This document shows positions 1 to 64,000 of a stretch of DNA of 64,000 nucleotides, in pieces. Location of the stretch: positions 11,038,501 to 11,102,500 of the forward strand of contig OZ019759.1 of NCBI GenBank assembly GCA_947034885.2. The letters run 5' to 3'. The position numbers were made by a program, and so were the translations under genes. The number at the start of each line of letters is the position of its first letter. Within the stretch, counting starts at the first letter, position 1. The DNA comes from Thuidium tamariscinum. Its lineage: Eukaryota; Streptophyta; Bryopsida; Hypnales; Thuidiaceae. Below the pieces are notes generated by a model. It did no database searches. It was not told the DNA's origin and saw nothing but the letters and a program-made list of their open reading frames with translations.

Positions 1-80
1 CCGTGGGGCAATTCCCATGGCCAGGCACGGCTAAGGGCCCAGTTTGCGTCTCCTTTTGCGGAGACGTGCGGATGCTCTTA
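1..80. repeat. Truncated right end of a TIR-type repeat
   Basis: The window opens inside a GC-richer segment that ends in GCGGATGCTCTTA before AT-rich DNA resumes. A similar end (GAGGATGCTCTAA, preceded by a comparable GGCC-rich stretch) occurs near 39946, so this looks like the right terminus of the same or a related short inverted-repeat element. Only the terminus is present. The family (PIF/Harbinger-like or hAT-like) is a guess from the terminal motif. Confidence 0.35.
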
Positions 81-880
81 CACTTGTAATATTTTTGGAA
101 AGACATGGCAAGATCTGGTGTGCAGTGTTTACTCGAACTTCAATTCAAACTGTCTTTGGTACATGTTTTAATGACTTCTTCATAATGTACTATTCTGGAT
201 CACTTTGTACTTTTTCCTACTTAGAATTCTTTTGGTATGTCTGGTTCTTTTTCAAATGGCATTGCAAAGTTCCAAGCATGTATCCAACTTCTTTTGAAAA
301 TTTAATCCCAAGAGTTAGAAAAGATTTGGATATTTTGTCATAAAAATGTGGCCTCTGAAAGTGCACCAACATTGATTCCTGTAGTCATAACAAAATGATT
401 TCTATTGCTTCAAACTCTCATATCTTGCAATTCACATTGTGATTATTGCTGAAATTCTCTTCACATATTCTTCAACTCCTGTTGTACAAAAATTTACGTT
501 CACTCCTCTCATTTTCCTGTGGTCACATTTGTTAATTCTTATAGGATTTACAATTTCAAAATAGTTTGGGTGATAACATAGTCAAAAACCTTTTTATTTG
601 GGATTACAAGTGAATTATTTGTAAAGTATCCTACACTGTTGTTTAACTCCTATGAGTTTTTGACTATGTTTTCAACGAAAATGCTCCAACACTGCCATTT
701 CTAATGCAAGTGCAATTTTTTCCTTCAAACACGTTTTTGACTCATGTTAGCGTAGGACCTTGCACTAAAGTGGTCTGTAGATATGTGGAAAACATTTATT
801 TGGATCTTTCAACCGTGTAGACTGCAACATATAAGCATTTCAATTAACAAAAACTGTTTTTTTATATCCCCCCCAAAATC
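81..880. other. AT-rich intergenic DNA with a small inverted repeat
   Basis: I see no gene here; the ORF at 44-343 has no recognisable domain. The stretch contains a perfect 15-bp inverted pair, AACATAGTCAAAAAC at 575-589 against its complement at 656-670, enclosing 66 bp. Parts of 400-730 recur in degenerate form near 10600-10790, so this is probably old dispersed repeat sequence. Confidence 0.5.
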
Positions 881-1180
881 CAGACACCTGCACTCCACAA
901 GGTCACATTTCTGTGAAGAAGAAATTCAAAATGATGGTTAGTCTGTGAATTCATACTTCAACCCTAAACCGCTACATTCTAAACAAATTTCAAACCATTT
1001 GGAATTGTACAACACTTATGAACATATAAGTAATAACAAAGAAGAAAGAAATGAGCCAAAATACTAACTTGTGAACATGTTAGTCATGGAATTCAAAATT
1101 TCAAATCCCAATGGTCAAAATGTTGTAATAATCACTCTACACCTTCTGTTTTTATGTATTTCCAGAACAATGAAACATTT
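880..1180 (+). repeat. Dispersed repeat family D, copy 1
   Basis: This segment matches 3790-4060 in the same orientation. Shared landmarks are a GGTCACATTT motif, an ATTTGGAATTGTACAA motif, and a late GTTGTAATAA motif in the same order. A reverse-orientation relative containing the complement of the TTGGAATTGTACAA motif lies near 10430-10470. The copies are strongly diverged, so it is an old family. No coding capacity or terminal structure was seen. Confidence 0.5.
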
Positions 1181-1354
1181 AAGAATTCCAAATTTTCTTT
1201 GTGCTGTACACATTCTGTAACTTGCCACAAACTACCCCAAGCTCTAAATCTTCAAAACTTTGGACTCATTGTTTGGAATGGATTCATCCAAAGCTTCCAA
1301 TGACTGTATAAAAATAAAGAAACAATTTGAAATTTAACTTTTAAAAAACAGTTT

Positions 1355-1610
1355 CTTTGAATAAGTTCTTCAAGCTGCCCGGCATGCCCGCTTAGTAAAG
1401 GAAACAACATTTCCTACCATAACTTTTTAACCGTGAAGTCAAAATTTATGAAAACTGTCTGGCCTTACAGCCACTCCTCGGGCTCACATTGTATTAAAAT
1501 GTGGAAGAAAAAAAATTAAACCTCCACCTGCAGTGAGTTGCCCAGTAAATTTATAATCTCAAAAAACGATGTTAAGGGCTTCAGTGGTTAAACCGATCAA
1601 TTTCCTGAAG
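1355..1610 (+). repeat. Dispersed repeat family C, copy 1
   Basis: The segment shares an ordered series of motifs with 6640-6876: CCGCTTAGTAAAGGAAACAA, CATAACTT..TTAAC, GTGAAGTC/GCGAAGTC, and TATAATCTCAAAAAACG. Identity looks roughly 70-75% by eye. A third, poorer relative lies around 12690-12815. No coding sequence is visible. Both clear C copies lie just upstream of a family-B copy, so C and B may be parts of one larger unit. Confidence 0.5.
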
Positions 1611-1979
1611 AAGCCGATTCAGTTACAGAACTCAAAAAAAACCCGGTAAGAAACTTTTTTTCCGATGCAAATGGTGCCTACAATAGTTTCCTCTCCACTT
1701 CTGTAGTCAGTTGACAGAAGCATCTCCCGCAACAGTTTGATGCTTCAACTACAGTTGCCTTCTCAACTTCAAAAAAAGGCATGCCCACATTGTGCGGAAA
1801 TTTTCAAGTCACGCAACTAACGCAAACAAGAATGTATTCACTCTATATGTAATTGAACTACACAAAATACACTGAATAATTACCCTCAGTACAAAGGCTC
1901 AGTGCTCCTGAAAGGTTAAATACGCAACTAGGTACAATAGGCAATACATTGGTAAGGCTCATTTCATTTATTGACATAT

Positions 1980-2560
1980 TAACCTCTAAAGGACTACAGT
2001 CCCCTCAGGGGACACTTGCAATAATCGGGCAGGCTTGTGTCACTTGGATTTTTGCTATGATTTTTTGAAAATTTTTTAGAAGATACAAAATATGATTAGC
2101 TTTCCAAAGATATATTTTTTATTTCAATTGGTTCTTGGAAGCAAAAGTTATGCCAATCTAAGTCCAAAAAGTAGTTTCCGGGCAGAAAAAAATGAAGTCA
2201 AAATTTTTTTTTCTGATTTTCAATTTTCTCTTTCTAAGATTATAATGTTCTCTACATCTAATGCTTTGGTTCATTTTATTTGGAGAAATAATGAGAAAGT
2301 TATGCACAATCTTGTATTTCGGGCAATCTAAGGACACTCTCCACAAAATAACTTATATAATTCATTACTGAATGCCATTCCTCAAATTTTTCAAATTCCC
2401 TTGGCTTGATATGGTTAAGGGTGTTCCCAAGAACAAGCTCAGCGTTGGGATCATGTTTTTTCAATTCCATCTTTAAGTAATTAACAACTTGGTGTTTTGT
2501 TCAATCTTGGACCTACTTGTACTTAATAATTTTTTTATGAATGAAAATGAAGTACTTCAT
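1980..2560 (+). repeat. Family-B TIR repeat, copy 1 (right end missing)
   Basis: It begins TAACCTCTAAAGGAC, nearly the 15-bp terminus of the best B copy (19096). It runs in register with that copy through the GGACT..CCCC region, a TTTCAATTGGT motif, an AAAAGT(T/C)ATGCCA motif and a GGGATCATG motif. Similarity stops near 2560, so the right terminus is lost. This copy shows the uninterrupted sequence at the site where the B copy at 19096 carries an LTR-type insertion. Confidence 0.7.
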
Positions 2561-2598
2561 AACATTCAGTAGCGGATGTAAAGCTTGCCCTGCAGTGG

Positions 2599-2632
2599 AT
2601 GATATGATGTGGAATATTCCACATCATATCAT
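2599..2632. repeat. Perfect 34-bp palindrome
   Basis: The two 17-bp arms (left arm ATGATATGATGTGGAAT) are exact reverse complements meeting at 2615/2616 with no loop. It lies just after the point where the family-B copy breaks off and about 50 bp before a 5S-like stretch. Such a dyad could be the hairpin of a mobile-element end or a chance structure in AT-rich DNA; a perfect 34-bp match argues against chance. Confidence 0.85.
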
Positions 2633-2679
2633 TCGAAATCAGTAGTTACTGATTTTGCTTGTCATTCGTGGGCAGCCAG

Positions 2680-2790
2680 TCTGTCAACTGTGCCTGAACA
2701 TCAAACACTGGGGAAGTTAAGGCGGAGTAAGTTAGGTGACCTCCCTATGTTTCATGGATGGGAACTCGCTGTTGGGTGTGGTTGGGAAGG
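2680..2790 (+). pseudogene. Degenerate 5S-rRNA-like segment
   Basis: Ordered pieces resemble plant 5S rRNA: CATCA, a GAAGTTAAG-like motif (5S has CAGTTAAG), GCG-GAGTA, TAGG-TGACCTCC, then GGGAA-CTCG-CTGTTG. Several internal blocks are missing, so it could not work as a 5S gene. It is followed by a run of T residues (a Pol III-type stop) and a GC-rich stretch. A 5S-derived repeat is possible, as is plain coincidence. A covariance-model search would decide. Confidence 0.3.
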
Positions 2791-2849
2791 GTGAAGTTTT
2801 TTTTTTTTTTTTTTAAATTTTTCATTCATTTATTCGAATTTGGAAGGTG

Positions 2850-2930
2850 GTTGGCTGGCCGGCTAGAAGCGGCCAGAAGATCAGCCAGCTGTGGCCGGCT
2901 GGGAAGTGTGGCCGGCTGGGAAGGTAAGTT
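2850..2930. repeat. GC-rich patch with 17-bp tandem duplication
   Basis: A 17-bp unit, TGTGGCCGGCTGGGAAG, occurs twice head to tail at 2890-2906 and 2907-2923, inside a patch of GGCCGGCT-type repeats that stands out from AT-rich flanks. T-rich runs lie on both sides (from about 2800, and again from 2930). No gene is supported here. Confidence 0.7.
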
Positions 2931-5900
2931 TTTTTTTGTTTCTTTTGTTTGTTTGTTTTTTTAAATTTAAATTTTATTTTTGCTCTCCTCTGATCAGATC
3001 AGATTAGTGACTCAAACAACAAACTTGAGTTGATACCCAATATAAACATTTTCAACTGACCTTGTGAAACACTAAAAATGACCCATTCCAAGAGCAATAA
3101 TTTCATTGGTTAATGCATTTGGATTTGAAATTTTAGAAATGAACGTCAATGGATTAATTGAGAGAAACATTTGAATAAAAATACTTGACTGTTTAAAATT
3201 TTTATAAATAATTTGGTTCATTGATGAATTTTTGAATTTTTGAATTGAATTTTTTTAAATTAAGAAGTTTAAATATTCAAAATTACAATTGAAGAATTTA
3301 TAAATTACTAACTTGATCAATTTTAATATTATAAATTAAAATTTCAATATTCAAAAATCCAAAAACATATAGAATTGTAGATTTGAAAACTTTTAAAAAT
3401 TTGAAGTTGAATAATTATTAGTTGATTAATTGTTAATAAAGAGAGCAAAAATGAGACCCAATGGAAGAAGACTAGTTATCTTTTTCATCCATGCTAATTT
3501 TTAGTGACCTTGAAATGATCCTTGGTATGAATGTAAGCTTAGTCAAGTATAAATTATTCAATAGAAAAAGAAATAGTTCATTTAGAAAAAAAGGAATGTG
3601 ACATCTACAAATTTTAATTCCTTAAATTTAATCAATTATTATTTAAATTTTAAAATTTTAAATTAAATCAAATAGAAATTTAAATGTACATTTCCAAAAA
3701 ATTCAAAAAATTCCACCATGTAGATTGCAAGATATTATTGTTTGAAGTTGCAAAAATCAATTTTTTACCACTATGGAGATCTGGGAAGCTGTACTTCAAA
3801 GGGTCACATTTGTATGAAAAAGTGTCCAAAATGTTTATAACTCTTTGGATTCATTCTTCAAATCAAGTTGTCTACATGCTTGAAAATTTTCAAATCATTT
3901 GGAATTGTACAATATGTACAAAAAAAATAGTAAGTAGAGAAAAATATAGAATGATTCAAATTACTAAATTGTTAACAATTAATTTATTAAATTAAGAAAT
4001 GCCAATCCTAATGGTTGTAATGTTGTAATAAACAATATACCCCCAATGTTTTTGTTTTCTTTCAAAAAGTTAAAAATTGAATTAAATAAAGAACTTCAAA
4101 GTTTATTTTAGAATAGACATTTTTCAATAAAACAAGTGCATATAGATCTACAGTTCTGCATTTTAAACTGTAGCATATATATTGATTCAACATTGTTTGA
4201 TTACAAACCCTTCTAAAGGAAAATTCCAAATGGCATTTAAAGAATTTCAATAAGTTAAATAAAAACAACTTCAAAGCAAAAGTAGCAAAACATAACTTGA
4301 GATTTGAGAGGAATTCTACAACTAGTTCTACAATCATCAAAAGGATAGCAAATACTCATCAAAACATTTTTGAGACTTAATGTTCAAATTTTACCACATG
4401 GCAAAATGAAAGTGGTATAAGAAGACCTAAAAGTTCTCACAAAAGGTTTTTTTTGCAACTTTGGTAAAGTGTAAATCTTTGTGACACATTGCAAAATAAT
4501 TTTTTATAATCCTAATTTCTCTATATGAGTGGTCAACATTTTCAACAATGACATCTAAGAGAAAATTACATTACTAGCAATGGAAGGAGATCTTTTATAA
4601 TCTCATCCTAAAATGATTGATTTTCTACTTGTGGGAAGAAGAGGGTAGGCAACGGTGGGGCTACATGCCTCTTTAGAGGAGATAGTATATCTTAAAGATT
4701 TAGTGTTGAATTTACATTAATCCTTCTATCCATGGAGAGCTCATAAAAAATATTTGTAATTTTTGGCCTTTGGGGTTTACACTATACCTTTTATGCTTCT
4801 TTGTGCAACTCATTGATTTCAACCATTTTTTTCTTGTCTTGTTTGTCTTGCCTTGTACTTGGATCAATAAGAAGATTGGAATTGGAAAATAATAATGTCC
4901 TTCATATTTACATATATGGTTCATATGTTAATAATTGCATCCCTCTATACTATCAACAAAGTACTAGTCTATCATCATTGACTAAAACTATCTATTGCAA
5001 TAGGACATTCCACAACTCAAGTTTAGTTTTGCAATGATCAAATTATTTACTCCAATTAGTTGTGGCATTTTAGGCTTGCATATAGCTATCTCACGTGCCA
5101 CATTTTAGAATTGATGAAACTTCAAAGTGAAATAAAATCAAAATAAATTAATGTCCTTGATTTTTTAAGATGAAAAATCACTTGGTTCTATTTCGGCATT
5201 ACAATATTTTTGAAAATAATATTCATGATATATCCAGGTTGTGAAGTTTTCATGTAATGGGATTCTACTATCAAAATTGATGTTTTAATCTTAAGAGAAC
5301 TTGGAGAAGTTCTTCAAATATTATAAATAGTTGCATTTAAAAAATTTTGAATTTTTGTTTGAGTAGACATTGAATTGAGATAAATTGTTTGTAGTTATGC
5401 TACCTTTATTATATGACCATAATTTTAAATTTGATGTATAAAGAAGAAAATAAAAGGCTACAAATTATTTTGAAATTTCTAAGCAATCTTTTTATAATCA
5501 AACATTATAAATTTTCAATTCATAAGTGATATTGGTGTGATTTCTTTTCCCTTTTGATTTGGAATGCATTCCATCTTAGTACATTGTATGCTTACAATAT
5601 TAAATCTCTTATCAACTTTGTTTCTTTACATGTTTTCAAAGCATATCCTACTAAGCTCAAAAAGTGCTTTTGCATTTTGTCATGATGTAGAGATCAAAAT
5701 ATGATTATGTTATCTTTCTAATGGTATCCTTCTATTTTTCAATTGCAATCTCAAGCAATGCTTAATTCAAAGTAAAATTATAATATTGTTAGTTCCAAAG
5801 TAGGAAATGCTATCATATCGGCCTAGAAGTCTATATTATAGGCACCTTCTATATCATTATAAGTATCTATATTATATGTATTCATGTTATAGAGTTATAC

Positions 5901-6639
5901 TGTACATACTTTACAGGTACAGTCATGTATTATGAAAACTTTCAAGTGCTTGTAGGTACAAAACTACAACTAAGTTTAAGGCTTTGAGCTCACGCCTTTG
6001 TACTCACATGCTAGCAACATTAGTTCAAAAGTCTTCAATCAAGAAGTAGGGCCCTAATTATTATAAATACTACAAACCCAAATGTTTTTAGACATTAATT
6101 GAACACTTGTATATATTGTCTCATAGCATATTCGTGGTCTACTACACACGCAACAAAAGTGCATCCAAAAAGCAACATTTGTTGAGATCATTATATGTCT
6201 TTTCAAGACTATTAGATATATTTTATTTTGACAAATTTCCAATGATGACCTTTAGGTAGGAATTGGTTTAGCTGTTATGAAGTAACCTTTGGTTGACTTT
6301 TGAATTTACATATATAAGGTCCACTTTGTGCCCATGAGAGGCCTTTGTGACAAGTACAACTAAAAGTCAAGTCATACTTGAAATGATGGAATGAAGCTAA
6401 GACTAAAGTAATGGAGTTTCAAAGTTATATAGCTAAAATTTTTCTTTCTTTGTAAAATTTGTATCTATGATCCTAGAAATTGGTATGGAATTGAAAATTC
6501 TTGATTTATATTGTATATGACTTATTTTCAATGTTGCCTCAAATGTTTAGAGTTCTGTGAGATTGAGTGTTAGAAACCTAGAGTTGAAAATGCTATGAAA
6601 AAGGATGCATAGGTAAAGTTCATTTCATTTTAAAAAAAA
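2931..6639. other. AT-rich intergenic DNA, no gene seen
   Basis: This is very AT-rich sequence with many AAATTT-type runs. It contains family-D copy 2 (about 3790-4060). The short ORFs at 3684-3995, 4062-4340, 4712-4924 and 4801-5037 have AT-driven composition and no domain I recognise. No RNA gene or terminal-repeat element was identified. Confidence 0.5.
3790..4060 (+). repeat. Dispersed repeat family D, copy 2
   Basis: This matches 880-1180 in order and orientation through GGTCACATTT, ATTTGGAATTGTACAA and GTTGTAATAA landmarks, with internal gaps. It is diverged and non-coding. Confidence 0.45.
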
Positions 6640-6876
6640 ATCTTTCTGAAGAAGTTTTTTTAGCTGCTTGGTTTCCCCGCTTAGTAAAGGAAACAATGCA
6701 TCCTGCCATAACTTCTTAACGGCGAAGTCAAAAGTTTTGAAAATTATTGGTCCTCAAAACTACTCCTTGGGCACCCATTCTATCAAAATTTCAAAGAAAT
6801 AAAATAAAAATTCCATCCGTAGTGAGCACCCCAAAAATTTTATAATCTCAAAAAACGTTGTTTAGAGCTTCAGGGA
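6640..6876 (+). repeat. Dispersed repeat family C, copy 2
   Basis: This carries the same ordered motifs as 1355-1610, including CCGCTTAGTAAAGGAAACAA and TATAATCTCAAAAAACG. It runs directly into family-B copy 4 at about 6877 with no gap, whereas in copy 1 about 370 bp separate C from B. Confidence 0.5.
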
Positions 6877-7440
6877 TGAACCCATAAGAGCCCATTGTCC
6901 CCTTAGGGAACAATTTGGAGTTCAGGTAGGTTCCATAGACCTCAGTTTTTAATGAATCTTTTTGAAAGTTTCTCGTAAGATAGGAAAACTGATTAGCTTT
7001 GTAGGAATATAATTTCTATTCCAATTGGTGCCTAGGAGCACAAGTTATACCATACAAAGCTAGAATTTTAACTTGGCGCGAAGAAAAATAAATCTACAAG
7101 AACTTGAAATTAAATTAAAAAAATTTAAATCTTATATATTATATTTTTGTCTACATGTGAAGATTTGATTCATTCCATGTGGATTAGTTCTGTGAAAGTT
7201 CTGAACAATCTAATTTGTAGGTTGTTTTCAAAAGAATAACTTATAGGATTCATGTCTGAATGCAGTTTTTGCAATTTAAAAAAAAAAATTGCTTCACAGT
7301 TGACAAGGTCAAATTTTCTTGTTAGAACAATCTCACCGTTGGGATTACTGTGTTTTGACCCCATCTTAGAGCTATTCATGATTTAATTTTTCTTTCAGTC
7401 TGAAACCTACTTCTACTTAATAATTTCTTAAAGTTATATG
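6877..7440 (+). repeat. Family-B TIR repeat, degenerate copy
   Basis: It follows the B copies at 1980 and 19096 in order: a GTCCCCTTAGGG-like start, GATAGGAAAACTGATTAGCTTT, CCAATTGGTGCCTAGGAGC, an AATAACTTATAGGATTCAT motif, then GTTGGGATTA and CTACTTCTACTTAATAATTT. Both termini are too worn to define. It is probably an old copy. Confidence 0.55.
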
Positions 7441-7499
7441 ACACAATTGACGAGATATATTGTTCTCTACATTTCTTCTGTATTTCAATAATCCTAAAA

Positions 7500-7838
7500 T
7501 TCATATTCAACAAAAAACGGGTGTTTCTGAGAAGTCACAATTGCCCAAATCTCCCTAATCACACGACTTCTTCAATTTGTATTTGTCCCAGAACTTCCCA
7601 ACCTTTGAAAAAGATCTCAACAAAGCAATTCCGTAAAACAAATTGGAAAAATGAAATGTCAACTGTTTTCAAATTCAAATAAAGGGTTCACGCAATCCAA
7701 AAAAATGTAGGAAAATCCCATACAGTTCATTGATTATAAAAATTTCCACATAGTTGTTTCTTATCATCTTAAACATACATAAAAAATCTTCAAAAATTTC
7801 ACACATCCAATCCAAAGTTCTGCCTCATTTTCTGAACT
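7500..7838 (+). repeat. Outlying unit of the 345-bp repeat
   Basis: This is a diverged copy of the unit that forms the inverted repeat to its right. It holds CTCCCTAATCACA, CCCAGAACTTCCCAACC and CCACATAGTTG(T/C)TTCTTA motifs in the same order and spacing as the units starting near 7880 and 8235. No partner for it exists beyond the right arm, so the array was tandem before part of it was inverted, or one outer unit was lost. Confidence 0.65.
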
Positions 7839-9265
7839 GTGACTAATTCGACTTATCCCCCCAAGGGCATTAGTCACAGTAGTCATAATTTGTCAAGTCT
7901 CCCTAATTACATGCCTTCTATAATTTGGAATTGTTCCAGAACTTCCCAACCCTTGGAAAAGGTTCCAAATAAGCATTTCATGAAAAAGAATTGGAAAAAT
8001 AGAAGACCAACCATTTTCAAATTGAAATGAAGGGTTTAGGCAATCAAAAAATTGTTGAAATATCCCAAAGTGTCCAATGATTATAACAACTTCCACATAG
8101 TTGCTTCTTACCATCTTAAACATACGTAAAAAGTTTTGGAAAATTTCACACATCCCATCAAAAGCTTCGCCTAATTCTTTCAAATTTTGACTAATGTGAC
8201 TAATACCCCCCAAGGACATTTGTCTCGTTAGTCACAGTTTGCCCAAGTCTCCCTAATTACGTGCATTCTCCAATTTGGAATTGTCCCTGAACTTCCTAGT
8301 ACTTGGAAAAGATCCCAACAAAGCATGTAATTGAAAAAAAATTGAAAAATAGAAGCCCAATTTTTTTCAATTTCAAATAATGAGTTCAATCAATAAAGCA
8401 ATTGTAGGAAAATACCCAAGTATCCAATGCTCATTGAAACTTCCACATAGTTGCTTCTTACCATTTTGAACATATATAGACAGTATTGAAAGTTTTTACA
8501 AATCCAATCAAAACTTGTGTCCAAAGTAGTACATTGTGACTCATGTGACTAATGCCTTCACAGGATATTAGTCACAATCCATTAAGTTGGGCGCATCTTT
8601 TCATTGGATTTGTAAAAACTTTGAAGACTTTCTATATAAGTTCAAAAACGGTAAGAATGAACTCTGTGGAAGTTCCAACGACCATTGGATACTTGGGTAT
8701 TTTTCTACAATTGCTTTATTGATTGAACTCATAATTTGAAATTGAAAAAAATTGGGCTTCTATTTTTCAATTTTTTTTCAATTACATGCTTTGTTGGGAC
8801 CTTTTCCAAGTACTAGGAAGTTCAGGGACAATTCCAAATTGGAGAATGCACGTAATTAGGGAGACTTGGGCAAACTGTGACTAACGTGACTAATGCCCTT
8901 GGGGGGTAATTAGTCACATTAGTCAAAATTGAAAGAATTAGGCGAAGCTTTTGATGGGATGTGTGAAATTTTTCAAAATTTTTTACGTATGTTTAAGATG
9001 GTAAGAAGCAACTATGTGGAAGTTGTTATAATCATTGGACACTTTGGGATATTTCAACAATTTTTTGATTGCCTAAACCCTTCATTTCAATTTGAAAATG
9101 GTTGGTCTTCTATTTTTCCAATTCTTTTTCATGAATTGCTTATTTGGAACCTTTTCCAAGGGTTGGGAAGTTCTGGAACAATTCCAAATTATAGAAGGCA
9201 TGTAATTAGGGAGACTTGACAAATTATGACTAATGTGACTAATGACTTCTAAGAGCATTAGTTAC
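7839..9265. repeat. Large inverted repeat of tandem 345-bp units
   Basis: The left arm (about 7839-8515) and right arm (about 8600-9265) are reverse complements at well over 90% identity by eye, around an ~85-bp centre. Each arm holds two ~345-bp units. Unit joints contain GTGACTAATG / CATTAGTCAC dyads, so each unit may be a MITE with those termini. The open frames at 7893-8219 (minus) and 8929-9219 (plus) encode the same peptide only because the arms are copies; they are not genes. Transcripts would fold into a long double-stranded RNA. Confidence 0.9.
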
Positions 9266-9364
9266 AATTGACTAGATATGGCAATTGACTAAATATGGCA
9301 ATTCCGAGTGGTTCTCAATCCAAGTAATGCGTCCATCCTTATGGGGTTAAGAAGGAATGGCAGG

Positions 9365-9641
9365 ATATATGGTCAATTTCGTTAAAATGGCGATAGTCCA
9401 TTAAAATGGCATGATATTCCGTTAAAATGGCACAACATTCTATTAAAATGGCACATTTTTTTCCTCTACCACTATGCATCTATGTCATAATGGTACACAA
9501 AATATGTCAAAATGACACTTGAAATTTGTCAAAGGGGCACATGGAATATGGAAAAGTGGCACTGGAATATGGGAAAATGGCACTGGAATATGGAAAAATG
9601 GCACTTGGAATACCGCCATTTTAACGAGATTGACCATATAT
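9365..9641. mobile_element. 277-bp MITE with internal minisatellite
   Basis: Termini at 9365-9392 and 9614-9641 are 28-bp inverted repeats with a single mismatch (left begins ATATATGGTCAATTTC). The interior is largely a degenerate ~20-22-bp tandem array built on TTAAAATGGCA, and later on GGAATATGGAAAAATGGCA. Non-coding. The arrays also read as partial copies of the inner TIR sequence (GTTAAAATGGCG), so the array probably grew out of the terminal repeat. The target duplication is unclear, perhaps ATAT. Confidence 0.8.
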
Positions 9642-9916
9642 GTTATTTTCTTTACTCGGCGAACAGCATGTGCAGCTGCGACAACTTCTTAGGATATATT
9701 TTCGTAGAAGTACAATTTCAAATTGGTTATCCACGTTTATACAAACCTAGGAACTTGTGAGTCAATCCATTCCAATCAATGAGTCAAAAGTTAAAAAGAT
9801 TTCAACTAGGAACGATGCGGGTGATGTTCTGTGGTCGATGAATGGCTTCTGAACAATCTCTAGATAGCAAAAGATGAGTTCCTCCTCTATTTTTTGGGGG
9901 TACTCGATTTAACATT

Positions 9917-10192
9917 GTGCACCATGATGCTGATGAAGAATTGGACTGCATTATTGTATATATATATTTTAGGAAGTCTACATTGTCTCGACATGCTGTG
10001 GACATTACATTGCCTTGCTCAGAATTTGTATCGTGGGATAACTTCGATATTGACTTTGGCTGCATTTCACATCATTATTTTAAATTGTTTACAACAAAGG
10101 AACAGTCGCTTCTTCAAATGGTCTTTGTTGAAGAAAACAATGCAGAACCCGCTTCTTCCTCCACGGTGACTCGGCCGTTGTTGAGTGGTTAA
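9917..10192 (+). pseudogene. Gene-like fragment, 3' exon of unknown gene
   Basis: An open frame of 92 codons ends at TAA 10190-10192 and has a mixed, protein-like composition unlike the AT-driven ORFs around it (residues such as SWDNFDIDFGC and QMVFVEENN, and a Ser/Thr-rich tail). There is no convincing ATG; it may be the last exon of a gene or a captured gene piece. I do not recognise the protein. The neighbours are repeats, so an intact gene is unlikely. The frame could be chance. Confidence 0.3.
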
Positions 10193-13100
10193 ATTGGGGT
10201 AGTGCATGGCTAGATATAGAGTCTTCAGAATTCAAAAAAGAATAGAAATGCTTCATGTACTCAAATTCTTCATATGTCGAGAATGAAAATATAAAAAAGT
10301 AGGTGCACATTGTTTATAACAACGTTTCAACTATTGGGATTGACAATTTCCAATATCATGAATACAAACTTCAAAATTTAGTGATTCCACTCATTTGTTA
10401 CTCTTTTTTACTTACTCATTTTATTCAATCGTTGTACAATTCCAAATGTTTTCAAACTTTTTTATAATGCAGCCAACTTGCATTGAAGTATGAATTCCTA
10501 CAGTAACCAACATTTCTACTTCTCTTTCACACGAACGAGTCCTTATTAATTGCTTCTCTCCGGATTCTCGAGGGAGGAAAAAACCATTTTTGTCAGCTCA
10601 TATGCTTATATCTTGCAATTTACAGTGTGACTATTTCAAAATTTAACTCCACATTCTTTAAAACCACCTCAACACCAGATCTTATGGTTACATGAGTGAA
10701 CAATGTGTTTCACAGAAAGAGTAGCACTTGCATTAGAAATGCCAGTTCATGAGCACTCCTGGTGAAAACATAATGAAGAACCTTTCTGGGTTGAGGTCAA
10801 TCTGAGAAAGGCTTTTGCCAAAAGCATCACACTTTTCACTGTTAGAATAGTAATCAACAATTGAATGCAGAAAACCTACCTTCTCTGCCACATACCATTT
10901 CAGATCCCTTAGAAATTAAATTAATTTCAAGTAGTAATATAAACCAACGTAATTGACTTCCTTCTTTCCTTCTGCCACACTGACTGATAAAGAGAGCATC
11001 TGACTTTCTCACTGCATACTTTGAATACAGTGGACTTTCTTTTTTTCTTTTCTTTTTTTTAAAAATACAGTGGATATTCACTACTCGTGGAGGGCACACA
11101 GTTCCATTAGACAGAATCATGTGCAAATTTGTGGCATCATCAAATTCAAACAAAGCACTCATGGGAGATTTCTGAAATCATTGCAGGCAGGGTTCGGAGC
11201 CCTGCGTGATGTGAAGTATCATTGCTTCCATGGTACGAAATCATGTTGAATAAACCTTGCCATAATCATCAGACATAAGAACTCATGTATATTTCGGTGA
11301 AAGACTACCTACATAAAAATATAGGCGAACTTCAATGCCTTAGTGAAATTCTCTTTGTGAATACCAGGCACTTAGGGAATACAATATTAGGTAGACAAAA
11401 GTTTCCATTTCTAAAACAACATTACTAATAATTGAAACGCATTTCTCCATACTTCTCTCTATCACATAACCACTACACATGTGTTTGGATGTTTGTATTT
11501 TATTTTGTCTTCTAGTAAAGGTTCCCTTTCTTTGTGTAAAAAAATAATAATAATAATTGAACCAGTGACAGAACTCCCTTTCTTTTTAAATCATAAATTA
11601 TTGCATTATGAAAGAAGATAAAACATAATGAACAACTACTAATTATGGTAACAAAGGAGAGCAATTTAATGAAGAGCACTATAAGAAGTGCCCACCGTAT
11701 TCACACAACATTGACATTGATGAAAGCAGCATGTAACATTTCAAATTTGTTAATGTTATGATTGCATTTAGTCTGACTCAAATGTGGTCATTAGCCTTGC
11801 TTTGTTGAGAATTAAGTTCCTAGAGAAGTCTTCTAACAATTGTTCATCGTAATATAAAATTAAAACGACGTGCTCCACTTCTTACTTCATTCTCTGTGGT
11901 CTCTTACTTTGTTCTTTTTCATTAGGGAATTGTCCCTTTTTTTCTTAAATTTCTGTTTTTTTGCATTCATACTAAAAATAGCATCTAAAATTTGAGTAAT
12001 ACCTACGGCATTCTAAATTGGGCTTTAAACCAATGAGCTCTTTCAACAAGGCGGTTGAGAAAACCTCTGAAGACTTCAGGTGCATTTATTGGCATTATAT
12101 ATATTTCCTGGGCAGCTCCATAAAAATGGAGTTCCTGTTTTTTTCCCCTAAAATGTTTACAGAACATGTACCCAAGGATTAGCTGTAAGGCTTGACAATT
12201 TTCGTACCTTCTAATTTTGTTGTTCAAAAACTATGGCATGATATGTGCTTCTCTTTACTAAGGGGACAATAAGTGCACCTGAAACAACTTTTTCCAACAA
12301 CTTTTTCGAAAAGTGGCATTTCATATTCATTCTTCCGTTTTTTACAGACATTGAAAGCTCTGTTTCATCCCATTTGGAAGGACGAGTCAATAATTATGAA
12401 CAATTTTAGTTTGAAGAAGGTATCTAATTTATTAAACCATACGTAATGGGAAACTAGAATGTTAAAGTACGGACTGACTCCTTCTTCACATTGAATGACA
12501 CAAAGCTTCCTTTGCCTATAAGAACCTGCACAATCAGATTATGAATTCAACTGAATACAACAAGGTTTTTCACATAAGTTTTTTCAAATGATGTTGCTGC
12601 CCCCTTCATCATAATAACGACACACCATGCCCCTTTTTTTGAACCACACAATGAAAAGGTACCATAACAATTGGGCCAACTAGCTCATCCTTTTGCACAT
12701 CTTCTGCGAAGATGTCAGCAAAAAAAGAAAATTGCATTCCTAGTGAGCAACCCCAAAATTTTATTCAATGCCAAGATACGCACCTCAAGGCATTAGGGGT
12801 TGAAACGTGTAAATACAAGTACATTTGAATCATGTATTTCCATGAAAACGGTGCCTATTCAAGTTCCGTCACCACTTTTAAAGTGTGTCACAAAAATTTC
12901 TTGCAAAAAAATTGTACATTTCAACTGAAACGTCCTTCTCCACTTGAAAGGAAGTCATGCCTCATGTGGGGGGACTTCACAAATAACTCAAAGGGGCCTA
13001 TTTTTCTTAAAGGTTGAGTGCCTATTTTTATGGGGTGTGCGTGTGCAGTGTGTTGCAGTGTATGTGGGGGCCTATTTCCACTGAAAAAGGCAAGAAGATG

Positions 13101-14086
13101 GTTTCGGGAAGGGGGAATGGCGAGGAGAAAACATAAAACTTAGGGAAAAGGGAAAGCTTTTAAAGCAAGGAATAAAAACATGATATCAAAATTCATTTCT
13201 CTATTCATTAATTACACACATTTTTAACACGTACATGTAAAAAAGAAATTTGAATACGGTAGTTCTTTTTCAATAAGAGTACTGATTGTAGAAGCTGTGC
13301 ACCCTTTATTTAAATATATATACAAGGTCAAAGTAGGATTAAATTAAAAAAAGAAATAGAAATATCAAAATAAACCTATAGAAATGTCTCTTTCATGTGA
13401 ATTCGTGTACACCAAAAAAAACACAAAAGAAAATCATAGGAAAGCTTTCAAGAAATTGAGGTAACAATGAAGTTGTTAACTTCATAAGTGAACATTCGGA
13501 AACCTGCTTTCATCTAAAAACTTTAAGAAAAAAAAATGTAATTGTATTTATGATGAAAATGAATTTTAATTAAATTAAAATATCACTTCAGTAATCAAGT
13601 CACATTGACATCGCGACGTTCTCTTCGATTTCAAACACAAATATTGAATAATGTAAGCTATATTCGATGCATTGTACATTCTCCATTCTCAAGGTACATG
13701 CTCTTATTTCGTTATTCCTTCACACTGTATGTTAAATTACGTAAAATGAAGTCTAAGAAATTGAAATCCTACAGTGAAGTGCAGGACATACAAAGGATTC
13801 TAATTGAAATTGTCATTTTTGTCGTACAGAAGAAAAATGTCTTCCAAAAGGATAACACTTTAATGAAAAAAAAGGCTTATGAATTCATAAAGGATAGGTA
13901 TTATAAATTGATGTTTCGATCTTTGTCATGCAGTTGACATCCAGTGAAACACCTACTGAAATCCATTGTTCACACTTAGCATGAAATTTGGTTTCATGGT
14001 TATAAAGATATTTTGTAAAATTAAAATAATAATAATAATAATAATGTTGAAATCCTGGTACTGTTACTGTACTCTGAACTTTGCAG
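10193..14086. other. Intergenic DNA with worn repeats, no gene seen
   Basis: About 10370-10480 and 10600-10790 resemble family-D and leftmost-window sequence, partly inverted. About 12690-12815 is a poor family-C relative. An (AAT)n run lies near 14024-14045 and another near 11546-11560. The ORFs of 60-110 codons here (for example 13605-13937) show no recognisable domain and sit in AT-rich sequence. Confidence 0.45.
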
Positions 14087-14205
14087 TGGAAAATGGGAGG
14101 TTCCATAGATCAAGCAATGCAGATCGACAGAGTGTACAACTAAACGAGTCATCCATATTCTCATCCATTCCAAGTGGGATTAATGTGCTGCTCTGTCGTT
14201 TCTAA
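14087..14205 (+). pseudogene. Exon-like fragment of unknown gene
   Basis: After a good acceptor (CTTTGCAG, 14079-14086) a 39-codon frame runs to TAA at 14203-14205, with protein-like composition (NGRFHRSSNADRQSVQLNES). It could be a terminal exon left from a decayed gene or a transposon-captured piece. No partner exons were found upstream. I do not recognise it. Confidence 0.25.
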
Positions 14206-14840
14206 GAGTCACAGTACACAGTGACACCTCAAAGTGCGGCCTGTGGGACTTCTAGGTGTTGGGCACTCTCATGAGTTGACCACAATTGGCTTCCTGTTCC
14301 AAGTGCACTGTTTGTCTGCCATGTTGTACTCTCCTCTTAATATCCTCAACTTTATACCAATTTGCACGTTAGGTTCAACAGTATTCCTGCATAATCACTG
14401 AACTCTATGAATTGGCATTGCACATGCATGATCAATGATAAACATGTAAAACTATATCTTCTTTAAAAATGTATGAGACATAATGTGTTATAGTAATTAA
14501 ATGAAACCTCAGTAAAAGAAATGAAAAATAACTACTTCCATGTCAATCAAACATTCTGAACATGTGTACCTCAACAGAAATTCCTGTGAGAACTGTTTTG
14601 AAAGAATCCTGTAAAAAAGAAATTATATTATTCTACAATCCCTTACAGGACAAGCCATGAAAGCCACCTCAGTGGACAGTGGTCACTGAATTCCATACCG
14701 TACAGGACCACATAAGTTTTATATGTCTTTCCACCAATGCAAGTGCATTTCTGAAGCACTTCACAGAATTCTCAAATCTATTCTGAAGAGAATCAATTTC
14801 TGATGCCTTGTATGAGGAAGAAATGAAGAAAAGATAATTC
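14206..14840. other. Intergenic, nothing identified
   Basis: I see no gene, RNA gene or terminal-repeat element between the exon-like fragment and the family-A repeat. The sequence is of mixed composition with short A-rich runs. Confidence 0.4.
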
Positions 14841-15401
14841 TAACCCTTAAAAGCCCAAGGGGTTAGGACAGAACACAAATGTGTTATAAAATATAAGCAT
14901 TACAACTTTTTTGAAGTTAGTATCAAAGAAGATAATGTAAAGCACAAAAAGTAGAAAGTATCCATATGATCAAAATTAAATTTTTTTTTTATAGAGTCTC
15001 TTCAAATGAATTTTGAATATATAACTTCAAAAATTCACCAAAAATGCAATTTCTATTTTTACGATTTGAAATTTTTTTTGATTGGTCAAAATTGTGGTTT
15101 TTATTGATTTGTTAAAAAATTAAAATTATTTACTAATGAGAGCATCAGTACTTCCCCCAACTAGTAAGTTTTTCAACACTAAGCAATTTTAGACACTTTG
15201 TACTATTTCTCCTTTTTTTTGCTATAACTTTTGTTTGACCATAGTGATCTTAGTTTTGAATATCAATGTTGAAAGAAAACCCAATTTTTTCAAAACTGAA
15301 AATAAAAAAATTTGAAAAAAGTTTTTTTTTTTGTCCGAAAATTGTGCCCAAAGTCTGGCAGCAACTAGAAAATGGTCGTTTGAGCGCTTATTTAGGGGTT
15401 A
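14841..15401 (+). repeat. Family-A TIR repeat, most complete copy (561 bp)
   Basis: The ends are TAACCCTTAAAAGC and (inverted) TTTAGGGGTTA, so the termini are short inverted repeats of the TAACCCCTAAA type. The interior shares GTTATAAAATATAAG, AAGAAGATAATGTAA, GTAGAAAGTATCCATATGATC and CTTAGTTTTGAAT motifs with copies at 18741, 19021-24527 and 26898-27721. It has no coding capacity. Family B starts with almost the same terminal bases, so both may have used one transposase. A TA target duplication would be hidden in the terminus. Confidence 0.8.
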
Positions 15402-16204
15402 AATAGAAAATTATTTGAGAGAAATTGAACATTTCACAATGTGTGTAAATTCTAGTGACAGACAGCATTGTTCAAACTGAACTTCCGTGTACACCCTTAA
15501 TACATTATAAATGCAGCCTGCACTTGAATTTTGAAATAAAATTCCTTTTTAGGATTTGTCCCAAAATTCCCTATTCAGCGTGCTGTTTAAGCTTGCCCTC
15601 CTCATACAGCTCTCCCAGGCTCAGTGTGAGACCCTGGTGCTTTGAGCGAGGTACTCCACAGAGAAGGGGAACTCTGACGGCCTCATATACTCTGAGGACC
15701 GAGACAACCAGATTTTTCCACAATGCATACACAGTGATCATCTTGCACTGAAAATTTCGAACAACTATTTCCTTTGCAAAACACGATTCTGTAGGACGAG
15801 ATGCGCCAGTGCTGTTCGAATGTGTTGAGGATAAAACCCGTATAGGTTGAGTTCTGGGGGAATTCCGGGAGTGAATTCCGTTCAGTGGTGCTCGAATGAG
15901 TTCAGGGAGAATTCGGGGAACTACTCCTGTCAAGTTGACGTGAGGTCTCCAATGATGAAAATTGCATGTCCTGATTATCTCGGATTTTGGAAATGTCACA
16001 TCCTGCACCATTGGGAAACAAGAATCGCGAAATTTTATTTATTTGGATCTCTGGAGATCCATCGCAATGAATACTCAGTGGATTCATTGGAAAAAAATGA
16101 GGGCAAGTATCACCGAATTGATGGTGAGAGCACAGTGCTTCGATTTGGGAAGGAAATTCCCAGCCACATATAATTCCTCACCTTAGAGGACGAGCATAGC
16201 CACA
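15402..16204. other. Intergenic DNA with a possible minus-strand coding remnant
   Basis: On the minus strand, 15571-15755 reads as an unusually regular stretch (for example VPLLCGVPRSKHQGLTLS) at the end of a 146-codon frame starting at 16011. Its base composition is richer in G+C than the flanks. I do not recognise the protein, and the upstream half of the frame is not protein-like. It may be a fragment of a decayed gene; a chance frame cannot be excluded. Confidence 0.25.
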
Positions 16205-16294
16205 TTGCTCATTCCTCCCCTGCTTCTGGCGCTCTTTCTCCTCCGCGACTTGCTCATTCCTCCCCTATTTCTGTCGCTCTTTCTCCTCCGCGAC
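16205..16294 (+). promoter_or_regulatory. 45-bp tandem duplication in pyrimidine-rich leader
   Basis: Two head-to-tail 45-bp units (16205-16249 and 16250-16294), each starting TTGCTCATTCCTCCCC and ending CTCCTCCGCGAC, lie 69-158 bp before the ATG of the B3-type gene. The strand is rich in C and T, as in many plant 5' UTR/core promoter regions. A role in expression is inferred from position only. Confidence 0.6.
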
Positions 16295-16362
16295 TTCGAA
16301 GCTCCTGCGAGAAGCTGTTTTCTTCCTCCCAGTATAGTGTCGCGAAGTTCTATCTTATTACA

Positions 16363-16919
16363 ATGGCGGCGGCGAGGTCTTTCGTGAGGACGATGACGAA
16401 GTCGTCACCGAATTGCGTGGTCAGTTCATTACCTTGTTTGTGCGCTTACATTTCTGCCTGAGCTCCTTTTCGTACTCCACGGTGTTCATCGCCAACTGCT
16501 ATTGTCACGCTCTGTTCCTAACTATCGCAAAAGAGTGTCGTAATACATTTCCGTGGGAAATTCAGTGCTTGCTGGAGAGTTCAAAGAAGGGAGGGTGTCC
16601 ACTGTAGAAGGAAGTCTGTTTGGCGGAGTTTTGAAGCAATGCTGATGAATTTCTTGTTCTGTACTTTGCTTTGCTTGTCGCCAGACTATTCCCACGGAAT
16701 TTGTGCGCCAATTTGGCGACCGCTTCAAGTCGCAAGTTGAAGTGAAAATGTAGGATGGCACGCAAAATGTGGCGTATGAAAGTCAACGTCTACTACATGA
16801 AGAATAAACCGCATGTATCAATTGCCAGAGGATGGAAGCAGATGCGCTACTACTCCATCTTTAAGGGAGACACTTTGCAATTTACCCTTGCGCACTTCAA
16901 CGTCTTCGAAGTCACTCGT
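16363..16919 (+). pseudogene. B3 DNA-binding domain protein (REM-like), broken
   Basis: B3 domains are plant-specific DNA-binding domains of nuclear transcription factors. Exon 1 (16363-16419, ATG in a leader ending ATTACA) gives MAAARSFVRTMTKSSPNCV. A phase-0 intron with a polypyrimidine acceptor (CTTGTCGCCAG) leads to exon 2 (16685-16919). Joined in phase they give the B3 order: SFV..M, then IPTEFVRQFG, V.VKM.DGT, W.MKV, ARGWKQM, FKGDTLQFTL, FEVTR. Exon 2 has an in-frame TAG at 16751-16753 and a +1 shift in the AAAA run near 16764-16767, after which W and the rest read in another frame. A donor-like CGT|GTCAGG follows at 16919. Further exons are not secure. It is likely a pseudogene, unless the two lesions are sequence errors. 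Confidence 0.65.
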
Positions 16920-18740
16920 GTCAGGAACGCCGCATCGCAGCAAGGAAGCGCCGCCGCGCACCGCGTGCCCTGCACTCGTCACTCTTCACGATTTCGTGGC
17001 GTGTAATTGGAGGATGCATCCCCAATGCAAGGCTGTTTGACAAGCCGAATTTCCGTGGAAGGATATGCGGGTCCCAACGAAAGTGGAAGTCACCGGGGAG
17101 TGGAAGACATGCGACAGCGGGCTTCCGGGAGGTTCAAGAATTGGTGTACAGAGTTCGTCGTTTTCTGTAAGTAGTAATTACCGGTAGTTAGTTTTTGCAC
17201 CTGTAGGAGGTTCTGTAGATAGTTCAATACCCTTTCCTCGACTTTGTGAAGGCTTTCCTTTTTCTTGACGCAGGAGAAGTAGTCCACAATAGTATTGTGG
17301 ACGTTTTGAGGACTGAGACTGAGAGCTCTGGACTTTCAATTTGGTCTATTTTTGTAACCACCATGCACATTCAACATGCTTTGTTACCCAGTAATTTCAT
17401 GGTAGTACAAAGTCTACATATTTGTATTCATTTTGTATGCAAATGGAATTCTAAAAGGGCCGCCAAGTGTTGGGTTTCCATACTTGAACCCTACATACGG
17501 TAATCCAAGAGATTGTTTTACCGGCGGGTCAAAAAGTGAGTTGCTGCTAAAAAAAGAATTAGCAGTGCTTCTGAACTCTGTTTTCTCACAGAAATTTCAT
17601 ACACATATGTCACATCTAACTTTAGGGAAACTGCTGTGGACTGCACTTTGCCACTGTTGTGAACGTAACTATTTGCACTTGCACAGTGTAGAGTAGATAC
17701 TGCTCAACATAGAGCAAAATCACCGTGAAGTCACCTGTCTTTAGGTTTTCAGTTCCTTCCTGATTGGTGTTTTAACGACTGGGTGACAGGCTTTTAGTTT
17801 TTTTACAAGGAATTCTGTCCAGCCTAAACCCTAACAGAGACTGCTCTGGATTTGGAGGTGTCTTGACTCCTGATTCCCTCTTACTATATCCTATATGACA
17901 TTTGACGTATGGTTGTTGCAGTCCCCAATTCTCCTTTACAATTTCAATAAATTGGAAGCAATGTGAAACACTCACTTTGATTTACTGTATACATGTTTGT
18001 TTCCAAGGCTCCTGTCATGAAGTTAGTGCAGAAGACTGTAATGCTACTTGCTGACTGAAATGAAATATGAGTGTAATTGAGTTCGCCTGCCAGAAGGTGA
18101 TTCGAAGAGGACGTTTTTTACTTGGAGACACAGTTAGTATCGAAACAATTATGTGCACCTTCTTCAGTGGTTCGTGATAAAAGATTCATGCTTCCTTTGA
18201 ATTCATAGTTTCATGGTATATAATTCACATGATAGATGAGTGATGTACAACTTATTCAGTTGTTTGGGATAACAGATTCACGTTGACTTTCAATCCATAG
18301 TTTCACGGGTAGAGGTATGTAGACAAAGTTACACAGACGATGATGTAAAACGGCTGTTACTATTGTTTTATATTTATTTTTTGGTATGTCATTCACTTAT
18401 GGCCATGACAAGCCCTTCAGATGTTTGGAACCCTACAACGTGAACTGCTTTTTGTCATCCCTCGTTCTTTGATTTTTATTTATCTGAGACAATTCTTTTC
18501 CACAATCTTGGAGTCTTCTCATTGAATACTTGGAAGACCTCCAAAAAAAAAAAAAAAAAAAGGATACTTGGAAGAGCAACAGACATCGTTTTCCATGTGA
18601 AATTGCAGGTCCCACACTGTTCCTACTGACATCCCACAAATATGGAAGTCCAGTTCCCAATTCTTTTCCAAACACTGAACCTCAGTTCCACAGAAATAGA
18701 ACTGAGTACTCCTAAAAGCCACGACTCATTTTAGTTACTC
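16920..18740. other. Region downstream of the B3-type gene, no secure gene
   Basis: Coding-like patches occur at 17040-17170 but frames are short and I could not link them to the B3 exons. An A20 run lies near 18542-18561. No terminal-repeat element was recognised until the family-A copy at 18741. Confidence 0.4.
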
Positions 18741-19010
18741 AACCCCTAAAAGCCGAAGGGGTTAGGACAGAACAGAAATGTCTTATAAAATATAAGTGTT
18801 ACAACTTCATTTAAGTTATTACCAAAGAAGATAATGTAAGGCGCCAAAAGAGAAAGTATGCATACACTAAAAGAAAAAAAAATTATATTATTTTTAAATG
18901 TGGTCTAGAGTGAAGACTTCAAAAATTCTCCAGAAAAACAATTTTTATTCTTTGGATTTCAAATTTCTTGGGATTGGTGAAAGTTGTGTTTTTTATTGAT
19001 TCATGAAAAT
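18741..19010 (+). repeat. Family-A repeat, 5' part only
   Basis: It begins AACCCCTAAAAGCCGAAGGGG and follows the 14841 copy through GTTATAAAATATAAG-like, AAGAAGATAATGTAA and TTTTTATTGATTC motifs. It then stops, and a second family-A copy begins about 10 bp later at 19021. The two lie head to tail, the first lacking its right half. Confidence 0.7.
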
Positions 19011-19405
19011 TTGCCTAAGTATTCAACCTGTAGAATCCAAAGAGATTAAGACAACATACAAATGTGTTATAAAATATAAGGTTCACAACATTTTTTAACC
19101 CCTAAAGGACTAGAGTCCCCTCGGGGGACTCTTGAAATTTCGGGCAGGCTTCTGTGACCTGGATTTTTTCTATGATTTTTTGAAACTTTCTTTGAAGATA
19201 GGAAATCATGTTAGCTTTCTAAAAATGTAATTTTTATTTCAATTGGTGCTTGTAAGCAAAAGTCATGCCATTCAAAGTCCAAGAAGTAGTTCGCCGGGCA
19301 GAAAAAAAAACACAAAATATATATATCTATATATATTGTTTTAAAATTCTCAAATATTATGTTTTGTTCTACATCTGAAGCTTTGATTCATTTCATTTGG
19401 ACAAA

Positions 19406-22400
19406 TGTGAGCCCTGTCATTGTCACTTAGGCCTCAGATTTTTCTTTTTTTTGCTTATTGCTCATATTTGGGGTTATTATAGTTAAAAATCAACTAAAAA
19501 GAGTGGTTGTGATAGGATTGGTACAATTCCCGGTAATGATGAGGAATTGGTCGGAATTGCACCAGAGTACCTTAAAAGACTCTTTAGAGCCAACTTCTAC
19601 ATCTTATCAGGTGATTAGTTATACTATTACACGATTACGAGGAGATAGCACGAACTAATGCTCGACAGACAAGTTAGTGCAAAAGTGTCAAGATAAGCCC
19701 TATCGGACTTTTCAAGAAGAATCTTAGCAGAATTTGGCTAAGTGGAAGTCATGGGATTCCGGTAGTCACTCAAGAGCGTCACAACGAAGCTAACTCATGG
19801 AGATTCCCGTGTACAAGAATGATTCCTCCTCGGAGGAATTAACTCAACTCGTGAAGATCCCTTGTACGGGGAGGAATCCTCCCCGGAGGAATTAATTCCA
19901 CCCTAGTGCCATTTCTACTCTAACTAGACAGTGTGTGTTTTTAGCAGAACTTTGCACCTGTCATTAGGGGGCTTCCTCAAAGATCCCCTAAAAGTTTCGT
20001 AATTTTCTGGATTACGGAAATGACTCCATGGGAAGTCAACCGCTTTTACCGGCAATTGGAAATTCATAGAAAATTCCACGGTGATGGTAAAATCCCACTA
20101 AAAATTAGGATAGCATTTTTTAGCATAAATAAGCGTCCCGCCAAATTTCAAGACATTCTAACAGCGGCAAGTACCAGAACCAGCGGCGGCAATAACCTTC
20201 CAAGGTTTTACCGAAATCTTGGTGGGTTGACCGGTGTGTAAAGGACATATTGTGTCCGATTTGAGTCAACTTGGACTCTTTTCTAACATTCTTGGACATT
20301 CCCGACAACCCTGGCTAGTTAGAACCTTTGGAAAAAATCAATTCCAAAAGATAGATTTTCCACTCTTTTTACCGGTTCGTAAGTGTTAGCTTTTGGGCGC
20401 ATTTAGGTTCTGAGAGTGAGGGGTAGGGGTTCCTTTAGACTAAATTGGGTCTTCTGAAGCCATTGGCGCTGTCCGTTTGGCAATCGGACCAATTCTCCAA
20501 AAGATAGAGTAATTACAGCAGTAGTATAGAATTTTAAGATTAAAGTTGACTTTCTAGTTTACTTAGCAAGTAATTTGAGGGGGGAGGAGGCCTTGGAAAT
20601 GTATAAAAGGCCTCCCCCTCCCCTCACTTCAAAACACTCATTACTACCATTACACCCTTACAACTACACGATTCAATACCAACACCATTATTATCATCAT
20701 TTCGCACCATTTTTCTACATCATTCTCATTCCAGTCTATTCTTTTCTAGTTTACACCATCTTACAACCACCCTTGGGCTCCTTTGGCATTCAAGGTTCGA
20801 GATCTTCAAAGCCTTTCTTTTATTTTGCAATTGTTTGGATTGTGTGCTTTAAAACCGCTTTTGGTGTTTAAAACTCATTATTTGAGACATTGCTAGTCTC
20901 TTGAAGTTCAAGTAAGAGTCTTTTGCAAATTTGTGATATCATAATTCTTTGTGACTAGTCTCTTCGGGTGGATTTACAACCTGGATTGGTTTATCGAAAT
21001 ACCCCTCGGACCTAGCCATTGAATTGTGATCCAAGTGAGGATCTTTGGGAGTTGATTTGAGCTTCGGAATCTCATCATTAACAAGTTCTTGCAAAATTTT
21101 GCCAGAATTTGAGGATAACCCTCCAAGACGGTGAAGCTTTCGTCCTAGATCTCACACTCAAACAACAAATCCTCAAAGGAAAAGTGGTGTGGAAATTGCC
21201 CTCCCCTTGCCTTGGTTTGATTTATTTGTTATTCCAATTTGAGTTTCACTAAAGGGTCCCCAAAGGAGACCCTGGAGTTGTTTAAAATTGTGGCAACCAC
21301 CGCCGAATTTAAGTTATTAGTATGTGTTTTTGAGTCCAGGCCAAACTAGCCCAACTAGGCAGCCAGGCCGCAGCTCTCTCTCAGTAAGGGGCCAGCTCAG
21401 CCGGGCTCTCTCTCAGTAAGGATCAGCTCAGCCGGCTCCCTCTCCGGCCAGCCCAGCCGGCTCAGGCTACCGGTCCCTTCCCTCAAGGTCCTTGCCGGTT
21501 CTTGGTTGATCCCAAACCAGCTCGGATTCCAAGCCAGGCCCGGTTTACTAAGGAAAAAATCACAAGGGAAGGCCATCATGCCATGCCATCCAGAATTGTG
21601 AGTTTTTGAATACTGATTCTTTGTTTTGTTTTAGTCTTCCCCAGATTATAATCCTAGAGTATAAATTAGGCTTTTGAACCCAGAGGTTGAAGTTTAGTAA
21701 GTAGGAAGGACTGATTTTTCGTAGAAAAAAGATAGAAAAAAGGGAAATAGGAAAATTCCGATCTCTCACACTAAGAGATAATAGAGTCTAATATACCAAA
21801 ATCAGTGGTCAACCTGCGTTGACCAGCCCTCACACGTCCGTGGTAATACTAGAATCAACCAGTTGAAGCTTCCATACACATGCCAGTAGTTGCACATCAA
21901 TGAGAGTTTAATTGCAAAGTTTAATTTCAAAGAAGAAGGGCCTTGTTAGCCATCCTAATTACAAAAAAAGCCAGTCAAACTACGTTGACCAGCCCTTCCA
22001 TCACTCAGAGTCCCATGTTAGAGTCAGATGACCCGAGCTTCCTACTAGAAGACTGAAGCTTCTATCAATTAGAAAACTAAATTTCTAACAAGGACCCTGA
22101 TTTCCCACCAGGGGTCTGAACCAAGGCTCACTCACATTCAGAAATCTGAAGTCAACCCTCGTTGACCAGCCCTCTCACCACTGAGAGCTACCTGATCCTT
22201 ATCAGGACATCAGAACATTCTCAATTTACAGAACCGAAGCAAAGTCAGCCCTTGTTGGGCCTCGGCATTCAGTTGGGAAGGCTCTGGACCTGGTTTTGAA
22301 TGATTTGGACTTGATACTGAAGCTCTGATCTGGTGTTTGGAGCTCACAACCTGCACACACAACCTGGATTCGGGTTGCACCCAACTCAAGCTTCTAACTA

Positions 22401-23437
22401 CAAGTCTCACACAATTGGGAGTGGGAAATACAATTATGATTTAGAAGGGAGAGAGAGAGATGAAGGAATCTTGGAGCCATTTGACTTTGATAACCACGTT
22501 TTAGATTGACAAGAAAACAAATAGAAAAGACATGAAAAAGAATAGTTGACTTAGGGACAACTTAGAGGTTTTCTAATTTGGGGAAAAATTTAGAAACACC
22601 TAGTTGTAGGAAGGTTTGACTTTAAAAGCCATTTAGTTAGTAACCAAAAAAATTAGATTTTATTAGGATTTTGTATGTGTTGACTTTAGCCCTTATCGAA
22701 AGGTAAGGAAGGAAATTTAAAAGATAAAGAAAATATCCAAAAAGAAGAGAATATCAAGAAAAAAGAGGAACTATAGAAGCCTTGAGGTTCCAAGGACGTG
22801 CCAAACACCACCAAGATGGGCGCAAGATCATCAAATGGAGGTAGAGCTCACACAACAGGAAGAATTATTCGATGGACATGAAGAATTCGTGGTCAACATG
22901 CTCGAAGTAAGTCTCTAAACTCTCTTCTTCATTATTCTTTAAAAATTAGATTTACACCAAAAATTGCCTACAATTAGTAAAAAACTCACAACCTAGAAAA
23001 ATTAGACAAATCGTGACTTCTTAGTAGAAGCCAAGCAAGTTAGAAAATATTACCAATCAACAAGAACTAGAACTTCGATTTCAAAAAGGGTAAAAGATCA
23101 AGTTGTTATAAAATCGCTCAATTAAGTTTGGAAGCTGTAAGCCAAAATAATTAGAATAAAATAGAGTTAACCAAGAAATTACAAATCAATTATCTCCAAA
23201 AGATTTAACAAGAATTATTCCAAAACTGATAGATAGTAGCCAAGCCAGTGGGTAACCGTCCCCTACAGCATAAATTAGCCAACTCAAAAAACAAAGTAGG
23301 AGTAGCAGTAGAAAGATCCATTGCTTGGAAGGCAGAACTAGATTGCTCGTGATTAGACACCCACTAGGAATTAGACTTTTCATCATTGAACCCGGTTGTG
23401 TACACTTTATTCCAAGGGTGGGAATAAAGCGCCCACA
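19406..23437. mobile_element. LTR-retroelement fossil, 4032 bp, no intact genes
   Basis: The insert starts TGTGAGCCC and ends GCGCCCACA, with the TG..CA ends usual for LTR elements. It is flanked by a 5-bp duplication ACAAA (19401-19405 and 23438-23442). The uninterrupted family-B copy at about 2278-2300 confirms the empty site. A TATAAAAGG box lies at 20602, followed by a C/A-rich leader-like stretch as in plant Ty3-type LTRs. I found no second copy of that promoter and no gag or pol reading frame. It may therefore be a very long solo LTR or a non-autonomous or deleted element. It looks broken or non-coding; age cannot be set without paired LTRs, but it is younger than its B host. Confidence 0.75.
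21808..22330 (+). repeat. Degenerate ~170-bp tandem repeats inside the LTR-type element
   Basis: A marker GTCAAC..CGTTGACCAGCCCT recurs at 21808, 21974 and 22151 (spacing 166 and 177 bp), with a fourth weaker version near 22240. Between markers, GAAGCTTC-type motifs also recur. The marker contains a GTCAAC/GTTGAC dyad. Internal tandem repeats are common in non-coding parts of plant LTR elements. Confidence 0.6.
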
Positions 23438-24527
23438 ACAAATAATGAGAAAGTTACAGAGAATGGGCAATCTAAGCACCGTCTTCAAAAAATAACTTAT
23501 AGAATTCATTTTTGATTGCAATTTTTCTCATTTTTCAAATTTTCTTTTTTATTATGGTTAAGGATGTTTTCAAGAATAAGGTCACCATTGGGATCATGGT
23601 TTTTCAATTACATCTTAAAGTTATGAACAACTTAGTGTTTTGTTCAATCTTGGACCTACTTCTACTTAACAATTTTTTAATGAATGAAAATCAAGTATTT
23701 TTTTATGAAAGTTTTTTCCCCTAATTTCCAACTTCAATATTCAAAATAAAAAATTTTAACTTCATGGTCCATAGTGCAAAAACATTCAACAAATGGCAGT
23801 CACAGTCATCTGAAATTGCAAGTCAGAGTTCAAAAAAACGTTTTTTTCCAACTGTCAATGCTACTATCTTCCAATTCGTACGGCCAAACTTCATGAAATT
23901 CTTACCACATGATTTCAGAAAAGTAATTTAGAAGATCCTACGGTTGGATTTTAAGAAAATTGTTTTTTATTTTTTTTTAGGGAAGAAGTAGCAAACATGG
24001 CAGTTTTGAGTGGTTTCAAGCCAAAAAATGCCTCAGTCCTTTAGGGGTTACATTCGCATCAAATAAGATAAAGTGAAGCACAGGAAGTAGAAAGTATCCA
24101 TATGATCAAAATTCCTCAAAATATATATATTACATTCTAATCAATTTGGAAGATATAACTTCAAGAAGTCACCGAAAACACAATTTCTAATACTATGATT
24201 TGAAAAGTTTTTGCACTGCTCAAAATTGTGGTTCTCATGAATTTGTTAAAATTAAAAACTTTTTACTAACGACAGCATCTGCGCTTCCCCAAAATAGTAA
24301 GTTCTTCAACACTAAGCAATTCTTGACAGTTAGCACTATTTCTCCTTTTTTTTGCTATAACTGTTTTTGGACCGTACTGATCTTAGTTTTGAATATAAAT
24401 GTCGAAAGAGAACCCAAATTTCTTAGCACTGGGAAATGAAATTCGACTTTTTTTTTCCTTTGGCCTGGTAATTCTGCCCGAACTCAATGACCGACCAGGA
24501 AAGGGTCGTTTCATCGCTTAGGGGTTA

Positions 24528-25819
24528 ATTTTACTGAAGCATTACATCTTAGTGAAGGGAACTTCTGACTGCCTATTATAAGATCGAAAAATGCAAATTC
24601 TAAACTGGAAATTGGCATCGGACAACGTCACGTACGGTTATAACAGACCATAAGAAGATTGTTTGAAAGTACTATATTATTCAACCTCCACATGTCGTCA
24701 AATTGGAAGACGTAGCATAAGTGTAGAAACTGGAGTTTCTGTTCTCCGAAGATGGAATTTGTTGTAAAAGGAGCACATGTACTTGGAGAAGAAAATGATT
24801 TTCAATTCTCATTTTAAATTTTGTTTTCATGTTCTTACCAACTGAAGGGAACAAGAGCTATTTTCATTATATTTTCAAGTGTCTATAACATTTAGGAGAT
24901 AAATTCTTAGGTGTCAATACCGGAAGACATAATATTGTCAGTGGTAATCAAATTCTCCTTCTTTTTTTTAAAAAGAAAAAAATGTATTTGAAAGGGTCAT
25001 ATGACTCTAGAGACTCACTGATCTTGAGCCGTTTTGATGCAAAAAAGGTAAGTGTTTCTTCCAACGACCCCATCAATGTTGCATGGATTTCTTACCAAAA
25101 TCATAGCTGTTACACATTTTCGGTACCTAAGCTATTATTTTGTCAGTACATACAAATGAGGGAATGCTATTTCAATATTGTTTCAAGCATGCTTACAGAA
25201 ACACATATTTTTACTATATTTCTTTAAAGTATTGAATATGCTGAAGTTGCTTTAGTTAGAGAAAGTTTCTTCACAATTTTAATAATAAACGAATGCTTTC
25301 TATATCAATATATTTTGTGAAACTACCGTTCTGGCAATGGCTATATGTTGTTGTGGTAATATGGATTAATTTCAAATCTAAATTTCCAACTACAATGCGT
25401 GCAAACATTATACTTTCTTCAATACATTGAACCATTACGAGAACTTCCCTAAATAATTCATAAATGCTGTCAATAACAACTGACCAATTTTTAGTACTTC
25501 ATTGCTTTAAAGAAATACAGTTCAATATAAACAATTTGTAGTGCTGGAGTACGTTTAGTGTAATTACAACCATGTCCATAGAATACTAAATCTCAACATT
25601 GGAAGAATTAGTGCAGTCTTCAACATCCCCTGGAATTGTTCTCTAAAATTTTCCCCACTAATGTTTTGATGTTGTGTATTTCGAAAAAACTGAATTAATT
25701 AATTGATGCCCAAAAATTCTTAAAAAAACCATATAAAAGCAAGAAAATAATTTAATAAGAAGAAGTGTAAATTAAAATTAATTAATTAATTAATTAAAAT
25801 GACTTTGTCCTCCATTTAC
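24528..25819. other. AT-rich intergenic DNA, no gene seen
   Basis: No gene or defined element was found. A run of TTAA/AATT repeats lies near 25777-25797. The ORF at 24982-25227 is AT-rich with no recognised domain. Confidence 0.45.
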
Positions 25820-26483
25820 GTAATTTTTTTTTCACTACAGACCTTGAATTTAAATTTTTTTCTATTCAGAAATTGAGTTAGTCACTTAGGAAAAAAAATT
25901 CACAAAATACAGATTTTTTTTTCATTCTTTAAAAAATTGTGAAGTAGATGTAGGTCTAAAATTGAAAGAAAAACTGAATTGCATATGTCTCATAGAAAGA
26001 ATTGAAACACAATAATCCCAATGGTGAGATAGTTCTAGCAAACAAAATCAACCTTGTCCAACAATTTTTTTTGAAAAAATTTGAAATTTGCATTCACAAA
26101 TGAATCCAATAAGTTATTTTTTGAAGAAGATGCTTAGATTGCCCGAAAAACTAGATTGTTCATAACTTTCACATTACTAATCCAAATGGAATGAATCAAA
26201 TCTTGACTTGTAGACAAAAATAAAATCTATAAGAAAACAAAATTAATTTTTTAATTTTAAAGTTTGTTTGTATTTATTTTTCTGCCCGGTGACACGAAAA
26301 TTATGTTTAAGATGGCATAACTTTTGCTCCCGGCCACCAATTTTTAAAAAAAAATTCCACGGAGGTAATCATTCTTTCTATCTTATGTGAAAATTTCAAA
26401 AAAATTCATTAAATATTGAAGCCACAAGTACTTGCCCGAGTTCTTGAAGTCCTCCAAGGGGACTCTTGGTCCTTTAGGGGTTA
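25820..26483 (-). repeat. Family-B TIR repeat, reverse orientation
   Basis: Read on the minus strand it starts at 26483 with TAACCCCTAAAGGACC and continues with GAGTCCCC, AAAAGTTATGCCAT, CCGGGCAGAAAA, AATAACTTATTGGATTCAT and an (inverted) GGGATTATTGTG motif, in the family-B order. The far terminus near 25820 is worn and its limit approximate. Confidence 0.7.
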
Positions 26484-26897
26484 ATTAACATAGTAGCCAT
26501 TTTATATCCTTATTTTGACTTCAAGGGATAAACGACAACAGAAATGTAATTGTGTCATTCTTGTTTTTTTTGGTAAAAAATTGTCAATTTCTCATTCCCT
26601 TTTTTAAAAGGCATTCTGCATTCAGTTAAGAAGACTGTCATACATATTTTCTTAGTAAAAGCTAGAAGAAAGTTCCTTTTTCATACAGTGAATAAGGATC
26701 TGATAGCAGAATTTGTCATCCATGTCAATTTCGAGGAATTCAACTACTTGGAAAATCCCCCTTCACAGCACATTGCAGAAATCGAAGCTCAACGAATGAA
26801 ATGAAGGTTCTCTACAGTACTTTGTACTGAAATGGATATTCAGGGAGAGCTCTTCAAATATAATTTCTTTTTTTATACTCAACTTTAGTTACCTAAT
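26484..26897. other. Intergenic spacer between B and A copies
   Basis: About 410 bp of mixed sequence; no gene or element identified. Confidence 0.4.
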
Positions 26898-27721
26898 TCA
26901 CCCGTGAAAGCCCAAACGGTTAGGACAAAACACAAATGAGTTATAAAATATAAGTGTTAAAACTTCATTCCAGTTAGTATCAAAGAAGATAATGTAAACC
27001 AAAACAAGTAGGAAGTACCCATACAGTCCGTGAAAAAAAAATTTGGATTATTTGTAAATGAATTTGGAAGATATAACTTTAAGAACCTACCATAAATTGA
27101 TATTCTATTTTTAGGATTTGAATTTTCTTCTCTTGGTCAAAACTGTGGTTTCATTTATTCGTTAACTAATAAGAAATATTTATTAATGAGAGCATCAGTA
27201 CTTCCCCCAAATAAGAAGTTCTTGAACTCTAAGCAGTTTCATACACTTCGTACGATATTCCCTTTTTTTTGCTGTCAATTTGGTTTGATTGTGTAAGGTA
27301 CATACACCCAAAAGCGCCACTTATTCATATTGAGCCTAGTTCCTACTATTAATTAGTTCAAATTTTTATGTAGTCTAATTGGCAGGTAAAAGCATGTTCC
27401 AACGCACCAAAGAACACAGGATTTGGATAACGAATGCAAAAGTTATTAATAGTCAAAGTCTGTTTCTGAAAGCGCCATCTAAAGCCTGTGAACATGACTG
27501 ATTTCAAAAATGTATGTGCATTGTAGATGGCACTTTTAGGAACAGGGCGCTTTTGGGTGTACACACCTTAGATCTTAGTTTTGAATGAAGTTGTTGAAAC
27601 AGAGTCCAATATTTTCAGGTTCTGAAAAACACGAATTGCATAAAAGTTTGTTTTGTGGCCGAAAGTGCAGCCCGCAGTTAGTCAGCAATCATGAAATCGT
27701 GACCTCAGCACTTAGGGGTGA
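26898..27721 (+). mobile_element. Family-A repeat split by a TA-type MITE
   Basis: It begins TCACCCGTGAAAGCCC and ends CTTAGGGGTGA, with the family-A landmarks GTTATAAAATATAAG and AAGAAGATAATGTAA between. The order is broken at 27294-27570 by a 277-bp element and resumes with GATCTTAGTTTTGAAT, as in the intact copy (CTTAGTTTTGAAT). Less the insert it is about 547 bp. Confidence 0.75.
27294..27570. mobile_element. 277-bp Stowaway/mariner-like MITE
   Basis: Long terminal inverted repeats (about 24 bp, 3 mismatches) share the core TACACCCAAAAGCGCC at both ends. TA flanks each side (27294-27295 and 27569-27570), and the host family-A sequence closes cleanly if the element and one TA are removed. 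TA duplication and short length fit Tc1/mariner-type MITEs (Stowaway). Non-coding; the ORF at 27358-27564 is a by-product. Confidence 0.8.
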
Positions 27722-28929
27722 ACCCTAAAATGCCGGGCATATGACCACGAATTTCAAGTGGAATTCTTTGTCGCTGAGTTTTTGGCCATTTCGTGATCAG
27801 ATGGGTATGAAAATGTTCTTTTTCATTTTTGAGAGATGGAAGTGCATGTCCTGTGCACTTCACAGGAATTACAGATTTCTGTGCGGAAAATTTTATTTCC
27901 AGAATTTCTCTGATTCAAAAATGAAGAAAGAATCCTATCAAATAGAGAGTGATCTCTACAAATCTTAAAATTATAGCATGTGCAAACATTATAGAGACAA
28001 TCATTTTGGTGTAAGAAAAGTTACCGTATCCATGTATAAATACAGTGTTGTGAACATTAAGAATACTGAGAAATCGCGAGTTCCAATTAAATTTTTTTTT
28101 TTTTTAAATTCAAAGAAAATTGCAATTGGATTATTTTAGGGTTTAGGTTTCCATTTCAGTTGGATTATTTTAGGGTTTTAGAGATCCACTAGTAACACAT
28201 GTAACTCTATAAAATTAAAATTTGTTTCCTTCTCTTTTTAGGTAATTCAATTACGAATTACAAATTTAGAGGAGGGAAGTCCAAAACATTTAGGAAGGAA
28301 TTCTACGTTTTACGTCATTGACATTATCAAGTGTAGAATTCTGAAACAATTATTTAAAATGATCCTAAAGTTGATTAGAGAGGACCACCTAGGAAGAATG
28401 ACGAATACTCTCAATACTTAACTTAAACACATTCAAGGAATTTCTCGTGGAATTAGACCTTACTGATGGTAGTACAAATTTATATGCACATCATCTATGA
28501 TAGGACCATGTCATCGACCTCACCCAAATTGCGTGGTACTCTCAATTACATTAATTGAAGAGAGGAATCACAAAATTCCATGTCCAATAAGAACTCAATG
28601 ATTAACTATAATTTATGCTGGAAGGTATGACCAACAAAAATATCAATAAATGTACATCAACTTTTACAATATTCAAGATTATGCATAATATTTTTTAATT
28701 AAAAAATATTTCCAAAATAAAGTGAATGGTGTTATGAAATTTCACTACTGCAGTTAGTGAAATCAGTGTCGGGGTTCAATGCGAACTTCCTGTCTTCATG
28801 GTAAGATATTTGTACTTCATGGACAAAACATTCCTGTAACTAAGGTAGCTGAAGCAAAGTACATATTGAAACTACAAAGAAAACTAGGTTTCGCAAATTA
28901 TTCAGTGTCTCCAAATGAGAGGTTTTCGT
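27722..28929. other. Intergenic DNA with a 33-bp direct duplication
   Basis: TTGGATTATTTTAGGGTTT occurs at about 28127 and again about 33 bp later; each copy contains TTAGGGTTT (AAACCCTAA-type telo-box, common near plant promoters). No gene start was found near it. Confidence 0.45.
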
Positions 28930-29400
28930 AAAAATATGAGAACATGTTAAGTAATGAATTTTTTTTTGCAGAATGCTTATTAATATTTATACATCTTCTA
29001 AATGGCGCCTACAGAGTAATTGATGAAGAAGACAATAAATGAACATATAAAAATTGTATTCAATCATAATATTCAAGTAGTTTTCTCTTTGTCTGAAGTT
29101 GTGCAAATACTATGAGAAAATGTAAATCGATGTAATAAAAAATTTTGCAGAATAATTCTGAATATTTATACATCTTATATCTTACAAAAGTATCCTATAT
29201 AGCAATTGATTGAAGAGGTGGGTAATAAACATATACATTTTATTTAGCATCTTCATGAGCATTTCATTATTTGTAAATCGAAGGTTGTATATACAATGAG
29301 AGAATGTGAATTGAATAAACACAGCACTTTGTAGAAGAAAACATCTTTCCAAAAAATCTTGCATATCAATTGATGCAGAAGACAAAGAGTGAACATCAAA
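28930..29400 (+). repeat. Three tandem units of ~180 bp
   Basis: Three units begin with an AT.TGAGA(A/G)(A/C)ATGT(A/T) motif near 28935, 29112 and 29293 (spacing 177 and 181 bp). Each continues through a TTTGCAGAAT/TTGTAGAAG motif, TACATCTT or CATCTTT, and an AATTGATG-AGAAGACAA motif. The period is close to a nucleosome repeat, as in plant satellites, but only three diverged units are present. Confidence 0.6.
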
Positions 29401-30905
29401 GAATTAGGTAAACATACTAATAAATTATGAAGAATACCATGACTCGCAATGGAATTGTAAATATACAAATGCATTCGAAGCATGCTATTTAGATACTACT
29501 TTTGGTACATACATAAATTATAAAAATAATATAAAACCCTAATGTAGAAAACATAGAAGACATTTGTAAATGGAGAACCTACAGTTCTTGTCCTACAAGT
29601 GAAGAATTGGAATGGTAGAGAGAAAGAAAATGAAATTAAAGCGTAGAGAAGAGTAATGTGAAGAAATCAAAGGAATGGAAACCTACAATTCAATCTTCAA
29701 TTAGAGTAATTAGAAGAAAAAAAATGGGTAACTTCAAATGGAACCCTGCAATAGGATAGTTACAATTCAAAGAAGAAGAGAAAACGTAAAATAGAATTAT
29801 GAAATAGAATAATTAGAAGGAAAAAAAAATGAAATAGAACTCTTAAAGAAAAGAATAAGGAACATAGAGAAAAAAAAATAGAAGTGGATTAGTGAACTAT
29901 GTGGAAGTTCCAATCATTTTTCTTTGAAATTTTATGTTGTAGTTTAATTTTTGGAAAGAGTTTGAGTGAAGTGAAGTGAATCATTTAGAGCTTAGTTCGT
30001 TTGCTTCCTTGAAACTGAATGAAATTCATACTAATTTAAAAGGCAAGCAATATATTCTGTATTTTTTTTATAATTCATAGCACTTGCTTCAAATATTCTT
30101 CTTACAGCTACCCGAACTATGAAATTTTTTATTAACATAAACGTAAATCATAAATAAAATATCTACAATACACGTTTTCATATTTGTCCACAGGCTATGG
30201 AAGCTTCTACGGTTCACAAGAATGGAAAGTTTACAAAATAAGTTAAGAACATAGAAATACGTTTATAAGAAATATGCATTCTTCAATTTTTTCATAATTG
30301 TCAAAGATAACATCATTTTGAAATACTAGTAGTCATGGAACAACACACTCGATAGTTTAGGGATTCCTATAGTTGAGGTAGTTTAGGGATTCCTGTAATT
30401 GAGGAGTACTGTGTTCAAAACAGTTGAAATGAGAGTAAGAAGATATGGTCTTGTAATACACCATCCACCTGCAGGGATCTTGAATAAGTCGTTTTTATGT
30501 CATGTGGAATTCCATAGAAAAAGGTTCTTTCTTCTTCTAGAACATCAAGATACCTCCATGTAGGAGGTGTATGTATAAGTGATATTACTTCAATTTCCTT
30601 GAAATGCTTTTTAAAATATAAAATTTATCCCCAAGAAATGAAGGAAATGCAACAAGTAGTAGAAGTTTTTGTTGGAATCCTCCTCTAAGTACAGTTGTTT
30701 TCATTACAATTTCATTGTTCAATGATTTAAACGCATGGTAGTATTTGCCATAGTCATGTGTTCTGAGGAATTCATTGAATGTGCAATTCCACATTTGATG
30801 TGGCATTCTATGACTTTGACCGCAACTAATGAAATGGATGTCCTGCACTGTATTTTTTTCTCTGATTAGAATTTACAAAATTTTTGTAAACTTGAAATAA
30901 TTATT
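29401..30905. other. A-rich intergenic DNA, no gene seen
   Basis: About 29580-29890 is purine-rich with many GAAGAA/GAAAA runs. A short direct repeat (GTAGTTTAGGGATTCCT and GATAGTTTAGGGATTCCT) lies near 30352-30395. No gene or element was recognised. Confidence 0.45.
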
Positions 30906-31260
30906 CCATTTCGAACTTCGGCTAAATTTTCCAAATCTATGTGCACTGTCCAGACATAGTGAACTTGAATTTGTAATTGCTTATTGGACTTTGGCTACAT
31001 TTTTCAAATCCACTGACATTGTCATAGACATAGTGAACTTGAATTTGTAATGGCATTTTGAAGTTTCACTATATTTTGCCAATGTATTTAGACCATGACA
31101 GACATATTGAACTTCAATTTGTAAATGCATTTGAAGTTTGGCTATATTTTGCAAATCTACTTAAAGCATGACAAATATTGTGAACTTGAATTTTGTATTG
31201 CATATGGAGATTCTACTATATGTTCCAAATCTTTGCTATATTTTCCAAATCTTTGTACAC
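30906..31260 (+). repeat. Minisatellite of ~73-bp units
   Basis: GAACTTGAATTTG-type motifs lie at 30961, 31036, 31109 and 31181 (spacing 75, 73, 72 bp). Each is followed by a TTTGGCTA.ATTTT(G/C)CAAAT motif and a CATGACA(G/A)A or GTC(C/A)AGACATA motif. The last unit decays after 31230. Clearly tandem but diverged. Confidence 0.75.
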
Positions 31261-32495
31261 CATGACGTTTGTCATCGACGTCTTCATACATGGTGAAATT
31301 TCCAGATTTCCCAAAAGAATCATCTACTTGAAAAGATTGTTTTTTCAGTTTCTGTGAAGGGATTTTCATAGAATACATTTTCACTCATAAAATTATGAGT
31401 GAAGTGTTCAGTAAGAAAGACATGTCGTTTCATCTCTCAGAAAGTATATTAACATTTTTCATAGACATTTGCCTACAGAGTGGCACCAAGTCATTGACAA
31501 ACAATGAGCCTTGAAATCATCGGTTACAGTTTCGGTGTTCCGGGGTTCAGGTTGAAGTTTGAGGACCATCGTCCTTTAACTGTGTTTCTACAGAAGCGGA
31601 CAGCAAAATCAATTGCATGCGCCCGTCTTCTCTTTTTTCTCATTTTCTTGTTCCTTTTAAAAAACAATATGAAATGGCAGAATCTCTTGTATTTAAAAAA
31701 AAAAGATTATAGTGGCGCCTCTCCTGTTTTTAGCAGGAAAGAAGACAAAGGATATCATTCCTTCTCCAGGTACAGTAGGGAATACCTAACTCTCGCAGGC
31801 GAAACAACCTTTCGGTCCACAGTGCTGATATTTTTAGATGTACATAAATAAAGGACAAGAGGAATCTCAGTCCGCAAGTGGGACCACTACAATACTGTAC
31901 CGTCTTCACGAAGGTTCATGCTGGTAGTAGATGTGGTCGTGGTCGGTAGTTTTCCAGGAAAGTGAATCCTTCTCGTTTTTGAAGATTGAAACCTCCTGCC
32001 TCACTGCTCATGAAGTGCAAGAATGTTTCTCGTGCACTGCATGTCATTTTTTCCAATAAAATCACTGAGGCAGTTCAAATATACCAGACCTATACTATTT
32101 TGTTGTTGACTGGTAGGTTGTTAGAATTTCGTTATAGTGGGAAATATATTAGTCAGTGCAGTAGTCATTTTCGTTGAATTTCTGCGAAGCTCATCTACCG
32201 TCGCAGGAGAGCAAGGTTTTATACTGACTTGCAGAAACTTCTATGTGGGGGGGCTCCACGTGGGCAAGGGATTGCAAGAGAGTTTCTGTGCGCAATCTCG
32301 GAGCACTTCTGCACAATGGGTCCCTCCATTGTACAGTGTCGTTGCCCATGGCTTCCTATCTTCTAAGAAGTCATGCTAATGATACGCAAACCTAGAGAGC
32401 CGTCGTCATTCATATTGCAGAGAGAGTTCCTTCCGTACTTTGAGCGTTTCAACATGCACTGTTGGAGTAGTCGTGATTCTGGAAAGTGAAAGTAG
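31261..32495. other. Upstream flank of the 32.5-33.8 kb gene; possible early exons
   Basis: G+C content rises from about 31500. Coding-like patches after acceptor-like sites occur at about 32231-32330 and 32401-32470 (the latter in the same frame as the gene at 32496, with two stops between). I could not fix boundaries or a start codon, so no early exon is claimed. Confidence 0.35.
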
Positions 32496-33835
32496 GTTGT
32501 GTATTTCGGCAAGGAGTCTGGGTTATTGATTTCAATGGTGGAAGAGGATGAGAAGGAGTTCATGGACCTGTGAGGTCGTAAGCGCTTCTGCCAATTCAGT
32601 CCGGAGTCTAGTGACGAGGTCTTCCAGCCGTCACCCTTTAAATCAAGGCGCTCCACAGCTTCTTCTAGTGTTGATGTCTTTCTTCCTTTGTATCAGTCTA
32701 GAGGTCGTGGTTACTGTAATGTTCCAAACATTTTGGACACGAAAACGTATGCCAGGAGATCAAGAAGGCAAGATTCAAAGGAAGTGCGTATTCTGCAGCC
32801 GGAGACACTAATTGACAGTTCAGACAGTGACGACTTCTGCAGTCCAGTTTCATTGGCATTAGATAAGCCGAGGCACTCATTGGGAGGCACTTGCAAGGCA
32901 CACAATCGTAGTGTTAATTCTGGCGCACTTGGTAATGCAGGAAAGCGTATAGATGCATGTAGTGGAAACGACAGAGACGTCGGTGGAAGTCGTAAAGGGC
33001 ATTCAACAAAGGCGGTCAATTTCCATGGTGGAAGTCGGAATGACCATTCCGCAGTACTAGAGTAACGGGTCAGTCAATCAGGATTGCGGAGGTCGGAGTG
33101 GGTGTATTTTAAAAGGTTTTCTTGTCCTTGGGGATACAAAAATGTCTCTGCAATGCCGTCCACAGATTGAATTGGTGGGTGGCACTTGAATGACACGAAG
33201 TTAGTAGAGTTGCTGCTTTGTGAGCAGGAATTGAAGTAAACCCTCACCGGAACATGCAGAGAGGATTCAAGGATCGTATATTGAACAGGTAATTATAGGA
33301 GAGTGTATCGGCACCTGAAATGTGTAACTTCCTTTTGAATGCAACTGAACATTACAGTGATTTTGATACATTGCAGAGACAATGCAACTGAACATTACAG
33401 TGATTTTGATTGGAACAAACGAGAAGGGTCCACACGGAATTTCGTCAGCCATAACACCTGTAAATGCCGTATGCACGAGTGCTCTGTCAGCAGAGTAAGA
33501 GTAGATGTGTAGAGGAAAGGCCGAAGTAGGTGTTTGAGGTGCATACTATGACGTTAGACAGCAAGAAATGTACATTGAATTTCGCAGGAGTTTGCACCTT
33601 TTGATGTTCGCATTGTTTTGGAGAAGTTCGTGAAAATGATTAAGTGCAACTCAAAGAAGAAAATGTTCGGAACAAAGGAGCATCACCTCCTCGTTTTTTC
33701 TTACAAGAAGGTACTGCCTGTGGAAGTGAATACCTCTAGAGAGGTAGTGCAAGGCCTTCATCTTCGAACTGCCAATTCGTTCTGCAGGAAATCGACTTCT
33801 TATTGACAGAACTAGCGGAGGTGCACAGTATCTGA
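32496..33835 (+). pseudogene. Multi-exon gene of unknown function, 3' half
   Basis: Five segments join in one reading frame with GT..AG borders: 32496-33027, 33228-33288, 33377-33494, 33588-33710 and 33788-33835, ending at TGA 33833-33835. Phases match at each joint (1, 2, 0, 0). The first segment is Ser/Arg-rich and probably disordered; the later ones hold DWNKREGSTRNF, a Cys/His cluster (NTCKCRMHEC) and a basic-hydrophobic stretch ending HHLLVFSYKK. One in-frame TGA (32571-32573) lies in the first segment. The only ATG nearby (32535) is upstream of it. I do not recognise the family; the CxC..HxC cluster could bind zinc. The start lies further upstream. Confidence 0.5.
33338..33410 (+). repeat. 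30-bp exact duplication across an exon start
   Basis: The same 30 bp (starting AATGCAACTGAACATTACAG) occur at 33338-33367 and 33381-33410, 43 bp apart. The second copy is inside the exon that starts at 33377; the first is in the intron just before it. The duplication has therefore placed a decoy exon start next to the splice acceptor. Confidence 0.9.
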
Positions 33836-36800
33836 ACGTTGAATTCCACGTACGAGCGAACGCACTTCAGGAAATAGTCGTTCAGTTTTCTCATGTTCTT
33901 ATTGTCTTGTCACTGTCATCCAGGTTTCGGAGAAGTGAAGCTTGGAACTTATGTTCAAAGTGACAGTAATTTCAAGTTCTGTAATAAAATTTCTTATAGT
34001 ATAAGGTGCTTGCCCTTGTGAATTTCCTATACAATTTACTGCAACTGTACGTTAGTAAGACATTCAATGTACCAATAGAATGCATGACCATTCTCTTCAG
34101 TTTTCAGGGTATTGCAATTTCGGGAAGGTAAATGTGATAATTGTGATAGGAGATTCTTTTTCTGACTTGTTGTAGTGTCAGTGCATTTGGAGAACTGAGT
34201 CCTACATTTCCTGAATTTCTGTTTCTTTGAGCCAGAGGTTTAGGAAAGAAGTGGGCAGTGATCGGCTTTCATGATGAACTTACTCAGATTAGAGCCGACT
34301 ACCTCACTCAGACATGACAGAAATTTGAGGCAACACTTGAAAAGTCTTTTTTTTTTTAATATTTAATATTTAGTATTTAATATTTACAGCAATGGTAACC
34401 CGCGATATTAACCAAAACTTAGGACGTAGTCTTTTTTTTATTGTAGAAGGCCCTGACTCTTAATTTAAATATAATAATGAAAATTAAATGAATAAAAAAA
34501 ATTACAGAAGAACTACCCTTCATGTACTCACAATCATGTACACTGCCGGGGTAAGAAACAGTTTATATTTTGGCTTCAGAATTCCGAATTGAATGAATTT
34601 TAACTGAAGGTTCCTTTGATTCTGTTTTTGATGTGGAGAAATAGAAATAATAATGAAAACAATGAGAATTCAGTGTTTCTTGAAAGTCAGACCTCTGAAA
34701 ATGTAAGCGTCACTTTCGCCTGGGTTTGCCCTTGGTTACAGTGTACTTTTCCCATTCAATCAATTGGTCTATTTTTTTTGAAAAAAAAAAAATAATAATG
34801 TAAGTCTCATAGTAATGCAGGAAGAATGCAATGTATAGAGAGACTTCCATGTTTGATTTCTTGAAAGTAAAGAAAAATTTGCGGAGCGTAAAGAAAGGAA
34901 ATCCATTTTCCCTAATCCGAAGATGCCTTTTTTGAAACAATACTACTGTACACCTTTTTTTTTGGGTCCAGAATGAGTGAGCAGAAAGTAGATCCCTCTT
35001 ATGCACATATCAAAGGTAATTTGTATTTTATAAGCTTGACACATCAGAAGTTGCTCTATTTTTGGACCTACACATGTGAATTTTTACTTCAAATGATTGT
35101 AGATTTGTATAGAAGGTACTTATAGCTATCATGTAGTGTACATACATTTTGGATTGTTTTATCCAAAATGCAGAAAACATATTAGTACAAAGAATTGAGT
35201 GTCCGAACATACAGTTTGTAGATGTGAAGTAAAATGGAGTACTGTCTTTTTGTAATTATTTGAAGATGAAACATAGGGGACATGGTCTTTTAGTAAATTT
35301 GTACCTCTTCCAATTTGAATTGTTTAAAAAAGTTCATTTTGAATGCTGTGGAATTGTACAAAGTGAAGTTCTCGTTCCTTACATTTTTAATAGAATATTT
35401 TTAGAAAAAAATTTATGTGGAATATGACCATTTCCAATTTTTTTTTTTGCAAATGACGACTCTTTCTTTAAGAAACAATCATTTAGGCTAGGTAATTGTA
35501 TTTGGCACACGAACGTATGTATATTCTTGGGGTTTGGTAGTTCTGGAGTTCTCTTACTTCAAAGTTGTATATCCAATTGCTTCTGTGGGTACATTTGTCA
35601 TATAGGTGTATACATAAGTAGTATCGTTCATAAAATTTGAAATTGATTTTGTAATGGAACAATGGCCCAAAAAAAGTGAGGATTGCTATTGTAGAACTGG
35701 CCGGATGGAATAACTACTTCGTACAATGTCCTTAAAGTCAAATGCAATTTATTTTTTTCGAAGGAGTACTTATACTTTTCTTTTTACTTCCATGAAAGTC
35801 CTTGTATAGTAAGTTTAACCAAGAAAAAAACAATTTCAAATCGCCATTATGAAGTGCCAATCCCTGAAATGCAAGACGTAGACATCTTCTGAAGTCTTCT
35901 CTACACTCATTGTAGAAAGGTAGCAGAAGTTCTCATGAAATGGCAACTTCTCTTTTTTTTTTTATTTCAAATATTCCGTGTGAGGGAAGCTTGTTCAGAG
36001 CATGTAAAAAAATCCTATTATTAACGGGCTCCGTAGATGATTTTATTAATGTAGAGGATACTTACCATACTTACATTTACGAAGAGAGCTTCTACCATGT
36101 AACACAACTTCTCTTGTAATTTTTTTTTTTTTTTTTTTTTGAATATAAGTTCATCATGAGAACACCATGATAAGAAGTCATGCAGTAGTGACAATGTATT
36201 CACAAGCAACTGCACAGTGTCTCAAAATAATGGAATGCAGTTCTCCGTTTCTATGCAATCATTATTGAAAACGATGTGCAAGTTATTCAGTGCACCCTAC
36301 TTGTCCACTCACATGAATATTGAATTTCAAATTGAACGGACTAGAAAACATCTGCATGTAAATATCATTCATTTAGAAGTTGGAGAACTGAAATTGAAAA
36401 TAGCATGTACAAAAAGTACTTTGAATTCTAGTAATCTTTTATTAAACCATAAATACTTACATCTATGGGAAGGTAAAATACAGCAAGTGCATGCATATAA
36501 TACTGAGTATGAAATTAAAAGTATAGGGGTTATAGAGGTTAAATTTTACGAGGTTAATTTAGAAAAAGATTAGACGTTTTGTTTTTTAATCCATGAATTA
36601 TTTGTGAGTAATGAAGCCCTTCACATAGATAGTAGTATACACTTGGAAGTTTTATTAAATTTTAAAGGAACCCTACGAAATGTCCCCATGATTAGTTAAC
36701 ACATGGACATGTAGAAAGTTTTGGAAAAACCTTTGGTTCTTGGATTTTGAGGTATATCATCATTCCGAGTTCCATATAATTCTTGAACAAGTCAGGCACT

Positions 36801-39537
36801 TTGATGAGATGTGCAGGTCGAACAATAGAGTATTTTAAGAGAACCTCTTTGTGTCCGTATGTAAATTGAGTTGAACAAGATGCATGTCAATGTTTAGCTT
36901 GAAATTAAAATGTTTGGGTGAAGAGGAGGACTAACAACCTCTCAATTGTCTATTGTTGAAACCGAATAGGGCGCAATTTGGAAAGAGTGAACTAATTTTC
37001 TAAAAATATTAAAGTTGTACATACAAAGTAAAACTCCTATGGGCACCTTCATTCCAAGTTTCAAATGGAATGACATAAAATGTAGAAGTTATCAGCTCAG
37101 AAGTACCTCTTAAAGGTGAATGGGACAAAGAAAAGTACAAGTGTTTCTTGCAATCACGCTAAATTGATGAGTTCATAGAACAACTTTATTGAAGACAAGT
37201 AATTATTTAATGATTACAAGTAACATTTTAACAATTGAAGAAATTGTCTGAGAGTATGAAAAAAAAATAGAGTTCCTTTTGATTGCAGTCAATGTATTTC
37301 TGAATTCACTGTTTCTTTTCAATTAAGAATTGTTAAGACATGTGAAGCAGGAAACATATTAGGAACAATGCAAAAAGATTGAACTAATACTCCAAGAATG
37401 CTTTCGAAGAACAAGAAATGTCCTTTTGTTTTAAGAACAAAAAAATGGAAGACAACCTGAAGGAGTTACAGAGTGCACTTCTTGTAATTCGTAGAACAAA
37501 TTTTGGAAGTGTATTAGTATAGTTGACAATGTAATGTGAAATTAGAATCATGATGATTTATTATATTGAAGTTCTTGTATTGCAGGGGTATTCTTTGGAA
37601 TTCAATGTTTTCAAAGGAAGAAGTTCCTACAAAAATGAGTACAATAATGAGAGACTCATTATCAAAAAAGTGGTAGTGTAATTTAGGAAGGTAAAAGTTG
37701 GTAGGGGTTAGGTATGTGAGGCACTGGATCCAATAGTACTTGTATTTTCCAATTCCCTTCATGAAAGTTGCTAAGAAAATGTTGAACACTATACAAGTTA
37801 AGTACAATGTGTATATATACTAGTTGGCAATGAGAGTTTTGTATAGGTGTACAATGTAAAGGGTATTGCTCGGAAAAATCAATTTAAATTTTCTGTGGAT
37901 TGTCAAACGTGTTCTTAACCGTGAACTGTCCAAGGGGCCAAGAAGTAGCCTAAAATAGAATTTGAAGAACTTCGTGTTTTGCAAACAATATCTGAATTGA
38001 ATGGAACTTGTGGGAGAGTTTGCGTCTATTGCTTTAGTGTGTGTGGTGAAACTGTCAAATCAATCAAAATTGATGATCTTGTGAAGCTTGTTGAAGTTCA
38101 CAGAGGTTCGATGTGATTCAAGAAAGAGCACTTCGGGGTTGGAAGTTCAAGGGCTTATACCCCCCTTGGGATCAATGTTTGATTTTAAGAAAATTTGTTG
38201 GGTTCTACTCCCCTGAAAGTGTAGTTATTGTGGTGAAATTTAAAATTCAATTGAAGTTATTTACATTGTTTCAAAGCACTTGAGAATTCGAAATCCCACC
38301 GTTTAGGAACTTCATTGAATTGTGCCGGCTTGTGTTTTATTCATACGTTGTCCAATTCCAATAAATTTTTATGCAAAAATTTTGCATGTTTGCGCAATCG
38401 TAGTTGTAGAAATTTCACAAGAGTCGAAGAACTTCTTAGTGACTGAGGGGCATTGTAGTAGAAGGAGGTTGCACTGTACGTGTGTTCTTTGCAGGTATTC
38501 TTACCTCGTTTTTGGCATTTTGAAGCCAATGTGCGAACACACAGGGTGAATTGAATGTTATTTTTTTCACCAATGACATTATATGCTGATGTTCAATCAT
38601 TTAGTACTTAATTTTTTTTCCAGGAGCCTAGGTGTAGAAGCTCCATTTCACCCTTAATTTTTTTATAGGGGAAGTTCACCTTTGTTTTCAAACACTGGAA
38701 CACTTTCATCTTCAAATATATTTGGTCTAAGAACTTCAAATTTTCTGCATGCCACCTACAACATGCTCACTAGGAAATTGTATGGCAAAAATGTGTCCTA
38801 CTTAGTAAAATTTACATTTATAGCACTTCCAAAGCTAAAATTTCTGTAAATCCAAAGTGGCTGTGGGCCTTCTAGTATGAAGCCTTGAAGACCACGTACC
38901 CCATATTCTGGTCAACTAAAAGATAGAATATTGTAGTGTATTACAGAAGCAACTGCATTCATCATCGTATGTGGAGTTGGAAAGGGAATTTTTTTTCGAA
39001 ATGATTTCACTTCCAGAAGGAATTTCAGATTTTGTTGGAAGCAATTATTGTCATAGTATTATAATCCATGTGTTTCCATGGCTAACAAATAGTTCTTTAT
39101 ATTATGGATTATAGATAGTTATCTTGGCGCAATAGAACATCATGCCGTTGAAGGAGGGTTTGCAAGTTCCATTTACTCTGAGGAAACGCAGTAGAAGTTC
39201 ATTTTTTTTTTGGTAAGAAAAAATTCATATTCGGAATTTGAGATCCAGAGTTACATAGGGAGAGAATAAGCTAACAAAGATTTGGAATAGAATACCGAAC
39301 ACAATGCCCTAGTCAACTCCTAGTTAAAAAATGTTAATCGTGCTAGTCCACTTCAGATGGTGAGAGTGAACGCTAGACATTCTTATGTGGAACATAGTTT
39401 ACTATTTTGGAAAAGTTGTGTCAATAGTCGTGGACATGCCCATTGCATAGGTACAATTTATTATAAGTGAATGCACAGTCTTGTGAGGATGAGAAGGTCA
39501 TGCAAAAACAACAAGCGAAATCAGTTTTGTAGATGTG
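33836..39537. other. Intergenic DNA, no secure gene
   Basis: About 5.7 kb of AT-rich to mixed sequence. An 8-bp microsatellite of TATTTAA-type units lies near 34357-34388, and a T22 run near 36119-36140. The longest frame (36217-36573, 118 codons) has AT-driven composition and no domain I recognise. No RNA gene or terminal-repeat element was found. Confidence 0.45.
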
Positions 39538-39948
39538 AAAACATCCCCACACCAACCTCGGGCAAAAGGCCTGCCGAAGGGACAATAGTCGAGGCACAAA
39601 ATGAGTGCAGGCTTGGTTTATAAAATTTGGCCCAGTCCAACACATCCAACCAGGACTGAAAGCAAGGTACTTAGGATTTTGAGGTGCCACCTAAGTAGAT
39701 TTGGAGAAGAAGAAGACTGTTTTTCATTCGAAATGCCTTGAAAGTTTGGAGGAAGGCCAAAAAAAAGGAATGCCAGTTTGACTCTTGATTTTGAGATGGA
39801 TCGTGATTTGGCAGAGCCTTCACTAAATTTGGCCAGCCCAAACCTATTTCTTTTCTTCCCCGTAAGTGCCATGAGCCAATTCACATGGCTGGGCCCGACT
39901 ACTTGCCCGTTCTGCGTGTAGTTCTGCATATGTGTGAGGATGCTCTAA
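39538..39948. mobile_element. ~410-bp TIR-type repeat
   Basis: The left end reads ACATCCCCACACCAACC..CGGGCAA. The right end, read in reverse, gives GCATCCTCACACATATGC..CGGGCAA. The two termini thus resemble each other as imperfect inverted repeats. The interior is rich in GGCC/GGCCAG motifs. The right end matches the element fragment at the left edge of the window (GGATGCTCT(T/A)A). Boundaries are approximate and the superfamily uncertain. Confidence 0.45.
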
Positions 39949-40325
39949 GAATGCTGAAGTGGACGTGACCACTTCAAAAAAAGAAAAATTGATAATTACT
40001 GAAAATATTATAATGACAATAAGAATTATAGTAGTGCCAGATGTGTGAGGAGTTCGTCTACTGTGAATTGTGGACCTTGTATGGAAGTCGAAGACGAGAA
40101 GTGAGTAGTACTGTACCCCCCTTATTGGCCCAGTCAACAGAAGATTGACTGAATTTCCCCCTATTCTGAGCCATATATTAGTGATTTTGTTCACACCTTC
40201 CAAGCAATTGATGGCCTCTGATTCCATATATGTATTCAGAATTTCCCGGAAAAATAAATTGGATGAATTAAAAAATTCTAGGGTTTGTCCTGGTGGGGCA
40301 ATAAGCAGGTGAAATCACCGAGGCC
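39949..40325 (+). promoter_or_regulatory. Leader region with telo-box before a gene start
   Basis: A TTCTAGGGTTTGTCC motif (complement of AAACCCTA, the plant telo-box) lies near 40277, about 45 bp before the ATG at 40326. Telo-boxes are common just upstream of or within plant 5' UTRs. No TATA box is clear. Confidence 0.4.
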
Positions 40326-42831
40326 ATGGATGACAGAGTTCGACTTAGCGGACTCAGGGTCACTTCTGGCATGAGGGTGAATTTCGTACCCAACGTCGTC
40401 ACCTTGACGTTTCTGACCTTGCGGTTGGGTTACTTATCCGCCGGAGGTGGCGCACTAAGGATTCGGAATGTCTTTATTCATTGACGTCCTCATCTGTGTT
40501 CGTCGCGGAGTTTCTTTTCGTAGAGCCTGTCCATCAGGGGCAACGAATTGCCGATTAGGAAGAAAACTTCAAAGGTAGAATGAGTACTTAAACGAAGTTT
40601 GAGGAAGTGGAACACGAGAAGATTTCTGTGTCGGAAGTGTTTGTGTAAGTGGAGGTGGAATGTTGAAGATCAAATTGGATGATTGAAGAAGCGGAACCTC
40701 AGAGGACCTGAATTAGTTAGTCCTAGAACCATAGATTTCATGTTCAGTCGTCCCAGAGATCGGAGGATTCCTCAAACCCTAGGAGCGGGGAGGGTCTCGG
40801 GCACTTCAATGTCTGGGGCTAGGGCAGACGTTGGTAATGCTCCAGGAGCACTCAGTTTTAGTCATCTTCAGTTGATGTTGTGATACGGAATGGAAATAGT
40901 AGAAATGTTTTTGAAATGAAGTCTTGCAGAAGTGGAACCAATGTCTTATTTGTTGTTCAGTGAAGTGTTGTCATCAGTGGTTTGTGCTGAAACGTGATGT
41001 CGCTATATTTGTGAACGGTAGGAGTAGACGACATTGAGGTGGGCTTTGAAGGAGTTTGCGAGGAACGCGCGTGCGAGGGAGGCGGAATTTTGACAGGAGA
41101 AGGGAAACATGTACTTGACAAAGAAAACTTCAGGTATGTCCACGAGAAACTGAATGAGCGCACCCCTACTTTTTCCGTTTGTTAGTGTCTTCATCGTGTC
41201 CTGAGTTGCCGATGGTACGTTCAATTTTGGAGGGGAACAGTGGCGAAACGACTTTCGTAAGCGTCATGCATTTTTTTTATGAACAGGTCCAGGGATTTCT
41301 GGGAAGGGTATAAGCTGTATTGCTTTGCCCGTTATTCGCACTACGAGAGGTCGAGAGCACAATTCCTAGCAAGCAAAATGGGTAAGTGGGAAAGTGAACT
41401 TCTTATATTATGTTTCTTGCATTCTTTGCCCGTAGTGGAAGGAGCGCATGTATTGCATGAATACATTACCGTCGACTGAATTTCTTGAATCGGTAGGTGT
41501 ACTGATAATTGTGTAGTAGTGATTAGGTTAACTCATGTAGTGGAAAACATAAATCAACAGAATGAATTAAAGGAATGCTATGCATTGCATTTGTACTAGG
41601 CCGAGTTGTAATGCTACTGCACAAGGGGAAGCAATGTACATGGGGGACAGTTTTTGATGCAACTGTGAGGCAAGTGTGGGCCATGATGGAGGATTACGGA
41701 AAGGTTTGGCGTGGTCAGGACTGGAAGAACTTAAGGTGAGGTGCAACTTGCATGGAAGTAGGGAGTTGTTGTTCCATTGTGTAGGAGTCAGCTTTGAATG
41801 TACTTGGAACTCGGTGTTTGAGGGTTTTCGGTGGCGAAGTGGAATGTGCTATCCATTGAGTATGTATTGAATGCTGTTCGCTACAACCGCGTGGGCATAA
41901 TTTCCAGTGAAATGTAGTTGTCCACTCTGAATTTTCAGTTATCGAATAGGTGCTTCTGTTTGGGGACTTGGAAGCCAATTGGAATAGGTGATAGGACTTA
42001 CGGAGCGGGTAGGATTTGCTTATAGGGTGAGAGAGTTATGTGATATGGAAGTGAGTCCTATATTAAGGGGAATTGTCAGTGGTACCGATTTCGCTCCACG
42101 ATTACATAGGAATCTTTTTTTTAAAAAGAGTGCGGCTGACTGAGTTTCGAAGAGTAGATATGCTGTCGAGAAGAGGATTCCCGAGTAGTGTGAAGCCGTT
42201 CTGTTATGCCTTCATATATTTGAAAATAATGTATAAAACTTTGATCTCAGAGCACTCATGGAGAAATTCGATGATGTGAAGAAACTGTCAGCTTCTGAGA
42301 AGGGGACTTTGCTCATGCAACTTGTGGAGGTATGGGAAGGTAGAGACTTGCAGTATATTCATAGAATTGAGAATTTGCTCTACAGTAGTAGCATTGTGAA
42401 GTGATAAACGGATTTTACGTTGATGGGGGGGCCAAGACGTCACATTCTTTTCCTCTACTTTCTGAAGTGAATCCATGTTTGATGATGAGAGCATTGGAAA
42501 GGCAGAGTGCATTGTGATTCGGAAAGCGTCAGTGCTCGGTAAATGAAGAGTACAAGAGGTAGTGAACAGTTCGTTAGTGTCATTTACGGTCGTTTTCCTA
42601 ACAAAATTGAAGTAGCAGGAAGACGAATGCTGTAGTGAACATGAACAACTGAGATCCGGCATTGTGAAAGTGAACCACATCAGTATATTCGACGACATTC
42701 GGGGCACATTGAAAAGAATGCGTTCTGACTTGGAGAGACTGAAGGATTCATCTGAAGCGAAACAGGACTTTGTTGGGGGAGAGCATGGCAAAAGACACAA
42801 GTCCAGAAGGCAGTCTAGTGAACTTCCTTGA
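40326..42831 (+). CDS. Multi-exon gene of unknown function with coiled-coil-like end
   Basis: The putative start ATG (40326) opens MDDRVRLSGLRVTSGMR before a donor-like AGG|GTGAAT. Internal exons 41097-41133 and 41287-41381 join in phase 2 and give ENFR|SRDFWEGYKLYCFARY. The last two exons, 42251-42329 and 42619-42831, join in phase 0 and give LMEKFDDVKKLSASEKG, then EDECCSEHEQL, IRGTLKRMRSDLERLKD and a basic tail KRHKSRRQS before TGA 42829-42831. The charged heptad-like C-terminus suggests a coiled coil with a possible nuclear signal. I could not link all exons (41382-42250 is unclear), so these may be two decayed genes. No family recognised. The exons lack ATGs and would be missed by simple ORF scans. 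Confidence 0.4.
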
Positions 42832-44194
42832 AAGTATAGGGTCAGAGATTGGTATTGTCTTCTGTGTTAGATAGGTAACTTTCATTCAGCGGAGCATAGG
42901 AAAAATGAAAGTGACCGTAGTCTATATAGTGCGTTGATGCCTGAGCTCCTACGAAGAAATGCCATGTACCAAATGTCCAGGTCCTCCCATCAGAACCTTG
43001 AAAGAGAAAAAGTGTGTTGTTTTAGTTAGGGGCATGCAGTTGAGTTCTAATTGTGACGTGACTCGGCTGTCGCGTTCTGTGAATGACTAGGTAATTTCCA
43101 CGGAATTACCTTGGTGCGGGCAATGCCCTGGCCAACAACCGATGGCTGACGAGTAGCTCTGGTTAAACGTGGGAAAGATGAGAAAGGGCCAGTGCACCCG
43201 AGTATTTCAGTGGCAGGGTATGAGGCAATATGGAAAATCTTTCCGGTTTGCCTTATGTATTATCGCAGTTGCTATTTTGTGTTAGACATTTGAATATGAA
43301 TACTGAAATTGTAACCATTCTTACATAATAGCGTCTGTATCTTTGATTCATGACATGTAAATGGAGAAACTAGAACTGGTTGTAGGAGTGATACTTGTAA
43401 AGGAACATTGCCTTTGTTTTTCACAAAAGTAAGCCTAATGAGATGCGGAATTGTGGCTTGTCCACAATTTAAGCAGTTTTCCCATGATTGAACATGTAGG
43501 GACAGAAACACTGAGACCGTGTGAGCCTATAGTGTTGTATTCATTGTAAGGCATGGAAAAAAGGAACCGTTATAGTGATGTTGTAGTACTATGACTCCTT
43601 TTCCTTTTGTGGAAGCACATGTAGAAATTCCATTGGTAAGGGAGAATGACATGGAATGAGAGGAAGAGAGCTGCAGCGTAAGTATTTTAGTAAGAGAATT
43701 TGTAATTCCTAGTGTTCTTGAGCAGGTGGACAAGTCATAGCATGACTACGTAATTTCGCAGTGACGGGCATTCGGTAATGAGAAGGTGTTCGGGAAAAAT
43801 GAGATGGGCCATTCCAAGAAGAACATGATGAACGAGTTGAGAAGATATTCTAAGGAAATGTTGAATCCTGAGATCAATGGTAAGACAGATTACGGTGTTG
43901 GTTGAAGGACTAAATTCAATGATCCTGTCAGAAGTTATAAGTGTGGATGTTGCATGCAAAGGTATTTCCGCAAGAAGAGGCAAGTGGACAGGGAAGCTGC
44001 ATTCTGTGAAGGTAATCAATCGGCGGGTTAGCGTGAGGAATATACGAAGGACTTATTGCGGGGAAAATCTTACACTTGCTCATTGAAAATTGGCCGTATA
44101 TTAGGCGAAGGAAGCGCATGTTACGGATGGCAAGGGCTGATGCCTTTATCCTTGAAGTGGGAATTCCATCCAGGAGTATTAGGAGGTGTCGATC
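42832..44194. other. Spacer and possible 5' region of the next gene
   Basis: Mixed composition; coding-like frames around 43877-44086 are not bounded by matching splice phases. The next secure start is ATG 44195. Confidence 0.35.
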
Positions 44195-47100
44195 ATGGAT
44201 TCAAAGGCTGAACGTGGGGATGGCCCACGCTACCGGTGGAAATGTCAGCTGCATTCAATGTCATCAGCCAAAATAAGAATAGAAGAAGCTGTCTATTTGT
44301 GGGCGAAAGAAATTGCCAGGTGAGTAGCGAAAGTTAGGTAGGGAATGAGGACGTGGAAGAGCCCTCCGGAATTTCTCCTTCTTTTCTGGTCCGCTCATAA
44401 GTGGAGAGTGCAGGCCTCTGGCGGCGGCCGCTTTCGTTGTTATGAGGAGTAGTCCTGATCCATGCACAAGTGAGAGCAGTTTGCAGCATACGCGACAGCC
44501 GGAATTTTCGGATATCGAAGGCATTGCATGTTAGGCTCATTCGGCGTACAAGAAATTATCGATTTTGGAAGTCATTGTTTGCCTTTGTTTTGCAAGAACA
44601 GGACTTTGTGAAGACAGTGGGGATAGTTGTTTCGAGGAAGAATGGACTTCAAAGGAGACTCTGTGAACCTTGCCGACGATGAGATTGTGAAAGACACACA
44701 GTTTTCTTTGGATGAGTGTGTGGGCTCTCAGGTTCCAGCATTTGCAGAGGTGAGAGGTTGAGCCATGATTATGAAGAGGTACTTCTGTGTTCATAGGAGG
44801 GCAAGAAATGATTTTACGGGAAGAAATGGATGTTGTACATGACCATGTACTTTCTGTTTTTTGTGGCAGCCACGAGTTTTATACGGGTCCTCTCAGGAGA
44901 ACACTACGTACAGTCATTCCTCGGTAAGTACGTTGCTTCGACACGGTGAAATGAGTGTGAATCAGATGTTATTGGAAATGATGGAGAGGGAAAATCATAA
45001 GAGAACTTCGTAGTCATTCTTGATGTTCTTTTTTATTTTGACGATGTCATCAATATTGTTGTGCAGTACATCCTGTTCGGAGGGATGCAACCACCTCCAA
45101 TGCAGTATCCCCAGGTGAGAAACCAGGTCTTCATCTTATGTTATTGTTACATTGAGTGTTAATTAGCGGCCTACGTATCTCTGTTCTGTATTACAGTGTT
45201 CACGTAGTGTGGTATGACGAAATGGTAGTCAACGAGTGAAGCGTAGAGTCTGACAGGAAGCAGTGTTTCATGAAAGAATGATGGGACACAAAGATATACC
45301 TATGAAGAGGTTTGCCAGATGGAAGAGTGGAGAAGTGGGTCCGGGAACATGGTAATTTCAGTCTCGCGAATGAAGTCGTCACTATACCTAGTTGTAGCAG
45401 AAAGCTGAGTACGAAGAAAGAAATTTAAGCCACTGTCGGACTATTTCAGTCGAGGGAAGTGCAGGGTAAGAGAGTATGAAATGCACGTAGTGAACAGTCA
45501 GTGTAGATGCAGGTAACGCATCAGGTGAGCAATATGAAGGTTCTCTGACGGAATGCTGAGGTTTTTGAATATTTGTTTGTGGTCGCGTTCTATGTCTGGA
45601 CACTATAAACGGTAGTCGTTTTTTTACGGTGTGATCATAGTGGAAATGTGGAAATGGAGTGCCAGGGAAGACAAAGATGAAGGTCATGCAGTGCATAGCA
45701 TGAATGTTCGACGTCCATGTTTGTGAAGTCCTATGAGAATGTTAAAAAGTTCTAGGATGTGAAAATGACATTTTGAATGAATAGAGGTTAAGAATTAAAC
45801 AGAACACGTTGGAAGCATGGAATGCATCAGGAGAAGTCGTGCTTCACTTACAGTAATCTCAGCCATCGAGCCCTATGCATGTAATGCAGTGAATGTATTT
45901 TTATTCGAGGACAAAATGATTGTAGCGAGGAACTAGAGCGAGTGTTTTTGTTTATAAAATAAGGTGAATGCGTTACTTGAGCACATGAGGTGCAGAAGTA
46001 TAGTTCACAAGCGGGGTTTCCAATCTTATTTGATGTAGTTAGATTAGCGTAAGAGAGGACATTCTTTTCTTCCATGACGGTGGAGGAGAGCGTCCTGTGT
46101 GAAATGTATAGTACCGTGTATAAAATGTGTAGGCTTCTCTTTAGGTGAAAGCGTTTTCCACATGCTAGGAAATGTTTTAGAATTTGAGGTAAGCGGAGTG
46201 GATGCGTTCATTTCACAGAATCCCTAGAACGACATTGTCATGCAGGTGGAATGAGTTATGGTAGAAGAAGTTGTTCTCTGAATTTGGAAGTGTGAATGGC
46301 AGAAATAGTTCATGCGTAGTGTGTAACAGTTGTCCATGTTTTCACGCAGATTACCTATAGCCAGCAACATGCGTGGCCCAATTACGGACCAGGTTTTGGC
46401 TCCAGGGTGCATCCAATGCATCATTTAGTAGGCAACAGGACGTACAGTCCTCTGTCAAATGGGAACTTCAATGGCATGTCGCAATCGTATTCGGGCCATA
46501 CTCAAGGCGGGCCGCCGGACAGTTTCCTGTTCTCCCAAGTAGGACACATAGGGGGCGCTCATCCGAACATGGATTGGCAGAATCAAAGGCCTGTGGGCCC
46601 GACGGTCCAAGAACATTTCCGAGGAGGTCCAAGTTTTGTGGGGATCAGAAGAAACGCAGAACCACGTCCTCTGTCCACGCGAGAGCCCGCAAGCAATGGA
46701 GGACCGTGGTATTGTCCTCATAGTAGAGGGAGGGAGGATGAGCAACGTGAGGACACTCTTGCGAAGGACAAAGTCGTATCAAGTGCCGCAGTGGACCCCT
46801 CAGGGAACAACATAATGAAGACGTACATTCAAGCACCGCCGCCTCAGTCGTCAGAATTACGACAGTCACCACCTCCACAGTCAGCAGAAACTCAGCAAGG
46901 ATCAATTCGGAGCGACAGTTTAGGTGTGCAGAGGACTCCTGCGACGTCAAAGTTCAACGTTGGTAATTTAAACGGAGGGACGCCTTCACAATGCACCGGT
47001 GGTACGCAAAGGAGCACTGGTACTCTAAGTAAGTATAAAACACCTCAGTCTTTAATACAGAGAAAAGCTCTTAGAGAGGATGAGAAGAGGTACTTGAAGG

Positions 47101-50030
47101 AAGTGAAAACGGCCATTGCCGAGGGTAGGGTACCGCAAGTGACTATAGGTCAAGACGAAAATGGTAACATTGTCCGTTATAAATCTCAGTTTTTCAATGC
47201 GCTGAAGCTGGCCGCCCACGCTGTAGTGCAAGACGCTTACATAAATGTCACAGATCAAGAAACAATGAATGAAATAATGGAAGAGGTCGGAAGGCAATTT
47301 GTGGTGCCTGAGCCTTTGTCTGCTGGAATGGTGGAATCATACTTGAAAGGTTACTTCAAGAGATGTAGATCTGAATACCACATATTGTGGATAAAATACA
47401 GGGACAAAAAGAAATCGGACGGCTGTAAACAAGCGGCGTGGTTGCAATTGATAGATTATTGGAAGTCCGGAGATGGGAAGAAGGAATTCGGCAAAGAGAA
47501 GGAGAATGCGACAATGGAGAAATTCAAATTGGTACATCTTCTGACCTTGTAATTGTTGTTTCTATATTGAGCATCAAAATATACGTGCATGCAGTATGTG
47601 CGGAAAGGTATGAATTCATGTGTGTACCACAGTGTATATGAGAACTCCAATGTGTCGGACTACACAGAGTAGGGAAACACTGAGAACAGAGAGAAGTCAG
47701 TAGAAGAAGGTATTCAGAGGAAGAGGAAGATAGTTCATTTGGTGATGTTGAAACCGCAATAGAACGGCAGTGAACGTCATTGAGGAACGTAGACAGTGCA
47801 GCCTGCATTGAGGGGGTCAGTGATTGGTTCAGGAGTGTCCTTGTTCAGTATGGCACATTTATTGCCGTTGCATACAAATGGACTTCGCCGTGAAGGGAAG
47901 TTGTTGACATCTTTAGCACTCATTCTTGTGATACCGTTGGATGCTTTCGATACTTGATGAGTTCCTGCATCTTAGTTGAAGGTCAATGGAAAAGAAATAA
48001 TTCATGTTTGCTGGTGTGGGCTCATGCACTGCCGTTCGTCGTGGAAATGTGACAGGGTAAGAAGCTTCAGTCACCTGCAGAGTGGTTAGGAGAGAAAGTG
48101 GGCATCGTCGATGGAAAGGATGGAGGGTCAGGTGTGGAGAACATGGAAAAATCGGTAAGCTAATAGAATTGAAATGGGAAATGGAGGAATGATTTCTTGG
48201 CGTTGTGAAGAAATGATGAATTCACCTAATTCTTATCCTGTTGAAAGTGGAATTTGTAGATGGCAGGACTCATTGGCATTCGACTATAGTAGTCATCCGA
48301 ATAGAGCAGCGGCGGTCATTAAAGAGTCGAGGCACGCTATGACGGACATTAGCAACGAACTGCATAGAGCAATGGACACGATAATGTCCAGTTTTGAAGC
48401 AAGATGTGTGTCCTTGCAATCGTTAGCATTGCAGAAAGAGCATGGAAGAGCAAGTGGCAATGTAATGGAAAGTGAAGGTCTCAGAACCATGAAGGTTGTG
48501 AGTCAAACACCTGAAGAGGTTCTAAGTAGTCTGCGTCAACCTACCACTGCTGAACGGGAGAGTGAAGTTTCTCCATCGGTTGTTCCGAACTCGGATATGC
48601 TGAGACGAGTATCGGACAAACAGAAATTAGTTGAGGAGAGTCCCGGTGCGAAAGATGGAATGAAAGAGACGTTGGCCAAATTCAACAACAAAGCCTCTGT
48701 GAATGACTCAGAGCCAAAAGGGTAGTCTGTGATCGGAAAAGGAAAAGCGGAGGTGAGGCAGAATAATGAGAGGAAGACAGTAGTTTCGAAAGAAGTGACT
48801 CTTCTCCTGTCATCAGATGGGTCGTCAGATGGAGTGCATTTTAACCGCCCTGCGGGAACGATGAGCAGGGGGGGGAAGACATCACAAGCATATCAAAAGC
48901 AGTGTACACAGAAGAGATTGAAGGATGGAAAGGGCAGTCTATACAACCAGGAAGTTCTTTGAAGATATCAGGGAAGCGTCCGAATGTTGGCTTCCAGAAT
49001 CAGAATGAAATGCGGCCAGTTCAGAAGCAGGCAAACGAGCATGTGAAGGAGGAAAGTGTCATGAAAGACCAGAGCGGAAGTGGTCGTCATGTGAAGCATG
49101 GAGGAAGTAAAGGGAATTCCTCGAACGATGCCGGCCTTCCTGTGCATTTAGGTGATCCTGATTCGGAGGAGCAATTGGAGTGCGGGTCGGAGGAGGAGAT
49201 GCAAGAACCAGACGGTATTGAGGAAGAGGAGGACGACGAAAGCGAGAAAGAGGAGCCACCAGTTTTGCAGAGGGAAGTAGTGAAGCGGAAATTGGACTCC
49301 CAGTACAGTGGGATTTCTGTAAACAAGCAGGCCAAGGAGAAAGGAAATCGGAAAAGTAGTAGAGGAGTTGTGAAGAAGCAAAAGATCATTCAAGTAGATG
49401 CTTCCGTTTTGAAGAAGTTGCAGTTCTATAAGCGTCCGAAGAACTCGGTGAGATATTTCATTTCATCGAAGGGAATTGTGAATAGTGTCTGTTGCTCTTT
49501 TTTCATGCTAATTCCAATTACTGTAGTGTAGCTGGTGGACAACTGAGTGTAAGGAACAGAAAGACTTGTGATGCATATTTATGTCATGACTGCAGCAGTT
49601 CATGTTCACATGTACGTTAGACATGTTTTCTACTGAAGGATGAACAAACTGTCAACGATTTCAGGTTTCATGTGTTGTGCAGAACCCAATAAAAACAAGG
49701 ACGCGGGTGTGGGTTCTGCATCCGAAGTTTCCGGGGAAAGTGGTGGCGGAAGCAAATGCTGGTGTCAATCGGAAGTCAAGGTGTGTGGACTCAGCTAATG
49801 AACTCTGTAAAGAAGGGCAGCAGATGATTTCAGTGGTGAGAGTTCTGTACAAAAATACACCTATCATGTATGACGTGAACTCACGATTCCCTAAGCAAGT
49901 GAGCTACCTGGACCAAGCGGAAGGTGTGCCGAACATGCCAGTCTTGTGGTGCGTGTGTCATCTCATAGAAATTCCACCGATCGATCAAATAACGAGGTTG
50001 CTAGGGGAGTTCATCCAGCCTTTGTCTTAG
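44195..50030 (+). pseudogene. CACTA TnpA-like protein (Transposase_24-like plus late CACTA domain)
   Basis: In CACTA (En/Spm) elements such proteins bind element ends and assist the TNP2 transposase. Exons read by phase: 44195-44319 (M..RYRWKCQLHSMSSAKIRIEE), an uncertain link, 44627-44749, 44870-44923, 45067-45114, 46350-47531, 48056-48154, 48267 to about 49447 and 49665-50027; all joints from 44749 on are phase 0. The N-half is rich in Gly, Pro, Gln and Ser (QPPPMQYPQ, APPPQSSEL). Codons 47000-47500 resemble Transposase_24: GQDENGNIVRYKSQFFNALK, FVVPEPLS, KGYFKRCRSEYHILW, QAAWLQLIDYWKSGDGKKEF. 49140-49260 is acidic. The last exon (WVLHPKFPGKVVAEANAG, then ISVVRVLYKNTPIMYD, VLWCVCHLIE) resembles the C-terminal domain of many plant CACTA proteins. 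Breaks: TAG 48723-48725 and a shift at the G8 run 48868-48875; the frame stays coding-like past TAG 50028-50030. Confidence 0.65.
48868..48875 (+). other. G8 run where the reading frame changes
   Basis: Before this run the exon reads in the frame of 48267; after it the protein-like frame is the one containing SISKAVYTEEIEGWKG. A length change in the G8 run explains both. It may be a true frameshift in a decaying gene or a homopolymer sequencing error. Confidence 0.6.
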
Positions 50031-50341
50031 GATACAGAGAACACTGACTCCGAATTGAAGGACAGTATGAGGAAAGCGAAGAAGAACTGTAAGGGTGGAG
50101 TGGTGAAAGACAAGAAGAAGGGCCGCATATAGAATGGGGGGTCCAGTGCAGCGCAGTCTTCCAAAGTGGGGAGGACAGTTCTGAGATCAGCGAACGCTTG
50201 AGGACTAAGACACCGCTGTTGAGTAAAAGTTATTACGAACAGGCAAGAATTCGTTGAACATTTGGTGCAGAAGCCTGAGTGCATGCATATTCAGTAGTCT
50301 TTGAAGATGTTCTTCTACTTCTTGTTTCAATTCGGTGGCAG

Positions 50342-51640
50342 AATAGGGCGGATGAAAGAAAGAGTTTTGCGAAGTACATGGAGTATTTTTTTACTGATTT
50401 TGAGAGGCCGAGGAATGGGTAAAGATGGCCTGCTTGGAGGAATACCTGTTTATAGACACTCTGACCATGAGGGATGTTGCTGTCTCTGTAGTGCTTAGGA
50501 TGCATAGACGTGATGGAGGTCTCATGATGAGCACTTCAAGAGCATCGCGGAGTGAGGCATTCCACATGTAAGTGGAGGCTTCACACATAATATGGTTCCA
50601 TATGAGTTCAGGATATGGTAGAGTTTGCAGTTATGAATGGAATAAAGTGTGTAGGTGGGCAGTGGTTGAGTCGTTGTCATGTGCCTAAGAATCTCAACAT
50701 TGAGAGAAAACAGGGGCTTTGAAGAAGAGAAGGGGAGCTCTGATGTCGTTGGGTATGAGATGACGCAGTGGGTAGGAAGTGAGAGCTATATATGAAAGCG
50801 ATTCAGGTGTTGTTGAATTCAGTTACTACTATATATTTAAATGAAAATGTTGTTGCAATGAGGTCGACGTTGTTGTGAGGAATTCCTCTCATTCTGAGAC
50901 CGAGAAATGTTGTGACGAAAAGGTTGTCCTAGTTCGTTGACCCTGCATTGTTGATAGTAATTTTTCCCATGCGCGAACTTCAGGCAGCCTAGTAAATTGG
51001 GAAGAGTTCAAGAGAATTTATTGAAGGGGGAGGAGTGAATGATGGTGGGTGTCTTTAAAAATTCGGAAATCAAAATGTCCTCATGGGGTTTGATGAAGTT
51101 CTAGACTTTGTATTTCGAAGAGAGTGATGCTCTGAAGTCGTAAGTGGTAAGTGGAAATCACTTGCAGGACTCCCTGGGATATTTCGCAAGGATTTTGCGT
51201 AGTGTATGATGACATGATCATACATGACAGATTGGATGACGCCTCCCTGTGAAGGTATGTAGGTGATCGGATAATGAGTAACATACGTTTTTTCGTGACA
51301 AGTGAGGGCATGCTTCCTTGTTTCCAACTGTTGTTGACGTACGGCAGTGTGATTTGGAGAGTCGACGATAATGGTAGAGTATTGTAAATCATGACTACGT
51401 TACTATTGAAGAATGAGTGCATGCTTAGGTCTGACGTCACGTAAATTCGCCTTTAATGATAAATGTAGGTTCTTCGCTTGCCAAGCGACTTATTCAATGT
51501 CTCTGAACGTAAGTGTGAAGTGCACTTTCTTTTTTCTCCAGGAGTGACTGTGGTGTTGCGGTTCATGATTGAGGGCCTGGGAACGTAGTCCCTTCCATGT
51601 TAGTGAGGTTCATTTGTATAATAGGTAGGTGTTTTCTAGC
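50342..51640 (+). pseudogene. Possible Ulp1-like (C48) tail of the TnpA-like gene
   Basis: After an acceptor at 50334-50341 an exon gives NRADERKSFAKYMEYFFTDF to a donor at 50419. A further coding-like stretch (50426-50570) contains MACLEEYLFIDTLTMRDV. At 51542, after a strong acceptor (TTTTTTCTCCAG), the frame gives SDCGVAVHD, like the catalytic-Cys motif of Ulp1-type SUMO peptidases (DCGV). Plant CACTA and Mutator genes often carry such a domain after the C-terminal CACTA domain, which fits the position. The His motif was not found with confidence, the exons are not fully linked, and a TGA follows nine codons after SDCG. Weak; could be chance. Confidence 0.25.
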
Positions 51641-53830
51641 ACATTTCACGTAATCCTTGCTTAGGAGGTACCGTGTGTTATTTGAAGAAGATGACACTAA
51701 GTTGGAGACAGCATGAATGAGTTGTTTTGCCTTTCTCGTGTCGAGTCCAAGGTCCGTGTTGTAGTTGCTTCGGTTCATGACGAAGTGAAGTATCATGAAT
51801 GGAAGGTGACATACTGATGTGAGCCTATAGTGATGGGACTTCTAGGAAGACGACAGTATGATAGTGTGCGTTTGATGAAAGAGGAGAGTGGGGACTACTG
51901 ATGGTGGAGTTGTGCAGTGCTATACGGTTCATTCAGAAAGCAATTCCGGAGAACCCAGATGTGCGAATAATCGTTGCAGGTGAGCGGCCTTCGGATGCTT
52001 CTCCATATGAAGAGGGTGACGTGGCGTCGGAGTCACCAGTATGACGCGTGCGTTTTGCAGAACAGGAGAGTAGGTGTGAAGTTTCATCCCGAGGGTACGG
52101 CATGTTTTTTGAACAAGAAATTCACAGCGTCTTGAGCAGGGAATTCTCAAGGCCAATGGGGGCATGAGATGTGAAGCACACCGTGTCGATGACATAGCGC
52201 GGCATGTGATGTAGACAAAGAACATCCAACGTGGTGAGACAGTGAAGGTAAGCAAGGTAATTCCAAGAAAAGTTCAACGGTGGAATGAACGGAAGATAGT
52301 GATGAGCGTTGCGTATCCTTTCATTTGGACGTATTTTGTATAGTGAAGTCATGGAATAAATGCAGTGAACTGTGCATGTCTTTTTGGCGGTTTTAGGTGA
52401 CGTCGCGAAGACTTTAAAGTCCTCTCGTGTGCTCGGCACTGAAGGGAACGATAGCCGTTTTCGCGGAACTGATGTGTATAATGGATGTGAATATGCAGTT
52501 CTGCGAAATTTAGGGAGACTTTGCTTGGAAGGGCCGTTACCAAGAGGTCAATGATGTGGTTGTGCACAGATAGTGTCGCTGGTGCATTCATTGGAGTGCT
52601 ATTCCAATGCACTCATGTGAAGTTGGGATTTTTAGAGGACGAAGAACATGGCGGATCTCCTCGGGGGATAGATTATGTTTCCGGAGAAGTGCACATGAAG
52701 TGACTTCAGAATCCGCAGAGCTCAGTGCAATTGCTATGGTTTTTAGGCGCCTTGTTCACTAAACCCTAGCCAGGAACAGAAGATCGTGAAGACAAGTAGT
52801 GATGCAGAGAGTGCATGTGCGTCATGGAATGCAGTTTTCAGGAAGTGGCAGTGCATGCATGGTCAAGGACTATAGAACATGGCGTTTCCCTTGTACGTTA
52901 ATTCAGTTGTGCACAGTGAACTGTAGTTGCAAAGTACAGATGGTCATGCGTGCTTTATTCTTCAGCATGTGCATTTCTATGTATTACGCACATACAAACC
53001 ATACGCACCTGATGCACATGTACCTTACGCACAAAATTAAGCAGCGATGGTCATTGACACATATGCAGGTGTTCATGACTGAAATGTTAATGCAAAAATT
53101 CTTCTATACGTATGCAATAGATTGAACTTGGGTCATTTTCTGTGAATGTGTTAATCATTATGCGCGCGTAGCAAAACTGAATAATGTGATTATAGTGCGC
53201 ACAAAGAGAAGCAGACCTTTCTATGTACATGAGCATATTCAATAAAATGAAAACGATGCATGCTGAGGACATGCATGAATGCGATTACAGGAAGAAGAGT
53301 GTTATGTGCGTGTACGCGCGCGAGTGCAATGAAGTGAACAGATTATGTCACTGATGTAGTTTTGCAGACAATGAACCATGTACTGAAGTAAAACATAAGT
53401 CTTCGAGGAATTAACAAATGAAATAAAAATTTTGTGTCTCTCTTGATGAATGGCATGTCCTTGAATTGGAAACTGGAATGCTGTATCTGTGTACGCGTGT
53501 GCGTGCACCCAATTAAAGTACAAGTGTGCATGCGTGAACAGTTAATGAAAACTGAAATCATGTATGAGTTTAGTTTCAGATGCAATATAGAAGTGACTGA
53601 ATTGAGAAGGTAGAAGTCCTCCACATGCAGGCGATGTCATATATCATTTCCCATACGTAGTGAATCTTTGAATTCTACATATGTACGTACGTAGTGGAAC
53701 TTTGGTTGCTTGACAGTTAAAAAAAAGCGTGACTACCAAAAAATTCAATTGCGTACCGTAGTCAAAACCATGCGCACAAAAACATAGTAAAAAGATCGAC
53801 ACTTAACTTCCGAGTGGGGTCTTTTTTTAC
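51641..53830. other. Spacer between convergent CACTA-type genes, alternating Pu-Py tracts
   Basis: No secure exon. From about 52800 the sequence is rich in ATGCAC/GTGCAT motifs. Two tracts of alternating purine and pyrimidine (GTGCGTGTACGCGCGCG near 53307-53325 and GTACGCGTGTGCGTGCA near 53491-53507) could adopt Z-DNA. Repeated short motifs like these are sometimes seen in the subterminal parts of CACTA elements, but no CACTA terminus was identified. Confidence 0.4.
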
Positions 53831-56403
53831 CATGTTTTGTTATAGTGATGGAATCGCGGCAATCGGTTGCTTCCTCCTCGGTCATATCGACCATTGCCGT
53901 CGCGGGTGCCTTCTGTAACGATACAGTGCTCGGACCTCCTGGGGCATTGTGCTCGATGAACAACGCACTGTGTTGTGGAACTTCACCACCTCGCCGAATT
54001 GGACTGGCGCTGCGACTTATATTGCCAGAAGGTTTGGTCTGTGCCACCATAAAAGACTTGAGCATTTCCTCCATGCGACTTTGTGATTCACCGATTTTTT
54101 CTTCAAGGCGTGAAACACTTTCTTCCATGTCGACAACACTCGTGCGAACCTCATCCATGTCTGTCCCCTACTGAAGTGCAGCCTTTCTCTTCTCCACTTG
54201 CTGCCGGGTATATTCTCGCGCGACTTTGTCGGTAATTTCGGTTTGGTAGGGCTTCCGACCGTGTTGTAACGTCTGCATGCAATTTGAACAAGTCACACAA
54301 AATTAATTTCTGCGGAATCTGCAGGACACACCTTTCCTGAGACTTCATGTTCTACACAGGAGGGCATCGACATACAAGACACCTGAACTCCCACACGATT
54401 CGGTTGCTCATACCTCTATGAACTGCATTACGATACTCTAGAATTTGCCTTCGATAAGAGCAAGGCGGCCATGAAGATGAACTGCAAAACACTGACTGTG
54501 ACAACAACTACTTGCTCATTAGAACTCAGTACAACATCATGCGTTTGAACAGAGCTTTACCAGCTTTACTATGGCATCTTTCCCAATGGCTTTCAACTAA
54601 GCCACCTTTGAACCTTTGCCCTGAGAAATGGACCTCATATGCTCAGACAAAATGTGAGAGTCCTCCGTGTTCCGTCGACGGACCAATGTGTTCCATTGCT
54701 CCTAGGTTACATCAGCAGGCTTCAACTGACCTGCATCGATTAACGTGTTCAATCTCCAGCGAGTGGTTATGAGCACCTTGGTAACAATGGGCCCAACCCA
54801 CTTCTCACTGAGTCTGAAAGATTGGCCTAGCATGTCCCAATCTGCATTACAACACTCCACACAACAATTAGTGAGTTCTCTGTTGCAACATCAAGTTAAA
54901 GGTTTAATTTGTATCTGCTATCAACAACGGTGTCACTATTGCCCGAAATGGTGTAAGGCGACTTCAGAAACGACTGAAGACAATACAGTAATCTAATACC
55001 ACACATCTGATTTCCTTATATGATAATGACGCACCGTGAACAGTAGACGACAACTACTGAGAATCCCATTTCAAACCTAGATGAAGTTCAACGCACCCTT
55101 GTACAGTCGCGTGAAAAGTTGCGATCTCAGAGGCGTTGGCTGGGACTCCCAATTTGCAGTGGGGTCCAAACTCTTTGTATACTTCTTTATGTCGTCAGCC
55201 AGGCATTCCTTCATGCTGCCCCAAGGTGCGCCATTGATGTCAAGCGTCACTAGCTTCTTCATGACTTTGTCCCGACCATGGTGACTTCGACCCACTCTCG
55301 TCGACCCTGTCCCAATATCATCGCTGCCATCGGAATGAGTGTAGACGCCATCTGTGTCGTCCTGGCTGCTAAAACGCGGTCAACACAGAAGCTAGGAAAG
55401 GTCAGTACATGTTAGAAGAAGTAACTCAGTACACTTTCTTTACCAAGAACCGAGTGTGGGGACATGAAGCACAACGTGCACGTTGTGCTCTTACTTGCAC
55501 TGCGAAGATGCAGATCCGTAGCAGTAGAGACTTCGACCAGTCACACATGACACTAAACTAACATCCTCTATGCAATTCGTTAGGCATGAATAGGGGGTGC
55601 ACATTGGAAAAAAAAGGGGCCTTCTGAGCTTGCCTGCAGCGTCAGTAGGATGATACGACGATCATGACAGAATTAGCGCTCTACCAACGACAAGAAGTGA
55701 TCAGTTCTACTACAAATTCCTAAAGACATGCACATACCCTTTAACACTATATCATGATGTCATGGTACATCCTCCTTTTCAGAATACCACTTGCATAAGT
55801 TGCATTGGCTGACACTGAATTTGCCATACTCAAGAGCATCGATGAGTTCTACTGTGGGATGCCGTTCAATTCAGGAAATTGTGACTACTCCACAAGAAAC
55901 TAGATGTCCACCATGACATCTGCACATGACAGTTGCAAATAAGATGTGCTGTACAAGACATCCCGAACACATTTTCCTACTCACTGCAATTGGATGCACA
56001 TCCACATCAACCACACACCCAACACTATGCAGACAGAAATGAAAAAGACATTAATTCACAAATACACTGAATAGACTAACCTCCAGTCACTGTCGTCAGA
56101 GGACTCATGTTGCGCCTGTGAATCTGAATTGGCACGGTCAACGAACCTCTGCTTCTTCGGCACATGTGTCTGGGCATGGGATTTCCCCTTTCCTTTGCCG
56201 GCATTGGAAGACAGCCGCTCATGACTTTGTTTACTTCTTTGTTCTGCGTCCGGTCGCACTTGCATCTGCTCTATGCGACAACAGTCCTTTGCGGGTACTC
56301 CGTCCGCTTTTGAAGACAGAACCTTCTTCTTCAGCGTTTTACTTCCACTGCCAGTCATTCTGAGTGCTGCTGTTGACCACTGAAGCGAACGCTGCTTCTT
56401 CTT
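53831..56403 (-). pseudogene. Transposase_24-type CACTA protein (TnpA-like), broken
   Basis: Minus-strand exons joined by phase: 56403-56081, 55368-55097, 54841-54606, 54272-53831. The first is basic and Lys/Ser-rich (TGSGSKTLKKKVLSS), a likely DNA-binding or nuclear-signal region ending SSDDSDW. The next three give the Transposase_24 (Ptta/En/Spm) order: LVTLDINGAPWGS, DPTANWESQP, LRSQLFTRLYKG, DWDMLGQSFRLSEKWVG, TTRWRLNTLI, EQWNTLVRRRNTED, then LQHGRKPYQTEITDKVARE. A coiled coil follows (MDEVRTSVVDMEESVSRLEE, then KIGESQSRMEEM), usual in these proteins. In-frame TAGs lie at 54704-54702 and 54170-54168. It is tail-to-tail with the plus-strand TnpA-like gene and divergent from TNP2. The start is not fixed; an upstream exon may be 57634-57320. 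The last exon ends at a donor (CATG|GTAAAA), so more sequence may follow. Confidence 0.75.
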
Positions 56404-57301
56404 CTACGCAGTTACGACATGCAAGAGAATGAGTTAGTGTCATACCATTCTAAGCTTGTTTTCAGAATTGAAAGCACGGTACACCATTGCATCGGTACAC
56501 CAGTACTTCTTCAGCCGAGACAAAAGACACTGACATCTTTGTCACTCACGATCCTTACTACAGTACGCAACAGGCATGACGGAAAGCAGAGATGCATGAC
56601 CGCCACTAAGCTCACTGTACTAGAAGACATCGCTATCACCTTTCTGAACGTCACCAATTCACAGAAAAGCATGACCAGCAAGACCTGGACTTGTAATTCA
56701 CAACAGTCCTGTGCAGGTAGCTGCAGTTAGAAAATGAGTGCGACTCTATGAACAACGTCCCCATAGCATACACATTCAACAAATTAGCTCTCCCACGCTT
56801 CTGGAAGCGCATGCGCTGCAGTACTGTAGAAAATTGACAGTCACTTCGTAAGTAAGCAGGACAGACTATGAGTCCAACGATTCCATCAAGCATCAGTGAC
56901 ACCGAAGTGTACACAACAAACTGGTACGTATGAACTACCTCAACTACTCACAGTTCGACTCCACAAACACTTGTGTCAACACTGATCAAACGCTACTTCG
57001 TGGTACAAAGAACGTCTGGAGAAACACGTTGGATGTTGCAGAAAAACTGAGAGGGATGAATACTTCAGTGCAAGGACCATATATAGACGTCATGCAAGAC
57101 TGCAAAAACTAGACAATTCCCTAATATCGCCTACTGATTCCAAGATGTAGCCTATGGCCGCAATGGCATTCCTACTTGCATGAGGTCATCTGATCACATC
57201 CACGGTTGCATTTCATGTGGTAATACGACCTGGAGTGTGTAGTCACACCACCTATGAAACAACAGGTACGCAACGTGGCATTGGCAAAGACGGCGGGTCA
57301 T

Positions 57302-57634
57302 TCAAGGCCCCATACGTACTGTTGGAAGTCGACCTAATCTTGCACTTGAAGTTGCTTCTCCAGCTAGTCTCTCCATGTCGCTTGCTCTACGCCTTGTTCT
57401 CCCTCCATTCCGCGAGCGCCATTGCGAAACATCAGTTCCAGACCGCTGTTCGAGGTTGGTGCGCCATGCACACCGAGGTCCGATCGCAACTTCTTCAGCC
57501 AGGTGCGTCAAGAAATTCTGGAATACCCTCACAGCAGCATCACTCACTTCTGTTTCAGCGTCTCCCGAGCACCCTGAACTCTGCGTCCCCTCTCCAATTG
57601 TCCCGACACTTTGTCGGAGACGTTCCACTTCCAT
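57302..57634 (-). CDS. Possible first exon of the minus-strand CACTA gene
   Basis: An open frame of 110 codons starts with ATG 57634, shortly downstream of a telo-box on the minus strand (AACCCTAATTTTC, near 57675-57690), as at plant gene starts. The protein contains DAAVRVFQNFLTHLAEEVA and an Arg-rich part. A donor-like ACA|GTACGT occurs near its end (about 57320). A link to the exon at 56403 is inferred from strand and spacing only. I do not recognise a domain. Confidence 0.35.
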   Translation of the reverse strand: MEVERLRQSVGTIGEGTQSSGCSGDAETEVSDAAVRVFQNFLTHLAEEVAIGPRCAWRTNLEQRSGTDVSQWRSRNGGRTRRRASDMERLAGEATSSARLGRLPTVRMGP

Positions 57635-57690
57635 GTCTCACTGACCACTGCAGTGCGCCAGCCTCGCAATCATGAAAATTAGGGTTAGCG

Positions 57691-58434
57691 AATGAGGACG
57701 GAATTCCGGAAAACAAAAGCAGTGCAGTTGTGACGTTACCTGACGCTGCGACACGTGGCATGACACTTGGGTCGCCATCCACGCCAACAAACGTGGAATG
57801 TTACCGTTTGCTTCATGTCTTTCGTGGCGCCGGAAGCTCTACCTGCACACACACTAACTCCCTGCTCTTTAATCAGTGCTGTCGATATGAGTATTGAATC
57901 CTTTAGTAAAACCAATTCCAAATTTCAAAGCGTCGCTGCCAATCTACGTCTGGAACACTGTTGCTGTCGCTTATGTACTACGCTTTCTTTCAAATTCCGC
58001 TCACTCCATGACAAGGAGTTCCTGTAGTCAGTACTAACGATGAGTATTCACATGTTTGCAGCAGGGTTTACCGCTACTTTCGAGCTACTACGATTATCTC
58101 TTCTGCAAGCTTTGTGTCTTTGAAGGAAAACTGTGAATACGGAACGCAACACCGTATTTCAAAACCCCACCTGCAGAGCTCAGGTCAGCCATACATGAAG
58201 TATTCACAGAAGTGTGGAACACTGTTTCCTTGAATTGATGGTTCTGTTAAATTCGCTGCCCATTTCACTCCTACTTAGGTCGATCCCGCACTTTTCTGTA
58301 GCGTCCTTGTTGTGAGAGCGGTGAACAATTTCCTCTTGGAAAACAAAAATGCCTACTAATTATCAGACCACATCAGTCCATTCTTATTAGTGCAACATTA
58401 TCGTTGTTTGTACAAGTATTGACATTACTATAGC
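57691..58434. other. Region between the minus gene and the 109-codon ORF
   Basis: No secure gene; it should hold the promoter of the minus-strand gene. Frames of 60-86 codons here overlap each other and show no domain. Confidence 0.35.
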
Positions 58435-58764
58435 ATGTTGTTTGCTGAGTTCGAGGATACGGATACAACAACTACCCAAGAAGATGAAGAGCTCTCGCTG
58501 TATTCCCAGTTCCAGAATTACGAAGCTGCGTATGCACAGTACTTACAGGACCTTCTCTTTCATTACATGGAGCACATGTCTTGGTATGACCTAGGCTTCG
58601 TGCGCATAAAAGATTTCATGCCCCAAACTCTGACTGAGGTTTACAACAACAACCTGTATTGCATGTCATGGTTCTACCATGGTGTTTTTCCCTTTGACTC
58701 TGTGGAAGAAGACTACGAGAACTGGCTAAGTGAACTAGTACTTTTAGACATGTTGAAGACGTAG
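58435..58764 (+). CDS. Hypothetical 109-aa acidic protein
   Basis: A complete frame from ATG 58435 to TAG 58762-58764 with protein-like composition: an acidic Thr/Glu-rich N-terminus (FEDTDTTTTQEDEELS), then aromatic-rich segments (YAQYLQDLLFHYMEHMSWYD, FYHGVFPFDSVEEDYENWLS). No signal peptide or membrane segment is evident. No splice sites are needed. It lies between the divergent minus-strand Transposase_24 gene and TNP2, so it could be a small accessory gene of the same element or an unrelated host gene. I recognise no family, and there is no clear TATA box. Being intact among broken neighbours makes it worth attention; chance cannot be ruled out. Confidence 0.4.
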   Translation: MLFAEFEDTDTTTTQEDEELSLYSQFQNYEAAYAQYLQDLLFHYMEHMSWYDLGFVRIKDFMPQTLTEVYNNNLYCMSWFYHGVFPFDSVEEDYENWLSELVLLDMLKT

Positions 58765-60101
58765 TGTGACGATCCATTAGCGTCTACACTATCGTTGTGA
58801 CCACTTAATTAGAATGGGAATAGTACATGAAATTTCTGAGAGTGAAGACCCGGGACATGAAGGGCATTCCGAAGCACCATATCGAGTCCACAGCTCAGAT
58901 TGCTATGACGAGTGGATAAATCGAATCCTCTGAATCTAAGTAGTGAAGTCACGTACGCTGCCTCCATGAATTAGGGTTCACGGTTCAGTGTGCATGTAGT
59001 GGGAAGTGAAGTCTGGTTCTCTGAAATCATCTTTAAAAGTGTCAAGTCACTTTGACAGATTGTTGATGGAACGTTTATTTATACTTCAAGAAAATGGTAT
59101 CTGATTTCATGGTTACCGAAGCTCTTCTTCTTTGAAACGTAGTGGATTGAACGTCCCAGGCTGCATACAAGTTCACGCTCCTGTTGCCGGTGCATTCTTA
59201 CTACGAACGCTACTCATGTGGAGATACTGCGAAGGTCAGCTTCGCCAATTCTGGTATTGTAAACATTCTTCTACAATATATACCTCAGTTCATTACATTG
59301 TAAGTGAAGGTTGTAGGAGACGTAGCTGCTTACGTGACGATATTCACAACATGATATTAAGCGGGGATTCATTGAACCCATGTCTGATAACCTGACAGTA
59401 TCTTGTGCGCCTCATATTTGGATTGAGTCACTGCGGACTAGGCTTTGTTTACGGTAATACTAATTCACCTCAGTTCTGTCACTTCTCTGTTCTGGTTTGT
59501 CTTAGTTGCTCCGAAGTGGCTCACGCTCGTTAATTTTGAGCAATTCCTTTAGGAGTATTTCGGTCTGTAAAGACGATTAGGTTTGCAACAGTACATTCAG
59601 TGATTTATTGAATCTTCGTCTGTGCCTCACAAAGGTGGCACCCTCTCAAGCTGCTTTGCTATGAAGCATATAACTTGTACTCTTGTAACATGAATTCCAG
59701 AAGTTCTTGGTACAGTTGTACAAAATTGGTAGTCATTTGGTGAATGAGGTTTGCTATGGAATAAATGATGCTAGGTTTAACCAGGATGTTCGAATTACAT
59801 ACCTAGTACTACTAGCCTAGAAGCGAACTTCTGTTGGGATCATCAGGTTCCACATAAAGCCGTACTGACCACAAATGATTGTGGCATGACTTAATCCATG
59901 GATTTTATAGGGTAACTTCCATGTCAAGGTGTACTGTAGTTTATATGAGGACTTCCAAACATTTGGTGCACGGTAGTGTGTACTAGAACTTCCTCACCAA
60001 GAATTCCAATTCACAGTTTTTGGAAAATCATAGTAAGCCTTCTTGTCATACTGAAGAGGGGGTTTTCAGGGTACACAGTTTGTGCATTTCGTAGCCCTAT
60101 A
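58765..60101. other. Intergenic, no gene seen
   Basis: Mixed sequence without recognisable exons, RNA genes or terminal repeats. The ORF at 59132-59395 has no clear domain and its start has no supporting context. Confidence 0.4.
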
Positions 60102-60428
60102 AGGTAAAAGGCTCTTAAATTGAATGGGTTCTAAAATGGTGCCCTACCTTAAATGTATAGTACTTGTACATGTTCCTTTTTCATAGCCTTTAGCAGTGTA
60201 CTAACAATGTACATTTTAGGTAGGGCACGATTTTAGAGCCCTATGCCCTTTCAACTTCAAAATTTGATAACTAATTCCACAAAACTCAAAAAAATATGAA
60301 ATGACTTCGGTTACATGTCAATTGTACTTGTCTTCCAAATAAAATGTACTGAGTTATATTTCTTGAAGTTCTACCTATCTCAAATTCTGTTTCAGCCCTT
60401 AGGTGGTCCATTATAGGACCTCTTACCT
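60102..60428. mobile_element. 327-bp TA-flanked MITE containing a second inverted repeat
   Basis: The outer ends are imperfect inverted repeats (AGGTAAAAGGCTCT on the left, AGGTAAGAGGTCCT when the right end is read in reverse) flanked by TA at 60100-60101 and 60429-60430, fitting a Stowaway/mariner-like MITE. Inside, 60126-60157 and 60210-60241 form a 32-bp inverted repeat with 3 mismatches around a 52-bp loop. Non-coding. Confidence 0.65.
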
Positions 60429-61295
60429 TATACTCTTGTAGGCACCACATAGTACCTCAAATTCGAAGTTCGATACCGAGGTGTACATCTTGATATTTAA
60501 GGTGTTCCAAATGAGTACTCTATATTGTGTTGAAGAAAGAGGTCCAAAATTATTGAATGCATGCGTATCCTAAACCAATGTTTCACCTCAGCACGGTCCG
60601 AAAGCTCCGTTTCTGGTGATGGGTCCTACTTTTTTATTATGGATTTTGGGTGATGTCACCGTTGACAACCCAATATTTGTGTATGGACAAAAATGTCCCA
60701 GGCAACATTCATGTTAATATGAAAACATTGAGTTGTCAACGTCGATGTTCTGTTGGACATTTTTTTGGACAAAGCTTTTTTAGGTTCTTCCCGCTGACGT
60801 CACTTGAAATTAGCCATAATCAATTAGGTCTTGTCACCTAAAACATTGGTTTCTTATTTTAAAATAAAAGTGACTACATCACAAGTTACATATGAAGGTG
60901 TTGGATTTTAATTTTTCGTGAACTGGAAAGTGAAGTTTCATGTTTAGAGGAGTTGCATTCGTTCTATCATTCATGCGCATTCAAAATGAGCATATTCTTC
61001 CACGTCATGCTCAAGAGGGGAGGTAAAAGTAATTGACGTTTAGCATTACCAACATCCATGTCTTATGTTGTGATCCTCTTATTTTTTAAAAATAACTTGC
61101 AATGCGAACAATTTGAAGCAATGCCCTAAACCATGTACTCGTTTAATGGGGTATAGCAATTATTTTTTCACGTTAACCAGTACAATGACTTAAGCTTTTG
61201 TTTCATTTCATGATTGTGCAGGAATCAATAAGCATCACAGATAGTAATTTCAAGAGCTAGCACTTAAAGAGAAGACAAGTTGCACGTTTGAAGAG
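60429..61295 (+). promoter_or_regulatory. 5' flank of the TNP2 gene
   Basis: About 870 bp between the MITE and the TNP2 start. Short dyads occur (GTTGACAACC near 60661 and GAGTTGTCAAC near 60730; GGACAAAAATGTCC at 60686-60699). In CACTA elements this zone would hold subterminal repeats and the 5' terminus, but I found no CACTA end. A polypyrimidine-AG site (TGATTGTGCAG) about 75 bp upstream of the ATG suggests a leader intron. Confidence 0.35.
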
Positions 61296-64000
61296 ATGAG
61301 TTCGAATATAGGAGATCAGCGAGCACATATAAGCTTCAGTACCGATGGGCGAGCACTGAGGCACATTCCTGTTGGAGATTTGATTCTACAAACGGAGCTT
61401 TGAGTGGCAACTGAGAAAGATGTTCGATCGTTCAGGTGTCCTTGTCCAGATTGTCATGGTGGACAACGGAAAACTATTGAAGTTATACGGAAGCATCATA
61501 TAGCTGTGGGTAGGGATCCTTTTCTTTTGAAGTCGATGATAGGTGGGGATCCCATAGATGGTTATCTTGCACGCGGAATCTGGGTGGAAGATGACGCATA
61601 TGACAATGATGTTGTACATCCTGCTTCAAATGAAGTTGCCCCACCAGCGGAGGCAGAGGCTTCGCTATTGCATGGTACTGAACCTGCAGTGGACGGTGTA
61701 ACTAATGGCCCTCTGGATGCACATCATGAAGTGCATCGTCAAGTAATGGAGGCCTTTGATCGAGGAGATGCCTTGCACATCGAGGTTGGTGATGCTATAG
61801 ATGCTGAAGAGAATGATGAAGCCGGTAGTGACACCATTGATGGATTGGAGGAACTATATGAACAAGCGACTACGGCAGTGTACCCTGGGTCAAAGTGTAG
61901 CGTTGTTTCTGCTACAATAGTGATCATGAATATGTGTACCGTGTTCAGAGTTAGCAACAACTTCACAGATGAGTTGTTGCGGTACCTGTCCACAGATTTG
62001 TTGCCAGCACACAATAAGTTGCCAACATCGCATTATATAGCTCAACGAAGTATACGGAAATTGGGGCTGAACTACAACAACATACATGCTTGTTCTGATG
62101 GGTGCGTGTTATTTGAAGAGGAGTATGCGGATTTGGACAGCTGCCCGAAGTGTAACACGTCACGGTGGATTGAAGGCAGTACCTCAGTTCCCGCCAAAGT
62201 GATTTGTCACTTTCCGCTCATACCTCGGTTGAAGCGTATGTGGAGGTCTGTTGAGATCTCCAATATGCTGACAGGTTATACGAAGCATGTAAGTACCGAC
62301 GGTGTTATGCGATCAGTTGTTGATAGTCCTGCTTGGAAGCATGTTGACACTAACCTAGTTTTTGGGAACTTCGGGGCAGAGAAGAGAAACATGCGTCTAG
62401 CACTAACTCTCGACGGGGTGAATCCTTTCAAATTGAGTAATACCAACTGGTCAACGTGGCCAGTGTTGATTCTCATATACAATTTTGAACCTTGGTTTGT
62501 GACAAAGAAATTCTTCATTTCGTTGTGCATTTTGATATCAGGAAAACATTCACCAACAACCAAAAGTATGGGTGTTTTTATAAGGCCTTTACTGAGGGAG
62601 CTCAATGAATTGTGGAAAGGCGTTTGAGCATTGGATTTCTCTAAACCTGAAGGCACAAGGAGCTTTCTGCTACGTGGGCTTCTACTGTGGACGATATCAG
62701 ATTTTCCAGCATATGGTCTTATATCAGGCCTTTGTTGTAAGGGTTACAAAGGGTGTCCACCATGTGGACCTGCAACTGATTCACGCATGGCAAGGACTGG
62801 AGATGTCCTGCAAGGTGGAAGGACGAGAGGGTCAAAAATAGTTTATGGTGGCATCCGACGGTATTTACCACGGCACCATCCGTACCGTCGGAATAGGAGC
62901 TTCAATGGAGCTGTTGAAGATCGTGAGCAACCACAGGTAGTGTCTGGACAACAAGTCATATAGTACACAGCATGGCGCCAAGCGTATCTCAACATGGGAG
63001 GAAAAGAGAATGGAAAAGACGATCCTGTGCACATTACGGGGGTGAAATGGTTGTGTGCATTGTACGATCTCCCATATTGGCAAGTATGCAGTCCGTCCAA
63101 AGTACAAGTCCAAAGTTCATTGTTGAGAATAAGTAATGGATCAGGGTTTAACGTGAACAGGAGTTGGAACAAAATGAACATGTGGACCAAGATGTCTTCA
63201 AAATAATTCCGTGTGCTTCACTTTGTTTCAAAGTTGCTCAGTAATGCTTTGAGCAATGTTCATGTTTTCTGAAGACTTCGGTGGTTCAGGTTCTGAAGCA
63301 TTCTAATTTGTGTTGTCCACGGTATTTACTCATTAGGCATTTACTGGACGTCATGCACTGTGAGAGGAATCTCTGTGAGAACATCGTGAAGACATTAATG
63401 GCTATGAATGATAGCGCCGGAAGTCAGGATTTACAAGACTTGGGTATTCACGAAGAATTATGGCTACAAGCATCAGAGCGTCCCAATGCACAGTACTTCA
63501 TGCCCCATGCACCATATGTTTTGAATGTTGAGGAGCGGAAAGAGTTTGTCAGTACCATATCAAATATGCGTACACCAACAAATTACGTCGGCTCCATTCA
63601 CAAACGCTTAGTGGATGGCAAACTACAATATATGAAAACACATGATTACCATGTCTTGATGCGGCAGGTGCGTTGCATGTTCGGTTCGATACCCGGAATG
63701 GAATCACTTGAATGAAAAGCAGATGTTGAATGTACTGATTTAGTTATAAGAATTTGCACAAGTACTTGTACATTTTGAAATTGAAGGAATGATACATAAT
63801 GAGTGAATCATTAAAGGAAACACTGTTTTATGATGAAGTTCCAAAAGGTAATGTCACTGAGAAAAAGGAAGCTGCACAGTACAATGCAGTCGAGGGCTTT
63901 TTCCTTGTCAAAGTATGCTTACTGTGTACTACATTCATGTGTTTGCAAGTGCTTCCAGTGGCAGTGCACAACGTTTTAGATGAAAATGTGCGTTCAGCCA
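61296..64000 (+). pseudogene. TNP2-type CACTA transposase, broken and cut by window edge
   Basis: TNP2 is the catalytic transposase of En/Spm (CACTA) DNA elements. From ATG 61296 one frame runs to a donor at 63083 (TGGCAA|GTATGC), then an intron to 63289, then exon 63290-63667. Domains in order: transposase-associated Cys motif (FRCPCPDCHGGQRK, 61434-61475); C..CVLFEEEYADLDSCPKC; VICHFPLIPRLKRMW; SPAWKHVD; MRLALTLDGVNPF; WPVLILIYNFEPW; LLWTISDFPAYG; GVKWLCALYDLPYW; then LIRHLLDVMHCERN; then the start of the DUF4218-type region (THDYHVLMRQ). Its continuation LPVAVHNVLDENV is visible at 63952-63990, but the 63667 donor phase does not fit it. In-frame stops: TGA 61401, TGA 62625, TAG 62961. The gene is non-functional as read; the 3' part lies outside the window. 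Confidence 0.9.

Follow-up and report, generated by a model that had tools for sequence, protein, structure and literature searches.

CACTA (En/Spm) transposons have terminal inverted repeats beginning with CACTA, 3-bp target-site duplications and a tnp2 transposase gene, and CACTA families of 16–20 kb in Chondrus are described in excerpts of PMC6431247 as significantly enlarged. A 64,000 bp stretch of the Thuidium tamariscinum genome (the window) includes parts of two such elements, one with the CACTA ends and target duplications (element no. 1) and one with the tnp2 gene (element no. 2). In contrast to the Chondrus families, element no. 1 and its six relatives span 54–116 kb. In size class and extra gene cargo element no. 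1 resembles Teratorn (excerpts of PMC6431247) and the Starships, but it differs from both in having CACTA ends.

Methylation-linked decay is itself known biology. Mutated CG and CHG bases are enriched for methylation in Arabidopsis lines (excerpts of PMC8145854); the contexts seen here are the same, and a deficit at CCG matches methylomes (excerpts of PMC5221884). Unlike those studies, we read the process solely from nonsense codons and comparisons among paralogous copies. It is very likely that these are two nested CACTA transposons, most likely held under CG and CHG methylation by the host and decaying by deamination.

Two nested CACTA elements

Element no. 1 lies within element no. 2 (Table 1). 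The whole insert (C11:11003804-11092347, 88,544 bp) begins and ends with CACTA-type inverted repeats and has ATG on both sides, with junctions reading GCGTATG/CACTATAACAAAACATGG at the left and TTATAGTG/ATGGAATCG at the right. The target is unbroken in copies without the insert, and the uninterrupted copy on C2 carries a single ATG. The second gene of element no. 2 is cut at 53848, and its other half is found at C11:11003510-11003803. Two open pieces of tnp2 in element no. 2 match Pfam PF02992 (E 1e-30 and 5e-21).

Table 1. Features of the nested elements, in window coordinates.
Feature	Position	Strand	Remarks
Giant CACTA element no. 1, right-hand 61%	1..53847	+	Ends and ATG target duplication read directly; target continuous in insert-free copies
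Decayed B3-domain gene exon, element no. 1	16679..17003	+	TAG at 16751; 1-bp indel relative to sister at ~16764
Gene of unknown family, element no. 1	32520..33065 (left limit approximate)	+	TGA at 32571
Multi-exon gene of unknown family, element no. 1	46320..50150	+	TAG at 48723, 50028, 50130
Right terminal inverted repeat, element no. 1	53741..53847	-	Ends in TTATAGTG; 94% identical to left end over 107 bp
ATG, one copy of 3-bp target duplication	53848..53850		Read directly
CACTA element no. 2, extends beyond window	53848..64000		Host of element no. 1 insertion
Second gene of element no. 2	53848..54854 (limits approximate)	-	Stops 54704, 54599, 54170
tnp2 (Transposase_21) main exon, element no. 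2	61302..63094	+	Stops 61401, 62625, 62961
Probable further tnp2 exon	63322..63680	+	Conserved block after a stretch unmatched in most copies

The B3 assignment comes from a sister copy (L089), which has a Pfam B3 match (E 4e-7, 30.3 bits; cut-off 30.1); the two pieces of the window's own exon gave no Pfam match when scanned alone. Scans of 37 of the 116 open frames of at least 75 aa in element no. 1 showed no transposase in its window part (61%), and none of the Pfam families hit was viral or a tyrosine recombinase. Among the matches listed, there is no tnp2 DNA match inside element no. 1 or its six giant relatives, with 257 bases read of the left 34.7 kb of element no. 1. Pfam hits below curated cut-offs (FBA_2, Fungal_trans, DUF5732, DUF4637, Ribosomal_L33, 7tm_3) were taken as chance, and Rfam and ARAGORN searches found nothing in the window.

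Codons replaced by the in-frame stops

Methylated cytosines deaminate to thymine faster than other cytosines. If the host methylates both elements in CG and CHG contexts, CAG (a CHG site) would give TAG, CGA (a CG site) would give TGA, and CAA (a CHH site) would only rarely give TAA. A reading of the sequence alone had listed ten in-frame stops, none of them TAA, and all ten trinucleotides are present at the places and on the strands it gave (TAG 7, TGA 3, TAA 0), although the list was incomplete, an in-frame TAG at 54599 (minus strand) having been overlooked. We read the replaced codons by alignment to relatives within the same genome, using the nearest stop-free relatives as judge; the stop at 61401 was judged from the next-nearest relative, as the nearest has CAA.

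Nine of the ten stops are explained by one C-to-T change (CAG 6, CGA 3), which bears out the prediction of the sequence-only reading. The TAG at 16751 corresponds to CAG in four of five relatives (GAG in the other), the TGA at 32571 to CGA in three of three, and the TAG at 54704 (minus strand) to CAG in the nearest three of five relatives and CAA in the other two. Within the 46–50 kb gene, five distinct copies have CAG at the position of the TAG at 50028, one has CAA and two are ambiguous, and at 50130 two distinct copies have CAG and one has CAA; at 48723 the nearest copy also has TAG, and the sole other aligned copy, seen as two overlapping loci, has CAG. In tnp2, the TGA at 61401 stands where 15 of 24 aligned copies have CGA, and that at 62625 aligns with CGA in 14 of 29 copies, AGA in eight and other codons in seven. 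At the position of the TAG at 62961, three of 29 copies, among them the two nearest stop-free ones, have CAG, three others have TAG, and the remainder mainly have CGG or CGA. The exception is 54170 (minus strand), where all five relatives have AAG and the TAG arose by a transversion, A to T. All five relatives have CAA at the overlooked 54599, so two changes are needed to reach TAG. With chance alignments of up to a few dozen bases excluded, each of the ten listed stops except 48723 and 62961 occurs only in the window's own copy of those compared.

A TAA at 47550 closes its frame and is also a stop in all four pairwise-aligned copies (TAA in L040 and L042, TAG in L044 and L045), and was therefore not counted as decay. 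The L042 copy reads TAA here in the pairwise alignment but CAA in the multiple alignment.

Several of the TAG stops could instead be splice acceptors or donors, such that they reflect exon-intron structure and not decay. The stops at 50028 and 48723 have a splice-like sequence context, which makes the coding status of both less certain, but at each of the ten sites at least one relative copy has a sense codon. We dropped this explanation, keeping the caveat for these two; it is disfavoured for at least eight sites and most improbable overall.

Convertible codons were counted in approximate window frames, several of which extend too far or lose phase at the edges (CAA 54, CAG 51, CGA 21, TGG 27). 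From these counts, the chance that nine C-to-T stops would all fall on CAG or CGA at equal rates is 0.0002 with TGG included and 0.005 without it. TAA is not equally common in further copies: the tnp2 frames of 30 copies, including that of the window, have 40 gap-free stop events (TAG 22, TGA 13, TAA 5). CAG to TAG (4/70) exceeds CAA to TAA (2/214; p = 0.034), whereas CGA to TGA (7/320) does not do so significantly (p = 0.33). The most frequent stop route in these copies is TGG to TAG (12/294). The sequence-only reading had mentioned TGG only in naming the codons (CAG, CGA or TGG) outside of which an origin of the stops would count against it. Sister and outgroup copies of the 46–50 kb and 32 kb genes have CAG-to-TAG changes at eight sites (two beside gaps) and CAA to TAA at one, with four multi-step sites, two of them TAA, set aside.

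Sequence context of C-to-T changes

Polarised changes on the window branch have the context bias expected of plant methylation, as judged from sequence. Across 5.3 kb around tnp2, C-to-T changes number 20/251 at CG, 11/222 at CHG and 12/1200 at CHH (p = 9e-9 for CG vs CHH and 0.00025 for CHG vs CHH), with 344 of 2017 cytosines left unclassed for unsettled neighbours, and more in the other sets; A/T sites show 14/2781 changes of all kinds. A second family, the 46–50 kb gene stretch, gives 12/172, 10/160 and 7/786 respectively (p = 1e-5 for CG and 1e-4 for CHG vs CHH). An excess at CG and CHG over CHH is thus present in two independent gene families, at five to eight times the CHH rate per site. 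Among 25 tnp2 copies (the 30 minus five without a near sister and outgroup), the CG/CHH ratio is 4.7 (3.2–6.6 by bootstrap over copies) and the CHG/CHH ratio 5.9 (4.5–7.9).

The bias is not uniform. It is weaker in the pair of short duplicates near 16.3 kb and 32.2 kb (CG 14/260, CHG 9/105, CHH 14/648), and single copies scatter, with L013 having 8/65 at CHG but 1/88 at CG, and L032 having 0/40 at CG, 0/30 at CHG and 2/190 at CHH. Transversions of C are also somewhat higher at CHG (10/1636 vs 19/9072 at CHH), hinting that some sites are mispolarised.

An ordinary C-to-T bias, with methylation uninvolved and TAG and TGA reflecting codon supply, would account for the predominance of C to T throughout (480 of the 735 terminal changes) and for CGA to TGA not being significantly above CAA to TAA. 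We regard it as very unlikely, because CAG mutates five times as often as CAA, CAC and CAT (50/668 vs 63/4281 in tnp2 copies), with the third base alone differing, and because CHG equals CG in transposase copies resident on C11 (70/1164 and 83/1382, with CHH at 46/5686). The same third-base effect bears on a further rival, in which duplicated DNA is attacked by repeat-induced point mutation or by a cytidine deaminase. Repeats do show C-to-T decay, but repeat-induced point mutation prefers CpA, and here CAA, CAC and CAT change at 1.3–1.9% and CAG at 7.5%, with no preference for CpA regardless of the next base. The B3 domain family is known as plant-specific, and the B3-domain match speaks against a fungus; we give this process next to no credence. 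Four Radial_spoke_3 matches suggest a plant with motile sperm, and a set of 11 large chromosomes would fit a moss.

We favor deamination of methylated cytosines, and infer that the cytosines of these elements were methylated at CG and CHG, with the CHG mark probably made by a chromomethylase-type enzyme. C-to-T changes in tnp2 copies are fewer at CCG (12/300) than at CAG and CTG (97/1336; p = 0.04), as expected from the lower methylation of CCG in plant heterochromatin reported in excerpts of PMC5221884. The frames had been taken for silenced, methylated genes decaying by C-to-T change; the decay pattern is supported, but they are transposon genes and not ordinary host genes.

A family of giant elements

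Seven elements of 54–116 kb on four chromosomes share the ends of element no. 1, and all seven have matching 3-bp target duplications. There are also smaller relatives of 24–28 kb. One copy of element no. 1 lies among 95–97% identical copies at C11:5.40-5.82 Mb. An inverted segmental duplication was rejected for this copy, which is a separate insertion because it has different flanks and its own TTC target duplication; the copy of element no. 2 at 5.40 Mb may be either a duplication or an insertion.

The giants could have started as CACTA elements of ordinary size that grew through subsequent nested insertions and never moved at full size. The two nearest copies do differ in length (88.5 vs 116.4 kb) and their matched-probe spacings differ by kilobases, and the sister giant contains a 365-bp insertion with CACTA ends. 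However, DNA matching the 46–50 kb gene is present in all seven, with the first matched stretch 7.5–10.4 kb from the same end; across 37.5 kb of the window, two copies with different flanks agree in the order of the B3, 32 kb and 46–50 kb genes; and the smallest giant is 53.9 kb. Swelling by nesting is possible but less likely. The giant element probably transposed whole, inner genes included, and the stop at 48723, common to two giants at different sites, suggests that enzymes were supplied by other copies, unless the site was hit twice. We lean slightly towards a giant CACTA family that moved as whole units with recurring genes (the 46–50 kb gene in all seven, B3-region DNA in five) and transposase in trans, and that is now being erased by CG and CHG deamination.

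This family looks like a new form of CACTA element; the titles listed by a narrow literature search, a thin basis for novelty, name no giant plant CACTA element. If its members moved at full size, a classic plant transposon would reach sizes several times beyond its usual range, and plants would have a vehicle for entire genes on a scale comparable to Starships in fungi. The stops gained by dead transposons may also make the methylation history of a genome readable without a methylome, down to the CCG deficit.

Ancestral codons of the in-frame stops

The sequence-only reading had recorded ten in-frame stops in the window, all TAG or TGA, and attributed them to C-to-T decay at methylated CG and CHG sites. 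All ten trinucleotides lie where it placed them. The window spans C11:11038501-11102500 in a genome of 363 Mb and 19 contigs; the eleven contigs with listed matches are 17.5–54.2 Mb long. We aligned each site to relatives from the same genome to obtain the ancestral codon, and the nearest relatives without the stop have CAG at six sites and CGA at three, as that reading predicts; at the tenth they have AAG, which it does not explain. It also overlooked an in-frame TAG at 54599, inside one of its frames; all five relatives aligned there read CAA.

In the tnp2 transposase frame of 30 copies, the window among them, 43 stops are gap-free and a further 11 adjoin gaps. The 43 reduce to 40 events: one shared stop was merged, and two dropped out where the nearest copy is gapped at that site. 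Nine events cannot be derived from the nearest sense codon by a single change, including 61401 in the window, so counted because its nearest copy reads CAA. The other 31 are single-step, and TAA is not equally common among them (TAG 19, TGA 8, TAA 4). The routes of C-to-T type are CGA to TGA (7/320), CAG to TAG (4/70), CAA to TAA (2/214) and changes of TGG, which gave TAG far more often than TGA (12/294 vs 1/294, p = 0.003); five events took other routes. For the inner genes of the giant element at 46–50 and 32 kb, the sister and outgroup copies show CAG to TAG at eight sites (two beside gaps) and CAA to TAA at one, leaving aside 48204, 49097, 49481 and 49662, which need extra steps, and also the frame end.

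Sequence context of C-to-T change

Changes were polarised only where the nearest copy and an outgroup agree, and cytosines of both strands were classed by ancestral context, those with unsettled neighbours remaining unclassed. The expected excess at CG and CHG over CHH is present on the window branch over 5.3 kb around tnp2 (CG 20/251, CHG 11/222, CHH 12/1200) and in an independent stretch around the 46–50 kb gene (12/172, 10/160, 7/786). Counts on the nearest copy's own branch are 20/248, 13/235 and 17/1221 for the former and 12/172, 12/167 and 8/790 for the latter. Two short duplicates, at 16.3 and 32.2 kb, show a weaker bias when the window branch is pooled with that of the sister (14/260, 9/105, 14/648).

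We extended the count to 25 of the 30 tnp2 copies (L014, L018, L030, L035 and L038 were dropped), giving CG 83/1382, CHG 70/1164 and CHH 46/5686 for those resident on contig C11 and 35/826, 39/472 and 57/3386 for those on other chromosomes. By trinucleotide, the CHG rates are CAG 50/668, CTG 47/668 and CCG 12/300, CCG falling below the others (p = 0.04), and the CHH rates are CAA 19/1448, CAC 22/1153, CAT 22/1680 and CCA 5/1290, the last being the least mutable context. The p-values are only approximate because the counts pool related copies, and a bootstrap over copies is the safer guide. The CCG deficit agrees with one described for plant heterochromatin (PMC5221884), and methylation-linked mutation in plants is already known (PMC8145854; PMC5175322).

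A family of giant CACTA elements

The minus-strand second gene of the tnp2-encoding element ends abruptly at 53848 in the window. It is uninterrupted in copies on C2, on C6 and at 5.44 Mb of C11, and its missing half lies at C11:11003510-11003803. GCGTATG is followed by CACTATAACAAAACATGGTAAAAAAAGACC at the left junction, and TTATAGTG by ATGGAATCG at the right one; the C2 copy without the insertion has GCGTATGGAATCG. An 88,544-bp CACTA-ended element was therefore inserted there, duplicating ATG.

Coordinates of the giant elements and of the genes of the interrupted element (genes in window positions)
Feature	Position	Length	Strand	Target duplication or other mark
Giant	C11:11003804-11092347	88.5 kb		ATG
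Giant	C11:5704424-5820809	116.4 kb		TTC
Giant	C11:5550433-5623271	72.8 kb		AAT
Giant	C11:9587517-9641398	53.9 kb		TGT
Giant	C6:1800149-1886424	86.3 kb		GAA
Giant	C5:29037664-29107339	69.7 kb		AAG
Giant	C1:18276192-18367984	91.8 kb		ATG
tnp2 transposase	61302-63094			PF02992
Second gene	53848-54854		minus	DNA matches elsewhere adjoin tnp2 copies

The 21-base pattern at the ends of this element has 88 forward and 93 reverse occurrences in the genome; the reversed control has 0 and 0. Facing ends among those listed (the first 100 for this pattern), with both junctions read, define at least seven giants of 54–116 kb, and the 3-bp target duplications agree on both sides in all seven. Four mid-size pairs (23.7–28.4 kb) were also read; the duplication matches in three and differs at one of three bases in the fourth. 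The 100 listed ends further include eleven facing pairs of 76–362 bp and two of about 4 kb; in a separate listing, several other ends had no partner among those listed. Spacing alone is no proof of an element because outward-facing neighbours, three among the ends listed, also lie 23–47 kb apart; the evidence for the giants is the target duplications. CACTA elements already named as enlarged measure 16–20 kb (PMC6431247), whereas the giants measure 54–116 kb, and a narrow literature search found no published report of plant CACTA elements of this size. Some of this length may be later nested insertions.

Within the giant element, tandem repeats occupy 7533-8513 (~350-bp units) and 30889-31232 (74-bp units) of the window. 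Positions 1-8000, perhaps an older, more decayed part, have a CG observed/expected ratio of 0.33 and 31% GC, against 0.72–0.78 and 43–45% from 40 kb on (40001-64000). Opposite window position 49898, the sister copy has gained 365 bp bounded by CACTAGAACAAAACATGG ends; this insert appears to be a small non-autonomous relative. C11 (17.5 Mb) makes up 4.8% of the genome and holds 25 of the 41 listed tnp2 DNA matches (some are pieces of one copy) and four of the seven giants; it is a transposon-rich, perhaps non-recombining chromosome.

Inner genes, mobility and probable silencing

DNA matching the 46–50 kb gene is present in all seven giants, its first matched stretch 7.5–10.4 kb from the same end, and none of the matches listed is on C2, home of three of the four mid-size pairs. 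Among the matches listed, B3-region DNA occurs in five giants and 32 kb-gene DNA in three; tnp2 DNA occurs in none, in searches scoring best candidates. The stop at 48723 is common to two element copies at different sites, and the giant may therefore have transposed using transposase supplied from elsewhere. Alternatively, this TAG may have arisen twice by a repeat hit at one site, as appears to have happened at 62961, where L013 has TAG and its nearest copy, L012, has CAG. Codon 62961 is TAG in four copies (the window, L010, L013 and L019), of which one or more seem to have acquired it independently.

The genome has 27 matches to Pfam DNA_methylase (PF00145), spread over eight of the large contigs. 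Each match represents an exon, and repeats may be among them; some lie within long open frames and others contain stops.

The most likely history is one in which both elements were silenced, with methylation at their CG and CHG sites, and lost their reading frames, among them those of the inner genes carried by the giant, through deamination.
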